DNA of 64,000 nucleotides from contig NC_049982.1 of the NCBI RefSeq assembly GCF_000003815.2, positions 21,114,695-21,178,694 on the forward strand. The letters run 5' to 3'. Made by a program: the position numbers and the translations under genes. The notes under the pieces are model-generated. The model did not search any database and had not been told where the DNA came from. It worked only from the letters and a program-made list of their open reading frames with translations. Numbering within the stretch: the first letter of the stretch is position 1; every line of letters begins with the position of its first letter. Shown in pieces: positions 1 through 64,000 of this stretch. This DNA comes from Branchiostoma floridae (taxonomy: Eukaryota; Chordata; Leptocardii; Amphioxiformes; Branchiostomatidae).

Positions 1-439
1 TACAATTTCTTACAGTCACTCTGGGGATTTGCATTATTTTGAGTCAAGCTGGGGAACAATGGCATGGCTAAGAGGGTGAAGGTCCTCCGCTCCACCAGGC
101 TGACCTTCAGCATTCCTTTCCCATAACGTTAAGGGAGGTATTTAGCAGGGAGGGAGGGTAAAAAAAATCCCAGGGTAGGGTAAAAAAATGTTTCCTATGT
201 CCATCCGATCCCCCCGCTTTTTTCCTTCGCCCTTCCCTCCATACAAACTAATCAAGATGTTTACACAGCCAGCAGAAACTGCCTTCATGTGGACATCAGT
301 TCACGACATGACACGAGCTTGCCAATACAAAACAGCAATACAAAAACCAGCACCTGCCAGGAAAGGGTAGAAAAGGAAGAACAGATTTCGATTTTGTTCC
401 CATTTAAGAGCATAAAGACAGGCAATTCTCGATTACATT
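1..439. other. Non-coding stretch, nothing recognised
   Basis: Mixed-composition sequence with short open frames that lack coding character. I see no splice-flanked exon or clear transposon end here. Confidence 0.4.
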
Positions 440-735
440 GCATGTAAAAGATGTGAAATTTTGACATCTTTACCCTCTGAAATGCCATTTCCTACATTTG
501 AGCAGCAAAATTTGCTGACAGACTAAGCTTTACTTAATGACATTTCTACTAGCGAAAAAAGTTTTTGAGGGTGATGCCCCCCTTCCCAACACATTTTCCC
601 CATGCAGAGCACCAAACTCAGGTGCGGGATTGCGGCAGTCCGGGAAAATATTGTCATCTTGACCCTCTGAAACACCATTTCTGCACTTTGTTGGACAAAT
701 TTTGCTGGTACACCAAGTTTTTTTTTTCAAGGCAC
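440..735 (+). repeat. Two degenerate units of a ~190-bp repeat family
   Basis: Two diverged units carry the landmark 'accctctgaaa' followed by 'ccatttc' (near 472 and 661, about 186 bp apart), then 'aaatttgctg' and a block like 'gttttgagggtgatgccccc'. The same landmarks recur at 6896-7427 and 55770-56555, and in reverse orientation inside the TIR elements at 12644-12992, 15760-17303 and 59373-60903. Confidence 0.7.
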
Positions 736-1936
736 CAAGGCCTATTTATACAAATGAGTCAGCCTATTGTTATGGTGACAAATTGTTGTGGTAGAGACGG
801 GTGGTGGAGGAAAGTCTCCCAGCTCTAGCCACTAAAACAGGCCAGGGGCTGGCACTCTGATGTTGGCAGTTTGGGGCTAAACACATCTAACGTGTAAGCG
901 CAGTTTGTACCTATTGGTTATCTATACCTGAGTTTTCTCAATGAAGGTTAGACATCCAAATAAATAAGAAAGTAGGTCAAAAAGCAATTACTCCAGTAAC
1001 TGCAAATCATATCCAGTTGCTTGAGTACTGGTAACTCCTTTTTGGCACACCTGTGTTTTGTTCTATATTAAGGTGACACAGTCTGTTGTGAAGGCCACTG
1101 TCTGTCATATATAGGGATGGCACAAGGCTAGACACAGTGATAAATGATGGTATTCTTATCCTGTGATATGAAGAGAGATGATTATAATGGTTAATGAGAA
1201 GGCCGACCATCACTAACATACGCAACCAACTTTAGTCACGAAACCAACAGACAGGCTGCAGCCATATACATAGTCAGTCACTTATTCCTGTCATGTGGTG
1301 TTCCATGTGCTGTATGTAGCAATGTCAAAACTACACGACTTCCCACTCTGTCTCTGACCTTAAAAGTCATCTCTTATTATATAATATCAAGTCTCGCTAA
1401 AAAATGGACAGCTACTTTTCAAAAATGCTTGGGACTATTTCCGACATTTTGACATTCAACAGTATTGATGAAAGTGATTATGAACAAAACACTGTAAGTT
1501 TGAGTCTCTGTTTTTTTATTGCTATGGTGATGAAGACAAACTTTGGACATGCCCTATGATGACAAATGACTGAGTCTGTGAGTGATCTATACAAAGACAT
1601 GTGGATTGGCATGACATTATGAGAAGCTTTTTACCCCGTTTCCAGAAATGTAACTGACGTGTATAAGACAGGTACGATTAATCTTACTCTTAATAATGAT
1701 TGTCCTGACTAATACCAGACATCTGGGATTCTTCCAGATCTTGTGTCTTTCTGAATATGATGCTCAAAATAATCACTGATTGACTGAATCATTAAAAACT
1801 AGACTTCAGCAGGGGTTTTAGTGCTAATGTGTTACTTTGTTTTTATCACTATGCCAATACATTTGATAAAAAGTACATGAAATGTTCTAGGCCTCATACA
1901 GGAATATGGTGCACAACTAAAAAACTTCAGTTCGGG
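736..1936. other. Non-coding, with a fragment of a dispersed repeat
   Basis: Around 945-1050 lies a copy of the repeat seen at 49108-49220 and, partly, at 38061-38105. It contains 'ggttagacatcc', then 'gtcaaaaagca' and 'catatccagttgcttgag'. The rest is unassigned. Confidence 0.5.
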
Positions 1937-2149
1937 TTACTGTAAATGCATTTAAGTTCGCGGGGATTTAATTTCGCAGTAGCGGTAAAATGGACTTTTC
2001 GCGGTGGTTTTAATTTTGCGGTAGCACCATGCACTGTAGTCTCTTACTGTTATGGAAAAATGTTCGCGGTGGTTTTAAATTCGCGGTGAAGCGGCGCCGC
2101 GAAAACCGTGAACATTAATCAACCGCGAACATTTCTGCATTTACAGTAA
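1937..2149. mobile_element. 213-bp MITE with TTACTGTAAATGCA terminal inverted repeats
   Basis: The element begins TTACTGTAAATGCA and ends with its exact reverse complement TGCATTTACAGTAA. The inside is rich in 'ttcgcggtggtttt' motifs in both orientations, so the whole can fold back. No coding capacity. Superfamily not assigned; the flanks do not give a certain target duplication. Confidence 0.8.
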
Positions 2150-2336
2150 TTAATATTATGCAAAATGTATGTACTGGTAGTATGAAGCCTTTTAGTTTTA
2201 TCGACATCCATATTACAATTTCCAGTTGACATTTTTTTAAACATCAGTAGGTAGAGTCAATTTCAGAGGGACCCAGTGTTTCTTGCCTTGTGTTCTAACA
2301 TTTTGGAACTCTTTGTAACAATCTGACTGTTTAGAA

Positions 2337-2517
2337 CTATTCATAACATCTGTGTGATGTTCTATTAAAATATTTTCTGCTGTATTCATACAGGTCAGAA
2401 ACATTTCTAATGTCAAATACATTATTTCTGTTAGTTTCTAAACTGTTCCAACATAGATTCATCATTTGTGATAACATGTCTGAACATTGAACATTATTTT
2501 GTATCTGGGGCAGTGGG
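2337..2517 (-). CDS. Possible terminal exon of an uncharacterised minus-strand gene
   Basis: On the minus strand an excellent acceptor (tract 'gctctcttcccag') at 2518 opens a 59-codon frame in phase 2, ending at a TAG at 2337. The peptide is Cys/Asn/Ser-rich and includes NVFDIRNVSDLYEYSRKYF. It could close the gene starting at 19085, but at least one connecting exon is missing because the upstream candidate at 6368-6493 ends in phase 1. No family recognised. It may equally be a chance frame. Confidence 0.25.
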
Positions 2518-4138
2518 CTGGGAAGAGAGCAATTCACACATCCCTGCCAAGTACAGGAAATTCTGTCTGTCTACCACCTTCTCACAAAAGAGCTAACAGT
2601 GTCTACTAAATAAAATATCAAAATACAAGACCCAAACAAAGGACCCAGCTTAGCACCTTTGTTTATGGAGGCAATAAAAGTTTTTATGGAGGAAAAAAAG
2701 GACACAAATGTTTGAAGACAGATCCCTTCTTTTCCTAAACCTAAAAAGAGATGGGCATCTGACTTTCAGAGAACCTACACACGTCAGGTTGCAGCTTAAT
2801 TACCCATCTCTCTCACCTAACATTACTGACAGTCATTTTTTAAAGGGATCAAGCCCATAACACTAAGGAAGCCACACGGCGAAACATGTTTGTTGTGTGT
2901 CGGCTGGTCTTTTCTGAAGGCGTAAGTGTGAACAGTTGGCTTGAGGTTGTCCTTCTCCACATACTCTAATGATTTTTAAAAGGGTGTCGCCTCCCAAGTG
3001 ATGATCACAATGATTCAAATTTTGGTAAACGGTGCTAAAAGGCTTCTTAGTATTTTTCAAAACTTGGCATATATACAATGTATTACTGATATAGCTTGTA
3101 ACTTTTGTGTGTTTTATGTATTGAACCCACCCAGTCTTTATTGTCTGATTGCTCCAAGATTTAAGTTGAAATAACATACATCAAACAGCACTGTTACATT
3201 TAGTGAGTGGCAAAGAATATTTATCATTTTGATATATTTTGAGAAAAAGAATAATTGAGACTTTAAACATTATAAGAAGACAGGTATGAAATGTATGACT
3301 GCACAACAGCAACTTTCTTCCATGCCTGTGGCCCATTTCCCCAATATAACATGAACAGTGATGAATTACAACTCCTTACAGTCAGTGGTAAAGTGAGGTA
3401 CATCATGAATCTATAATTCATATGATGTGCATTGTTGCATTGTCTGAAAAAGGAGTCAATGTTACATTTGTCTAGTAAAAAAGCTTTCTATTCCATAAAC
3501 CTGAAAATATTTCTTTACATAACTAGTACAAGAATAATTTCCTTTTCAGTGTGAGCACTTAGAAAACTTAGAAATGAAGTTTTTACAGATAATAAAAGTT
3601 AACACCTTGGCATTGGTAAGCTAGAAATACTGTCTGAATACATATATGGTAGATAGTGAGCAAGTGCACAAAAAGTTAGAGTTTAAGTCCATGTATTTCT
3701 AATGTCAACATGTAGCTGACCCAACCTGCATCAGCCATCTAATGGGCATACACTGCTATACAATCAAACTTTTCTAAGAGGACCACCTGGGGCAACCTGC
3801 GGTCATCTTAGACAAGAGGTCTTTGTCATGTCTCCAAGTACGAGATACACCTGCAGCTGTACTGATTGAAGTAAAATGGAAATGCTAAAATTCCTAAAAA
3901 ATCAAGCAAAAATTCATAAAAATCCATAGCTTTTTGAACTAAGCACTAGTGAGCAGCAGCATTTTTCCTACATTTTTCCTGTCAGCACTGTCTGTGTGAA
4001 TACTTGTGAATGGGTGACATTCAAGACAATGGTCATTTTTGCTACTGGTTCAAGGAATTGCTACTTTTGACACAAGTTTCCAACGCCCCACTGACATTTT
4101 AAAACCCATTTTCATGCTTGGTCATCTTGTGGAAGTGG
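2518..4138. other. Non-coding or intronic stretch
   Basis: No supported exon. At 2860-2990 'gcgaaacatgtttgttg' resembles the palindromic 'cgaaac' motifs of retroelement 3' ends. A 46-codon minus frame there is open but lacks a usable donor. Confidence 0.35.
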
Positions 4139-4985
4139 TAGTCAGACCAAGTTTAACCAAGTCACACTGATTTTGGTAAACTTACCTGAGGACTCACTAC
4201 TTCACGATGCATACAACACTGTACTTACTGATAATCAAGACTGGATTAATCATGTAAAGGACATTCTCTGTTACCACGGCCTCGGGCATATATGGTCGAA
4301 ACCCGAGGCTTATAAAACAGATTATATTGCTAACCAACTGCGCACGAGGCTACAAGATATATACATACAGGAGTGGTTTAGTTCTATTGAAAACAATTCA
4401 AAACTGTCTTTTCTTAGCAAATCAAAAGAATGTTATGAACAAGAAATGTACCTTTATAATATAGATAACTTTGAGATTCGCAAAGCAATAACTCAGTTAA
4501 GAATCAGTAGCCATAAGTTGAATGTTGAAACAGGCAGATACTACAATGTAGCCCATGACCAAAGGTTCTGTCCATTCTGCCCAATCATATTGAAGATGAA
4601 TTTCATTTTATAATGGAATGTTCTAGATACATTAGTTTACGCAACGAATTATTCACGTTTCTCGAAGCAAGTACAACATATTTCAAAAGACTCGATGCTA
4701 CAGACAGATTTGCACATTTATTTAAATGTCAGAACTCCCATAATGCAAAAATAGGCAAATATATCAAGGACTGCTTTGCTATTAGAAAGAATACTGAAGC
4801 TAATGATTAGCCTACTTCATTTTTATGATACTATATGAATGAATTATGCATATTAGCCCTTATTGTTATGTTAACTATGATGTTAAGCTTTATCCTATAC
4901 CTCTATTTTGTACTTTATGTAATAGTTGTTGCCATACTTTGTACCATGTACAATTGTCGTGCAATAAAGTTCTATCTATTTCACT
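4139..4985 (+). mobile_element. Decayed LINE 3' end (C-terminus of the pol ORF plus tail)
   Basis: A plus-strand frame (ATG at 4173) encodes the C-terminus typical of non-LTR retrotransposon polyproteins: LRISSHKLNVETGRY, then a CPFC knuckle. A frameshift near 4580 breaks it; the other frame resumes as IEDEFHFIMECSRY and runs to a stop at 4808. An A/T-rich 3' segment follows, ending 'gcaataaagttctatct', like the 3' end at 37745-37785. The shift and the missing reverse transcriptase mark it as a 5'-truncated dead copy. Clade not determined. Confidence 0.75.
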
Positions 4986-6367
4986 CCGTTGATCTTGAAA
5001 GTTTATGATGATTTAATTTTTACTTGTCACAGTAACCTCTTGTTATGAATTTTTGGACATTGCAAACATGCATTTCCAATAAACTGCACTACAGAATTCT
5101 TTAAGCCATAGACACTGCAAAAATCTCCTTCCCCTTCTACCACGATATAAGCCCTGCGAAAATAAATGAATTCACAGTATATCAAGCCCACAGGTGTGCA
5201 AGATAATCAGCAGTGTTAAGTCACTCATCATCCTAAGTAAGGCAAAGTATAATCTAAGATGTCTCACGAGTCATGGTCTAGACATGGACTGCATACCTGA
5301 CAGGCATTTTGACTGAGACACAAATCACTAACCATGGGCTACTGTCATCATGATGGAAACCACAGGGAAGACACTCACAATAGACTACATTTTGAGAATC
5401 CTATCTTTTATGGCGCCAAGCCAATAAGATAAAGCCATCCACCAGGCCTAGTACACAGACAGTGTTAATTACTTTAACCCTTTAAAACAAGCAATCTATA
5501 TTCTAACCACGTCTTCGAAGAACAAAATGTTTGAGAATGTTGGGCTCAGCACAAATAAACATGACCTTACAGCCTGACACAGGTGCCGCATAGTGACTCA
5601 GCAGCATCTTGAAAGAATTCTTAGCTTTCATTGGTTGAAAGGCTATCTCAAAACAGGGGCCCAGAATTTCTAGAACAGTTCTGTCGGACATCCAGACCAA
5701 AACATTCTGGGTCAGAGTCAAGGCGTCAGCGAGGCAGGGTACAATAGGGTACATTCTTCACAAAAGGATCTCAAGCAATGTGCACTTTTCAGGCTTCTTC
5801 AGGTGTGACTTTGCACAGACAAAAAAATACAAGATGACAAGAAAGTTGCCAAATTTAGTACATACAAGCATTGATGAAAGCTCCTTGATACAAGTATGTA
5901 TAATAGATAATCATTAATCATTAAGAGTAAATTCTAAGGACAGTAATTGTTTAATGGTGCTATTGTTACAATTATTTGCCAGTGCAACGTTGCAAGAAAA
6001 TCTATTGCACTTCCTATAGCTATATCTGCTGTTTCATAGCTGACTCCTTACCCTTCTTGCTATACAGTACTGTATTGAATACAAAATGGATAACAGAAAT
6101 GTCAAGAGCTTGGTGTTTCTCCTTCAGTTCACCCGAGGAACACTAATATTGTGACAGCTGCCACACACTGATGGACATGTAAAATGTTTTGACATACAGA
6201 AATGTTGACAGTGGCTTTATTTCTTAAGATCTTTTACAGACAAAATGTTTGGAGTAAACACATGGAAACTGTCAAGGAATAGTTGACTACACATGACATG
6301 ATACAATATCTGCAGACATGGGAACAGGTTTATTGTTTGTATGTTTAGCTTTAGCATTTTTGCTTAC
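4986..6367. other. Non-coding, with one arm of an inverted dispersed repeat
   Basis: About 95 bp at 5640-5735 (minus) is repeated in opposite orientation at 6640-6740; both read MSDRTVLEIL in frame. The minus frame around it (5503-5754) stays open for 83 codons. It may be a remnant of a repeat-encoded ORF or a duplicated exon. No family recognised. Confidence 0.4.
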
Positions 6368-9300
6368 TATGTGCAAAGCTATAGGCAAGATAAACAAGAT
6401 TGAACAATAACATTACATCACTGTTTTCTATAAACTTTTCACCAGGTAGATGTACCCATATGTATTCTTTACATGTCATCTCCAACATTCTACCTAAGAG
6501 ATACTTGCATGTAGTGGAACATATAAAATGCACATCTGTGATGACAAACAATAAGCTTAGTTAGATATCTTAAAAAAGCACGTGTACAGTTCACCGCAAC
6601 AATGTTGGCCCCAGGAAGTCAACAACCTTGGCATTCAATGCCTCTGCCTCCCTAACGCCTTGAAACTGACCCGGCACGTTTTGGTCAGGATGTCCGACAG
6701 AACTGTTCTAGAAATTCTAAGCCCCTGTTTTGTCAACAATTTCTTTTCTTCAAACAGACACAAAAACAAGATAACAAAAAAAAAAAAGCATAGTTTCTTC
6801 TTGCCTTTCTCAAAGAAGCTCTCACTCCGCTGTACATGTAACTGGTACGGCTTATCACTCACAGACAGGTGACTGTATACATGCCTGTATACATGCCCGT
6901 AGCCAGGATTTCGGTTGGTGGGGTTGCTTTTTAGTACATGGGGGACCATCAAGCGCCGCAGGCACGAGCTTCCTATAGGGGGTCCGGGGGCATGCTCCTC
7001 CGGAAAAAAATTGAAAACTTGACCCTCTGAAATGCTATTTCCTGCATTTTGACTGGCAAAATTTGCTGGAAGACTAAGCCAAGTTTAACAGCATTTCTAT
7101 TAAAGATACAAAAGACTTTCAGCGTAAGTCTTTAAGGGCGACTCCCCCCAACATATTTTCCCCATATCTGACAGCGAAGATGCGAGGGGTCGCAATGGAG
7201 GTCCTGGAAATTTTGAAGCCTGGACCCTCCGAAACGATATTTCCTGCAATTTCTGGGCCAAATTTTGCAGATAGACTCGCTTAGATTGAATGAAATTTTT
7301 ATCAGTGAAAAATGGCTTTGAAAAAAATCTTGGACTGTAAAAAGCGGACCTTTGAGCGTGAAAAAGTGGACCTTCTGGCATGTGTGTGGGGTTCTTCCGA
7401 AACCCCCAACCCCCCCTGGCTACGTGCATGCTATAATGGTTGCAGACAGGTGCCTGTATCCCTTCAAATCAAAGGTTGCAGACAGGTGCCTGTGTTACAT
7501 TTAAGAGAGTTGCCTCCCTACTGTACCAAACAAAGGTGTAAGGCAAGTGACTGTGTCCCTAGGTTGCAAACAGGTAACTTTGTCCCTATAAAGGTTGCAA
7601 ACAGGTGACTGTCCCTATAAAGCTTATAAAGGGAGCAGTGTCCCTACTAAGGTTAAGACATACAACAGTGTAAGACAGATGACTGTAAGGGTAAATGCAG
7701 AAAGGTGACTGTGTCCATACAAATTAAAGGTTGCAGACAAGTGCCTGTGTCACCAGAAAGGTTAAGACAGGTGACTACGTTCCTACAAAGGTGGTTGATA
7801 TGTACAGGTGGATGTGTTCTGACAAAGGTTGTACATGTACATGTATGCAGACAGGTTACTGTTTACCCTACACAAAGGATGTAAACACTCAATATAAAAT
7901 TTGTGCTCTATCTCTTGTATTCTCATCTCTTGTATATTCTTGGAATGAGAAAAAAAAGGAATGTGTCTTGAGGAAGTTTTAGCTTACAGAAAGCTATAAA
8001 TAGTAACCCATGAGAATACAAAACAAATACAGAAACTGTGTTGAAAACAGAAACACAACAGGTTCACTGTTCATGTGTTCAGACCCTTGCAGTACCTAGT
8101 GGCACATAGGGCAGCATGTTTCCTGGCTGTTTCAGTAGCAGGGTATATTTTTACAGAGAGGGTTTGCTACTACTACTACTAGTACTAGTCCGTCTTCAGC
8201 ATACACAAGGCACCTTGTACATGGCCGCCTGTTCTACGCAGATCTAGACAGGTACGTACAAGCCAGATGAGCAGCAGACTGACACTCTCCAGACACTGTG
8301 GCTTACTCTTATCTACTACATATAGATCTATATCGTGTACTCTGAATGTCAAATAAACATAACAGTATTAAAACCTGTAGTTATCACCATACCCTAAAGG
8401 TGGCTTAACCACACTGTTTATACAGCACAGAAAGGATTTTGCACCCATTCATTATCAGAGAGGAACTTACCTTTGTAAGTCCCCAGGTTTTTCAAGTTGG
8501 CTTTGCAACAGCCTGGGGCTAGCATATACTGTGATGTAGATCACTGTCTCTAGCAGATGTTGGGGCCCAGTGCACTAACATGAGTAAATCCCTTACCTTG
8601 CAGAACTGGATCAATAGGGATTTAAAGGAAAAGAAAGGACAAAGGATTCCCAGAGGGTGATAGGACATAGGACAATTGAAAAAAAGAGGCAGGAAGAAAA
8701 GATGATGGGAAGTAAGCAAAATGAACAGATGAAAGGTGGAAGGAAAGAATTGATTAAAAAAAAGAGGAAGAAAGGTGGATGACTATCTGAAATTGTTTTC
8801 ATTTCTGGGGAGTCAACGACCTCTGAAAAGCATCCAAGGAATAACCCTGAACCATGTAATTACATTTTGGTAGGTCCCAGCTAGACATGTACAAAAATGT
8901 ACATGTGTATATACGTTTACACCTCTGTCCAACAGCTGTCAGTGTGTATGTGGTCTTAACATTCTTCTCATTCTGACAAACTTCATTAACCTTGCCACCT
9001 GTCAGCTTGACGAGTTAAGTTGTAACTTGTTATTTACTAGTAACCAGGAATTGTGATATAATGTTAGTCATTATACCTTGCGTTTGTAGCCGTATCTGTA
9101 AGCAGCAACACCTATAGCTGCAGTACAGTGTGAAACCAGTCAGAATTGCCCTGTGAAGGTGACAGACTGTCACCGAAACGTCGGTGAAAATGAAGTAGTG
9201 ATTGAGTTAAAACTAATAAAAGAGTCTCTGTATTCAGTGACATATCAACCTGATAAAACTAATAATATTCTTGGAAGCTTCTTTTAATGACTTCTCCTCT

Positions 9301-12300
9301 TCTGTACTACTCAGTCACAGGTTAAACGATTACCAAATTGATTACCAAATTTGGCACAGTTCCATACCTTCACCTGCATGTTTAAACATATGACATCTGG
9401 CTTTCCTGTTCAAAGAGACCCTACCTTTCATTAAGTCTATTGTGACTTCTTCACACTTCTCCACACCTCGCATACCCTACATCTCCAATCTCACCAGGTA
9501 TGTAGCCGAGAGGAACAATCAACACTGTTCTTGGAAGTGCCTCTGGTATGTAAACAAAGATGAATAGGCAGAGGGACATGAATTACAGCAAGAACTTGAC
9601 CTTTTGAAATCCATCACTGTATTTCAAGCATAATTACAAGGCTAGAGTGATGCAACTTGGACCTATATGCTACCGCCGCATGGCGCCCTGGATACACCTG
9701 ATCCCTCAATCTCGGAAAATAAGCCACTAGACGATCTGGTCAGTTTTTGGATGGGAGTCCCCCAACCAAGGATAACCAGATTGCTGTAGCCTCAAGAAGC
9801 TTTCCACGAAATCGTCTTACAAGAGGGACGTAAAACATGGGTCCCGTGCTCAAGGAAGCACCTCGACCACGTTAATCAGCCTCATTACTCAACACATTGG
9901 GTACCTACTGGCTGGCAAAATACACCAGATATTATCATTTATATCATACCTGTGACGCGAAAACGTTCGATACGGGTGTTCCGGACCGGACGACTTTCCG
10001 TACGGCCCGGGCTTATCACACGGGCTCCATTCGAATAAATCGAACTGTTTCGAGTGGGCCGAGTACGGCACCATCGAAAGTTCGAATACCTGATTCGGAC
10101 GTTGGAACATTACTGTTGCAACGCTTTTTTTTCGAGGGCAACAAATTTGTTCAACTTCTGGTGCATTTCGCATCAAAACAGTGGTTTTCTCAGGTGGATA
10201 TGACTTCGGCCGCCGTGCGATCCGACCCGCGGTCGGGCTGGTACCTCGGGTGATACGGAATACACCGTGTTCCAGGGCTCTAGCCAGCGTCCGTTTTTTC
10301 GTCAATTGACGGAAATTTGCTGCGTCTGACGGAAAAATTTTCAAACCAATCCGTCAACCTTGACAGACAAAAATCTTTGGTGGAAGCTACAGGACGCTGT
10401 GGGGATGCCGTCCATGGCCGTAAAAGCCACACACTGTTTGTTTTACTATTGTTATGATTGTTGACAATGTGTGTCGGTGCCCTTTCGCATACGATAATCT
10501 CATTAAAACCTGTTTTTCAAGGTCTCAGTTCAGTCCTTCTAATCAATTTTTGCGGTTTTCGCGACGATTGAAATTGGCTGACGGAAAAAAATTTCGAGCT
10601 GGCTAAAGCCCTGCCGTGTTGTATTCTATATATATCTTTTGTACATCTGGACACATGANNNNNNNNNNNNNNNNNNNNNNNNNNNNNNNNNNNNNNNNNN
10701 NNNNNNNNNNNNNNNNNNNNNNNNNNNNNNNNNNNNNNNNNNNNNNNNNNNNNNNNNNNNNNNNNNNNNNNNNNNNNNNNNNNNNNNNNNNNNNNNNNNN
10801 NNNNNNNNNNNNNNNNNNNNNNNNNNNNNNNNNNNNNNNNNNNNNNNNNNNNNNNNNNNNNNNNNNNNNNNNNNNNNNNNNNNNNNNNNNNNNNNNNNNN
10901 NNATGTAATGAATGAGACTATGAGAATATCGGAGTTGAACACACTTTACTACCAGTGGACTATCCCCTCACAATAGTGGCCTGTTATGTGTGGCCCAACC
11001 GCCCAAAGACTGTGGCAACAGAGAGGCACTCCTTTACAACAACAGAGGTGGGAAGAATTTGAACATAATCTGAAGCATGTATATGTAATTTCTACATTTC
11101 AAGTATTAAAGTATTCTCTAATACGTCATGTCAAGTAACACTGGCAAGAAAGAATGTGTCCCTAATCCTTTCAAGTTAACGACTTGATCATTATTAACTC
11201 AAGTCAAGGTCAAAATAAAATCGTATTATCATATATATCAACACAGTCGTCCTTTATCATAAATGAGAGTATTTGTAATTGAACCAATCTGTAGTACAGC
11301 ATACAGCATTTATACACAGTCATGTACATGATTGAATTCACAAATGTGCATTGTCATGAAGTTGTGGTGGAGAGGTTGCCGTGAAGGTATAACAAACGTT
11401 AACATATATATGCATTGCGGTAGTCTCAAAGCACGGATCTCTCGTAAGTTGTGTATGCTATCCCTGGGTAGTGTTTAGCAGGGTTTGCGAACATGGCGAG
11501 GATTGCGTACATGTATGCTTTAGACCAGCTCACGTTTACACACGACATTACTGACAGATTACTGGGGTTAGCGCACAGCGTGTAAGTCAACATCTGACAT
11601 CACAGACACTGGGAGGACATGGTTACTATAACACTACTAAAAAAACTCTTCTTCATCTGTGTGAACATCTTCCTAAGTATGAAAATATCCTGGATATGAA
11701 GTAAACACCACCATTCCTGAAGTTGATATTGCTTACATTTATGCATACTAGTAGTCAAACAAATACAAACTTCAGTGATATTGGTACTTCTTAAGAAAAT
11801 TGTTTATCCCCAAAACTAAGAAAATTTACTTGATGCAAATCCCAAAATTTCACACCTTCTTCCCCTTACTTAATGCATGCTATCCTAATCCGTACCTGGA
11901 AAAAAGAAATCCAACTTTTAAGTTACCCTATTCATAAACCAACACACCAATAACACTGAATACATACTACACATAGCTTCAAGGAGGCAGAAGAAGTAAA
12001 AAGCCCACAGCCTATATACAGGAAGCCATAATGGGGTTAGGGTCAGTAATTCAAGGTCAAGTTAACAATGGTGCCAGCCAGGAACCTTTCCATGCTCCAC
12101 TGACCTTCTGACCATGGTTTAAGTACACATACCATACAGGGTGCACACTGTGAAAAGAAATGACTAAAGCAGGTCCTGGAATGGCAACACTATTGATGTC
12201 TGCGTGTTCAGTTCCTTTTCTGGGTAATTCAATGTCATATATGTATCCTAAGAAGGAAGTTTCAAGCATCCTGCAAAGCATTCTACTTTGTAAAATGTAA

Positions 12301-15300
12301 ATATGTTCATAGTAGAGTCAACACTCAACAGTATGCAAGATAACACTGTTAACTTTGTGTTCTTGGCAAGTCAGATTTCATGGAAATTTTGAAGTCAAAG
12401 CATTACTGTAGGATGCACAGTACAGTTTCACAACATCAGTCAACTTTGCATTTTCCATTACATAACAATTAAGGTAACACCCATGGAACTGTTACTTACT
12501 GGGTTTTTAAACAATGCTACATTAGAAAAACATCATAAAATCATTTAGATTTAAAAGATGGAAGGAAAGTTTGAAAATATATATTTGTACCTTGTTACAA
12601 ACAGTTCCTGCAATCATATACTGTCTGAATTTGATTCAGGACTCAGGGTTGTAGCCATGCAGCACCCATCCTTCCATCTTTTGACGGAATTTTGTAGCTG
12701 GGGACAGAAAAAAATTTGCCCATTCTGTCATGGACAGAAATCGACATTGAAAAACTGTCTCCCTTTCACCAAAACAGATGCCTCTGAACAGCTTAGTCTA
12801 CAACTTTTACAAGCAAACTTTGCACATCAAAATGCAGGAGATAGTATTTCAGAGGGTCTAGTCTCTAGATTTCAAAATTTTCGGGGGGTGTGTGTCATGC
12901 ACCCGGACCCCTTAGGAACGTGGCATCTTCGGCGCTAGGTAGGATTTATAATTGAGGAGACGGAAAATGATTTCAGGCTGGCTACAACCCTGTCAGGACT
13001 TCTATTTTCATGTATACCTGTTCGTTAATTTTGACTTTAACTTAAGAATGCCAAGAAAGCAATTTAATTAGTGTCGACTAAGACACATTTGACCTGGAAA
13101 CTGTGAGGGACTCCAAACACCTTAGGTCACTTTGAATCTCCAGTGATCAGTTTCTAAAGTCCCAGACTTTACGATAACAGTCTCCTGCCTGTCATGTGAT
13201 TGAGCCCCTAGGATTAGTCATGTGATGTACTATCAGTGCTTAAATAGGTTTCAGCTCCATCCAATAGGCATAAGGACACTCCAAAGGTCAGAGTCATCCA
13301 GTGGGGATGGTGTAAATTACAGGTCACCTTCAACACCTTGAGAAGAAGATGATCCATCTCCAGAAGAAGTTGCCTGGTGTCTTGCCATGGCCTCCATCCT
13401 GGCCAGTGTATGTGACAGAACTTAGAAGTACAGACTGTCATGTTTTCAACTGAATTCTCAACGTTAAAAGCAAACACTCCCATTATCATATCTGATATAT
13501 CAATCTAAATAAATCTATTTTAAAAACAAATCCAACCATTTTGCTTTCATGTCATTTCAAGATATTACAAAGCGATAAGTGTGTTGTCTTTTTTTTCAAA
13601 ATTACCCCTTTGGTACTATTCCCCACTACCATTTCCTTCTGCCGTTAAACCAATTACAAACCAAGTATGAAATCTCTAAAAGATCGCTGTGAATTCTTTA
13701 TCAGGTCTTGCAATATTTCTGTACATGTATGTGTATGACTAGTAATACCATACAATTCTATCATCTTTGTATATTATACTCTTGTGTATACTCAATCAAC
13801 AAGATGCTGACTACAAAATGGTCCATGTGACAGGTGCCGTGTGACTTTCTCATATAACAACATTCTATCGTGCTGCTTGCGTGTCTATAAAGTCGTTATA
13901 TCACTATAAACGGGGAAGCGGGGTGGTATAATTTCGCTAACTGGATTTGTGCAGTGCCCAAGAGACTACTGAAAGCATTTCAAATTGAATGAAGACACAT
14001 TAAGTCTACATAAGTAGGCAAACTGAGGAAGAAACAGTTGCAAGGTAATGGAATAAAGAAAATTGTGTATCAATCATTGTTGGATAGGGAAGGGTAACAA
14101 TGTACAACAAGAAATTTGCAGTTGAAATGAAAATCAGTAGTTGACAGAAGCAATATTCTTCTAATTCTAAGCTGTTTTTTATAGTTACAATTGGAAATGG
14201 TACTATAGATTATGCAGTCTCAGTCATAAATTGCACACTATACATTATGTTTACATGTATTTGGCAGCTACCAATCAGATATGTAATGATACAGGTGAAT
14301 AATTACATTATTCATCAGAATAATTCTTTACAGATCTTAGAATTTGACATTTTAGCAAGCCATATTATACTTTATGTCATACCTGTGACGCGAAAACGTT
14401 CGATACGGGTGTTCCGGACCGGCTGATAACTTTCTGTATGGCCCGGGCTTATCACACGGGCTCCATTCGAATAAATCGAACTGTTTCGAGTGTGCCGAGT
14501 ACGGCGCCATCGAAAGTTCGAATACCTGATTCGGACATTGGAACATTACTGTTGCAACGCTTGTTTTTTCGAGGGCAACAAAATTTCTTCACTTCTGGCG
14601 CATTTGGCTCCCAAAGGGGTTCGGATCACCCTCCGGCCTTTTGCCGTCGGGCGATCCGACCCGCGGTCGGGCTGGTACCTCGGGTGATACGGAATACACC
14701 GTGTTGTATTTTATTTATGTCATGCCCACCTGAGAAAACCACTGTTTTGATGCAAAATGCGCCAGAAGTTGAACAAATTTGTTGCCCGTGTTGTATCTAC
14801 ATGTACTTTAAAACATACCGCCATTCATTGCATAAAATTTTTCACCACAAGTAGTAATATTATAATAATATTACGCTCAATGAAATCTGCCCAACCGAAA
14901 TTCTAATTACTCTCCAATTATGAACCATTAAACCTTTAAACAACAACTATTTCCCAAACATTCTTTAGTAAACTGTTAAGATTCACATAACTTTCCAACA
15001 TGGTCCCTATAGATTATAAAAAGAATTGACATTTCAAATACTTTATAACCAGAGATTGATATTATTACAAATTTATGAGCTGAGCGAGCAATACTATTAC
15101 CTGATGATGTCATGACCATGTAATTGTGTAATTGCGTTTGAACATGACCTAAAAAGGAGAGCACGTGGGGTGCCATCCTGTACCAGGGGAGTGTGCTAGC
15201 TGTGGTCAGGATGACTGCTGCACTACTAGATGTGTGAGTCACTCGCACACCCATCTTAACAGGAAGGAGGGTCTGAAGGGGTACGGTTACAAATGTACCT

Positions 15301-18300
15301 GGATCTAGTTTCAGCTAGCTCTCAAACAAGAATGACAGACAAATTGAATAGTGTATGTACAAGTATGTATTGGCAAAAATAATGCATGTCTTGGCAAAAA
15401 TAATGATTTTTTTTTTCTCCATTTTTAATGGTACAGTGAACAGGGAAACATTACAATGTCCAGTCTTGAGGACTGAACAATTTCCAGTATTTTGCATGTG
15501 ACTCAGGTGAGTAACAAGAGTGGGAAGTCAATCTTTTAGTTTTGGTCTAACAGCAAGGCTACTGACCACTGGTCTACATATGGCATCTGTCACATCCCTA
15601 ATCACAAGCCAATCTGACATAAAAGATCATAAAGATATTTTTTTCATAAAATTCAAGCATTTCTTTTATAAATAGATTGTAGAATATGTCTGTTTTTCCT
15701 GAGAAAAGTCAAGAATGGTTTAAGTTTTGAACAATGCTCTCTACAATCTGAGGTCCCTAGGGACCGTACGGCATTTAGCGAGGGGGGAGGGCCGGTCGCC
15801 AGGGGGGGGAGGGCCAAGCAAAAAAATATTTTGCCAGGGGGAGGGCCTAGCAATTTTTTTTTTACTTGGGGGGAGGGCCAAGCAAAAAAAAAATAGCTTG
15901 GTCTGCCAGCAAAATATGTCCCTTAAAATCCAAGAAACGGCGTTTCAGAGGGTCAAGATTTCAACATTTTTCTGGACCGCCACAGGGGATCGCCCAAGTT
16001 CGGCGCTCGGGATACAGTGAAAATGCGAAAGGGAGGGGGCGGGGCTTATGCATGACGCCCTCGAAAACCTTCTTCACGCACAGAAATGTTATTAAACTCT
16101 AGATTAGTCTGCCAGCAAAATTTACCCCTGTCTTATTGCCCTCAAAATGTAAGAAATGGCGTTTCAGAGCTCGAGGGTAAATATTTGCAAATTTCCCTGG
16201 ATCCCTTTTGACGTGACCGGCCTCGCGCCTTTGATGACCGACATCGTGATACTGTGTTTGGGGGGGATTTAATTTTGTATTTCTAAATTGAAATGCTATT
16301 AAAGTTAGCTTTGTTTTGTCAGCAAAATATCTCCTCAAACTGAAGGAAATAGCTTTTAAGAGGGTCAAGATTTCAAAATTCTCCCGGACCTACCTTGCGA
16401 TTCTTCGTGCCTTTGGCGCCGAACATGGTGTTCGGAACGTCGTTCTCAAAAACTTGAAACCCTCGTATTTTTTTTTTTCATAAAAATGTCATCTAACCAG
16501 CAAATTTTCCCATAAAAAAGCAATGCAGGAAATCGTGGCAAAAAAAGCGTGGCATTTCTAAAAGATCTCCTACAAGTCTGCGGTCTCACGCCCGCCGGCG
16601 GCTAGAGAGAGGCGACCGGTCTTACCCCGCCGTGGGAAAATCAGCGTCACGCGTCGGCGCCCCCCTCCCCACTACAGTTTTGGAAGTCGAATCGTGCTGT
16701 CGTTTTGGTTTTCATTTTTCCCCCCGATTTACCGTAAGTTATTACCACCACAGAACCAAGAAAAAGTCCAAAATATATGTAAATTGAAAATAGTTTCCGT
16801 CAAGCCGCTCAGGCCCGCGCCCGCGAGCTTGCAATACGTAAATTTAGGGAGCGGGGCGCGCGCCGCTTCGTGGCGCAAATCTACTAGAAATCCAGGTACA
16901 AATGCTTTTTAGGTGTTGCTTTGATATCAAAACAATGAAATATCTTCTATAAAGCAAATATTTATGCCTCTATGAAGCAGATATTTATCCCTCTATTTAG
17001 CAGATATTTTGAGCCATTCTGTTTTCCTTTCTTTACTAGGGGTGAGAGATCTGCTTCTCGATGAAAATCATGAAAAAGTATGACGCAAAGCACATTTCCA
17101 AATGCGGGAGCGCAGTGTTTTATTGGCGTCTTGAATATTTTTTTCAAAGTTGATAGGAGGGGGGAGGGCCAAGCAAAAATATTTTGTCTTGGGGGGAGGG
17201 CCTAGCAAAAAAAAATTTACCTGAGGGGAGGGCCATGCAAAATTTTTTTGACCCGACCCTCTGGCGACCGGCCCTCCCCCCTCACTAAACGCCGTACGGT
17301 CCCCTATAAAGGCTATAGCCCCCATTTTGAGCCTTGTACTGTTGTAGGAAGGGCAGGGACAGGCAAGGTTGCATGGAGCCAGCTTCTTCCTGTAAGGCCT
17401 GATCAGCTGACCACAACAAAGGCCAGTCATCACTCTCTCCATACTTATCACATCCCTTGGGATAGTAGTCTGGTACCCAGGCACAGCATGACAGGATATC
17501 ATGTTTGTGTAACTGTATGGACCACTCAGTAGCATACAACACCCTACCATAATGCCTGGGTGTGAGGACCAGTGAGTCTTTCATTTTTTATAATGCTAAG
17601 AGTTCAACAGGAAGGACGATAGTCACAAAACCAGCAAAGTAGACAGCACACACAACATGCAGCATATACAAGGTTGGCATACAACATCCCTGCTACTACA
17701 AGGCCTGAGTTTGAGGATATGGCCTTTACCCTAGATAAAAGGTCCCTACGGATGCCTCTCAAACCCAGGATGCAACATACAAAGGAAGCAGTGCACAAGG
17801 ACAAGCATCCCTTCAGATTAGCCTGTATCACAAGGCCTGGGTTTGAGGACAAGGCTTTCATCAGAGATAGGGATGCAAGTCCCTAAGGATGCAAGCCTCA
17901 GACCCAGCCACAGCCGGCAGGATATAGGCAAGTTAGGGGTACATCATTAGCCTGGTATCCAGCCGTATTACAGCTCCCGACTCTCTTCTGTCCTCTCCAC
18001 AAATGCACAGAGGACGGAAGAGACTCAGAAGCTATAATAAGGCTGGATACCAGGCTAGCACATCATCCCTTCATTCATCACTAATAATAATAATAAATCA
18101 TATTGCAAAACTAGTGGCAGGACCACGGTGCTGCAAACAGGATATCATATTTGATCCTTCTAGACCAAACTAGGCCACTGGATTGCCTAAAGCTTGATAA
18201 TAAAAAAAAGGGTAGATGCATCCTTAGAACCAAAAATTAAAACAGTACCCTCAAGTAGACCTGGGACTGAGGCTATCGCTGGTAGCATGCTGTAACTGAC

Positions 18301-19085
18301 ACTTCAAGACATCATGGTAAACGAATTAAGGTCATTAACAGATTGTGCCTAATATAGATAAGTGTGAAAGCATGATGGCACAATTATCATGTTTGTGTTG
18401 TTTATTTTCACGAGAAAACAAGCAGTCTAGCGCGGGTGCTTACAAAAAATCTAAACCAAGGACGTTTACGTTACAAAATCTGTGCGCTCAGGAACGTAAC
18501 GGTTACCATCTGGAATAAATAACCCTCCCTTGATGACTAAAAGAACATGCCTGCGAAAGCTTTTCCAATCTCTGGCTGGATTTCTTGCTTTGTCTACCAC
18601 CAGTACCGGGTTTGGAAAAATCTTACCTCTCGGTAGGAGTGTGGCTTGCCTTCAGCCGACACAGCGTGAAACGAACTCGTAATGTAAACAAACAAGGCTA
18701 CGTTTACTTTAAATTTCTACCATCTCTCTACAACAACTTGGACCGGAATTTTCCAGAGCAAGAGATACGTGCCTTCTGCGCTAACTAAACATGTCACACG
18801 GCCAGGCGGGAAAGACACTGATCTAACATAGCAGTAAAGGCGGCATGTACACCGTACATCTGTACTCACTCAAAACCCAGCCTGCGCCCCTCCCACCTTC
18901 AGAAAGAATCACACAAAAAGAAAACTTTCTAAACTTCCTGGTCGTTACACAAACACTGTCAGAAACTTAAGGAAGGCGTGCTTACCGAGTTGGTCACGAT
19001 CTGTAGCTTTTACAGTCCAAGAGACGGCTAGAATGAGCATAAAGCGGAGAGTTTTGTGTGAGAACAGGAACTTTTGGGCTGCCAT
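6368..19085 (-). CDS. Uncharacterised secreted or membrane protein (partial model, minus strand)
   Basis: Five minus-strand exons have compatible phases: 19085-18986 (starts ATG, phase 1 out), 15304-15101 (1 to 1), 12247-12105 (1 to 0), 8528-8471 (0 to 1) and 6493-6368 (1 to 1). Exon 1 gives a signal peptide (MAAQKFLFSHKTLRFMLILA) and the donor gtaagc. Exon 2 reads through 67 codons, including PVKMGVRVTHTSSSAAVILT. Exon 3 follows a good acceptor ('acttccttcttag') and includes GYIYDIELPRKGTEHADINS. The last two exons are short and weaker. Introns contain the transposons listed separately. I do not recognise the family. The chain rests on open frames, phases and splice consensus. Exons 1-3 are the best supported, and exons may be missing. 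Confidence 0.45.
6896..7427. mobile_element. TIR element with CCGTAGCCAGG ends and ~190-bp internal units
   Basis: The left end 'ccgtagccagg' is matched inverted by 'cctggctacg' at the right end. The flanks 'tacatgcc' and 'tgcatgct' agree at 6 of 8 positions, a possible decayed 8-bp target duplication of hAT type. Inside lie two plus-orientation units of the ~190-bp family (landmarks near 7020 and 7224). No transposase. Confidence 0.55.
7437..7870 (+). repeat. Degenerate minisatellite, period about 33 bp
   Basis: The core 'ggttgcagacaggtgcctgt' and variants such as 'ggttgcaaacaggtgactgt' recur about a dozen times, separated by 'gtccctacaaa'-like spacers. Units have diverged and some are truncated. 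The open frames across it are a by-product of the repetition. Confidence 0.7.
7871..9654. other. Mostly non-coding, with a small retroelement-like end
   Basis: The exon candidate 8471-8528 is described with the minus-strand gene. At 9165-9180 the palindrome 'caccgaaacgtcggtg' is followed by 'aaaactaataaaagagtctctg', a style seen at retroelement 3' ends. A short (TAC)n tract lies near 8170. Otherwise nothing recognised. Confidence 0.4.
9655..9905. repeat. Dispersed repeat shared with 39513-39690
   Basis: The block 'cacctcgaccacgttaatca' followed by 'gcctcattactcaacacatt' occurs as its reverse complement near 39535-39580, inside a TIR element. Here the ends are not clear, so this copy is called only as a fragment of the same family. 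Confidence 0.6.
9928..10635. repeat. CpG-rich dispersed repeat (copy 1), interrupted by a hAT MITE
   Basis: It begins around 'tcatacctgtgacgcgaaaa' and runs through 'gatacgggtgttccggaccg', 'ttcgaataaatcgaactgtt' and 'gatacggaatacaccgtgtt'. It is shared with 14363-14800. The MITE at 10273-10613 splits it after 'ccgtgtt', and the homologous sequence resumes beyond. Frames of 118 and 151 codons across it are not coding-like. Confidence 0.75.
10273..10613. mobile_element. hAT-like MITE, 341 bp
   Basis: TIRs are CAGGGCTCTAGCCAGC on the left and the inverse of CAGGGCTTTAGCCAGC on the right. The element is flanked by 'ccgtgttc' and 'ccgtgttg', an 8-bp target duplication with one mismatch. The sister repeat at 14363-14800 carries the uninterrupted 'accgtgttgtatt', which is the empty site. 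No transposase inside. Confidence 0.85.
10659..10902. other. Assembly gap (244 N)
   Basis: A run of N. Open frames that cross it are meaningless. Confidence 1.
10903..12104. other. Non-coding stretch, nothing recognised
   Basis: A/T-rich sequence without repeat landmarks or exon-like frames that I can support. Confidence 0.4.
12644..12992. mobile_element. hAT-like MITE, 349 bp, carrying a ~190-bp unit
   Basis: It begins CAGGGTTGTAGCC and ends with the inverse GGCTACAACCCTG. Perfect 8-bp target duplications TCAGGACT flank it at 12636-12643 and 12993-13000. Inside, in minus orientation, is one diverged unit of the ~190-bp family ('aaaatgcaggagatagtatt', then 'tcagagggtct'). The 126-codon frame starting at 12558 lies mostly within this element and is not a gene. 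Confidence 0.9.
13001..14362. other. Non-coding stretch
   Basis: A 91-codon minus frame at 13214-13489 lacks supporting splice sites or recognisable motifs. Nothing else supported. Confidence 0.35.
14363..14800. repeat. CpG-rich dispersed repeat (copy 2), with an inverted internal block
   Basis: It matches 9928-10272 from 'tcatacctgtgacgcgaaaa' to 'atacaccgtgttgtatt'. It holds extra sequence around 14590-14660 absent from copy 1. At 14726-14787 it carries the reverse complement of copy 1's 10136-10197 ('ttgttcaacttctggtgcat'). 'ttatgtcat' occurs at both sides of the core and could be a target duplication. Type unknown. Confidence 0.7.
15760..17303. mobile_element. 1.5-kb TIR DNA transposon, copy 1 (non-autonomous)
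   Basis: The element starts GGGACCGTACGG and ends CCGTACGGTCCC. The terminal inverted repeats match at 41 of about 43 positions (differences 'gcattt/gcgttt' and 'agcg/agtg'). CTA occurs on both sides (15757-15759, 17304-17306), a 3-bp target duplication. Subterminal 'ggggggagggcc' plus 'aagcaaaa' boxes are repeated in both orientations. The centre holds about three minus-orientation units of the ~190-bp family (landmarks near 15906, 16107, 16318). No transposase. A 3-bp YTA duplication and GGG-starting ends fit PIF/Harbinger-type elements, but this is inference. Almost identical to 59373-60903. Confidence 0.92.
17285..17584 (-). other. Unassigned 99-codon open frame running into a transposon end
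   Basis: A minus frame starting with ATG at 17584 encodes a Trp/Tyr-rich peptide (for example DYYPKGCDKYGESDDWPLLW). It ends at a TAG supplied by the TIR of the 15760-17303 element, giving the tail GPYGV. If the element is removed, with one CTA kept, the frame would end after DLRL instead. A stop just 5' of the ATG and a poor acceptor argue against an exon. It may be a relic of another repeat, and an overlapping frame is also long. Confidence 0.25.
17640..17890. repeat. Imperfect tandem duplication, ~140-150 bp
   Basis: 'acaaggcctgagtttgagga' and 'acaaggcctgggtttgagga' head two successive copies, each followed by 'ggtccctacggatgc' or 'aagtccctaaggatgc' and 'tcaaacccag' or 'tcagacccag'. No product inferred. 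Confidence 0.55.
17948..18057. mobile_element. 110-bp foldback MITE
   Basis: TAGCCTGGTATCCAGCC at the left is exactly inverted at the right (GGCTGGATACCAGGCTA). 'acatcat' lies immediately left (17941-17947) and 2 bp beyond the right end (18060-18066), possibly a target duplication. A similar mini-hairpin with 'ctggtatccat' occurs at 28890-28932. Confidence 0.8.
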
Positions 19086-21705
19086 CCTGCCTGATCGGCC
19101 GTTCTCTGTAATCTTCGGTCTTTGACATCCGGGAATTATTCATCAGTCAGCTGATCCCGGCGTGCCTCGCGGGAAGGACGCGCCAGATATGAAATTTCGT
19201 GGCCACGCTTTGCCTGGTCTCTACCGGATACTCTCAAAAAAGTACATTTGCTTGGGGCTTCAAAAAAAAGAAAGAGAGATTGGACAAATGAGATGAATGA
19301 TTTCTACATTTCTGGTCACCTAGCTAGGTTTAGTTTCCCTAGGATGGGTGTTTTTCGTTAATCTAGATGGCAACCTGGTATGATTCAGTAACTGGGTTTA
19401 CTTAATATCGTTTAATTACTTTTACCTGAGAATTTTTGCGAATTGATCTGAAGAGCTTTCAAGATGAGTGCAGTCTACCTCTAAACGTGAGTGACTGACA
19501 GATATTGCAACTCCTCTGTTATGATTTTTCTCGAAACACTACTTTAGTTTTATGGACTCTCGGAAGAAGCGTTTTTTCGCCGTCGAGGGTATAACACTCA
19601 AATGTATAACACTGAGTGTTAAGTTACTGAGTTTCCAGCAACATAAAATGATAAATCTGTTGTTCTTTTGTCTGTTGTTGTTATTTTGTTTCTGTGTTAG
19701 TTTTACAGAACGGCCTTGCAGATGAAATTCAGTTCAGTCAAGCTATCATTGTCGTGCAAGCCCATCCACCATAACCTGCAAGTACAAATGAGTTAATAAT
19801 GAGATCAATCAGAGAAGAAAAACATACATTGACCCCCGGTACAGTAGCGTCTGCCAAAATTGCCATTAGGAAACAAAAGTCTGTTTTCTGGGCAACCTGA
19901 AACTAACCCCTAGTTTAATGGCTTCTCGCACACGACATCCACAGGCCCGGGCCTGGACCGCGGCCAGGAGTGTGTCTCTCTCAGCCCCCGCCCCACTTTG
20001 TCAAACATGCCATCTGTTTTCATGCATGGTTAACGTCAGCTCGAGCCCAAGAGGACATTAATGTCGCTTCGGCAGGCAGAACAGCAAGAGAGACAACCAA
20101 GACGTAAGCTTTCACCAGTAGAGACACAATTCGCTAGTCCTGCTCAGTGACTGATGACTTATCACTCAGTGGTGCAAATATGAAATCTAACATCGCGACT
20201 ACCTTCACTTGTTGTGTTTATACTTTTATTGGAATGTCAGACTTCCACAGATTCACTGACAGATTTTGCTTTGTGAAACGGTATGACTTATTTATTGAAA
20301 TCATCAGTCCCATATTCTTCCGATTTAGTAGTCTCATTTCCATTTATAGTCGAGTCCTTGGCGCTTTCAAAATATGTTTCAAGTTTTGCAATATTCCACG
20401 ATATGTCACACTACTCATTGATATTTGTATCTAGGTATGAAAAGTGAACCAAACTCTGTCTTGTTCCAGATAATTTTGTCAGGGCCATGTGAGTCCATGC
20501 CCGGGGGCTTTGGCTATCGATGTAACCACGTTATACCTCACTTTGCACTTTGTCTCCACAAGGAATACACGTTAGCATGTATACAACCAACAAATGATTT
20601 GTGTTGAATTCTAAAAACTGAATTCAACATATCTTAGATTTACTGCTTTCATTTTGTTATTTATGTGTATTACGATTCATATTAAAACTGACTTACTTTA
20701 CTTTCACACATTGATATGCCAATTCCAGTAGTTATTTTCTATTCTTGTTGATAAGGTTGATCAGTGTTATTTGGAGGGGGGGGGGGGTAGTTATATTTAT
20801 GTATCTGCATTACTGGTTATTTAGATTTTGATTTTCAAACGTATCTATTTTTGTTCTGTTCTGTATTTGTCGGTACTTATGTGCTTTACTTAAAAATGAA
20901 TATAATGAAATTACTGATGAAAACATCTTAACAACACAATAATTTCGCCAATGAAAGGTAGATGACCGCCAAAATCCCTAGGTTGACCGACGGTTACCTC
21001 AAGTCGGACCCCAAGTCATCCCAGTTATCCGTAGTTCCGTGGTCAGTGACACACCGCCGGGACGTCATGGTCTTAGTGGAATACCAAAGAATTACGTGTC
21101 AGCATGCCTTGAGTTGAAAACTTGTCATTCAATCCAAGTGAGTCCTCGTGTGTTTATGTTTGTTTACTGAATGTTTTTCTTACTGACGTCATCTTGGGTC
21201 AAATCACCACCGCTCCCGCCCTTTCTCAGGTAAACCTACAGGTATGTAACTGAGTGTGCATTCTCCCCCACTCCCCCCCCCCCAAATAACAACTCTCTTA
21301 TGGAGGTAAATCATATATTTGTGAGTTTTTTGTCCGTACAAATGTTTCAAACAAATAATATATGTTCACAAGTTTAAACTTTTACTAGTTTTATTTTATC
21401 GTCACTAAGATTGTTAAGTTCCTTGGTCCAAGCTTACAACCATTTCTACCGACCCTGAATACCTTAACACTACCTCAGTTTCAGACGTGCTTCCCAAACA
21501 CGTACAACTCAACAAGAAGGGAATGCGGTGTCGTAATGTTATCGTAGCAAAACACGTCTTCTCCAATCAGAGCACAGTATCGTGTCACTGAGGACAACAC
21601 ATGGGTTGGCACAGAGGTCAACCTTTTGGTTCTTCGTTACTCCCACGTTTTTAGCTGAGTTGAACCCCGGAAGGCATTACGCTCTAGTAGTAGAAACTAG
21701 CCTAC
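19086..21705. other. Divergent intergenic region between the minus-strand gene and gene A
   Basis: No exon supported. It separates a leftward candidate start (19085) from the gene A start (21755), so it should hold two promoters. It contains a G-run near 20777 and a C-run near 21277. Frames at 20147 and 20425 have no coding support. Confidence 0.45.
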
Positions 21706-21715
21706 TATATATATA
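21706..21715 (+). promoter_or_regulatory. Candidate TATA box of gene A
   Basis: The string tatatatata lies 40-49 bp before the ATG at 21755, which would leave a 5' UTR of roughly 15-25 nt. Position and sequence fit; no other core element was identified. Confidence 0.4.
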
Positions 21716-21754
21716 GCCTGATTAACCACTTCGGCCTATAGTGCGGCGACAATC

Positions 21755-24700
21755 ATGGCGACCAACACAGCGGCTGTCACGCCCAGAGTACTGCTATTGT
21801 TTACAGTCATGTTCTTTGCCACGAACATTGCTAAGGCAACAGGTAAGCTTTTAAAACTCTTCCTTGCCGTTGACTCCGTGCGCTTGTCTTTGACTTGGTA
21901 AGTTGAGTTGATACTTTCTTACGCAAATTACGGTAGTAATACGGTAGTAGTTCATAGTCCCATATGCTGTGTTGTGTGGCACATTCCACATATGTCAAGG
22001 CTAAACTGGTCCCATGCTTGCAGCGTGTTATGTCTGATAAAAGGGGAACTCGAGACCTAGCCTTCATAGTTGGGCTGTTGTATGGGCTTGTGTTACTAGT
22101 GGAGGGGGAGGGGCCAGGATTGTACTGAACATTTTCAGAATATTGCGTTCAGTCCAACTGTAACGGCTGAACAGTTCCATAGACAGTAAAACAGACGTCG
22201 ACTTTGACCACATTTTTGAGGCCACTACTAGTATACTTTGGACGGGACCGTCTCAGACCGTCTCACGTATGTTCCTTCCGACAAACGAAATCTTCCAAAC
22301 TTATCAAAAGGCAACAATCGATGGTATATCATATTACCATCGTGACAGAGCTACTTACGTCAGGACGATACGTTTCCTAGCTTTTCATCTACTCAATTCC
22401 AAAGTGTTTCTTAACTTGACCAACGTGAAGAGTGTTGACCACAAGCATATGATTGGCTAAGTATCAATTTGTTGCAGCCTTAGCGACAGATGAAGCGCAA
22501 TTTGCCCGAAGGCGTCTTGCCTCACTTAACAGCACTGGCCTTATTTTTTATCAACTTTTAATGTGTTAAAAGTCTCTTCTTTTCCGTTTCTCGTGTGCCA
22601 GCAAACGTGATACAGGACAAACAAGAGTTCGGAGACCTCATATCTCCATGAAATAGTCTGATTATGTAAATGATTTTCACATTTACATAATATATGCTTG
22701 GTTATATACACATTTAGATAACTCACACTGGTCACAATGTTGATTAATCGATTGCGCAATCATTTACCATTTAGAAGAATTACAGCACTTTTACATTAAT
22801 TATGCAAATTAGGGACGTATTTGCACCAGCCACAAACTACATATATATATATATATATATGACAGGTATTTGAGTCCTGCAATGGCAACTTGTGACACTA
22901 CAAATATAGATTTCCCTCATTAATTATGCAAATTAAGTGCCAGTTTGCATAATTTGAACTTTATTATGTACATCTCTGTCTAAGCTACCTACATACCAAA
23001 TATCATCTGTATTTGCCGTTCCCTTGTCCAGTTATCCTCCTTAGAAGAGTTTGAGAAATACGCCCCTGCAGTTCCAGAGCAAGCTGCTAGGGGACCCAAA
23101 CATGCACAACATATTCCTCACGTCACAAGCTATCTGCCACCAAACAATCAAGACCATAGGATATCCAGATCAAAAGATACAAAAAACGGAATTTCTGCTG
23201 CAGTACCAAGGTCACATACCAGGGGGCCCAAAATTGACCTTGACCTTTGTCTTCCCAACATTTACCCACATACCAAATATCATGGCAATCCGTCCAGAGG
23301 TTCTTGAGTTATGCTGACCACAAATATCCGGAAACACAAACACACAGACACACACACAGACAGACAGACACACCCACAACTAATCTCCATTTTTCATGGA
23401 GATAAAAATCCCATAAACTTCTTAGTAAGAGAAGTGTTTGACACTAACATCGGTGCAGATGTTGAAGCGTTCATCGTGTTCACACTGACAGAAATCTGCT
23501 AGGTTTAGGTTGGATCCGTCATCAGTTCTCAATTCTATAGAGTTGTAAGGTATTCTGTACTGTAGCCTTGATGTGTTGAAAGAAGAAATGAAGAGATTAG
23601 CCACTCATACAATGCTACTACGCACAACCCTAGTATTTATAAATGATACGTGGCGACGTGTCCTGAAGGTTTGTCTTTTACTACCGACATTCTGATATGA
23701 AATAGTAGAGAATATTTCATGGTACGTACTGTAACACCATTCTTATGGCCCAATATGAGAATGACAACCGTAAGACAGACGTTTGAAGTAAACACTGAGT
23801 CTTTTGAAACTACGTACTCTGAACAAGAAACAGATTCCCGCCTGTTAACGTCCTGTCACTGAGTCTGGGAGGATCTATAACAGTAGGGTCTACAGCAGCC
23901 TTAGGCTGACCAAGGACTGACTGATCAGTGCATGGTAAACTTTAAATGTTTTCTACAAATTTTAAGTTTTTTTGTTGTCGTGTGTTCTAGGGTATTGAAA
24001 CTGGTCTCTGTTTAGATTGCGTTCAAGTAGCTACAGTAGTTGTCAAGGTGAAATGTAGATGGTATGTACAATAGAGTTTAAATATTCACCACCATATCAG
24101 CCTGTTACCATACGTACCGAATCGCGAAGCACATGCGGTTCAGGGTTCAACAGGCTGGGTCGGGATCTTTCATTACAACAGCACACAACAATTCATTTGC
24201 ATAAATACCATCTAATTATATCACGCATAATGTGACGAGGCCCAAACCTGCACTACTTATTCTATGCCTCGAGAGCTATCTAACACTAACGTTAGAAGTC
24301 GCGAACGTACTGTGTCCAGAACTCGAGATATCAAACCCGGAAGTTCTGCTGCAGTACTGTAACAAGCCGATAGGGGGCCCAAAATCTAATCGTTTCCGGG
24401 TCTCATCAACACCTACCCACATACAAAATATCAATACAATCCATCCTGACCTTCTAGTAAGAGTTATGCTGTCCAGCTATAAAAAAGCAAAGACACACAC
24501 GCACACACATACAAACGCTACCGAAAACATAACCTTCTCGCGAAGGTAAGCAACATGTGTTGGTAGTTTATTCATTGCTACGGGGAATCTTCATGAATAT
24601 GTCATGCCGGCATGGCTGGTAATATCATACTCTGTATGGTTCACGTATCAACGGCCATTCCTCAAAGGTCATTGCACCGCGTACTCTGTAATCCTTAGGT

Positions 24701-27700
24701 TATCAAAATAACAACTTTAAGTCTGCGTTACTAGTTTCTAAGCAACACCGGCTTCTACTTCTATCATTTCTGAATAACAGATTATTGGATAAAGTGTCAT
24801 TGCATCGTCACGATAATTCCTGTAATCCTTAGGTTATCAAAACAACTGCGTTTACATTGTAGGTTCTAAGCAAAGCTGGCTAAATTTTAAGTGTAAACGC
24901 AATGAAGGTAACGCTTGGCAAAGTTTTGCCGCCCGTAGGGCATTGCGTTAATCATAAAATTCAGAAATTACAAAAATATGCCATAATACCTGAATCCAAT
25001 ACAGCGGAAAGCGTCATTTTGGACATGTAAAAGTCATTGATTATTCAAATCTAGTAGCCAGGCAGATCGAATATAAGCTTAAGGCTTCCATGGCATATTA
25101 CTCTTCAAATGGAAAGTGGCAGGCCTCGCAATATGATATAGCAGGTCATGCGAGCTAGCTGATCCCTCAGAGGATTACAACATCTTTAGGCGTGTCATCA
25201 CGGCTTACTGGGATCACGACACCTGAAGAGAAATGCCTGTCCGAGGAAGAGCCTGTTGATGTGTGTTCAGTAAAGTCTCTGATCTGTCCATGTTTGCTTG
25301 TCCAGCCGTCAGTGGGTGTCGCAGATAAGACGCCTCGGAATGGACGTTGTGATGATTTCGTTGGGAGTAACTGTCTTGTTGGTCACTATGAACGTTGCAG
25401 TAGTGGTCGGAGGTGAGGCCGGTTAGTCTTTGGTACCCTTCCAGAACGATTCCCTTGTGAGTTTTGCGTAGTGCGCAGTTGTATCAACTTCGAATTCACA
25501 TTCATCGGAGTCGGATGACTAGTCTCGCACAAGATGGTACATGTTCTTTCGCGGGAAATTTGTGAAACTGAAACAATTTGAGAAAATGACAGTTTTATAA
25601 GAGTAACTGTTATGTCAGTTTCAGGAACTGTGTGTCAGCTTCACATTTCACGACAAAGAACGGGTTCCAGTTGGTTCATGCTCTCCCTACTAGGCAAATG
25701 AAGCCAATGTGTTTTGTTTAGGGCAAGTATCAGAGCGTGCTGATTAGGTTGTGTATACCGGTAAAAGCCACGGTATATTTGCATTCATGTGAAACAGGCC
25801 TAGGCTGCTGCACTGAAACCTGGTCACCATCCTCCTCTAGTAGGCTTAGGGGTACTTTACCCGACCTAGTCTGCTAAGCATCGGCCAGTGTCTGCCAGTC
25901 TGTCTTTCTTGCGGGCCTTTTGAGTTTTCGCAGCGATGTAAACTAACCCAACCCCGTAAAAAAATCCCCGGCCTGCGCTGATAAACTGGGCGGGCCGGCT
26001 ACACTTTCAGCACGGTCGAGCAGATGGCATGGTTACCAGGCTGCTCTTAACGAATTGTCACATCCAACTGCCAGCTCTACGCGCTGATGAAATTTTCTAA
26101 TAAAGATGCCTCTACTTCATTTGCTGATTACCAGACGTCGTTTGGTAATGAGTGCTCAGGCTGAGTCTGTCCTGTCAATGCCCCTCAGGTCGTTGACCCT
26201 GAAACGTGCCTTCACCGTCCGTGACTCGCCGAAAGAAACACGATATGACATAAAGAAACACCTGAGATCCAGCTTAAGAACCGGGAACAAAGCAGCTGGA
26301 AGTGTGTGCTAAAGTGGGCCATAAGAAAACAAAATCCATAAATTTCTTTGCGGAAATACATCTATCTGATCGCTGAGGTTAGAATGTGGGGAAAATATCT
26401 TAATCCTGTAAAAAAGGTGTCCCTTTCTCGGGCCACCATTCACCACCAGTACGATGAGTGAAAGTGAAAAGCATCTTGCTATGCATAAACGGAGGAAAAA
26501 GACGCACAACGCCCATACATTCATTCTATGATTAGATTAGCTAAAGCCCTATGATTTCTTTTACAGAATCTCCTCAGGTCAAAAACGTCGCCATTCTACC
26601 TGGCGCCGTTCTTTATGCTGGAGAAACGGCGACCTTGTACTGCATCGGAAGTGGGGACCCCGCCCCTACCTTTAGCTGGTCCCGGCACAGCGGTGCCCTT
26701 CCGGCTGGTGCAGAGGTAGATGGGAGCAAGGCAAGTCTGAGGAACTTGGCAGCAGAGGACAGCGGCGTTTACATCTGCACGGTGGACAACGGCGTCGGAA
26801 GGGCTGCAACGGGCAACATTTCAATTGTCGTCTGTCCAGACGTGAGTTTTAATGTCTAAAACATTTTCCATCATATAACTTTCTTGTACAGCCTCAACAA
26901 TGGAAACTTGGTCGCACTGGTTAAAATGATGCAGTAAGATAATGAAGTATTCACTGGTCACTTATAAACTATGGTTCGGAAATCTGACATCACATTTGAT
27001 ATGTATCTATAATGACGAGCATATGTACATCTGTCGCACCACAGCTGGGGGACTGTGCCACTGCGGACAGAAATGAAAACTGTTTGTCTTGGGCCAAGAG
27101 GGGAGAATGCGAGAGGAACCCTGGGTTCATGAACAGGAACTGCCGACTTAGCTGCGGCATCTGCATTCCTGGTAAGCTGTCTACTCTCCAATGGTTGTTA
27201 ACACTCCTCAAAGGGAGATCTACGCATTGAGGACCTTCGGGAACTCGCTATATGTCCCAAAAGAGACCAGGCATGTTTTACGTAGTACTTTTGTTCCTTA
27301 TATTGCAGGTCTGCCACTGGAGTGCGTTCATCGAGGCCGAGGACGGGCACTGGACACCTGGGAGTGTAATGACGTATCGAATGTCCCGGATGACGTAAGA
27401 AGCACCATGTCATTGGACAACTTCTACCAGGTTGGTGTTGCAAGTTTGTAAGATTGCACCACACATTGTTATACCGAATGTTGCTATTTTGCTTCCTTTG
27501 CAGTTTGACGACACTGGTAAACTCATACTTATTTCACTTACGTTACACATCATTTTCTTTAGAAATACCTCCATGCCTACGGAATCCCTGTTCTTGGCTC
27601 TTCCATTGTGCCAGACGAAGCCATCCGGAGAGCGTGCTACGACGTGCTGTTTATGTTGGCGGATAGAAAGGACCTGCGAGATTCTTACTACAACTACTAT

Positions 27701-30700
27701 GGCAGGGCCGCCATCATGGCCGAAACTGAAGTAAACTTTCCTTTTTGCTTCCATGTTTCGCTTCTGAAAATTTGGCGGTGCCAAGTAGACAAAAAGTATA
27801 GTCGATGGTGGCGTTTTGTCAAAGAGAAGTTGATTTCTGTAATTCAACCGTGTTCTGTTGCTCTGTTACCACAGGTGACTCTGGATATTCCCGAACATTC
27901 AAATTTAGACGAGTCATACAACACGCGGGCCAGAGGCCTGGGTGCCACCGTGAGCAGACCTGTATCCACCGGGGCCGAGGAGAACGTGCTCTGCTACAGT
28001 TCAGACAGGTGATCAATATCATGGCTAGCGCTGTAAATGAACATAAAACATATCACACAGAAGAATGGTTAAAACTAGAAAGGTTTATTGTTACTCAAAC
28101 ACATTCATATCTATGTTTTCCAGTCCCTCCAGCTCTGTCAAGCCAGTTGCTACATTATGTAATAGAACACTACAGTGTGTATTGTACTTTACCAATAACC
28201 ATGGTGACAGCAGTATGACACAGGTCATTGGTCGTATTTGTTTTGAGAAGAAGAGGAAGAATATGCTCGCTTCTTAAAACATGCTCAATCGCCTCCGCCA
28301 CTGAGGCGTCACCAAAAGCAAATCAAGTAAATTTGAATGTGTCCATAAAGACTTAACAGCCAGGTACCAAAATACACTATGAAAAAGCTTCTCACACGTC
28401 CATTACAGTTCGTGAGTTGATGCTATCTGAAACGTAAACATCTAGCCGTGTAGAGGTATAAAAGTGCACGAAGAAATTATGTCTTAAATCATGTCTTCCC
28501 CCTCAGGTACAAGAGCGAAGACATCTTCCTGCACGAGTTCTCACACGGGATTGACCTGCTGGGAGCCCGACAGGTGATGCCGAGCTGGAGGTCCCGTCTG
28601 CAGGCGGCCTTCAACAGCGCCAAGGCCGCCGGGCTGTGGGCTAACACGTACGCTGATGACACCATTGATGAGTACTTTGCAGAAGGTAAGCTTTGTTACA
28701 ATGTATGGTTCAGCTTGTATAGGCCGCATAATGTTTGCATGAACCACATCCTTTGAGGCACTATCAATTGATGCGAGTGTGTGAATACAACTGAAACCAT
28801 TCGTCAACGGTTTCGTGCCAGATACCGTCCCGATATATCCTCTCATTTTCTGATAACATAAAGAGCCCCAAGGGGCGTCTAAACACACAGTCTGGTATCC
28901 ATCTCTGTTGTAGCTACAATGGATACCGGGCTATAAACTCTAAGCTAGTATTTTGTTATTCCTTTTTTTAACTGATGTTTAATTGTGCTCTTGTGTAAAC
29001 ATGTGTATGAAAACTTGGGGTGACGTCGACAGCAATGGGACGTCGCTAACGTAGTCTTGCCGTTCTACAGGTGTACAAGGCTATTTCGACGTGAACGCCC
29101 AAAGTCTCCGTCCTAACGGGATCCACAACCACGTGAACAACCGTACGGAGCTGCAGGAGTACGACCCCACCCTGTACGGGCTGGTGAAAGAGATCTTCCC
29201 CTGCGGAAACATTCTCGTCAAGCGATGCGATCCAAGTAAGTCTGTAAACGCACGAAGAAGTACCCTGGGTGTCAGACCGGACCGGGAGCCAGGGTATTCG
29301 GCGGCCTAAGGCAGTCTGCCCGCCGATCTAAAATTATCGCTATTAGAGTTAAGCCCGAAGGAGGTTTTCGCTGCCCTTTCCGGCAAAACTCTCTCGGGCT
29401 AAACCTCACAGGAGCGCTAAGTTAGATTGGCGGGCAAACTGCATTGAGCCGCCGAAGAAACCGCCCGCCTCCCCTGGGTATCGTCTGGTTCCAGGTAACG
29501 AAGAAGTAGCTGCCTTGCTTTGAAACTCTTTTGATGAAAACAACCTCCTCATAAGCAGCATCAAATTAGCAATGGACCACAGCATCTCCTATATCAAAAC
29601 ACTGGGTTTCGTACAGCATATTTTAAATCATATTTGCCAAAGATTTTTCGCATTGCCGGCTACCGTGGTAAACTGTGCAACCGAGGAAAACGTTTGCTAA
29701 TCGTTCACTGTGATAAAAAAGAACAACATTGTCAGCATTCATAGGGCTTGATGATGTGCAATGTGCCGGGAAACGAAGGGATACATCAGCTTTGTGATGA
29801 GATTACCGTACGGCAACAGCTTCATGATCACTAGAGTGTCCTTTCTGCCAAGTCTGTCTTTATACACTTGCCTCGAGCAAAACACTTCTTCGGTGTCCCT
29901 GAAAGCATTAAAGCATTAAAGGTGCCATCACTGACCTGAACCATTCATTACCCCGCCAACAATGCACGGATTTCACCTGCTTACACGAGTCAATCCCATG
30001 TGGTCTATACTCTAGAGTGCGAGTCCAGGCTGTTGCCACTCACCTATCTTGCAGGCTACTGGAAATGGCTTCAGTCCTAGGACTAGAGCCGTAAACGTTG
30101 TAAAGGCTACTGCTATGAGAGATATTTTCCACGTACATTGGAATTGTATAATGTTGAACATCCTGCACGTCCTTCAACGTGTATCCGGTAGACTAGAAAT
30201 GAATTCTTGATCTTCCTTTATCCTCCAGACTACCAGCTTACCAGCTTCCGGTTCAACTGCTTCGCGGAGGGCCGTCAGCGTGACGTCATCACCGGAAACA
30301 TGGCTTTTGGGATCACAGAGACACCAACATCCATGCGATCAATCACCATGGAAACCACGAGGACAGCTATGGCCACCGGGAGCACACCGCGTTTCGAGGA
30401 CATACAAACTACGGACAAGCCCATCTCCACAGGTAGGCCGTCTTCTATACTGTTTGTCTCCTTCTAACTGTTGCAACCCTAATGATTTCGTCACGAAATT
30501 TTGTGCATAACGTTATGACAGAACCAAAGATCCTATACTAGAGTGGACGTGTACACTATTTCAATTCTAGCGTTTGCTGACTGTCTCTGTGCTCTGTAAG
30601 CCTGGTCATGGTTCCAACAGACCAAGCGCATAGTGACGAATTGTGGGAACTATGTCAAAGGTGAAGGTCCCGGACTTGTAAACAGTTCTTGTCAGGAACA

Positions 30701-30886
30701 TATCAAGTACAAGTATACTTACAAACTTGTTTCCTTTATGCCTCAACGGCCTTCACATTTGGTAATCAATTATGTTCCGTTGCAGCCACCCTGGTGACGC
30801 CCCTGTCCATGGTCACACTCACGGCCATGGCGCTGGTGTCCATGGTCATCACTGCCTCCCTCCAGCCGGAACTGGGCATGGTTTAG
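21755..30886 (+). CDS. Gene A: secreted Ig-ShK protein with a gluzincin-like zinc-site domain
   Basis: Exons: 21755-21842, 26567-26841, 27045-27171, 27309-27430, 27563-27730, 27875-28008, 28507-28685, 29071-29235, 30229-30432, 30786-30886; 520 codons, all phases agree. Residues 1-29 are a signal peptide. 30-121 form an I-set-like Ig domain (LYC, then DSGVYIC). 122-163 are an ShK domain with its six-Cys spacing. About 164-440 form a large domain with HEFSH (314-318) and EYFAE (360-364), the HExxH plus downstream Glu layout of gluzincin metallopeptidases; this resembles ATLF/M34-type zincins in layout, by inference. 488-520 are hydrophobic and end QPELGMV, which suggests a GPI signal or a helix with a minimal tail. 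A likely role is a surface or secreted peptidase; substrate unknown. Tandem paralogue of gene B. Confidence 0.82.
22618..23408. mobile_element. Dispersed repeat with RTE/SINE-like 3' end (intron of gene A)
   Basis: The left end is 'agagttcggagacc' then 'tctccatgaaat'; the right end is 'atttttcatggagataaaa' after a CA/GACA tract. Before the tract stands 'tccagaggttcttgagttat', a phrase common at 3' ends of RTE-type LINEs and derived SINEs (my recollection). Relatives are at 24230-24548 and 50786-51890. An (AT)n tract sits near 22840. Confidence 0.6.
24230..24548. repeat. Fragment of the same CA-tailed repeat family
   Basis: It shares 'ttctgctgcagtac', 'gggggcccaaaat', 'acccacata' and a CA-rich tail with 23160-23400, and ends 'ccttctcgcgaaggta'. 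Diverged and 5'-truncated. Confidence 0.6.
25340..25412 (+). CDS. Alternative signal-peptide exon for gene A
   Basis: ATG at 25340 opens 24 codons plus one base: MDVVMISLGVTVLLVTMNVA, then VVVGG, up to the donor gtgagg. This is a hydrophobic signal peptide ending in phase 1, exactly what the Ig exon at 26567 needs. It lies only 1.15 kb from that exon, against 4.7 kb for the 21755-21842 exon. Splicing it in would give a 515-residue protein. It could be an alternative promoter, the main one, or the relic of a lost duplicate. Confidence 0.55.
28890..28932. repeat. Short foldback related to the 17948-18057 MITE
   Basis: 'gtctggtatccat' and 'atggataccggg' form inverted arms around a short loop in a gene A intron. 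Confidence 0.5.
29263..29497. mobile_element. 235-bp foldback MITE just inside a gene A intron
   Basis: Two arms of about 100 bp pair imperfectly ('ttcggcggcctaaggcagtc' against the inverse of 'gcattgagccgccgaa', and 'gcccgccgatctaa' against 'ttagattggcgggc'). The direct repeat acgaagaagta occurs on both sides (29252-29262 and 29498-29508), an 11-bp target duplication. It inserted only 27 bp after the donor at 29236. Confidence 0.82.
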
Positions 30887-31428
30887 TTCTTTTCACTTCA
30901 AATCACAATGCCTTATACTATGAATCTTCTGACGTTAACTGTACTAGGTCAAAGTTGTCAGCTGAAGGCCTTGGAGAGGTTAGAAAATAACAGTCATATA
31001 AAATGTTAATTCTACCAGCTTTCTAACCTGTGTAACCCGTTTAACGATGATCATATCGCTAGTAATGAATGTTAAGTGATAATAGTGCAATATTTTCATG
31101 ATTGTTTTAAGTAAAAGAAGTGATTCTTGTATTTTAAGATATTAGATCAATATTTATTAATGAACTTTATAACGATATGTCTATATTTGTACTTGTGAGC
31201 CCACGTGATTCTACATAATTACTAATGTGAAAACAAATATTCTGTATCTGTATCTATATAGCCGGTATAACCGCCATTCGACGTAACACACCAGCAAATA
31301 TTAGTATTAACATCGACATACAGGGTATGATTTTAACAAGTGAAATAAACAAGTGTGCAATGTTTCGTGTTAAAAGGCTAAATGTGTTATTTAATGTGCA
31401 ATGTGTGGTTCATATATCACAAGATTAG
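30887..31428 (+). other. Probable 3' UTR of gene A
   Basis: A/T-rich sequence after the stop codon with a candidate poly(A) signal aataaa at 31344-31349. No other feature seen. Confidence 0.5.
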
Positions 31429-31469
31429 GATACACACACACACACACACGCACGCACGCACGCACATAC
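31429..31469. repeat. (CA)n/(CGCA)n microsatellite
   Basis: A pure CA run passes into cgca repeats. Confidence 0.9.
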
Positions 31470-33130
31470 ATTCTTGCCTGTTTTGCTGAAACGGCGAATT
31501 ATAGAATGTGATAAATGAGATAAGGTCCACTTAACATGCATTTTCAAACACACTTCCCAAAGTTCGTTTTCAAAGATACGTGTAATTACAGAAAATGGAT
31601 GTATGTAAAGAAGGTTCGAAGGATGTTCAAAAACTCGTCTCTGAAAATGGTTTTGAGAACGCTTGAAGGTGTTTAAAAAGTCATGTAAAGCGCGCCTAAA
31701 TCGCTCCATTCACAACAGAACAAGTGGTCGAAGAACCTCCGTGGAATATTCAGAGTTTCTTGTACGTCTTTTTTCGTATTGATCATAAAAAGACGGTTTT
31801 GTCGTGGAGTTTTTTCGTTGAGTGAAGAAATGCGGCCAATTGGAAGCGTGTCTATATCATATCATTATTTGTGTAACAAACATGAAAGTCTTCATCTTAT
31901 CTGTAGCGTTATATCGGTAAATTGTGCGTTTTTGATACATTTCAATTGAATCCATTTGTCAAATGGATACCTGATGAATGATGCCATTTTCAGTAGGCAC
32001 GCCTTGACTAACAATGGAAGAAGAATGCTCATCTTAACTTCCCAGTTTTAACGTCTGAAGTGTCTAGGAAACGGCCAAGAAAGGGCCGCCTACTCTGTAC
32101 ACTTCCGTTTCCTTTCGTATGCCCCTCGCCATTGGCTGCCTGAGTCACAGCCGTCCCTTCGGTGACGCAGACCTTCCACTTGCGTAAAGATGTGAGCCCG
32201 CCATAGTTGTAAAACCGTATGAGTTGCCTTGCAAAACTTTCTACTTTCTTTGGTCAACAAAGTCATCGCTTCGCTGAAATCTTTGACGTCATTCCACTAA
32301 CAACATGTCGACTCACAATGCGTACCGAGCTGTGGCACGTACTGAGCTTCGTGAGGCGTTTAAAGAGAACTTTACGATGAATAGGGTAATGTAAATTAAT
32401 ACTTAGTCCACCCTATGATAGTTACATATCAACATAACGTTACCTGTCACAAGATAGCATAGTAAACTACGTGTGATGACCCCAAATACTCGTCAATGTT
32501 TGGCCCTGGTATTGATAAACAGTCGCTTTGAATAATTGACTACTAGCTTCATTCTATAAAGATTAGAGAAGGGGCTAGTGGGCTATATATGGACAACAGT
32601 AGCTCTGCTCAGCCCTTTGTCTGTGCCATAGTTCGCTATGAATGATTTCATGCCACGTAATACCTCCTCGCAAAATGCCGTAAGCTTACGTGAAATGAAC
32701 TGGGCAAGGTCTCAGGCCACTTGCTGCCCTTTATTTCTATACCGTTTGTTTACCTGCGAAACAACCCTTGAACCGCGTTTGGGATTTCCACTTTGTTGAG
32801 CGGAAACAATGAGTCGCGAAACTTGACCAACTGCAGGGCACGTAAAGGTAGACCACACCTTTTCTGTCCGACTGCCGGGCGTCACAAAAGCCTGTCTCAC
32901 GCAAGCTGCATTAGTGTTGCCATCCCCGAGGCGCTCGGTCGGACGGACGGACGGCGGCAGCGCTAGGACGCGTAGACCCGACAGACGGATAGAGAGAACA
33001 CATCTTAGCGTACATCGTCCTCGATTTGAAGAGACCAGGACTTTGCTCTCTCAGGAAAAGACTGGCAATTTTGCTTCTGCCAGTTGCTTTGTAGGATTTT
33101 TTTTTCATGAACGACTGTCTACAGAATGAT
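31470..33130. other. Intergenic region between genes A and B
   Basis: It contains a perfect CRE-type octamer TGACGTCA (32284-32291) 14 bp before the small open frame at 32305, and a 'cggacggacggacgg' run near 32940. The rest is the presumed promoter region of gene B. No other exon recognised. Confidence 0.4.
32305..32385 (+). CDS. Possible isolated first exon (LYR-like N-terminus)
   Basis: ATG at 32305 opens 27 codons ending at the donor gtaatg in phase 0. The peptide contains AYRAVARTELREAFKENF, which loosely recalls the Arg/Glu-rich 'R..AFREN' part of LYRM mitochondrial assembly factors. A TGACGTCA site lies just upstream. I could not find a continuing exon, and its phase does not fit gene B. 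It could be a gene start, a retained fragment or chance. Confidence 0.25.
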
Positions 33131-36100
33131 ATGCCGATGACACAAATGTACAGCTTACCGAGACCCTTCTGGACTTGCCTACTGGTGATAGCGCTGTCAG
33201 GGACTGCCTTTACCCAAGGTAACATCCTTGTATTTTGTTTCTGATTCTGCTACTTTTGTGGCCGTTTGTTGCGGAAACAGTGACATCTTGTGAACCTAAA
33301 TAATTTGAGACGTTTTGATCTGTTCTGTGGCGCTGAAGGGTGAAATTTTTGTTGGCAACATAGAAAAGTGTAACATTACCAGAAACTGAGAAGTCTGCAT
33401 TTGCGTAGTAGAAATGGAGGAAGCCTAAACGGTAGCACCAGCTCAAAAAGAACAGAAAATAAGTCAGTATCGTAAATTTTTGCCACATAACTATCCCCGC
33501 CATTGCCCTTCCTTCATGAAGTGACCGACCCAGAAAGTTAGCGCAGATCTATGTGCTACCGTTGCGCTAAACAATTGTAGGTCTACATTTTGGTCGTCAA
33601 ATACGTTACATATCATACTAGTGCGGTGGTGTGTCGGTTGGCAATCTCGCTCATGGATCGTTCAGTAGGGATTTTGATCCGTGTGTATCTGACCGTATTT
33701 TGTGACCCGATATCTACCGGTATTGCTACGCGTTGCTTCCGATACAAGACATTTTAGCTCCCCGACCGCGGTAACTTACTCGGTCCTTACTTACTAGCTT
33801 ATAGACATCCTGCTGTCTTCCCATGGTTCAATGAAGTTCTTTACAATTAACTAGAGCAAGGAAAAGGCGATTGACTTAGATACTGAGGTGTACATGTGCG
33901 GTATGTTTTTCCTAAGTATTTGGCCTTGTCATTTTCCATTGCATTATACGCCACAATGTGCATACCGCCATGCACAATGTCGTTCATCTGTTTATGGTTT
34001 TGTGTTGCGTGTAAGAGATTCGGGTTACACCCAACGAGAACCCACGATGTAAACTAATTTTTCATATTTTAAAGACATTCCGACGTTATATTGTTCCCCT
34101 GTGGCGGCGGGCTTTGGTATGGTATCCATAGAGATATCGTAGAGGTAAGTACGTAGTTAGGGGTATTGTCTTATTTTTGGGTGACGTAGCTAGTCAATCT
34201 GCAATCGGATTAATTATCGCTAGAAGGGGCTGTTCACTGGTTTGGAAATTGCTTAACAGTAGGCTCTGCCGATCATCAAATGTACAAACAAGTTTGATCT
34301 AGAACTATGAACTAAGCAGAGGCTCCAATACTTTGGCTTTAATAGCTCAACTTAACTCAAGAGAAAAGTTATTTACGGGGAGACCTTGGTCTAGTCATCT
34401 TATCTAGGTGTCTTATCTTCCAGACACGAAGGTTTTCGGAGAATGGACAGTAAAGTTTACAGTACAGAACGCGGAATGTTGTAATTTAACGTTACCCAAA
34501 GAGTCTACACGAGTAAAGGTTTTAAAACCTTATCAGCTTTGGATAGATCGATAAACGATAGGATACTAATAATTCAAAATGGTTGGGGAAATTTTTCAAG
34601 AACGGAGGGGATTAACTGTACTCATTGCACCGTTATTTCAAACACATAGCATCAAAGTTTTATTTTATTTTATTTTTATTTACCTCTACTTTCATACAGC
34701 ATTAACTGTCGATGGTAGACTGAACGCTGTCGGTGTACGAAGAAAAAAATAACTTCACATTTTAACTTCTGTCTATCTCTTATGGTGGCTATTTTCTCTG
34801 GAAGTTTGTTTCATAGTCTTACTGTTGTTGGAATTGAAGTTCTCTTATGTCTGGCAGTGTGGGGGTCTAGAGTGTTCTTGTGCTGGAATGTATACTGGCG
34901 TGAAACCCGTCGCATCTCTTGGTGGTAGGAGACCATTCAGTAGGGCTGGTACCTCTCCAAAGTACAAACGTTGAAAAGGAGTTAAGGCTCCAAATTTCCT
35001 GCAATGATTCAGTGGTTGGACGCGTGCCTTGGTCAGAGCACCTAAGGAAAGTTTCATGATTTTGAAGGCTCTCCTTTAAATGGAGTCAAGCCTAGAAACT
35101 CAGTTTCACAAGCAGCTATCCATACACTAGGGGCATACTCCAATCGTGACCCCACCATTCTTTTTTACATGGTCGCTATTTGAATTGGCTTCAGGTAAGA
35201 CACCCAAGTAGGCCCAATCGTTTACCCACATCTACAGTCATTATCACTAGTATATAGTTCCAGGTTAGATCCTTATGAATAGTAATGCCCAGTAGCTCTA
35301 CCTCCTCAGACCAGTGGATGATGAGCGACTGATGGTTAACCGGTTATACTTTTACATTTAGCTGGCCCAAAATGAAGATTCCAATTCTTTGCGCAGCCTA
35401 GGATTTCAGGTAAATCCTTGTTTAGCTGCCAGAGTCCTAGATTGTTTGTTTCTATCATGCTCAGGGCTGAAGTGTCATCTGCATATAGAATAGCCAGTTT
35501 ATTGCACAAGTACGGTATCAATAAAATAGACGCTAAAAAGCAAGCTTAAGGACACTTTTGATATAACGCTAGGCTCATAAAATTCGAATGAAGGGAAACT
35601 GCTGCGAATGTAAGCTATCCCTTCATGCTTCCAAATGTAGCCATACCAGTAGAAGAAAGGCCATTGTCATATGTCTCGTAAAAGACGGGACAACCTGAAA
35701 AAAGGGCGTTTTGTTTGTTTTGTGTCATCACTAAGCCATGGCAACAACTAATTCGAACATACGAAAGAGTCTAAAATGCTTTATTCGAAAAGTCCCCAGG
35801 GGGTTGGATGAAAGACATGCGTCATTCAGTACATGGCGCAATGATCTCCGGTAGATCAGTACTAGTCACGGTACAGTGTTAAATCTACAGTGAATAACAG
35901 CAAGAAAACGAAATCATTTCTACACTTGCAATCATGCTTTGGGAATAGAATATCAGTACTAGTTAAGTTAAATGGTAGATGAAAAGAGCTATGTCTGTAG
36001 ACAATTGCAAGCAAATATAGGTTTGTTGCAAGCATTCTCATTCCACAAGAGAACCCAGACAAAGCAACAGGGTCAACAACCGAAAGCTTTACAATTATTC

Positions 36101-39100
36101 TTTGACCTAGGGTCTTCATGTGACCAGCCATTGTGAAGTTTTTGTGTGTTTGTCTTGTCAAGTAGAATAGATGTGAATATTACATTCTTGCTCATGCTGA
36201 AGACACAACATACGTTTTGTTCCACTATAGCCGGGGCGACTCAGTAGAAAACGTATTTACTTGTAATACATTAGACGTTGCTTTCTGTATAGAAAACAAC
36301 GTCTAATGTATTACAAGTTGATACACTAGAAATTGTGAAGCGTTTGCGTGCTTGTGTCTAGGAGCAGAACAACTAATCATATGAATATTAACTTAAACGG
36401 CAAAAAGGCAACTCACTTATAACTTTACCACAGGTCCAAAACAATGTTGCGGTAACGGAGTTTGCACTTTTAAAGCACAAAAAAAGGTCATGGCACCTTA
36501 AGTATATATAATTGTTTCTGTAGACAAGTGTCTACGTATGACGGTATGTCTCGCCATCTACTTACGTATAAGTTAAAATTAGGTTTACACGGCGGCATGC
36601 AGTTTCGTTAGGGACATATTAAGTCCATGGGAAAACATGAAGATTGTGATACCTGTAATTATCTATTTTTAAAAAATCAATTCAACAAAGAAAGTTTGGT
36701 CTTTCCCTTTTCCACTGATACCGAAGTGGTTAACATGTCATGAGTGTACTCCCGAAATTGTGTTGTAGTGGCTCCCGACATAGAGGTGATCTCTGCCTGG
36801 CCGTCAGCTAACCTGTACTACGAGGAGTCCCTGACCCTGACCTGCCATGGCGGCGGGGACCCCGCTCCGACCTACAGCTGGACGCACGACTCGGGCTCCC
36901 TCCCTGCGCGCGCCGTGGTGGACGGGAGCGCCGGCACGCTGACACTGGCGGATGTGACATACACGGACGGAGGGGTGTTCACCTGCACGGCGGACAACGG
37001 AGTTGGAACCGCCACGCTGAATATCACGGTGGCGGGGTGTCCTGACGTGAGTAGTACAGCCGGGGTAGTGTCTACTACTCAGTTCAAGTACTAGTCTGTT
37101 GTCTCGTTTCTAACAAAGGAGGTTAAAAAAGGAATTCTTTTTCAACCTCCTTGTTTCTAGCTACTGCGACTCCAAGGGGACAGCTATAGTGCAGCTATCA
37201 ATATCGGTACTTTTAGCGCTAACAATCACAGTGGCTGCAAGGTACTCTCCAAGCAGGGGTTGATAGGGAAAATCGTGATCTTTTTCTTCTTTTAAATGCC
37301 GTTTTCTTCTGTATTGGGGTTAGCTGACAGAAAAATAAAGGCATATATAACAAGAAAAAGGTCACGATTTTCCCAATTAACCTCTGCTTGAAGAGTAGGT
37401 GTAAGCCGCCTTGACCACGCTACAGAACCCCACCACGTGCACGCTACAGAACCCGACATAGACCTGTAATACGAGAGGCTTTTGTGCATAGATACGCAAT
37501 AACATTGTGTTTTATAACTATCATAGAAGAGTTCCCATATTTTGAACATCTGAATGCAACGGATAAATTCCTATCTTTTATGCGCCTAAATAAACTCTGT
37601 ACATCAAACACTATCTGTTCCTACATATACAGCTGTACAAAGAAGCGAGACCATCCTGTTAGCTTTAATAGCACCTTCAAATAGTTGAATTGTATCTTGT
37701 TGCTTTTCTGCATGTCGGTTATCATTGACCTGTACCTAGCCCGCCCGTCATGAATGTACAATAAAGGTCTTTCATTTTGTTTGTTTGTATACATGTATGT
37801 ATGTATGTATCTATGTCTATATCTATGTGTATATCTGTGTATATATAAACATTATATATATATATATATACATTATATATCTATCTATATCTATATGTAT
37901 ATATATATCTATATCTATCTATCTACCTATCTATATATATCTATATATCTATAGATATATCTATATCTATATGTATGTATGTACATATCTATCTATCTAG
38001 TATCTATATAGATATAGATATATATAGATATATTATATATAGAGAGATATATAGATACGTCGATGTAGGTTAGACATCCAGGTAATAAGATACGCCAAAA
38101 AACGAATGGCTTTGTTTCTTCTCCAGGTCTCTACCTGTCCTGACTCCAGCTCTAGCTGTCCTGGCTGGGCTAACAGCGGAGAGTGCGAGTCGAACCCAGG
38201 ATACATGCTCAGCAACTGTCGCCTGAGCTGCGGCGTCTGTTTCCCAAGTATGTCATAATATGGTGCTATAGACTGTGTTTAATCTCACACCATCCAACAG
38301 TCGCAGAAATTGTGCTCAATGATTATATTTTGATGATCTACTATGTGTTAAGCTATAAATATCCATACGAAAGTCAATATGATTGATATCATACAGTCCG
38401 TAATAGATGGTGATGTAATAGATCCGGAAGTCCATTTGTGATATGTTATCATGTTGTTGGTCCCACCAACATAGTGGAAGGGGCAGCTCTGAATGAAGAC
38501 GCAAAATGTCTGCGGATTGAATATGTACAGCTTGGTCTCGGAAAATAACGTTTTCTTACAGCTGGCACAATTTTTCTATGGTTTATCACCAAAGTGTAGT
38601 GTCTTAATGTGAAAGTTACATATCTATCTATCTATCTATATTAATACATAACTTTCACATTTAAACACCACAACAGGTTACTGAACAAAGCTATGCTAAA
38701 GCTGAGTCATGTAAGGCAAATCAAATTCCAACATTGAGAAAAGATGGACTCTAAAAACATCCAAAAGCTCTTTTCTATACATTCTGAATTCCTAATATAT
38801 TTTTCCCTCAGACTTAGGCGCTCATTGCACTGCCGTCCGCCGCGGGCGTTCCTGGGACACATGGGAATGCTACGACGTCACGACTGTCCCCGATGATGTG
38901 CGAACAGACCTTAATCTGGACACATCATTCTATCAGGTTTGTAGCCATACTGAATGCCAGATTTTACTAGTATTTCATATTTCAACTATTTCTGAACTGT
39001 CAGTTCCTTAGGATCTGAAGATCTGCACTGCAACATGACAGACATAACTGATTTCTTTGTTATGCAAACTAGAAATATCTGCACGCCTATGGTATCCCCA

Positions 39101-42100
39101 TCCTTGGCTCTTCTGCCCTGCCGGATGACGCCCTTCGGAGAGCGTGTTACGATGTGCTGTTCATGTTGGCAGACAGGAAGGATGTCCGAGACTCCTACTT
39201 TGACTACTACGGCAGGGCAGCCATCATGACCGAGTCTCAGGTGTGCTCTCCGTTTTGTGTCACTAAAGCCAATTGCTCCACCTAATCATTTCACAATTTT
39301 ACATATCAGTTGTTTTGTTGTGCATGGTGCAATAATAAAAAGGTCTCTGTTTGTCTTTGTTACTACATCATGTAACATCGACTATCATAATTCCACCAGG
39401 TGTCATTATATGATAATACCGCCACCTCAAAAAACGTTAGTATAGAGGTCTTCCCAAGATTGTCTTGAACACCGAATGTTAAATATAATATAATAATATC
39501 GGGTGTATTTGCAGCCAGTGCCATAGGCAGGTACCCAATGTGTTGAGTAATGAGGCTGATTAACGTGGTCGAGGCACCTCCTCGAGCACGGGACCCCCGT
39601 TTTACGTCACTCTCGGAGGACGATTTCGTGGAAAGTTTTGTGAGGCTACAGCAGTCCGGACGTCCTTGGTTGGTATCCTAGATGTCATACAATTCAGATA
39701 ATTAGGTGTTGAAGACAATCTTGAGAAGGCCTCTATAACAACGTTTTTTGAGGTGGCAGTATAATGGCACCTGGTGGAATTATTAGAATGTATGTTAGTA
39801 GCAATGCATTTGCTACCATGATGCTTTTCATTTTGTCAACTGACCTGTGTTCCTGACATCACTACAGGTTTGTAGATGAAGCTACAGCAGTTAGACTGTG
39901 CATGTGTTTTCACAGGTGACACTGGATATTCCCGAACATTCTAACCTAAATGCAAACCCGTACAACAACTACAGAGGCATTGGGGGCACCGTGAGCAGAC
40001 CCGTATCCTCTGGGGCTGAGGAAAACGTGCTGTGCTACAATACTGACCCGTAAGTATGAGGGTGTTCAAACTCTACAATCCCACCGCTGCCACCACATGT
40101 AGGGAATAAATGGAGACGTGCAGTCGTGTACTGTCTGCTTGCTTTGGTCGCAACTAAGCTTGGACAGTCCTGGCATCTGTCCTCTTTCTTCAATCATAAT
40201 CAAATACAGATGTGGGGTGGCCCTTGGTCATAGGACCACCTATAATTAAAGGACAGTCTTATTGAGCTTCCTGTTATTTCAGCTTGCGCCTAATACTCCA
40301 AATTACCTCCCATTGTAATTAATTTTGCACAGCAAAGGCCTTTCTCATTGTGCATCAGGTCTACCCTATGAGCATGTCTGTTTACCTATTACATCTTCAT
40401 CAATGCAAAGCAGCTGAAATGCTGGTTTGTATTTGCTGATGCTCACTTCTAGAAATGCTAAACCCCACTCTTGCTGTCAATGACTGCAGAGGAATCTCAT
40501 GCAGCCAACCAGTGTTTTGACCTCATGACTGATTGTTGTTTCTGTAACAGGTACAAGGTTGAGGACATCTTCATCCATGAGTTTGCCCACGGGCTGGACA
40601 TCCTTGGTGCCCGCAAGGTCATCAGTGATTTCCAAAGTCGCCTGCAAACAGCTTACGATGATGCACTGGCCAATGGCCGGTTTGCTAACACTTATGCTGA
40701 TGACACCAGGGACGAGTACTGGGCAGAAGGTAGGTAGAGATCAAATCTCCATCTTGTTAAGATAAACTGCCAGGTTCATTACGATTTTGGTATACTCATT
40801 TTGTGTTAGTCCTTGAAGTGTGACACTCACCACATCAAGATTAAGCTGCAGCTTACAAATAAGCCAACATACTTCAGTAGCTTCATGTTGCCATGGCTGT
40901 CAGATGAACTGTGGCATAGTGTGGTACAGGGTTACACTGCTATGTTATGACAATCCTATGCTCCAACACCCCTACATTCTGACACCCATGCGTTAGTGTT
41001 AGGATTACAGACTTTTTGGTGTCAGAACATTGGGGTGTCAAAACACAGGGGTGTAACCAGTGTAACACGGTACAAATTTAATGTAACATTCTGGATTTCC
41101 AAATCTACAGGTGTGCAGAGCTACTTCAATGTGAACCATGAGAGGGATCCGCCCGACGGAATCCACAACCACGTCAACACCCGTCCCGAGCTGCAAGCGT
41201 ATGACCCAGCCCTTTATGCTATAATAGAGGAGATCTTCCCCTGTGGGAACTTTCCTGTCAAGCGTTGTGAACGAGGTGAGGCAGACATTTTAGAAAAAAA
41301 TCTGTACCACACAGTTGTATGTAGACAAAAACAAAATTGGCCCCAGTGTAAAGGGAAGTTTAAATTTTCTTGGAATAGGATCGCATTTGCATCTTACGTC
41401 AGCATGAATCATTCTGATGAGTTGCACAACTTAGTAACATGTATGATCTTGACCTTCTACGGTAGGAGAAGCCTGTGGCACCAAACATGTGTATTTTTGT
41501 ATCATAAGGAGATCACGCAGGTGCAACTTCAGCAACTATAATGTTGAATATAGATGGCTCGATCTGTGGCAACTATTCACAAATACATTGGAGCGTGTAA
41601 AGATCCCTGGGGTGTATTGGAAAGAAAACTTTTGTTTCAGACAGCTACAAATTTTGTTTTATGTACACAGACTATGCTAGCTACACCTTGAAGATGGATT
41701 GCTTCTCGGAGAACTACCAGAGGGAAACTGTGGTGGGGACTGCCGTCTGGGGACAAACTTCCACAAGCACTGCTGCCACACAAGGTACTAGGACAATACA
41801 TGCTGTATACATGTACACCTTTCTGTGTGGAAATTGATACGTAGACTGTATATGTTACCGCAGTGTTAGCATTTTAATGACAAAACTGTCTGCAATACTA
41901 TAGGTACGCCTACTGTGAGCACACTGACAACACCTACAGCAAGCATTGCTCCACAGTCCACAGGTTTGAATTTTGTTTGTCTTACAACTTTTATATGCAC
42001 GGGATATCCCAAATGGTACATTGCACATATTTATTGCACTATAGACTGGCATGCACAACTAATTTTTTGCACGTCTAATTTGCATGATTGTGTGACATTC

Positions 42101-45100
42101 CGAGAACTTCACACACCTACATGTAGCACTGCACAGACTACAATGCTCGTGTTAATTCATAGAAGTACATGTAAAGGAGATGCACAATTTGGGTTTGGCA
42201 AACTTAAAAAGTTTGTCAACCATATCCAATCACCAACAAGGATGACCAAACCACAAAAGCCAACCATCCAATCAACCTTCACACAAACTAATCAGCAATA
42301 CATGCAACATCTGAAGATCTGTTCTGCAATAGGTTTGACTCCAACACTGTCAGTAGCCCAGTCATCTACTGCTGCTACATCATCAACTGTGACATCAAGA
42401 GCAACAACAAAAACACTGGCACGGTCCACAGGTTGGAATCTTGGTGCTACACATTCAGGTTCAGGGATACGGTGGCAAATATCAAGTGGTGTACAGCCTT
42501 TTATTTTTCTAACTGGTGAATCTTCACAATTATTGTTACTTTGGACCAGGTATTAGCACACTTTATGGTGCAGGTTTCTTCAAGGGTAGCCTCACCAAGG
42601 TGAAGTGCGGTGATGTTAGACAATATGGTCAACATGACCATCGTGAAATCGCTGTGAACGTTGACAGAACCATGAACTGTGTGAACACTTGTCTGCGATA
42701 GGTACAACACCAACTGTTGGGCAGAGTTCTACAGTCAGCACACCTACAGTTCTGACTTCAAGAGCAACAACGAGGACAGCCAGCACTGTGGCACAGTCGA
42801 CAGGTTACTTTTCTTCTACATCAATGGTCATCAGCACTGCTGTGAACCACATTTGCGTTGATTATACATGTAGTATCTTCTCCAGTCTACATGTTCTCTT
42901 TGTAAAGCTTTATTTAACAACCAAGGCAAGGAAAAGAGGACAGACAACAGCTTCCACGCTTTGTCTCAAAAATAATCTTTGGAACACTACAGGAATAGGG
43001 TGGCACTGGATTTCATCGTCATGTAGTGTAGGCATCAATGTTCATGCAGAGGCCATAGAATGGTGGTGTAACTAATCTCAGATACAGCTTTTTTGTTGTT
43101 GGTGTTTCTGGTGGCGATGGCAGCTTTTATGATGTTTAATAGTAGTGGCATTTCAGTTCTGTGCAAATCATCTAGGAACCTTTGGTTCCTGTTCTGGGAC
43201 TTAGAAGATTTTGAATGGCTAATTGATGGACATATGAACTGAACATTTGATCACTTGACTGTAATAGGTACATCATCAACAGTGGGGCAGACTCCAGCTG
43301 TAAGCACCCCGACGGTGGGGCAGACTCCGACTGTGAGCACCCCGACGGGGGGGCAGACCCCGACTGTAAGCACCCCGACGGTGGGGCAGACTCCGACTGT
43401 AAGTACCCCAACGGTGGGGCAGACTCCTACTGTAAGCACCTCGACGGTGGGGCAGACTCCGACTGTAAGTACCCCGACGGTGGGGCAGACTCCGACTGTA
43501 AGCACCCCGACGGTGGGGCAGACTCCTACTGTAAGCACCCCGACGGTGGGGCAGACTCCTACTGTAAGCACCTCGACGGTGGGGCAGACTCCAACTGTAA
43601 GCACCCCGACGGTGGGGCAGACTCCAACTGTAAGTACCCCGACGGTGGGGCAGACTCCAACTGTAAGCATCCCGACGGTGGGGCAGACTCCAACTGTAAG
43701 CACCCCGACGGTTGTGACTTCAAGGGCAACAACAAGGACGACCAGCACAGCGGCCCAGTCAACAGGTTATACACCTAGTGGTGTCCATAACACTGCACTG
43801 TAAACGTTGTACTTGTCGGTAATACCTTTGCAGCCACCATATATAACTCCAATGTGCACATTTACAAAGCTTCGCAAAAAATTGCAGCATCCAATCATCC
43901 AAATAATGGACCAAGCAGTCAATCAAATGAACCAACAACTCATACACGAACAGCCAAGTAATCTACAAACCAACCAAACAACTCACCAAACACTCACCTT
44001 ATCAAGCAATCAACTCTTCACATACAAAATCATCTGAAGATCTATCCTGTGGTAGGGTCTACACCTTCAGCTGCTCAGACATCTCCAGCAACAATGCCAA
44101 ATGTACTGGCTTCCAGTTTGACAACAAGCACAGCTCAGGCAACATTCATCCGGACCAGATTCACAAATATGGTGGCAGCTGCTTTTTGCTTCCACATAAC
44201 CACTTTGCTTGTGCACAGTGAATACATCAATGGCATTGTCAGGGGAAAACCAAAGGTTACAGTTTGTAACAATGCTGATGGTAGCCTGATGTAGTTATAT
44301 GCAGGTTTGCTGAAAGGTCTATGCGCTTGTATATATGCTGAGTGTGAACAGTTTTGAAGTAAGATGAATTGTTCAACCATCTTAATGGCTTTGTGACCAG
44401 TAACTGTTTTTTAAGGATTCAATTTTGGCAAATACCTAGCTCCTCTCCAGTGGTCAAGCCCTTACAGCTGTAGATTTCAGCCTGGCAAGAACTTGTGTTC
44501 ACCAGAGGGCAGAGACTATATGTAAATGAACAATCAGCTTCTGAACTTGTTCCTAATGCTGGCCATTCTCCATGGCACTAGTAGTATGTTGCATACCTTG
44601 GTTATAGGTGACAGTAATATATGTCACATTAATGTGTATGTGGCTGTCATGATTAGGAAAGACTTCATGACACTTTGTTGTGTCTGAATTCTATACAAAA
44701 CATCCAAAGTCATTCAAGGTGATGACCATCTGCACCATGTTCTAAGAACAAATTTAAAGCAGACTGTATTTGTGCCAAAGAGTTTTCTTGAACAAGATGG
44801 AGTAACCCTGTCCCTGGGTAAAGACTACACCACATCCTGATACTTGTTGTTTTTGCAAATCCCTCTTATGATCTGCCTGGAAAACTGGCTACATTAAACA
44901 TGAATCAATATAAATCTGTGCTTAGGTACAACACTGACTGTCGGACAGGCATCTTCTGTACGGACACCTACTGTTCTGACTACATCAGCAACAACACGTA
45001 CAGCAAGCACCTTGGGGCAATCAACTACAGGTTTTAGCCAAACAAATTTTTTCATCACAAAATTTGCTTTTATTTGCTGCATCCAGAACCAGGGTGGCAA

Positions 45101-47102
45101 GTAGCAACTGCTTGTAGTGAAGTAGGCTGTAGGACAGGCTATATGCAATGCCAGGATTTTGTTTCACAGTATGTAACGGTTACAGCAGAATCTTCATCTG
45201 CACTGATCACACGTCCCGTTTTTTTGCAACCGTTTTATGTGCACGATCGGACTCATTTACCACGGCAGCAGCAGATCACTGACGAATGAAAGCTTCTAAT
45301 GGTGTTTTGCTTCACAGCTATGTTGGGATAGGAAGCTATTTTGCATCTTTATTCATTAGTGTTGATTTAAACGTCGGACAGGAACAGGTACAGCTGGAAC
45401 TACATCAACGACAGGACACTCAAGTGCTGCTGCCACGTCCACACAGCCCAGTACCCCATTGTCATCAACTGCAGGGGCCGCATCCAGCTCACCATTGGCA
45501 TCAACTACAGGGACCATGTCCAGTACCCCGTTATCATCAACTGCAAGGGCCATGTCCACAGCCTCATCAACATCAACCGCCATGCCAGCATCTACAACTG
45601 CAGCTGCTACACCTTCCAGGATCAGTACAACATATCCGACAGGTTGCTTCCAGAATTTTCTGCCAAACGAAGAGCAGCATGTCTGTCAAATCCTTGCTTC
45701 AAAGATGCATGTTGCGATTGTCAGTCTGCAGTGTCAGTGCACCTGTATTCTGTACAACCAAAATGAGGTCACGCTGTATGATGTGCTTTGCTACACCATG
45801 TGCAAATGTACACAAGCCATAGCTTGCATGTTTTTTTTTTTCAGTATTTAAATGTTAGAAGTGCCATAAGTAGTATCTTCATCCCAGGTCCTTTCAAAAT
45901 GCATTGTCCATGAGAAGGTGGCTTTTACAATAGGTGTTGCATTATTTAGTGTAAGACTGTCCAACAGTACCTGCATGTCCTATTTGCCTCCATGTTGCAA
46001 GCCTTAGGTCAAACCTTCCATAATGCCTATTGCAATACACTAGACCTTTTTTCAAGATGGCTTTTGCGATGCATGCGGTGTCTTTGGTTTATATCAACCA
46101 TAGTTTAATGTGAGCTGGCTAGAAGCAGAATGAACCTTCATGCTGCAATATGTTCAAGAATCAACTTACAGTAAGTTACACAGACTTTTGGTCTATGATG
46201 GTCTATTTCGATGGATGTGATACACTCTGTGACTGACAGCATTTGATGACAAGATCTGCCGAGTTCTCAAACACTAATATGAGAATATGAATTTTTCCCA
46301 AAGGGTGACTGGACAACAATCACACAAAGTGCTACTCGTAATGGCTATGCATTATGTACACATGTAACATGCTGGTACACTTCTGCCCACAGGTTCAGCT
46401 GGGACTCCAGGAACTGTCAGGACCACGCCTACCCTGGTCACCAGACTCGTCACAACTCTCAACGCTACCGAGAGTGCTCCAAGTCAGTAAACACTTCAAA
46501 CAGCAAGGCCCCCTTTCTGCTAGGCAGGAACTGCTGATTGACAGTACAGCAAACAAAATTGGATTTGTGTAATCCTTGATTTCATAATTGGAATATGACA
46601 CAATATTGAAGTATGATTAAAGAGGCAACAAAACAGAAAATGCAGACAAAAAAAGTTCTTTGTCTATGAAATTTGTTGAGCAGTCTGTCAAATCTTTGAT
46701 CACTCAGCAGTTGCAGGCTCTAGTGGGGTGTTACTGTGGTATTTGTTTGATTCATTCACAAATTTCTTACATGTAACAAGACCTGATGTGAAAGATATAC
46801 TTCTCATACCTGCACATATACGCTCACACCTTGTCTTTACGTGCCCAATAACCATAGATAAATCCAATTCTTAAATATTGAGTATGTGCTGTGCTAGGAT
46901 ATTTTCTTTACAATTGCAGTCGAATGAAGCTGATGCCAAATGTTTGTCTCCCTTCCCAGAACCACCAGGAACTGACGTCGCCATCATAGTGGCTGCCGTG
47001 CTGGGTAGTGTGGCATGTTTACTGGGGATTGCTGGTGCAATATGGGCAGTCCTAAAGTGTATGGCTGCAAAAACTGCTGTGGTCGCCATCAAACCTGCCT
47101 GA
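33131..47102 (+). CDS. Gene B: Ig-ShK-gluzincin-like membrane protein with mucin stalk
   Basis: Exons: 33131-33218, 36769-37046, 38127-38247, 38812-38936, 39073-39240, 39916-40049, 40551-40729, 41111-41275, 41671-41784, 41904-41963, 42333-42431, 42702-42803, 43268-43765, 44926-45030, 45388-45642, 46393-46482, 46960-47102; 907 codons, in phase. Order: signal peptide (1-29), Ig (30-122), ShK (123-162), zinc-site domain with HEFAH (314-318) and EYWAE (360-364), both at the same residue numbers as gene A, then a Thr/Ser/Pro stalk (about 445-860), one helix (867-892) and a 15-residue tail. Five of the first eight exons equal those of gene A in length (88, 168, 134, 179, 165 nt); the others differ by 3-6 nt. 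A type I surface protein holding a putative peptidase away from the membrane is inferred. Catalytic activity is not proven. Confidence 0.82.
34655..35560 (-). mobile_element. Decayed LINE, reverse-transcriptase fragment (minus strand)
   Basis: A minus frame at 35521-35336 contains the RT catalytic box in [13 protein letters not shown] and then [13 protein letters not shown], typical of non-LTR retrotransposon RT domain C/D. Downstream, in shifted frames, are LEYAPSVW-like and LLGI-like motifs. The end is an (AATAA)n-type tail, seen in plus as 'ttttattttattttattttt' near 34660. Several stops and shifts: dead. It lies in intron 1 of gene B. Confidence 0.8.
36259..36318. repeat. Perfect 22-bp inverted repeat (hairpin)
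   Basis: acttgtaatacattagacgt plus 'tg' (36259-36280) is exactly inverted at 36297-36318, with a 16-nt spacer. No TIR consensus or target duplication was seen. It lies 450 bp before the Ig exon of gene B. Confidence 0.85.
37105..37146. repeat. Short hairpin after the Ig exon of gene B
   Basis: 'acaaaggaggttaaaaaagg' and 'tttttcaacctccttgt' pair across 'aattc', about 60 bp downstream of the donor at 37047. Confidence 0.55.
37244..37397. mobile_element. ~150-bp foldback element
   Basis: Arms of about 50 bp: 'ctccaagcaggggttgatag', then 'ggaaaatcgtgatctttttc', inverted at the right as 'gaaaaaggtcacgattttcc' and 'cctctgcttgaagag'. No clear target duplication. Confidence 0.7.
37515..37790 (+). 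mobile_element. Second decayed LINE 3' end
   Basis: The frame reads [15 protein letters not shown] and ends after a few dozen codons; it aligns with the 4139-4985 element (TTYFKRLDATDRF). Both have a 3' end of the type 'tgtacaataaaggtctttca'. 5'-truncated fragment in an intron of gene B. Confidence 0.65.
37790..38060. repeat. (TATC/TATA)n microsatellite
   Basis: Long runs of gtat, tatc and tata steps. A copy of the 'gatgtaggttagacatccag' dispersed repeat follows at 38061-38105. Confidence 0.95.
38600..38680. repeat. Foldback around a (TATC)n tract
   Basis: 'aatgtgaaagtta' and 'taactttcacatt' are inverted around tatctatctatctat. The inverted similarity extends imperfectly outward to 'gtgtagtgt' and 'acaccacaac'. 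Confidence 0.6.
39386..39786. mobile_element. ~400-bp TIR element in an intron of gene B
   Basis: Terminal inverted repeats of about 85 bp begin 'taattccaccaggtg' and include 'gccacctcaaaaaacgtt' and 'caagattgtctt' on both sides in inverse order. The middle (39513-39690) is the reverse complement of the repeat at 9655-9905. No ORF. The target duplication is not clear. Confidence 0.8.
40900..41065. repeat. Imperfect inverted repeat before exon 8 of gene B
   Basis: 'acattctgacaccc' and 'ggtgtcagaacattggggtgt' face each other, with outer arms 'gttacactg' and 'cagtgtaac'. It is probably a small foldback element. Confidence 0.5.
43285..43713 (+). repeat. Coding VNTR: 13 units of 33 bp
   Basis: Thirteen uninterrupted units encode [11 protein letters not shown] with minor changes (A for T, G for V, S for P, I for T) at residues 551-693 of gene B. 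The array sits inside one phase 1-1 exon. Almost all substitutions are conservative or silent. The period is a multiple of three and every frame lacks stops, so long antisense frames also exist; these are shadows. Confidence 0.95.
44056..44139 (+). pseudogene. Dead stalk exon of gene B
   Basis: After an acceptor ('tcctgtggtag') the phase-1 frame reads [20 protein letters not shown], then SLTTSTAQ, matching the other stalk exons. Where they end 'acag|gt', this one has 'ctcaggcaac': no GT donor in the right phase. It is probably skipped. Confidence 0.5.
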
Positions 47103-48606
47103 AACCACTGCCCATATTGAAGAGTACTTCGGCTGGGAAGTACATATCTTGCCTGTAGTACTGCACCTGTTGCTTCTACTTCATTTTTTTTAGCCATTTG
47201 TTACTTTTTTAATGCCTACAATTTGTTTGTTTTCTATTCATTTGTAAGGACAATATCTTTTACATTAGTTTGATCCTTTCCTATCATTTTTGTCTACTGC
47301 CATTCCACAAAATTGTCTGTTTGATTGTACTGCTTTCTTTCCACCTTATTAAAGTGGTAAGAAAGCATTGCTGCAGAATGTGGTCTAATTAAGACCTTGT
47401 CTGTTTTTTGGTGAAGCTGGTCCTTTGCCTTCCTTTTTTGTATCCTTCTTCTTGTAACTGAATGTTTTCTAAACTTTCTCAGGATATGACTGTAAACCCT
47501 CCCAGCTTCAGGGCACATCAGAGCTCAGGGCTTTGAGTCTAGTCTTTCTCACACCACTCCTAATAAGCCTTTGGTGAGATCACACAACACATTCTTAAGT
47601 GCCATTTCAAATCACAAGTAAGGAACTATTTTTCTACTGAGAAATCCACACTTCATGCAGCTGCAACTGTTATAAATGTACGAGATGGAAAGACAAAAAA
47701 ATTTAATTATTCTGTGTGTATATCTAGTAAACGGTTTACAACTAAAATTTTCTTAACAACATTTCAAAATGTAGAAAAAATAGAAACACTTCAGTATATG
47801 AAGCTAGCAGATTATATTCTATAATATCCACACATTATAATGTCATCTTATCTTTTGCTTTGCACTTGAATCCTTCATTGCCTCAAGTTGTGATAATGAT
47901 TAGGTACGAGTAGAAAAATGTGGCTTTTTGTAAAAAGTTGGCAATTTCAGGTTTTACTGTTATACCTGCTTTAACACATTTACATTTTGCACACAACATT
48001 ACACCTTGCCAACTAGTTTTCATGAATGGCATATATATCAAAACTTAGTTACTATGTAGCTACATGTACATGTACCTTACTAGCATCAATATGGGACAAA
48101 TCTGTAAATGATGCAATGTTATATTATCTGTAGGTTATATAAAAGCAAATTACATATTTCTTGAATGTGATCTGTTTTGACATATGGAACATGGGATTAT
48201 GGAAAATGGTGTGTCTTGCTATGCTGCATGTATATATTGACTGACCTATATTTTGCTTTAGATTAAATGAGTCTCAAAACGTTTCTGTTATATATGGTAC
48301 ACAAGTACTACCAATATCAATGAAAAACAAATGCGACTGCACATTTCTGATGTGGATTTTTTTAACTATTGAAAACATTATTCAACATAATTTCAGAGTA
48401 AATTGATGATTTAACATCACATTCCAAGCTGCTTTGTCGCAACTCTGGTGCCTTAATCTGGAGGCCTTTTCCTTTATGGAACCAATTACTTGGTTCCTTA
48501 TATTTGAATAAAAATCATCTGTGATGGTAATCAACTTATTCAATAAATGGTAGATTTCCAAAGTCTATTTCCATACGCAAAATAAAGCTCTAAGATAAAA
48601 AAAAAA
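47103..48606 (+). other. Probable 3' UTR of gene B
   Basis: A/T-rich sequence with aataaa at 48542-48547 and 48581-48586, the latter just before a genomic A run (48597-48606). No ORF of note. Confidence 0.5.
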
Positions 48607-49094
48607 GGGTTTCAATCAGTCCTCTGACACTTCTCAAGTTAGAATATACAAAAAAAAATCAGAGCCTTTGTTGGTTGTTGGTATTAAGAGTTTTTGTTGT
48701 GTACCAAAAAGCGTACAAGAATCTCTACTATTTGGTTCCTCAGCAAAAAACGCAGAATAACAACAAAAACAGGAGAGGTACATGATGTATAGACTATATG
48801 TATCTAGCCTCTATTCTTTGTCAGTGAAAAGGGTGACAAAATTTGGGAACCAAGTAGTTGCTTCCTTACGGCCTGTGTCAAAAGCTGTTGTGGAAATAAT
48901 TTAAGTGTGTATAATATTTTGGGAGTTTGATCGACGGTGGATGTGCAATATTTATAATCATGTCTATGTGATTGGTGAGCTTACTTTATACCTGTACAAT
49001 GGACACTAACATTTGAATGTCTTTGTTTGCATTCATTATATCACAACTATCTTCAAAAACATGATGACTGACTGGTTGTTGTTTTTTTCATGGT

Positions 49095-49233
49095 GAAATA
49101 CATGTGTCGATGTAGGTTAGACATGCAGGTAATAACATATGTCAAAAAGCAGTTAATCAAGCAACTGGATATGATTTTCCAAAATCATATCCAGTTGCTT
49201 GAGTAACTGCTTTTTGGCATGAAATACATGTGT
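49095..49233. mobile_element. Insertion with 13-bp target duplication and a 38-bp hairpin
   Basis: gaaatacatgtgt occurs at 49095-49107 and 49221-49233. Between them is the 'gatgtaggttagacatgcag' repeat, then a hairpin: 49141-49178 pairs with 49181-49218 at 36 of 38 positions across a 2-nt loop. Related sequence is at 945-1050 and 38061-38105. Confidence 0.75.
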
Positions 49234-49314
49234 AGTATCTTACCTTGATAATGACAAGGTACATGTGTACTTGTGCAAGTCCAACAAAACAAATCCAAAT
49301 TTGCTTGATTAACA

Positions 49315-49550
49315 TTAATCTCCAAGCAGATCCCACAATGGCATAAGATAGTACCAAACTGGCCAAAGACTGTAGTCAGCCAAAAGGTGTCCATTTGCCA
49401 TGGCATAAGATAGTACCAAACTGGCCAAAGACTGTAGTCAGCCAAAAGGTGTCCATTTCCCGGTAGCGAAACACACTCCTAAGCCGGCTTCAGTCCTCTG
49501 CCAGCTTTTGATACTATCTTATGCTACCGTAGGATCTGCTTGGAGATTAG
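49315..49550. repeat. Foldback containing a 62-bp tandem duplication
   Basis: 'ttaatctccaagcagatc' to 'gcataagatagta' (49315-49353) is inverted at 49512-49550. Inside, a 62-bp unit starting 'tggcataagatagtaccaaa' is repeated at 49339 and 49401. Confidence 0.8.
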
Positions 49551-50785
49551 ATTAACATGCCCTGATGCTGGTCTTTATCAAAGATATACAGGTTAAAAAT
49601 CAGAAGAAAAAAAATCATTAATCCCATCTTCATCTCATCCTGTTACAAATCTGCAACTGAAACTCCCCCTGCAGTTCCAAAGAAGGTTCGTTTAGAGGGC
49701 ACAAACTTATTTCACTTTAATATACCACTCAGTAATGTTATGTATACATGACCTATTGCACTTGCTAATGCATGCCTAGATTTATATACAACTGTACACA
49801 ACACCTAAAACACCAATAATGCAGCCATCAATTGAAACAGAAGCAAACCATGACCCATGTCATGATTTATTGCTACAATTGAAACAGAAGCACTGGTGAT
49901 GACTAATAATTTCAGTGCTATATCTACAGCATTCTAACCCCAAAAGTGTATATTTTAAACATGGGTGATCTTTTGAGTATCTTCTATCATACAGAAACAG
50001 GGGGCCTTGAATGTCTGATAGAATGCTGTTCTTACAAAACCTCCATGCATCATCTAGGGTACAGTACAAAAGAGACATCTTGCAACTTTGGCACAAACTA
50101 CAATATGCCATACTCTCAAGGAATGAAACCTGTTGCTGCCGTACAATGTACACTTGGCACTCTTATGTTGCTTGTGGTATCCTACTGGCTAGTTATGTAC
50201 TTAGATAACTCCAAGGCTACTCATGTCCACCATATAAATGTTAGATTATGTTACAATGTTAATTGGACTTTTGAATTTCCATGGATAACATGTTATTATA
50301 AAGTGTGCATTTTGTAGTGCTAGCTGAGATCTTCGTCATAAAAAATACCTCATGGTTTGGCTCAGCTTGGATTTGACCAAACTTTTCAGGAAGCTAGCCC
50401 GTGTCACACTATCTCTCACTATCACAGGATGGTTAGATCTGACTAGTGGGTATCAGTAATTTATCAGTTAGCTCCAGTACCACTGTCCCAGGAACATTTG
50501 TAACTATCAAACATGCAGTAAGCAAAGTGCTTCTCATACCAAACCCAGATGTAGTATCCGGACTTACATCAAACAAGAAATCTTTTTAAAAAAGCTGTGC
50601 CTTGCCGCGTATTTTATGTTATTTTGGTAAGTTAGACTAGATTCTACGCTTAAAAATCCCGAGTTCCACATGTCGCCCCCCTCCCTTCTCATTATCATAA
50701 TTTATGTCAGATGAATTATTGGCACATTAAACAGGTTTTGTAAAACTTTTTGACCCACAATGAATATGCATTATTTTTATTACAA
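49551..50785. other. Non-coding stretch
   Basis: A fragment 'cccctgcagttccaaagaag' near 49667 is shared with the repeat at 22618-23408 (about 23065). A 123-codon frame at 49946 has no coding support. Confidence 0.4.
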
Positions 50786-51890
50786 ACTAGAGTTCGGGGA
50801 CCCCATACCTCCATGAAATATTTATTGCTTTTTTGTGGATGGTATGTATGTTTATAGTCGGTTGTATTTGAGAGTAATGGTTATATAATATAAATGTTAT
50901 GGGAAAGTAGTGGTGTATTTCTTTAATGACACAGAGGATGTCCATCTGATTAGTAATTATCAAAACGTGACACTTAATTGTGTAATGTGCGTTTAAGAGG
51001 TCGACGGCATATGGTAGCGTGGTGTTCCTTAAGCTTGATGTTTGGCATTTAAAATGTCTAAGGTTGTCAGCATTATTGAGGTTCGTCTATGTGCCTCAGA
51101 GCTGTGTGGTGGGAGGAAGTTGGGAAACTCAGAAAGAAGAAGGGATGTGGCCAACTTTAGTCAGATGGTGATTTGATTTTCCACCAATATGTCATAACAT
51201 CAGCTGTTCACACGGTACAAAAACGAGATGCACACTTTCCTCTGACAGACCTACACCAACTGTAAGATGAATACTTGGCGCCAACCCCGTCTGCTAAAAA
51301 ACAAGTGCCATTGGCTACGAAAGAGACAACTAACAACTGTCCCTTATCATAACAAAATCAGAACATCTGTATCGCCCATAAAACTTCTGACACCCAACCC
51401 AGATGAGAGGACCTAATGGCATTTTAATCACCATGTCACTCAAATCAGCAGTACAGTATGTGAGACATCCATACCTGTTAAGCATTATCGTTAAATGTAC
51501 CTCAACTTCTTACAATTATACTTACGCTTCACATCTCCATGATATCCTAAGCAGACATAAATAAAATAATTATCATATTAAAAAAACTTGGGGTTCCCCA
51601 AACAGCTGTCACCTCACCATCTGCTTGGAGCTAAGCCCATTAACAAACACATAAAGCACGATGCCTGTACCAATATATCTCAAATATAGGGGTGATTTCT
51701 GATCTTATTACATCGATTATAACGACAGATACGGCTCCCAAAATCTCATCGACGCGAGCTTTTATCACACCCCACCAACACAACAAGTATGAAACCAATC
51801 CATTCAGCCGTTCTTGAGTAATCATCTACACAGACAGAGACACATAACAGAAAATATAACCTCCATTCCATAACATTTCATGGAGGTAAC
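50786..51890. mobile_element. 1.1-kb relative of the 22618-23408 repeat
   Basis: It begins 'agagttcggggacc' then 'acctccatgaaat', and ends 'atttcatggaggtaa' after 'cattcagccgttcttgagta' and a GACA-rich tract. The end structure matches 22618-23408 with a different middle. No ORF. Confidence 0.6.
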
Positions 51891-52227
51891 TAAGTTCCTT
51901 CTGATGCAATTTGTGATATATCTTTATATAAACATGGTGAGTTAAAGCGTAGATTTATTACGCTGGACCACATACAGTAACATGCGTCTAGAAGAGCGTT
52001 TTAATACTCGCCTGGAATGTACCATTGTCTAACTAAGCCATGAAACTCGGCAAGGAAAGAAGGGCCTTTGGAAGGGGCTTTGGAAGGGCTGGGTTAACAG
52101 GTCCGTCCATGGATCCATGGATCCATGGAAGAAAGCTGGCGTAAAGCCTTGCCGGCGGCAAGGCAAAAAGTACTGAAGTCAACTCCCAGTAACAGACACA
52201 ATTAGACATTCAGTGCTTCTCTCTTCC

Positions 52228-52233
52228 TTTATT
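52228..52233 (-). terminator. Candidate poly(A) signal of COPS4
   Basis: tttatt in plus is AATAAA on the minus strand, about 350 bp beyond the COPS4 stop codon. Confidence 0.45.
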
Positions 52234-52582
52234 AGGATAACTTTGAAGTTTGCACAGAACTCTCCTGACAAATAGCGCCAGATGTCAAGCTGTCTGAAGG
52301 TGCTTATACTGGTGTACTGAAGTGTTAACAATTGGCTATTTCTCAGCAAGACCTCTTACCACTAGCATGGTATCAACAGGGAGGACAATGGTGACGTATG
52401 CAATGAAATACATAGAACACCACCAATCTGTACACGTGTCAACACTTGCCATTTTGATGCATTGTACCCTCATTTTTAAAATGAGATGGCAAATGGGCTA
52501 CAAAGACGTTACTTCATTAAGATAAACATGAACAACCCTTTGTGTTGGCTACCATTATCTCATAACCATGAAAGTGTCAAAC

Positions 52583-54618
52583 TCATGATGACATCTGTGC
52601 GTCCATGGCAGATGCTGCCCAGTCAGGTGCATGCTGGGAGATTTTCTCTAAAAGGTTATTGACCTGGAAACACAGACTCTGGATCTGCTTATCCCACATG
52701 GGCAGCGCCTCCCGCGACTCAAAGTGGACTATTCCATCAATCTGGTCGATGTAGCCGTTCATACGCCCCTCGGAGATCATCTGAGAGGCGATCTTCTCGG
52801 CCTTGGCCGGCGGGATTTCGAGCAGCGCTCCCAGCTCCTGGAACGTGATGTTGTTGTACAGCTTGNNNNNNNNNNNNNNNNNNNNNNNNNNNNNNNNNNN
52901 NNNNNNNNNNNNNNNNNNNNNNNNNNNNNNNNNNNNNNNNNNNNNNNNNNNNNNNNNNNNNNNNNNNNNNNNNNNNNNNNNNNNNNNNNNNNNNNNNNNN
53001 NNNNNNNNNNNNNNNNNNNNNNNNNNNNNNNNNNNNNNNNNNNNNNNNNNNNNNNNNNNNNNNNNNNNNNNNNNNNNNNNNNNNNNNNNNNNNNNNNNNN
53101 NNNNNNNNNNNNNNNNNNNNNNNNNNNNNNNNNNNNNNNNNNNNNNNNNNNNNNNNNNNNNNNNNNNNNNNNNNNNNNNNNNNNNNNNNNNNNNNNNAAC
53201 ATGCTCATATCATACAATATGCCATGATATACAGACATAGAATGAAGCCCACCATCACCAATAGTAACAATTACGAAGATGAAGTGTACTGCTCACCTGG
53301 TCACTGCGGATAATGCGATCTAGGTACATCTTCTCTAGGATTCCATAGGAGGGCAGTTGTTGACAACGCTCATCCTTGAACAACGTTGCCAGCATACGCG
53401 ACCGCTGCTGCCCTGCGGAGGCCAGAACGGTGCAGTGAAGAGCGTGCTTCAGTGCTTCCATTCTCTCGTCTTCGTGTACGATCGTCTTGTAGGACAGTTC
53501 ATTATAGCGTTGTGCAGCCTCGATAAACTTCCTGCGATAGTCCAGCACGCGAGCATAGCAGACCTTGTACAGGATCTGTAACTGTGGGTTGGTGGAGTCA
53601 GCCTGGAGGAGTGAGGCACGGTTCACGTACGCTTCGGCTTGTACGGGATCTTCATCCTCGAGGTACAGTCTGGCGATCTTCAGATACGTCTCCAGCTTGT
53701 AGTCTACGGAGTACTGCTTCTGTCCCGTCTCCAGCGGGATCCCCACTAGGACGTGCGCCGCGTCCCGCCAACAGGACTCATTCTCATACAGCTGCGCCAG
53801 GTGCTGCCGGACTGATGCCACCTGCTCTTCGAATGAGATGACCCTTGGCTGGACTTTGTCGAGGGTGAAGTGCGCCACGTCCTTGGCGACATCATCGGGA
53901 AGCTTGGTCAGGTGACTGCAGAACTCTGTCAGGATCTGGCGTGAGATGACCAGGCTGACATTCTGGAGCCAAAAGGAACCATTTTACTTACACAAACCTC
54001 TTGTCAAACTTATCTCCTATCAAACGGCTAAACCATCACGTTTTCCTACCTGCCCTTTATTGTGACAAACCACCTCCCTCACAGAGAAGGGCAGCTTGCA
54101 CAAGTAAAGTTGAAGGAGAATGTAAAAAAAAAAATTATAAAATAATTTTATAATCTTTTTTTACTGAATTTCATCTGTCTCACACTAACGGGTTAACGTT
54201 AAATTTTGCTTGGAGATATAACGTTAGACTAAAGTTCACTTTTATATTTTCTATAATTTGTAGAATCACAGTATGACTATTTCAACCTCTCTACCACTGT
54301 ATGTAAGGATACATCGAAGTACTTTGATATAAGGAATCGGTCGTGTAGAGTCAACCGTTATATGATCTTTCATTCTTCTAGAACTGCCAAGAAGACGAAG
54401 GCGCGTTTTTTGCGCTGCGCCCAGTAACTTGCAGCCGCCAAGTTGAACGTACTTACCTCGTCAACTAACGCTTCTACGAAAGCTTTTAGGCCATCAGAAA
54501 GTTCTTTCCCTGACGTTTTGAGGATGGCCTCCAGCATGTGGCGGTACTTGTCCGCCAGGTCCTTGTGCGAGCCGCCTGCCTGCGCCAAAGCCTGGAGTTG
54601 TGCACGAACCTCCGCCAT
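52583..54618 (-). CDS. COPS4: COP9 signalosome complex subunit 4
   Basis: Minus-strand exons: 54618-54457 (54 codons from [13 protein letters not shown]), 53962-53297 (222 codons) and the 3' part 52865-52583 (93 codons plus stop). About 35 residues and one or more introns lie in the N gap. Sequence such as [40 protein letters not shown] and the tail [18 protein letters not shown] is near-identical to vertebrate COPS4. It is a PCI-domain subunit of the complex that removes NEDD8 from cullins, acting in nucleus and cytosol. The helical repeats occupy the long exon; the PCI winged-helix part runs through the gap into the last exon. Total length would be close to the family's roughly 405 residues. 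Divergent neighbour of the 2-O-sulfotransferase. Confidence 0.97.
52866..53197. other. Assembly gap inside COPS4 (332 N)
   Basis: A run of N that hides the start of the PCI region and at least one splice site pair. Confidence 1.
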
Positions 54619-55221
54619 GACACCTTCTTTCTCTGCTGTAGACTGATATCATCAAAACGCGAAAATATTTCATCTTCTGAATCGCCATAAGTAAATATCA
54701 AGTAAAACAATTTCTTAGAAGTGAAGCAAAAATACGATCATTTTTACAGTAGCAGCTTCACAGTAAATTACTTGATTATATTTTCTTTCAGGAAATTTGT
54801 GCCATTACAGATGATTTTTCGTGCTGATGCGCTTTCCTGAGGACATGAAGACGAAAATTCGGTAACTGAAAAACATAAAAACTGTGTTGAAAAATGTGCC
54901 CCATACCGGCAAACTATCAACTTGTACTAAAAGATTTTACAGTTAAAGATGGTTTGAATTCTTGTTGTTCTTATGTTAATCTCTTTGAAAAATCATCAGT
55001 GTAGCAACTGCAAAATGTGGTATCCTGAAGTACTCCATATGATCCTTTCCTGACCCTTGACATTTGCAGGTACAGGATGTAAACTGATATTTTGCATCAT
55101 GATCATGGGGTGATCCATACACATTTCCACTCTCTAAACAAGCAATCTTCCCTCTAATTCTTGAGGCAATGCCCTCTTGACGGTTCATAGTGATGAACAA
55201 AGTTCGGAGACCACAGACAAG
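54619..55221. promoter_or_regulatory. Shared divergent promoter region of COPS4 and UST-like gene
   Basis: About 600 bp separate the two start codons, which point away from each other. No TATA box is clear on either side. Any core elements remain unassigned. Confidence 0.5.
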
Positions 55222-58200
55222 ATGAGGAAACGAGGTATTTTTGCGGCTTTTATGGTGGTGAGTTTCGTTGTGGGGTGGGGGGTGTTGACCCTGTACTCTC
55301 CCCACCATGCAACGTACGCTATCGGGCTGCAGAAGGCGGGGAGACATCCCAGATCACGCCTTAAGGGCAGGAGGGGACATACAGGTGAGATAGTACAGCT
55401 GGCAAGGTGATATAGAACTGTAACCTACATTTTACTTATTTATTTATTTATTAGGATTCTCCACACTGGAGGGTATGGCGGCCTACTTTTACTTACTTCG
55501 TACAGCACTACAGCTTAACCAGTTCTGCTATGTTTTATTTTCTTGTGTCGATGGGCTTTACAAATTATATAAATATTAATATTCATTTTTTTTCTATTAT
55601 AAAGGTTGGTAATAAGCCTTCTCACTTTAACGTTAGTCAGGACGCATGTGCGGCGACAGGAATTCTAGGTATTCTAGGTATTATGTCAAATTATGTAAAG
55701 GGTAAGACCAAGGAGCTTTTATCTTGGTAACAGAGGCGGCGGCAGCAAATTTCGAACTTGACTGACAGAATTTTGCAGCACATGTAGCGCCGAAGGCTCG
55801 ACAATCCTAGGGGGGTCCGGGGGCATGCTCCCCCGGGAAAATTTGAAATCTTGACCCTCTAATTTCTAAAACGCCATTTCCTGCGTTTTGATGGGCAAAT
55901 TTTGCTGCCAGACTAAGCTAAGTTTGATGGCAATTCTGTAACAAAGACACATGGTTTTTAGTAGCGAGGGCGATGCCCCCAAAATATTTTCACGATTTCG
56001 AGTACCGAAGATGCGAGCTGTCGCAAGGTTGGTCTGGGGAAATTTCGAAATCTGCACCCTCTGAAATGGCATTTTCTGTATTTTTAGGGACAAATTTTGC
56101 TGGCAGACTATGCTAAATCTAATGCCATTTTTGTCAAAGAAAGAAATTGTTTGAGGGCGATGACCCACACAAATTTTCGCCATGTCGTTGTGAGCGCCCG
56201 AGGTGCAAGTTATCGCTAGGGAGGTCCGGAGAAAATTTGAAATCTTGACCGTCTGAAACGTCATGTCCTGTATTTGGGGGCCACATTCTGCTTGTAAACT
56301 AAGCTAAGTACGATAGTAAGATTCAGTTAAAAAGATTTTTGAGAGCGACACTCCCGCAAAATTTGTCCTGCGCCGAAGACGCGGGCCGTCACAAGGGAGG
56401 TCTGGCGAAATTTGAAATCGGGACTCTCTGAAACGCCATTTCTTGCATTTTCGGGGGTAAATTTTGCCGTTAGACTAGCTTGATTTAATGAAATTTCCAT
56501 CATCAAAAAAATACAAAAGGGTTTCAGCTTGCTTTTTCTGGGGGGGCGACGCCCCNNNNNNNNNNNNNNNNNNNNNNNNNNNNNNNNNNNNNNNNNNNNN
56601 NNNNNNNNNNNNNNNNNNNNNNNNNNNNNNNNNNNNNNNNNNNNNNNNNNNNNNNNNNNNNNNNNNNNNNNNNNNNNNNNNNNNNNNNNNNNNNNNNNNN
56701 NNNNNNNNNNNNNNNNNNNNNNNNNNNNNNNNNNNNNNNNNNNNNNNNNNNNNNNNNNNNNNNNNNNNNNNNNNNNNNNNNNNNNNNNNNNNNNNNNNNN
56801 NNNNNNNNNNNNNNNNNNNNNNNNNNNNNNNNNNNNNNNNNNNNNNNNNNNNNNNNNNNNNNNNNNNNNNNNNNNNNNNNNNNNNNNNNNNNNNNNNNNN
56901 NNNNNNNNGAGACATTTCCGTATAAAGAGGATGCCTAGGCTAGCTAACTCTAGCCCTCACCTCAACCCTGACCCCAAATCAACTCAACCCTATATAGCTA
57001 GCTCTGATTCTCACCCAGACCCAAATCCTAACTATAAGTATAACCATAACCCTAGTCGTCCTGGACATGGTACCATTAGCTGACCTAATCAACTAGAGGC
57101 TGAATAGTCAAACAAAGTGCAGAGTTGTCCTGATATCATTGTCGTATTTACCCTGCCAATGAGGGGTGGAGGGGAGACTAGTTCAAGTTTGGGACTGCAT
57201 CTTTGCCACAGCACCGACTTTTAACAAGTCAGCTCCTGTGGAAAGTAGCTGAGTAGTTACTAGAATGGCTAGGTACAGTCCACTCAGATCGTGACTCAAG
57301 AACCTCATTCTCCTGGTCCAAACAAGACTATCTTATACCTTCCCAGGGAACATCAAACTAGGTAAGGAACACCCTCACGTCAGGGAGATCCTCTATAACC
57401 GTCTCCCTAAGTGTGGCAGCACCAGTCTGAAGGCTCTGACCAGGAGACTCGCCAAGAAAAACCAGTTTTACTTCAAGGAGTCCAAAATCTGGGACCAGTT
57501 CCAGCTGAACCAGACTGGATTGGTTAGTAAAAATGACCTTTCAGTGGTCTTGTGGGTACAGTTATTTTGTTTTGGCTAAGATGATGCAAGAAGAAAATTT
57601 AGTTTCAGTTTATGTGTTAGTAGGATTATGATAATAGATTGAAAAGCAGCAACTATGATGATGAAATTTTATCATTAATAGATCAATTAACATGAGCTGT
57701 TCTGCAAGAAATAAGAAACTGATTACAGAAATAGAATTGATAGTGAAGTACAATGTTGTACCAGAAAGCTGAAAGTACACCATGCATATATAGCAGTCCT
57801 GCAGTACTGCAAGTAAAAGCTAGAGGGCGTATTTTATCCAGCATTCAAAGATAGCCTTGCACAGGGATCTGATATTCATCTTCTCTATTTCAGAAAGCCT
57901 TTGCAGAAGACTTCTACACAGTTCCATCACCTTTTATCTATGAAAGACATGTCTACCTCGTTGATTTTGAGCAGTAAGTTCCAATAGATATTGTATTTTT
58001 CTACAATAATGGGCTTAAGGTTTCATTATTGAGTTGCATGTAATGTATGTTATCTGTACATTGTATGGTTAGATGATTCAGTCATGAAAAAAGGATTGTT
58101 CTCAGAAAAATTGTAATGTGTGACATTTTTGAACATGCGACATTTGTTTTGTATCTTTCTAGACTTGGCCTGAAGAGCCCTAAGTACATCAACCTGGTCC

Positions 58201-61200
58201 GTGACCCGCTGGATAGACTAGTATCATCCTACCACTTCATGCGCTACGGGCGCAAGGGTGGACCGAACCACATCGTGACACATTTGTTTAACAAGTACCA
58301 CAACGAGACTGACAGGAATCAGGTGAGTGTGGTGGTCACACGAGGTCACACCTGCTGCTGGGATCAAACCATTATCCCATAAGGGGGCTGTACCAGACAG
58401 TCAGTAAGACATCCACTCTTGAATTTCTAAACAAGATCAGTTACTTTTCAAATTGGCAGTTGATGCAACTATCTAAAGCTCTGTTTGGCTCCTCTGATCA
58501 CAAAGTTGTGTGGCAGCTTTGTACTGCGATAAACGACACACGGCACATATTACAGTTGTAGGTCACTTCAAGTGCAACTCTGCATCTGCCACAAATTTTT
58601 TTAACAAAGTATTTTTTCTGCGTTTTGTTTCTCAGACCTTTGATTCCTGTGTTTTGAACAAGTCGAAGGAGTGTTGGGGACAGAGGGTTAACCTGATGAC
58701 ACGCTTCTTCTGTGGGCAGGACCCTGTGTGCAGGTAAGACACACAACTTTCACCTAGCCTGACTAACATCATGCTCCCAGCGGCCGGCCCTACAGTTGCC
58801 ACCACCTAAGAGGGGGTCATTAACCCCAGGGAGAGATTGTGTAAACCAATTGGCTAACTTTCACCAGACATAAGGAAAGACAGTTAAGTTTTGGATAGAA
58901 TGTGGATTTGAATTGCAATCCAGCAATTATCCATACCTGTTATATGCTTATTTCTCAAAGTTACTTTTAAATCATTGGTTTTTGTATGTTTATGTTTTAA
59001 AGCTTGGTTGTAAGAGTTTGCTATTGTAACGTTTTTTAGCAGGAAGTTATTGAAAGTTATGCAAGCTGACACTTTGAAGAAATCTTGAGAATGTAGCCCC
59101 AGATCCAAAAGTAACTCAATGGGAAATAAGTATGTGGAAGAAAATGACCCGTTTTTAACGGGTTTTTGGAAAAACCAGTCCAGTCCGGAATGCGGAAAAC
59201 CCTGTCCAGTCTGAAAAGAGGGTCTGCATGGGGGTATACGTTGTAAGCTACTAAGTACTAGTATACAACAACATTTCTTTAATATGGCTAAGCACAGAAA
59301 TAACATCAACTTGAAGTGTGACGCAATGTCATACAAAAATTATAACTTAACAAAAATCATCCATCATTGTTAGGGACCGTACGGCATTTAGCGAGGGGGG
59401 AGGGCCGGTCGCCAGGGGGGGGAGGGCCAAGCAAAAAAATATTTTGCCAGGGGGAGGGCCTAGCAAATTTTTTTTTACTTGGGGGGAGGGCCAAGCAAAA
59501 AAAAATAGCTTGGTCTGCCAGCAAAATATGTCCCTTAAAATCCAAGAAACGGCGTTTCAGAGGGTCAAGATTTCAAAATTTTTCTGGACCTCTGCAAGAG
59601 ATCGCCCGAGGTTCAGGCGCTCGGAACACAGTGAACATGCGAAAGGGAGGGGGCGGGGCTTATGCATGACGCCCTCGAAAACCTTCTTCACGTACAGAAA
59701 TGTTATTAAACTCTGTATTAGTCTGCCAGCAAAATTTACCCCTGTCTTATTGCCCTCAAAATGTAAGAAATGGCGTTTCAGAGCTCGAGGGTAAATATTT
59801 GTAAATTTCCCTGGATCCCTTTTGACGTGACCGGCCTCGCGCCTTTGATGACCGACATCGTGATAATGTGTTTGGGGGGGATTTAATTTTGTATTTCTAA
59901 ATTGAAATGCTATTAAAGTTAGCTTTGTTTGTCAGCAAAATATCTCCTCAAACTGAAGGAAATAGCTTTTAAGAGGGTCAAGATTTCAAAATTCTCCCGG
60001 ACCTACCTTGCGATTCTTCGTGCCTTTGGTGCCGAACATGGTGTTCGGAACGTCGTTCTCAAAAACTTGAAACCCTCGTATTTTTTTGTCATAGAAATGT
60101 CATCCAACCAGCAAATTTTCCCATAAAAAAGCAATGCAGGAAATCGTGGCAAAAAAGCGTGGCATTTCTAAAAGATCTCCTGCAAGTCTGCGGTCTCACG
60201 CCCGCCGGCGACCGGTCTTACCCCGCCGTGGGAAATCAGCGTACGCGTCGCGCCCCCCTCCCCACTACAGTTTTGGAAGTCGAATCGTGCTGTCGTTTTG
60301 GTTTTCATTTCCCCCCCCCCCCCCCCCCCCCCGATTTACCGTAAGTTATTACCACCACAGAACCAAGAAAAAGTCCAAAATATATGTAAATTGAAAATAG
60401 TTTCCGTCAAGCCGCTCAGGCCCGCGAGCTTGCAATACGTAAATTTAGGGAGCGGGGCGCGCCGCTTCGTGGCGCAAATCTACTAGAAATCCAGGTACAA
60501 ATGCTTTTTAGGTGTTGTTTTAATATCAAAACAATGAAATAGCTTCTATAAAGCAAATATTTATGCCTCTATGAAGCAGATATTTATCCCTCTATTAAGC
60601 AGATATTTTGAGCCATTCTGTTTTCTTTTTTTTACTAGGGGTGAGAGATTTGCTTCTCGATGAAAATCATGAAAAAGTATGACGCAAAGGACATTTCCGA
60701 ATGCGGGAGCGCAGTGTTTTATTGGCGTCTTGAATATTTTTTTTCAAAGTTGATAGGAGGGGGGAGGGCCAAGCAAAAATATTTTGTCTTGGGGGGAGGG
60801 CCTAGCAAAAAAAAATTTACCTGGGGGGAGGGCCATGCAAAAATTTTTTGACCCGACCCTCTGGCGACCGGCCCTCCCCCCTCACTAAACGCCGTACGGT
60901 CCCTTACTTCTGTCACTGTGCATCATATAAAAAACTTTTACTCTATAAGTCTTTGAGACTGAACATGCCATTAGCCTTACGGCATAATTTTGCAAATAAA
61001 ACACATTATTTTTTAAAGGATACATAGTTGTATATAGCTCACAACTTGTACTGGGGTTTGAAAAATGCCATCTCGGCTTTATTGTAGTGCATTGTAAAAT
61101 ATATGTGATGTTATAACATTGAGTACCAAAGTCGTGTTGATATTGAAACCTTTCGCAGTCATTCTATTAAACCAGGATTTAAACAGACCAGCTCTCAAAA

Positions 61201-62354
61201 TGAGTGCTGCACACTTATTATTTGAAGAAAACCTTTCAAAGCCTGTCTTTGTAATGTATTGGCACTATTTAACAACCCGAAATTGACGGACACTCACTAT
61301 CTATTGTTTGATGGTCATGCAATGGGTGTAATTCTCTCCCCCTCATGTCCTACCAGATAAGTGTTAATTGGGTACTTTGCATTTGACAGAACTGACTTTG
61401 TGTGCATGCATATTGCACCTTTGGGTCACTCATTATGCTGCCGATTCTATAGTTATGTGTATCAGTTTAGTGTAAGTGCTGTCTAAAGTAATAGTTTTAA
61501 GCATTGCCAGGAACCCCTATGCAGACCCTCTTTTCAGACTGGACAGGGTTTTCCGCCCCATTTCCCTATCTGGACTGGACAGGGTTTTCCGAAAACCCGT
61601 TTTTAACACTGACACACTTAATATGAGCATCAGAGGTCTGGTAAACTGTCTGCATGTAGTTGTTGGTGCCTCTTGTGACTCTTATTTGTGCCTGTCCTAC
61701 TCCTGTTCTGCAGAGAGCCATCCATTCAGGCACTGGAGAAGGCCAAGGAGAACATCCGGAGACACTACCTGGTGGTGGGCCTGCTGGAGGACTTCAACAG
61801 TTTCCTGAAGGTGCTGAGCAGGATCCTACCACAGTTCTACAGGGGGGTGACGGACTTGTGGAAAGATCTGGGTAAGTCCACATGGGTGCAAGTTTTTTAG
61901 GGGGATGTTAGCCAGTTTTGGTGGGAGAATGTAGGATTTTGGGTTGTGAGTGCGCAGGCTTAAATATTTAGGGACTTAATGGCTACAGTTCCAACTTTGA
62001 AATCAGTTACAAATGATGTTGTAAAGGCATGTTGTGCTGGAACCTTTCCAATACATCGCCATATGCATGTTTGTGTATCATTTCCGTTCATATTGATGTG
62101 TGCCTATGTTTGTGTACCTTTTCTACCAGTGCATAATACAATGTGTGTATGGTGCACTTGTATGATGTGTCCCTACTTGTGTTTCTCCCTGCCCAGCTCC
62201 AAGTGTGCAGGAAGCCCAGAAGACAGTGAAGAAACAGCCCCCCTCCCCCCTGGCTCAGAAGGTCATGCGCCAGAGGATGGACCTTGACTATCAACTGTAC
62301 TCGTTTATTGAGGATCGCTTTCGTAGGCAGAAACTTGAATTAGGCATTCAATAG
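55222..62354 (+). CDS. UST: Glycosaminoglycan uronyl 2-O-sulfotransferase (UST/HS2ST family)
   Basis: Exons: 55222-55384, 57347-57522, 57894-57973, 58163-58322, 58636-58733, 61714-61871, 62197-62354; 330 residues, phases consistent. Type II Golgi protein: short basic N-tail, helix at about 6-26, then the lumenal sulfotransferase. It transfers sulfate from PAPS to the 2-O position of uronic acid in chondroitin/dermatan or heparan sulfate. The PAPS 5'-phosphosulfate loop is YNRLPKCGSTS (71-81), the likely catalytic His is in ERHVYLVDF (His132), and the 3'-phosphate site is INLVRDPLDRLVSSY (Arg153, Ser161). Later landmarks are FFCGQDPVC and the C-terminal MDLDYQLYSFIEDRF. The KCGS loop and the C-terminus favour UST over HS2ST1, but substrate is inferred. 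Introns 1 and 5 hold repeats and the 59373-60903 transposon. Confidence 0.88.
55735..56555 (+). repeat. Array of at least four ~190-bp units (intron of UST-like gene)
   Basis: Landmarks 'accctct...aaacgccatttcc' fall near 55853, 56054, 56246 and 56423, at spacings of 201, 192 and 177 bp. Each is followed by 'aaattttgctg' and 'agactaagc' variants and a 'gcgccgaagac' or 'gcgggc' block. The array runs into an N gap, so its length is unknown. Confidence 0.8.
56556..56908. other. Assembly gap (353 N)
   Basis: A run of N at the edge of the ~190-bp array, probably unresolved repeat units. Confidence 1.
56935..57065. repeat. Degenerate CCCTAA-like low-complexity tract
   Basis: Words such as 'ctcaaccctgaccc', 'ctcaaccctata' and 'ataaccataaccctag' give a loose 6-bp rhythm close to the vertebrate-type telomere repeat, but no two perfect adjacent units are present. 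Confidence 0.5.
59150..59235. repeat. Left arm of an inverted repeat flanking transposon copy 2
   Basis: 'aaaaccctgtccagtctgaa' and 'gagggtctgcat' reappear inverted at 61515-61610 ('atgcagaccctcttttcaga', then 'ctggacagggtttt'), 2.3 kb away in the same intron. In both arms the 'ctgtccagt' motif is doubled. Confidence 0.75.
59373..60903. mobile_element. 1.5-kb TIR DNA transposon, copy 2
   Basis: Same ends as 15760-17303 (GGGACCGTACGG ... CCGTACGGTCCC), flanked by TTA on both sides (59370-59372, 60904-60906). It differs from copy 1 by scattered substitutions and small indels, and by a run of 22 C at 60311-60332 where copy 1 has six. No transposase. It sits in intron 5 of the UST-like gene. Confidence 0.93.
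61515..61610. repeat. Right arm of the inverted repeat flanking transposon copy 2
   Basis: See 59150-59235. The motif 'ctggacagggttttccg' occurs twice here about 40 bp apart. Confidence 0.75.
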
Positions 62355-63320
62355 TCACTTCTGGTATAGTGAAATCTAATAAGCATGCAAGAAACAGTCA
62401 TATAAAGCAGAAATTATACTTCATATAGGATGATAGTACTTCAAAATTTGGAAAAGTAGATTGAAGTTTTAAACTTAATGATATCTATCTGCATTATTGT
62501 GATATTGCCAACCAATCATTAAACAGCATTAGGGGTTGCCTTAGTTCAGATGTTATCAGTCTGAGCCAATCAGGGATAAGTACATGTAGGGCACCGTTGG
62601 GGTTACTTTGAGTCAACTGTCCCACGCACATGTTACTTAACAGGCACACAGGGGTTACCTGGGGTGAGATCTGTGTCATGTGACACCACAAACCAATCAG
62701 TAGACAAGGAATCAATGGCTACTAAGGGTCAGTCATAAAAAAAGAAGAGAGTCCTGATTGTTTTCTGTCCTTTGAGACAGAAGCACATGCTCAGAAACTA
62801 GAAGAGATTGTAGAAAGGTTAGTTAGGTAAGAGGCTCTGGGGACTCCCTAGGTAGGCTGGCAGAATGCAGAATGCATGAAATCAACAGGAGTGGGTGTAC
62901 ATATTTGTATGCATTGGGTTTGTAGTCTTGCTGTGAAGAGCTGAGATTTTGCCAAAATGTTTCACAGGAACAGCAACTGATGGTACTGTAAATCTTGACA
63001 CATTTGCAGTTGTTGTATTTTTGCAGTTTTCCTGCTGACCTATCCAGTGCAAATCCATAATGCTGCAAACATGTCTATTTGTATACCTACCATACTGCAG
63101 AATTGATCAACAATAATTTTGAAACACTGAAAAAACATCCCTTTCCCTTGTAGAACAAAATAAAACCACTGCAAAAGTAAATGAAAAAAAAAATCACAAT
63201 AATGCATGACATCAACAGGAGTGGGTGTATATTGTCATGCCCAGCATGCCTTTAGTTTGTAGTCCTTCTGTGCAGAGCTGAGATTTTGCATGTTTCACAG
63301 GACCCAATAAAAGCACTTAC
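62355..63320 (+). other. Probable 3' UTR of UST-like gene with an internal duplication
   Basis: Candidate poly(A) signals aataaa at 63159-63164 and 63306-63311. About 95 bp starting 'atcaacaggagtgggtgta' occurs at 62880 and again at 63212, both including 'gagctgagattttgc' and 'tttcacagga'. Confidence 0.55.
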
Positions 63321-64000
63321 AAGATCATGTAAGGGTACTGGTAACTTTGATTTCAAAAGCCTCCCTGGCTCTTATTAAATGTAGTTCAATGCTCTGTATT
63401 GTGCCATAGGAAATTTATAAATAGTGGATATCAAGTGAATTTTGCATCATCAGATGGATGTTATTTCATTTTTGATTTTCAGATTCTTTACTGGCTTCAA
63501 GGACTCTGAACCATACATATGACTGTACTTATGTACAGTAGGTATATTTTTATTACAAGTGTTATAGAGCTAATGGCCAAATATGGTAAGGTTAGTGAAG
63601 GAGACACTATACTGTGTATTGATGATGCCTGGTTGGAGTAAGGATGTCGCTTTATTTCCTGATAATGCTCTGTCCTTTTATTTCCTGATGCAGGTGACAG
63701 CAATATGTTTCATATATGCTTTAAGTCAACTATTAGGGAACATGTCATTTTATCCTTTCTTAGAGGGAAATTTAAAACATGCAATATGTGTCGTATATAT
63801 AGCAATAATATATGTTATACGGTATTGTATATATTCTACTGTTACTGCTGACCAGTTTGGGGCATATTTGTGATTCCCTTCAAGATGAAAATTGTAAGTG
63901 TACATTGTATGTGTAAGAGATCAAGTTGTGCCAATTGTATGTTTGGTTTAAGAGTGTCATGGACATGGTACGTCACATTGCAGTACTGTCAAGTACAGTA
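63321..64000. other. Non-coding stretch at the window end
   Basis: A/T-rich sequence. The 96-codon frame at 63583 has no motif or splice support. Confidence 0.4.

Follow-up and report, generated by a model that had tools for sequence, protein, structure and literature searches.

Two genes, A and B, lie next to each other on the plus strand of the window (the whole stretch of 64,000 nucleotides of Branchiostoma floridae DNA analysed in this work). Both were re-spliced from the DNA, the exons being joined by hand, and GT and AG are present at every junction used in the two models. Gene A has 10 exons (21755-30886) and codes for 520 amino acids; gene B has at least 15 exons (33131-47102), and its model codes for 842 amino acids. 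As in the original prediction, each product begins with a signal peptide (recognised by eye), followed by Ig, ShK and one large domain, referred to below as the zincin domain. All Ig and ShK matches are above the Pfam cut-offs (30 bits for Ig_3, 20.9 bits for ShK, PF01549).

Exon 1 of A (21755..21842) includes the start codon and the signal peptide and ends in phase 1 at a GT donor. The Ig domain is encoded by exon 2 (26567..26841; Ig_3, 4.5e-10, 40.3 bits) and recurs in the paralogues; exon 3 (27045..27171) codes for ShK (1.2e-8, 35.8 bits). The zincin domain, homologous to 80 bacterial domains, occupies exons 4-8 (27309..29235, i.e., 27309-27430, 27563-27730, 27875-28008, 28507-28685, and 29071-29235). 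Conservation points to HEFSH (28532..28546) as the site of two predicted zinc ligands, His314 and His318, and of the predicted general base Glu315, and to Glu360 of EYFAE (28670..28672) as the predicted third ligand. Tyr353 (28649..28651), also conserved and spaced as in PPEP-3, is the predicted oxyanion tyrosine. Exons 9-10 (30229..30886; 30229-30432 and 30786-30886) code for a Cys-containing tail, a Thr/Ser-rich stretch and, by hydropathy, a C-terminal hydrophobic segment followed by the stop codon. The hydropathy peak is within residues 489-514 with almost no tail after it, and the C-terminus, judged by eye and by hydropathy, looks GPI-anchor-like.

Exon 1 of B (33131..33218) carries the signal peptide, with an ATG at 33131 or 33137. 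Exon 2 (36769..37046) codes for the Ig domain (Ig_3, 4e-13, 50.1 bits) and exon 3 (38127..38247) for ShK (5.7e-10, 40 bits). The zincin domain, recognised by sequence and homology, is encoded by exons 4-8 (38812..41275, i.e., 38812-38936, 39073-39240, 39916-40049, 40551-40729, and 41111-41275), with the conserved HEFAH at 40576..40590 and the also conserved putative third-ligand Glu of EYWAE at 40714..40716. It is followed by a Cys-containing exon (41671-41784), phase-1 exons of a stalk (41904-41963, 42333-42431, 42702-42803, 43268-43765, and 45388-45642) and the last exon (46960..47102), which codes for a transmembrane helix (mean hydropathy 2.7 from residue 802), a short tail and the stop codon. 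The stalk is 347 amino acids long and contains 33% Thr, 17% Ser and 11% Pro; the 842-residue model does not include a possible additional stalk exon at 44926. One stalk exon contains an in-frame tandem array of a 33-base unit (43282-43712, 13.1 copies, 93% matches), whose copy number may differ among individuals.

Exons 1-8 are 88, 275, 127, 122, 168, 134, 179, and 165 bases long in A and 88, 278, 121, 125, 168, 134, 179, and 165 bases long in B, and they end in phases 1, 0, 1, 0, 0, 2, 1, and 1 in both genes. Re-splicing thus agrees with the earlier count, in which five of the eight exons are equal in length and all eight in phase, provided that B starts at 33131, on which the equality of exon 1 depends. 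The same start codon decides whether HEF[SA]H and EY[FW]AE have identical residue numbers in the two proteins, as had been claimed: the motifs are indeed present, at 314 and 360 in A, but B has these numbers only from the ATG at 33131, and the in-frame ATG at 33137 would place them at 312 and 358. The zincin domains of A and B are 67-68% identical.

Further along the window, a minus-strand ORF (53255-53983) codes for COP9 signalosome subunit 4; its residues 7-231 match solved COPS4 chains (E 3.3e-125), and the partly N-filled ORF 52583-53209 appears by eye to be its continuation. A sulfotransferase exon is located at 58077-58382 on the plus strand (Pfam Sulfotransfer_1, 1.1e-5, 25.4 bits with a cut-off of 22). 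Since COP9 subunit 4 is encoded nearby, A and B contain introns and the contig (C4) has 34,244,393 bases, bacterial contamination is an unlikely source of the two genes.

Catalytic residues and protease class

PPEP-3 binds zinc through His153, His157, and Glu197, and uses Glu154 as the base and Tyr190 as the oxyanion residue (PMC12828418). In A these residues correspond to His314, His318, Glu360, Glu315 (base) and Tyr353, and the spacing between Tyr353 and Glu360 equals that between Tyr190 and Glu197. Conservation was counted over 89 rows, comprising nine animal domains and 80 bacterial ones (the best 80 of at least 487). Both His and both Glu residues are kept in 80/80 bacterial rows and the Tyr in 78/80; in the animal rows His314 is kept in 7/9, His318 and Glu360 in 8/9 each, Glu315 and Tyr353 in 9/9. 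The Tyr position is seven residues before the third ligand in 89/89 rows. Seven loci, namely A, B and five others, have none of the five catalytic positions altered; one of them is C7, whose frame break lies elsewhere. His383, Asp396, and Glu364 (A numbering) are invariant in 89/89 rows. Several cysteines are biased towards animals: Cys169 (7/9 animal, 0/80 bacterial rows), Cys183 (9/9, 1/80), Cys229 (9/9, 7/80), Cys409 and Cys417 (8/9, 0/80 each), which fits disulfide bonding in an animal protein located outside the cell.

The gluzincin layout and the resemblance to ATLF, both put forward in the original prediction, are supported by the family profile search, the profile-profile alignment and a structure model. 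A direct sequence search of A's domain against solved structures gave only chance-level matches, so the family profile was needed to reach them. Structure prediction, initially proposed for residues 164-440 of A and B, was run on the bacterial homologue L007 (52% identical) and gave a high-confidence model with the fold of the lethal factor catalytic domain; its best solved structural matches are PPEPs and anthrax lethal factor. As a single Foldseek match had E ≤ 0.001 and the TM-scores to PPEP-2 and lethal factor were 0.43-0.48 (query-normalised), the kinship indicated by this model is distant. HExxH, a downstream Glu and a Tyr seven residues before that Glu, the residues typical of M34/ATLF (PPEP-3 numbers from PMC12828418), are all in place. 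The Pfam search suggested earlier for A and B was positive for Ig and ShK, but not for the zincin domain, which stayed below the cut-offs of ATLF (PF07737; 27.4 bits, A 12.1, B 15.0) and M90/MtfA (PF06167; 26.2 bits, A 11.3, B 9.5). Having missed the ATLF cut-off, it is filed here as M34-like and not as a member of M34.

A and B differ from anthrax lethal factor in that Pfam finds no further toxin domains in them and they are predicted to be tethered extracellularly. Compared with PPEP-1 (Zmp1), PPEP-2 and PPEP-3, the identity is 13-18% in aligned parts (19 PPEP rows), and the animal proteins add Ig, ShK and a membrane anchor. The PPEP glutamate tandem at the third ligand is not characteristic of the zincin family: Glu directly precedes this ligand in 2/9 animal and 18/80 bacterial rows, and A and B have Asp there. 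Therefore, Pro-Pro specificity is not implied.

The family is also similar to M90 MtfA. Profile-profile alignment to it gave 95.5% for the bacterial family and 93.1% for the animal one, with HExxH and E[FY][FW]A in register; 20/21 M90-search loci and 14/17 ATLF-search loci were used (L131, L142, L144, and L148 were left out), and the ATLF-search set was mixed, some of its rows looking M90-like. A Pfam match to M90 (E up to 1) was found in 53/80 bacterial domains, the best one having 5.5e-7. In contrast, the distance from the second His to the Glu is 57 in 10 of the 18 pattern-fitting M90 rows (of 20), and 42 in 87/89 rows of the zincin family. The 50 structural matches listed for L007 do not include M90, although such absence is no test of fold. 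No NCBIfam family was matched by the domains of A or B, and the commonest match among the 80 bacterial domains was TIGR04267 (7/80, best E 1.1e-4).

Other zinc protease classes were rejected. Metzincins (astacins, ADAMs, MMPs) are recognised by the motif HExxHxxGxxH/D, and A reads HEFSHGIDLLG, without the third-His motif. The joining of ShK to an extracellular zinc protease is known in animals from astacins and MMP23, which A and B resemble in this respect, but those enzymes are metzincins. M60-like gluzincins have the motif HExxHx(8,28)E according to PMC9266454; the 41 residues between His318 and Glu360 are outside the 8-28 range given there.

A dispersed family in the amphioxus genome

The B. 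floridae assembly itself (513 Mb, 431 contigs) was searched with the zincin domain of A, and 43 exon-level matches were found. Beyond A and B, they include seven gene-like loci and one single-exon match on contig C14; the nine loci and the C14 match are a lower bound. At every one of the nine loci the zincin domain is divided into five pieces in the same way. Six of them (A, B, C11a, C11b, C3a, and C3b) have the order Ig, ShK, zincin, and this recurrence indicates that the combination is real. The order is ShK, ShK, zincin at C9 and zincin, ShK, ShK at C4c, and no Ig or ShK was found at C7 within the flanks searched. C7 (near 25.526 Mb) may be a pseudogene or an assembly error, as one of its zincin exons is read in two frames.

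Identity, Ks and Ka were calculated pairwise (Nei-Gojobori, own script), with split-codon residues omitted in all rows and the first part of one exon, which is in the other frame, omitted from the concatenated C7 row. A is closest to C9 (86% identity, Ks 0.38, Ka/Ks 0.20), and B is nearer to C11b, C11a, C3a, and C3b (73-75%) than to A. Between A and B, Ks is about 1.9, with synonymous sites near saturation. The tree likewise joins A with C9 (100/98) and B with C3a and C3b (96/90). These results do not support the view that A and B arose by a simple, recent duplication in tandem; the equal exon structure had originally been taken to mean a tandem duplication. Because of the kinship of A with C9 and of B with C3a and C3b, and the near saturation of Ks between A and B, the pair in the window is, judged by sequence comparison, an old one within a dispersed family and not a fresh tandem copy.

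At C11a (contig C11 near 1.381 Mb) both His residues and Glu360 are replaced, and at C3b (contig C3 near 16.167 Mb) the first His is. The five zincin pieces and the Ig-ShK-zincin order are kept at both loci, whose products are probable pseudoproteases. With zinc ligands replaced at two of the nine loci and the frame of C7 broken in one exon, some members of the family are presumably not enzymes, or no longer so.

Bacterial relatives, function and origin

Outside the animal loci, the zincin domain was matched only in bacteria when plasmids, genome contigs, phages and viral contigs were searched. A tblastn search of plasmids gave 53 records (51 Rhizobium, 1 Gemmatirosa, and 1 Paraburkholderia; E down to 4e-28 among the matches listed), and in the scan of genome contigs at least 487 of at least 591 candidate stretches were confirmed. 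Identity to B reaches 52% among the best 80, which were kept for comparison. Many of the bacterial proteins begin, by eye, with a secretion or lipoprotein signal. No relative was matched in phages, nor in viral contigs by two pattern-based scans, and a phage origin was rejected on these grounds.

Prevalence was sampled with the family profile (E up to 0.001), each sample including its centre genome. Matches were found in 40/149 genomes of the phylum of L050 (a planctomycete), 28 of them with E < 1e-70, in 8/148 genomes of the phylum of L078 (Bacteroidota; two < 1e-40), in 5/140 of that of L007 (labelled Myxococcota; two < 1e-70) and in 3/200 of that of L008 (Alloalcanivorax; one < 1e-70). The weak matches belong largely to a distantly related group similar mainly around the active site. 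Homology thus places the zincin domain in a widespread bacterial family; it is not a chordate novelty.

Ten of the 80 bacterial proteins, picked for extra length, were scanned for other domains. Fusions above the cut-offs were found with VHL beta (L010), cyclophilin prolyl isomerase (L022 and L058), and, among L023, L031, L008, and L035, with sulfatase, Sortilin-VPS10, a bacterial Ig-like domain and dockerin, every partner domain occurring in one or two of the ten. These fusions make the zincin domain a mobile module among bacterial proteins too. The planctomycete protein L040 (4692-6473) carries the family domain and a second, C-terminal domain of the HELAH...EFFAE type, which holds the best M90 match; as a whole protein L040 passes the ATLF cut-off (37.6 bits, two stretches).

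The tree was built from 91 rows (9 animal domains, the 80 best bacterial matches and 2 plasmid proteins, with no other eukaryotes) and was rooted at the midpoint. The two plasmid rows are on very long branches. All nine animal domains fall together (100/100) on a stem branch of 0.95. They are joined to one Myxococcota and one Actinomycetota sequence (97/87), and the group that surrounds them (96/91) is mixed and, apart from the animal domains, bacterial. This topology fits a single gain from bacteria.

We consider it probable that A and B are extracellular zinc endopeptidases, tethered to the membrane and of the lethal-factor/PPEP fold (clan MA, M34-like), representing a separate bacterial-type family joined to Ig and ShK. 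The basis for this is the exon-intron structure with open frames, the domains, their homology, the conservation of catalytic residues and the fold predicted for L007; we infer from it that the proteins are active proteases, that they are tethered and targeted by Ig and ShK, and that the zincin domain is of bacterial origin. In such enzymes zinc would be bound by His314, His318, and Glu360, with Glu315 acting as general base and Tyr353 as oxyanion residue. Ig and ShK, located N-terminally to the zincin domain, would bring the enzyme to a partner protein or surface, although they may serve other roles, and the active domain would be held above the membrane by the GPI-like C-terminus in A and by the Thr-rich stalk and transmembrane helix in B. 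As to the history of the family, an animal lineage may have taken up a bacterial zincin of this fold, added introns, cysteines, Ig, ShK and anchors, and expanded it to nine or more loci, some of which encode pseudoproteases; we regard such domestication into an ectoprotease family as an evenly balanced proposition.

The main competitor for the origin is that the zincin domain is an old eukaryotic one, retained in a few animals, which we hold to be possible but the less favoured account. Similar zincin domains in some fungi and invertebrates count for it, and the same five pieces at nine loci together with the stem branch of 0.95 leave room for an old origin; the grouping of all animal domains with two bacterial sequences inside an otherwise bacterial group counts against it. 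A different kind of doubt, that unrelated neighbouring exons were stitched together by chance or annotation, arises from the splicing by hand. It is extremely improbable, as the zincin domains of A and B are 67% identical with equal exon phases, and the strongest answer to it is the recurrence of the domain order, on one strand, at six loci.

Two further alternatives concern function. The proteins could be specialised proline-directed ectoproteases cutting proline- or hydroxyproline-rich targets, e.g., collagens or mucin stalks. VHL beta binds hydroxyproline, and the bacterial relatives fused to it or to cyclophilin, along with Pro-Pro endopeptidase being the closest fold, would hint at proline-rich targets, speculative as the hint is. 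We find this unlikely, since the PPEP glutamate tandem is absent from most rows, lethal factor shares the fold yet has another specificity, and the scanned fusion proteins had been chosen for their length. It is quite unlikely that the zincin domain is mainly a binding or decoy module of an adhesion-receptor family, with catalysis secondary or lost. C11a and C3b, with replaced ligands in an otherwise preserved architecture, would suit this role, as would Ig, ShK and the mucin-like stalk, which are adhesion-type modules; the intact catalytic positions of A, B and five other loci and the low non-synonymous change between A and C9 speak against it.

No description of an Ig-ShK-zincin family was found in the literature searched, which leaves most subscription papers outside its scope and does not prove absence. 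The original claim of an undescribed family may stand for the domain combination but not for the catalytic domain, whose family is widespread in bacteria. Fold and chemistry are already known; as far as that literature goes, neither the wide distribution of the family in bacteria nor the animal form with Ig and ShK seems to have been described. The results tie a family of animal surface proteins to a protease fold for which a toxin and secreted bacterial enzymes are the main known examples. The catalytic domain belongs to a large bacterial family, and neither Pfam nor NCBIfam yielded a model dedicated to it. Two further routes to function are offered by the paralogues that are likely pseudoproteases and by the homologues located near nodulation genes in rhizobia.

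Proteins of rhizobial symbiosis plasmids (e.g., WP_010034735.1 on p42d) belong to the same zincin family, with 33.6-38.4% identity in the Rhizobium rows listed; they differ in being bacterial and having no Ig or ShK seen, and are annotated as hypothetical or as glycoside hydrolase. No nod gene was seen in the stretch viewed of the Paraburkholderia locus (L005). A nod-box-like pattern had one match (2-3 mismatches) near the rhizobial homologue at each of two loci, neither match being clearly directed at the gene. At four Rhizobium loci (L002, 5842-6756; L003, 3842-4750; L004, 1336-2244; L006, 5001-5639) the zincin gene lies close to nodA or to a nodD-like regulator, and most of these loci have a LysR or nodD regulator in the vicinity.
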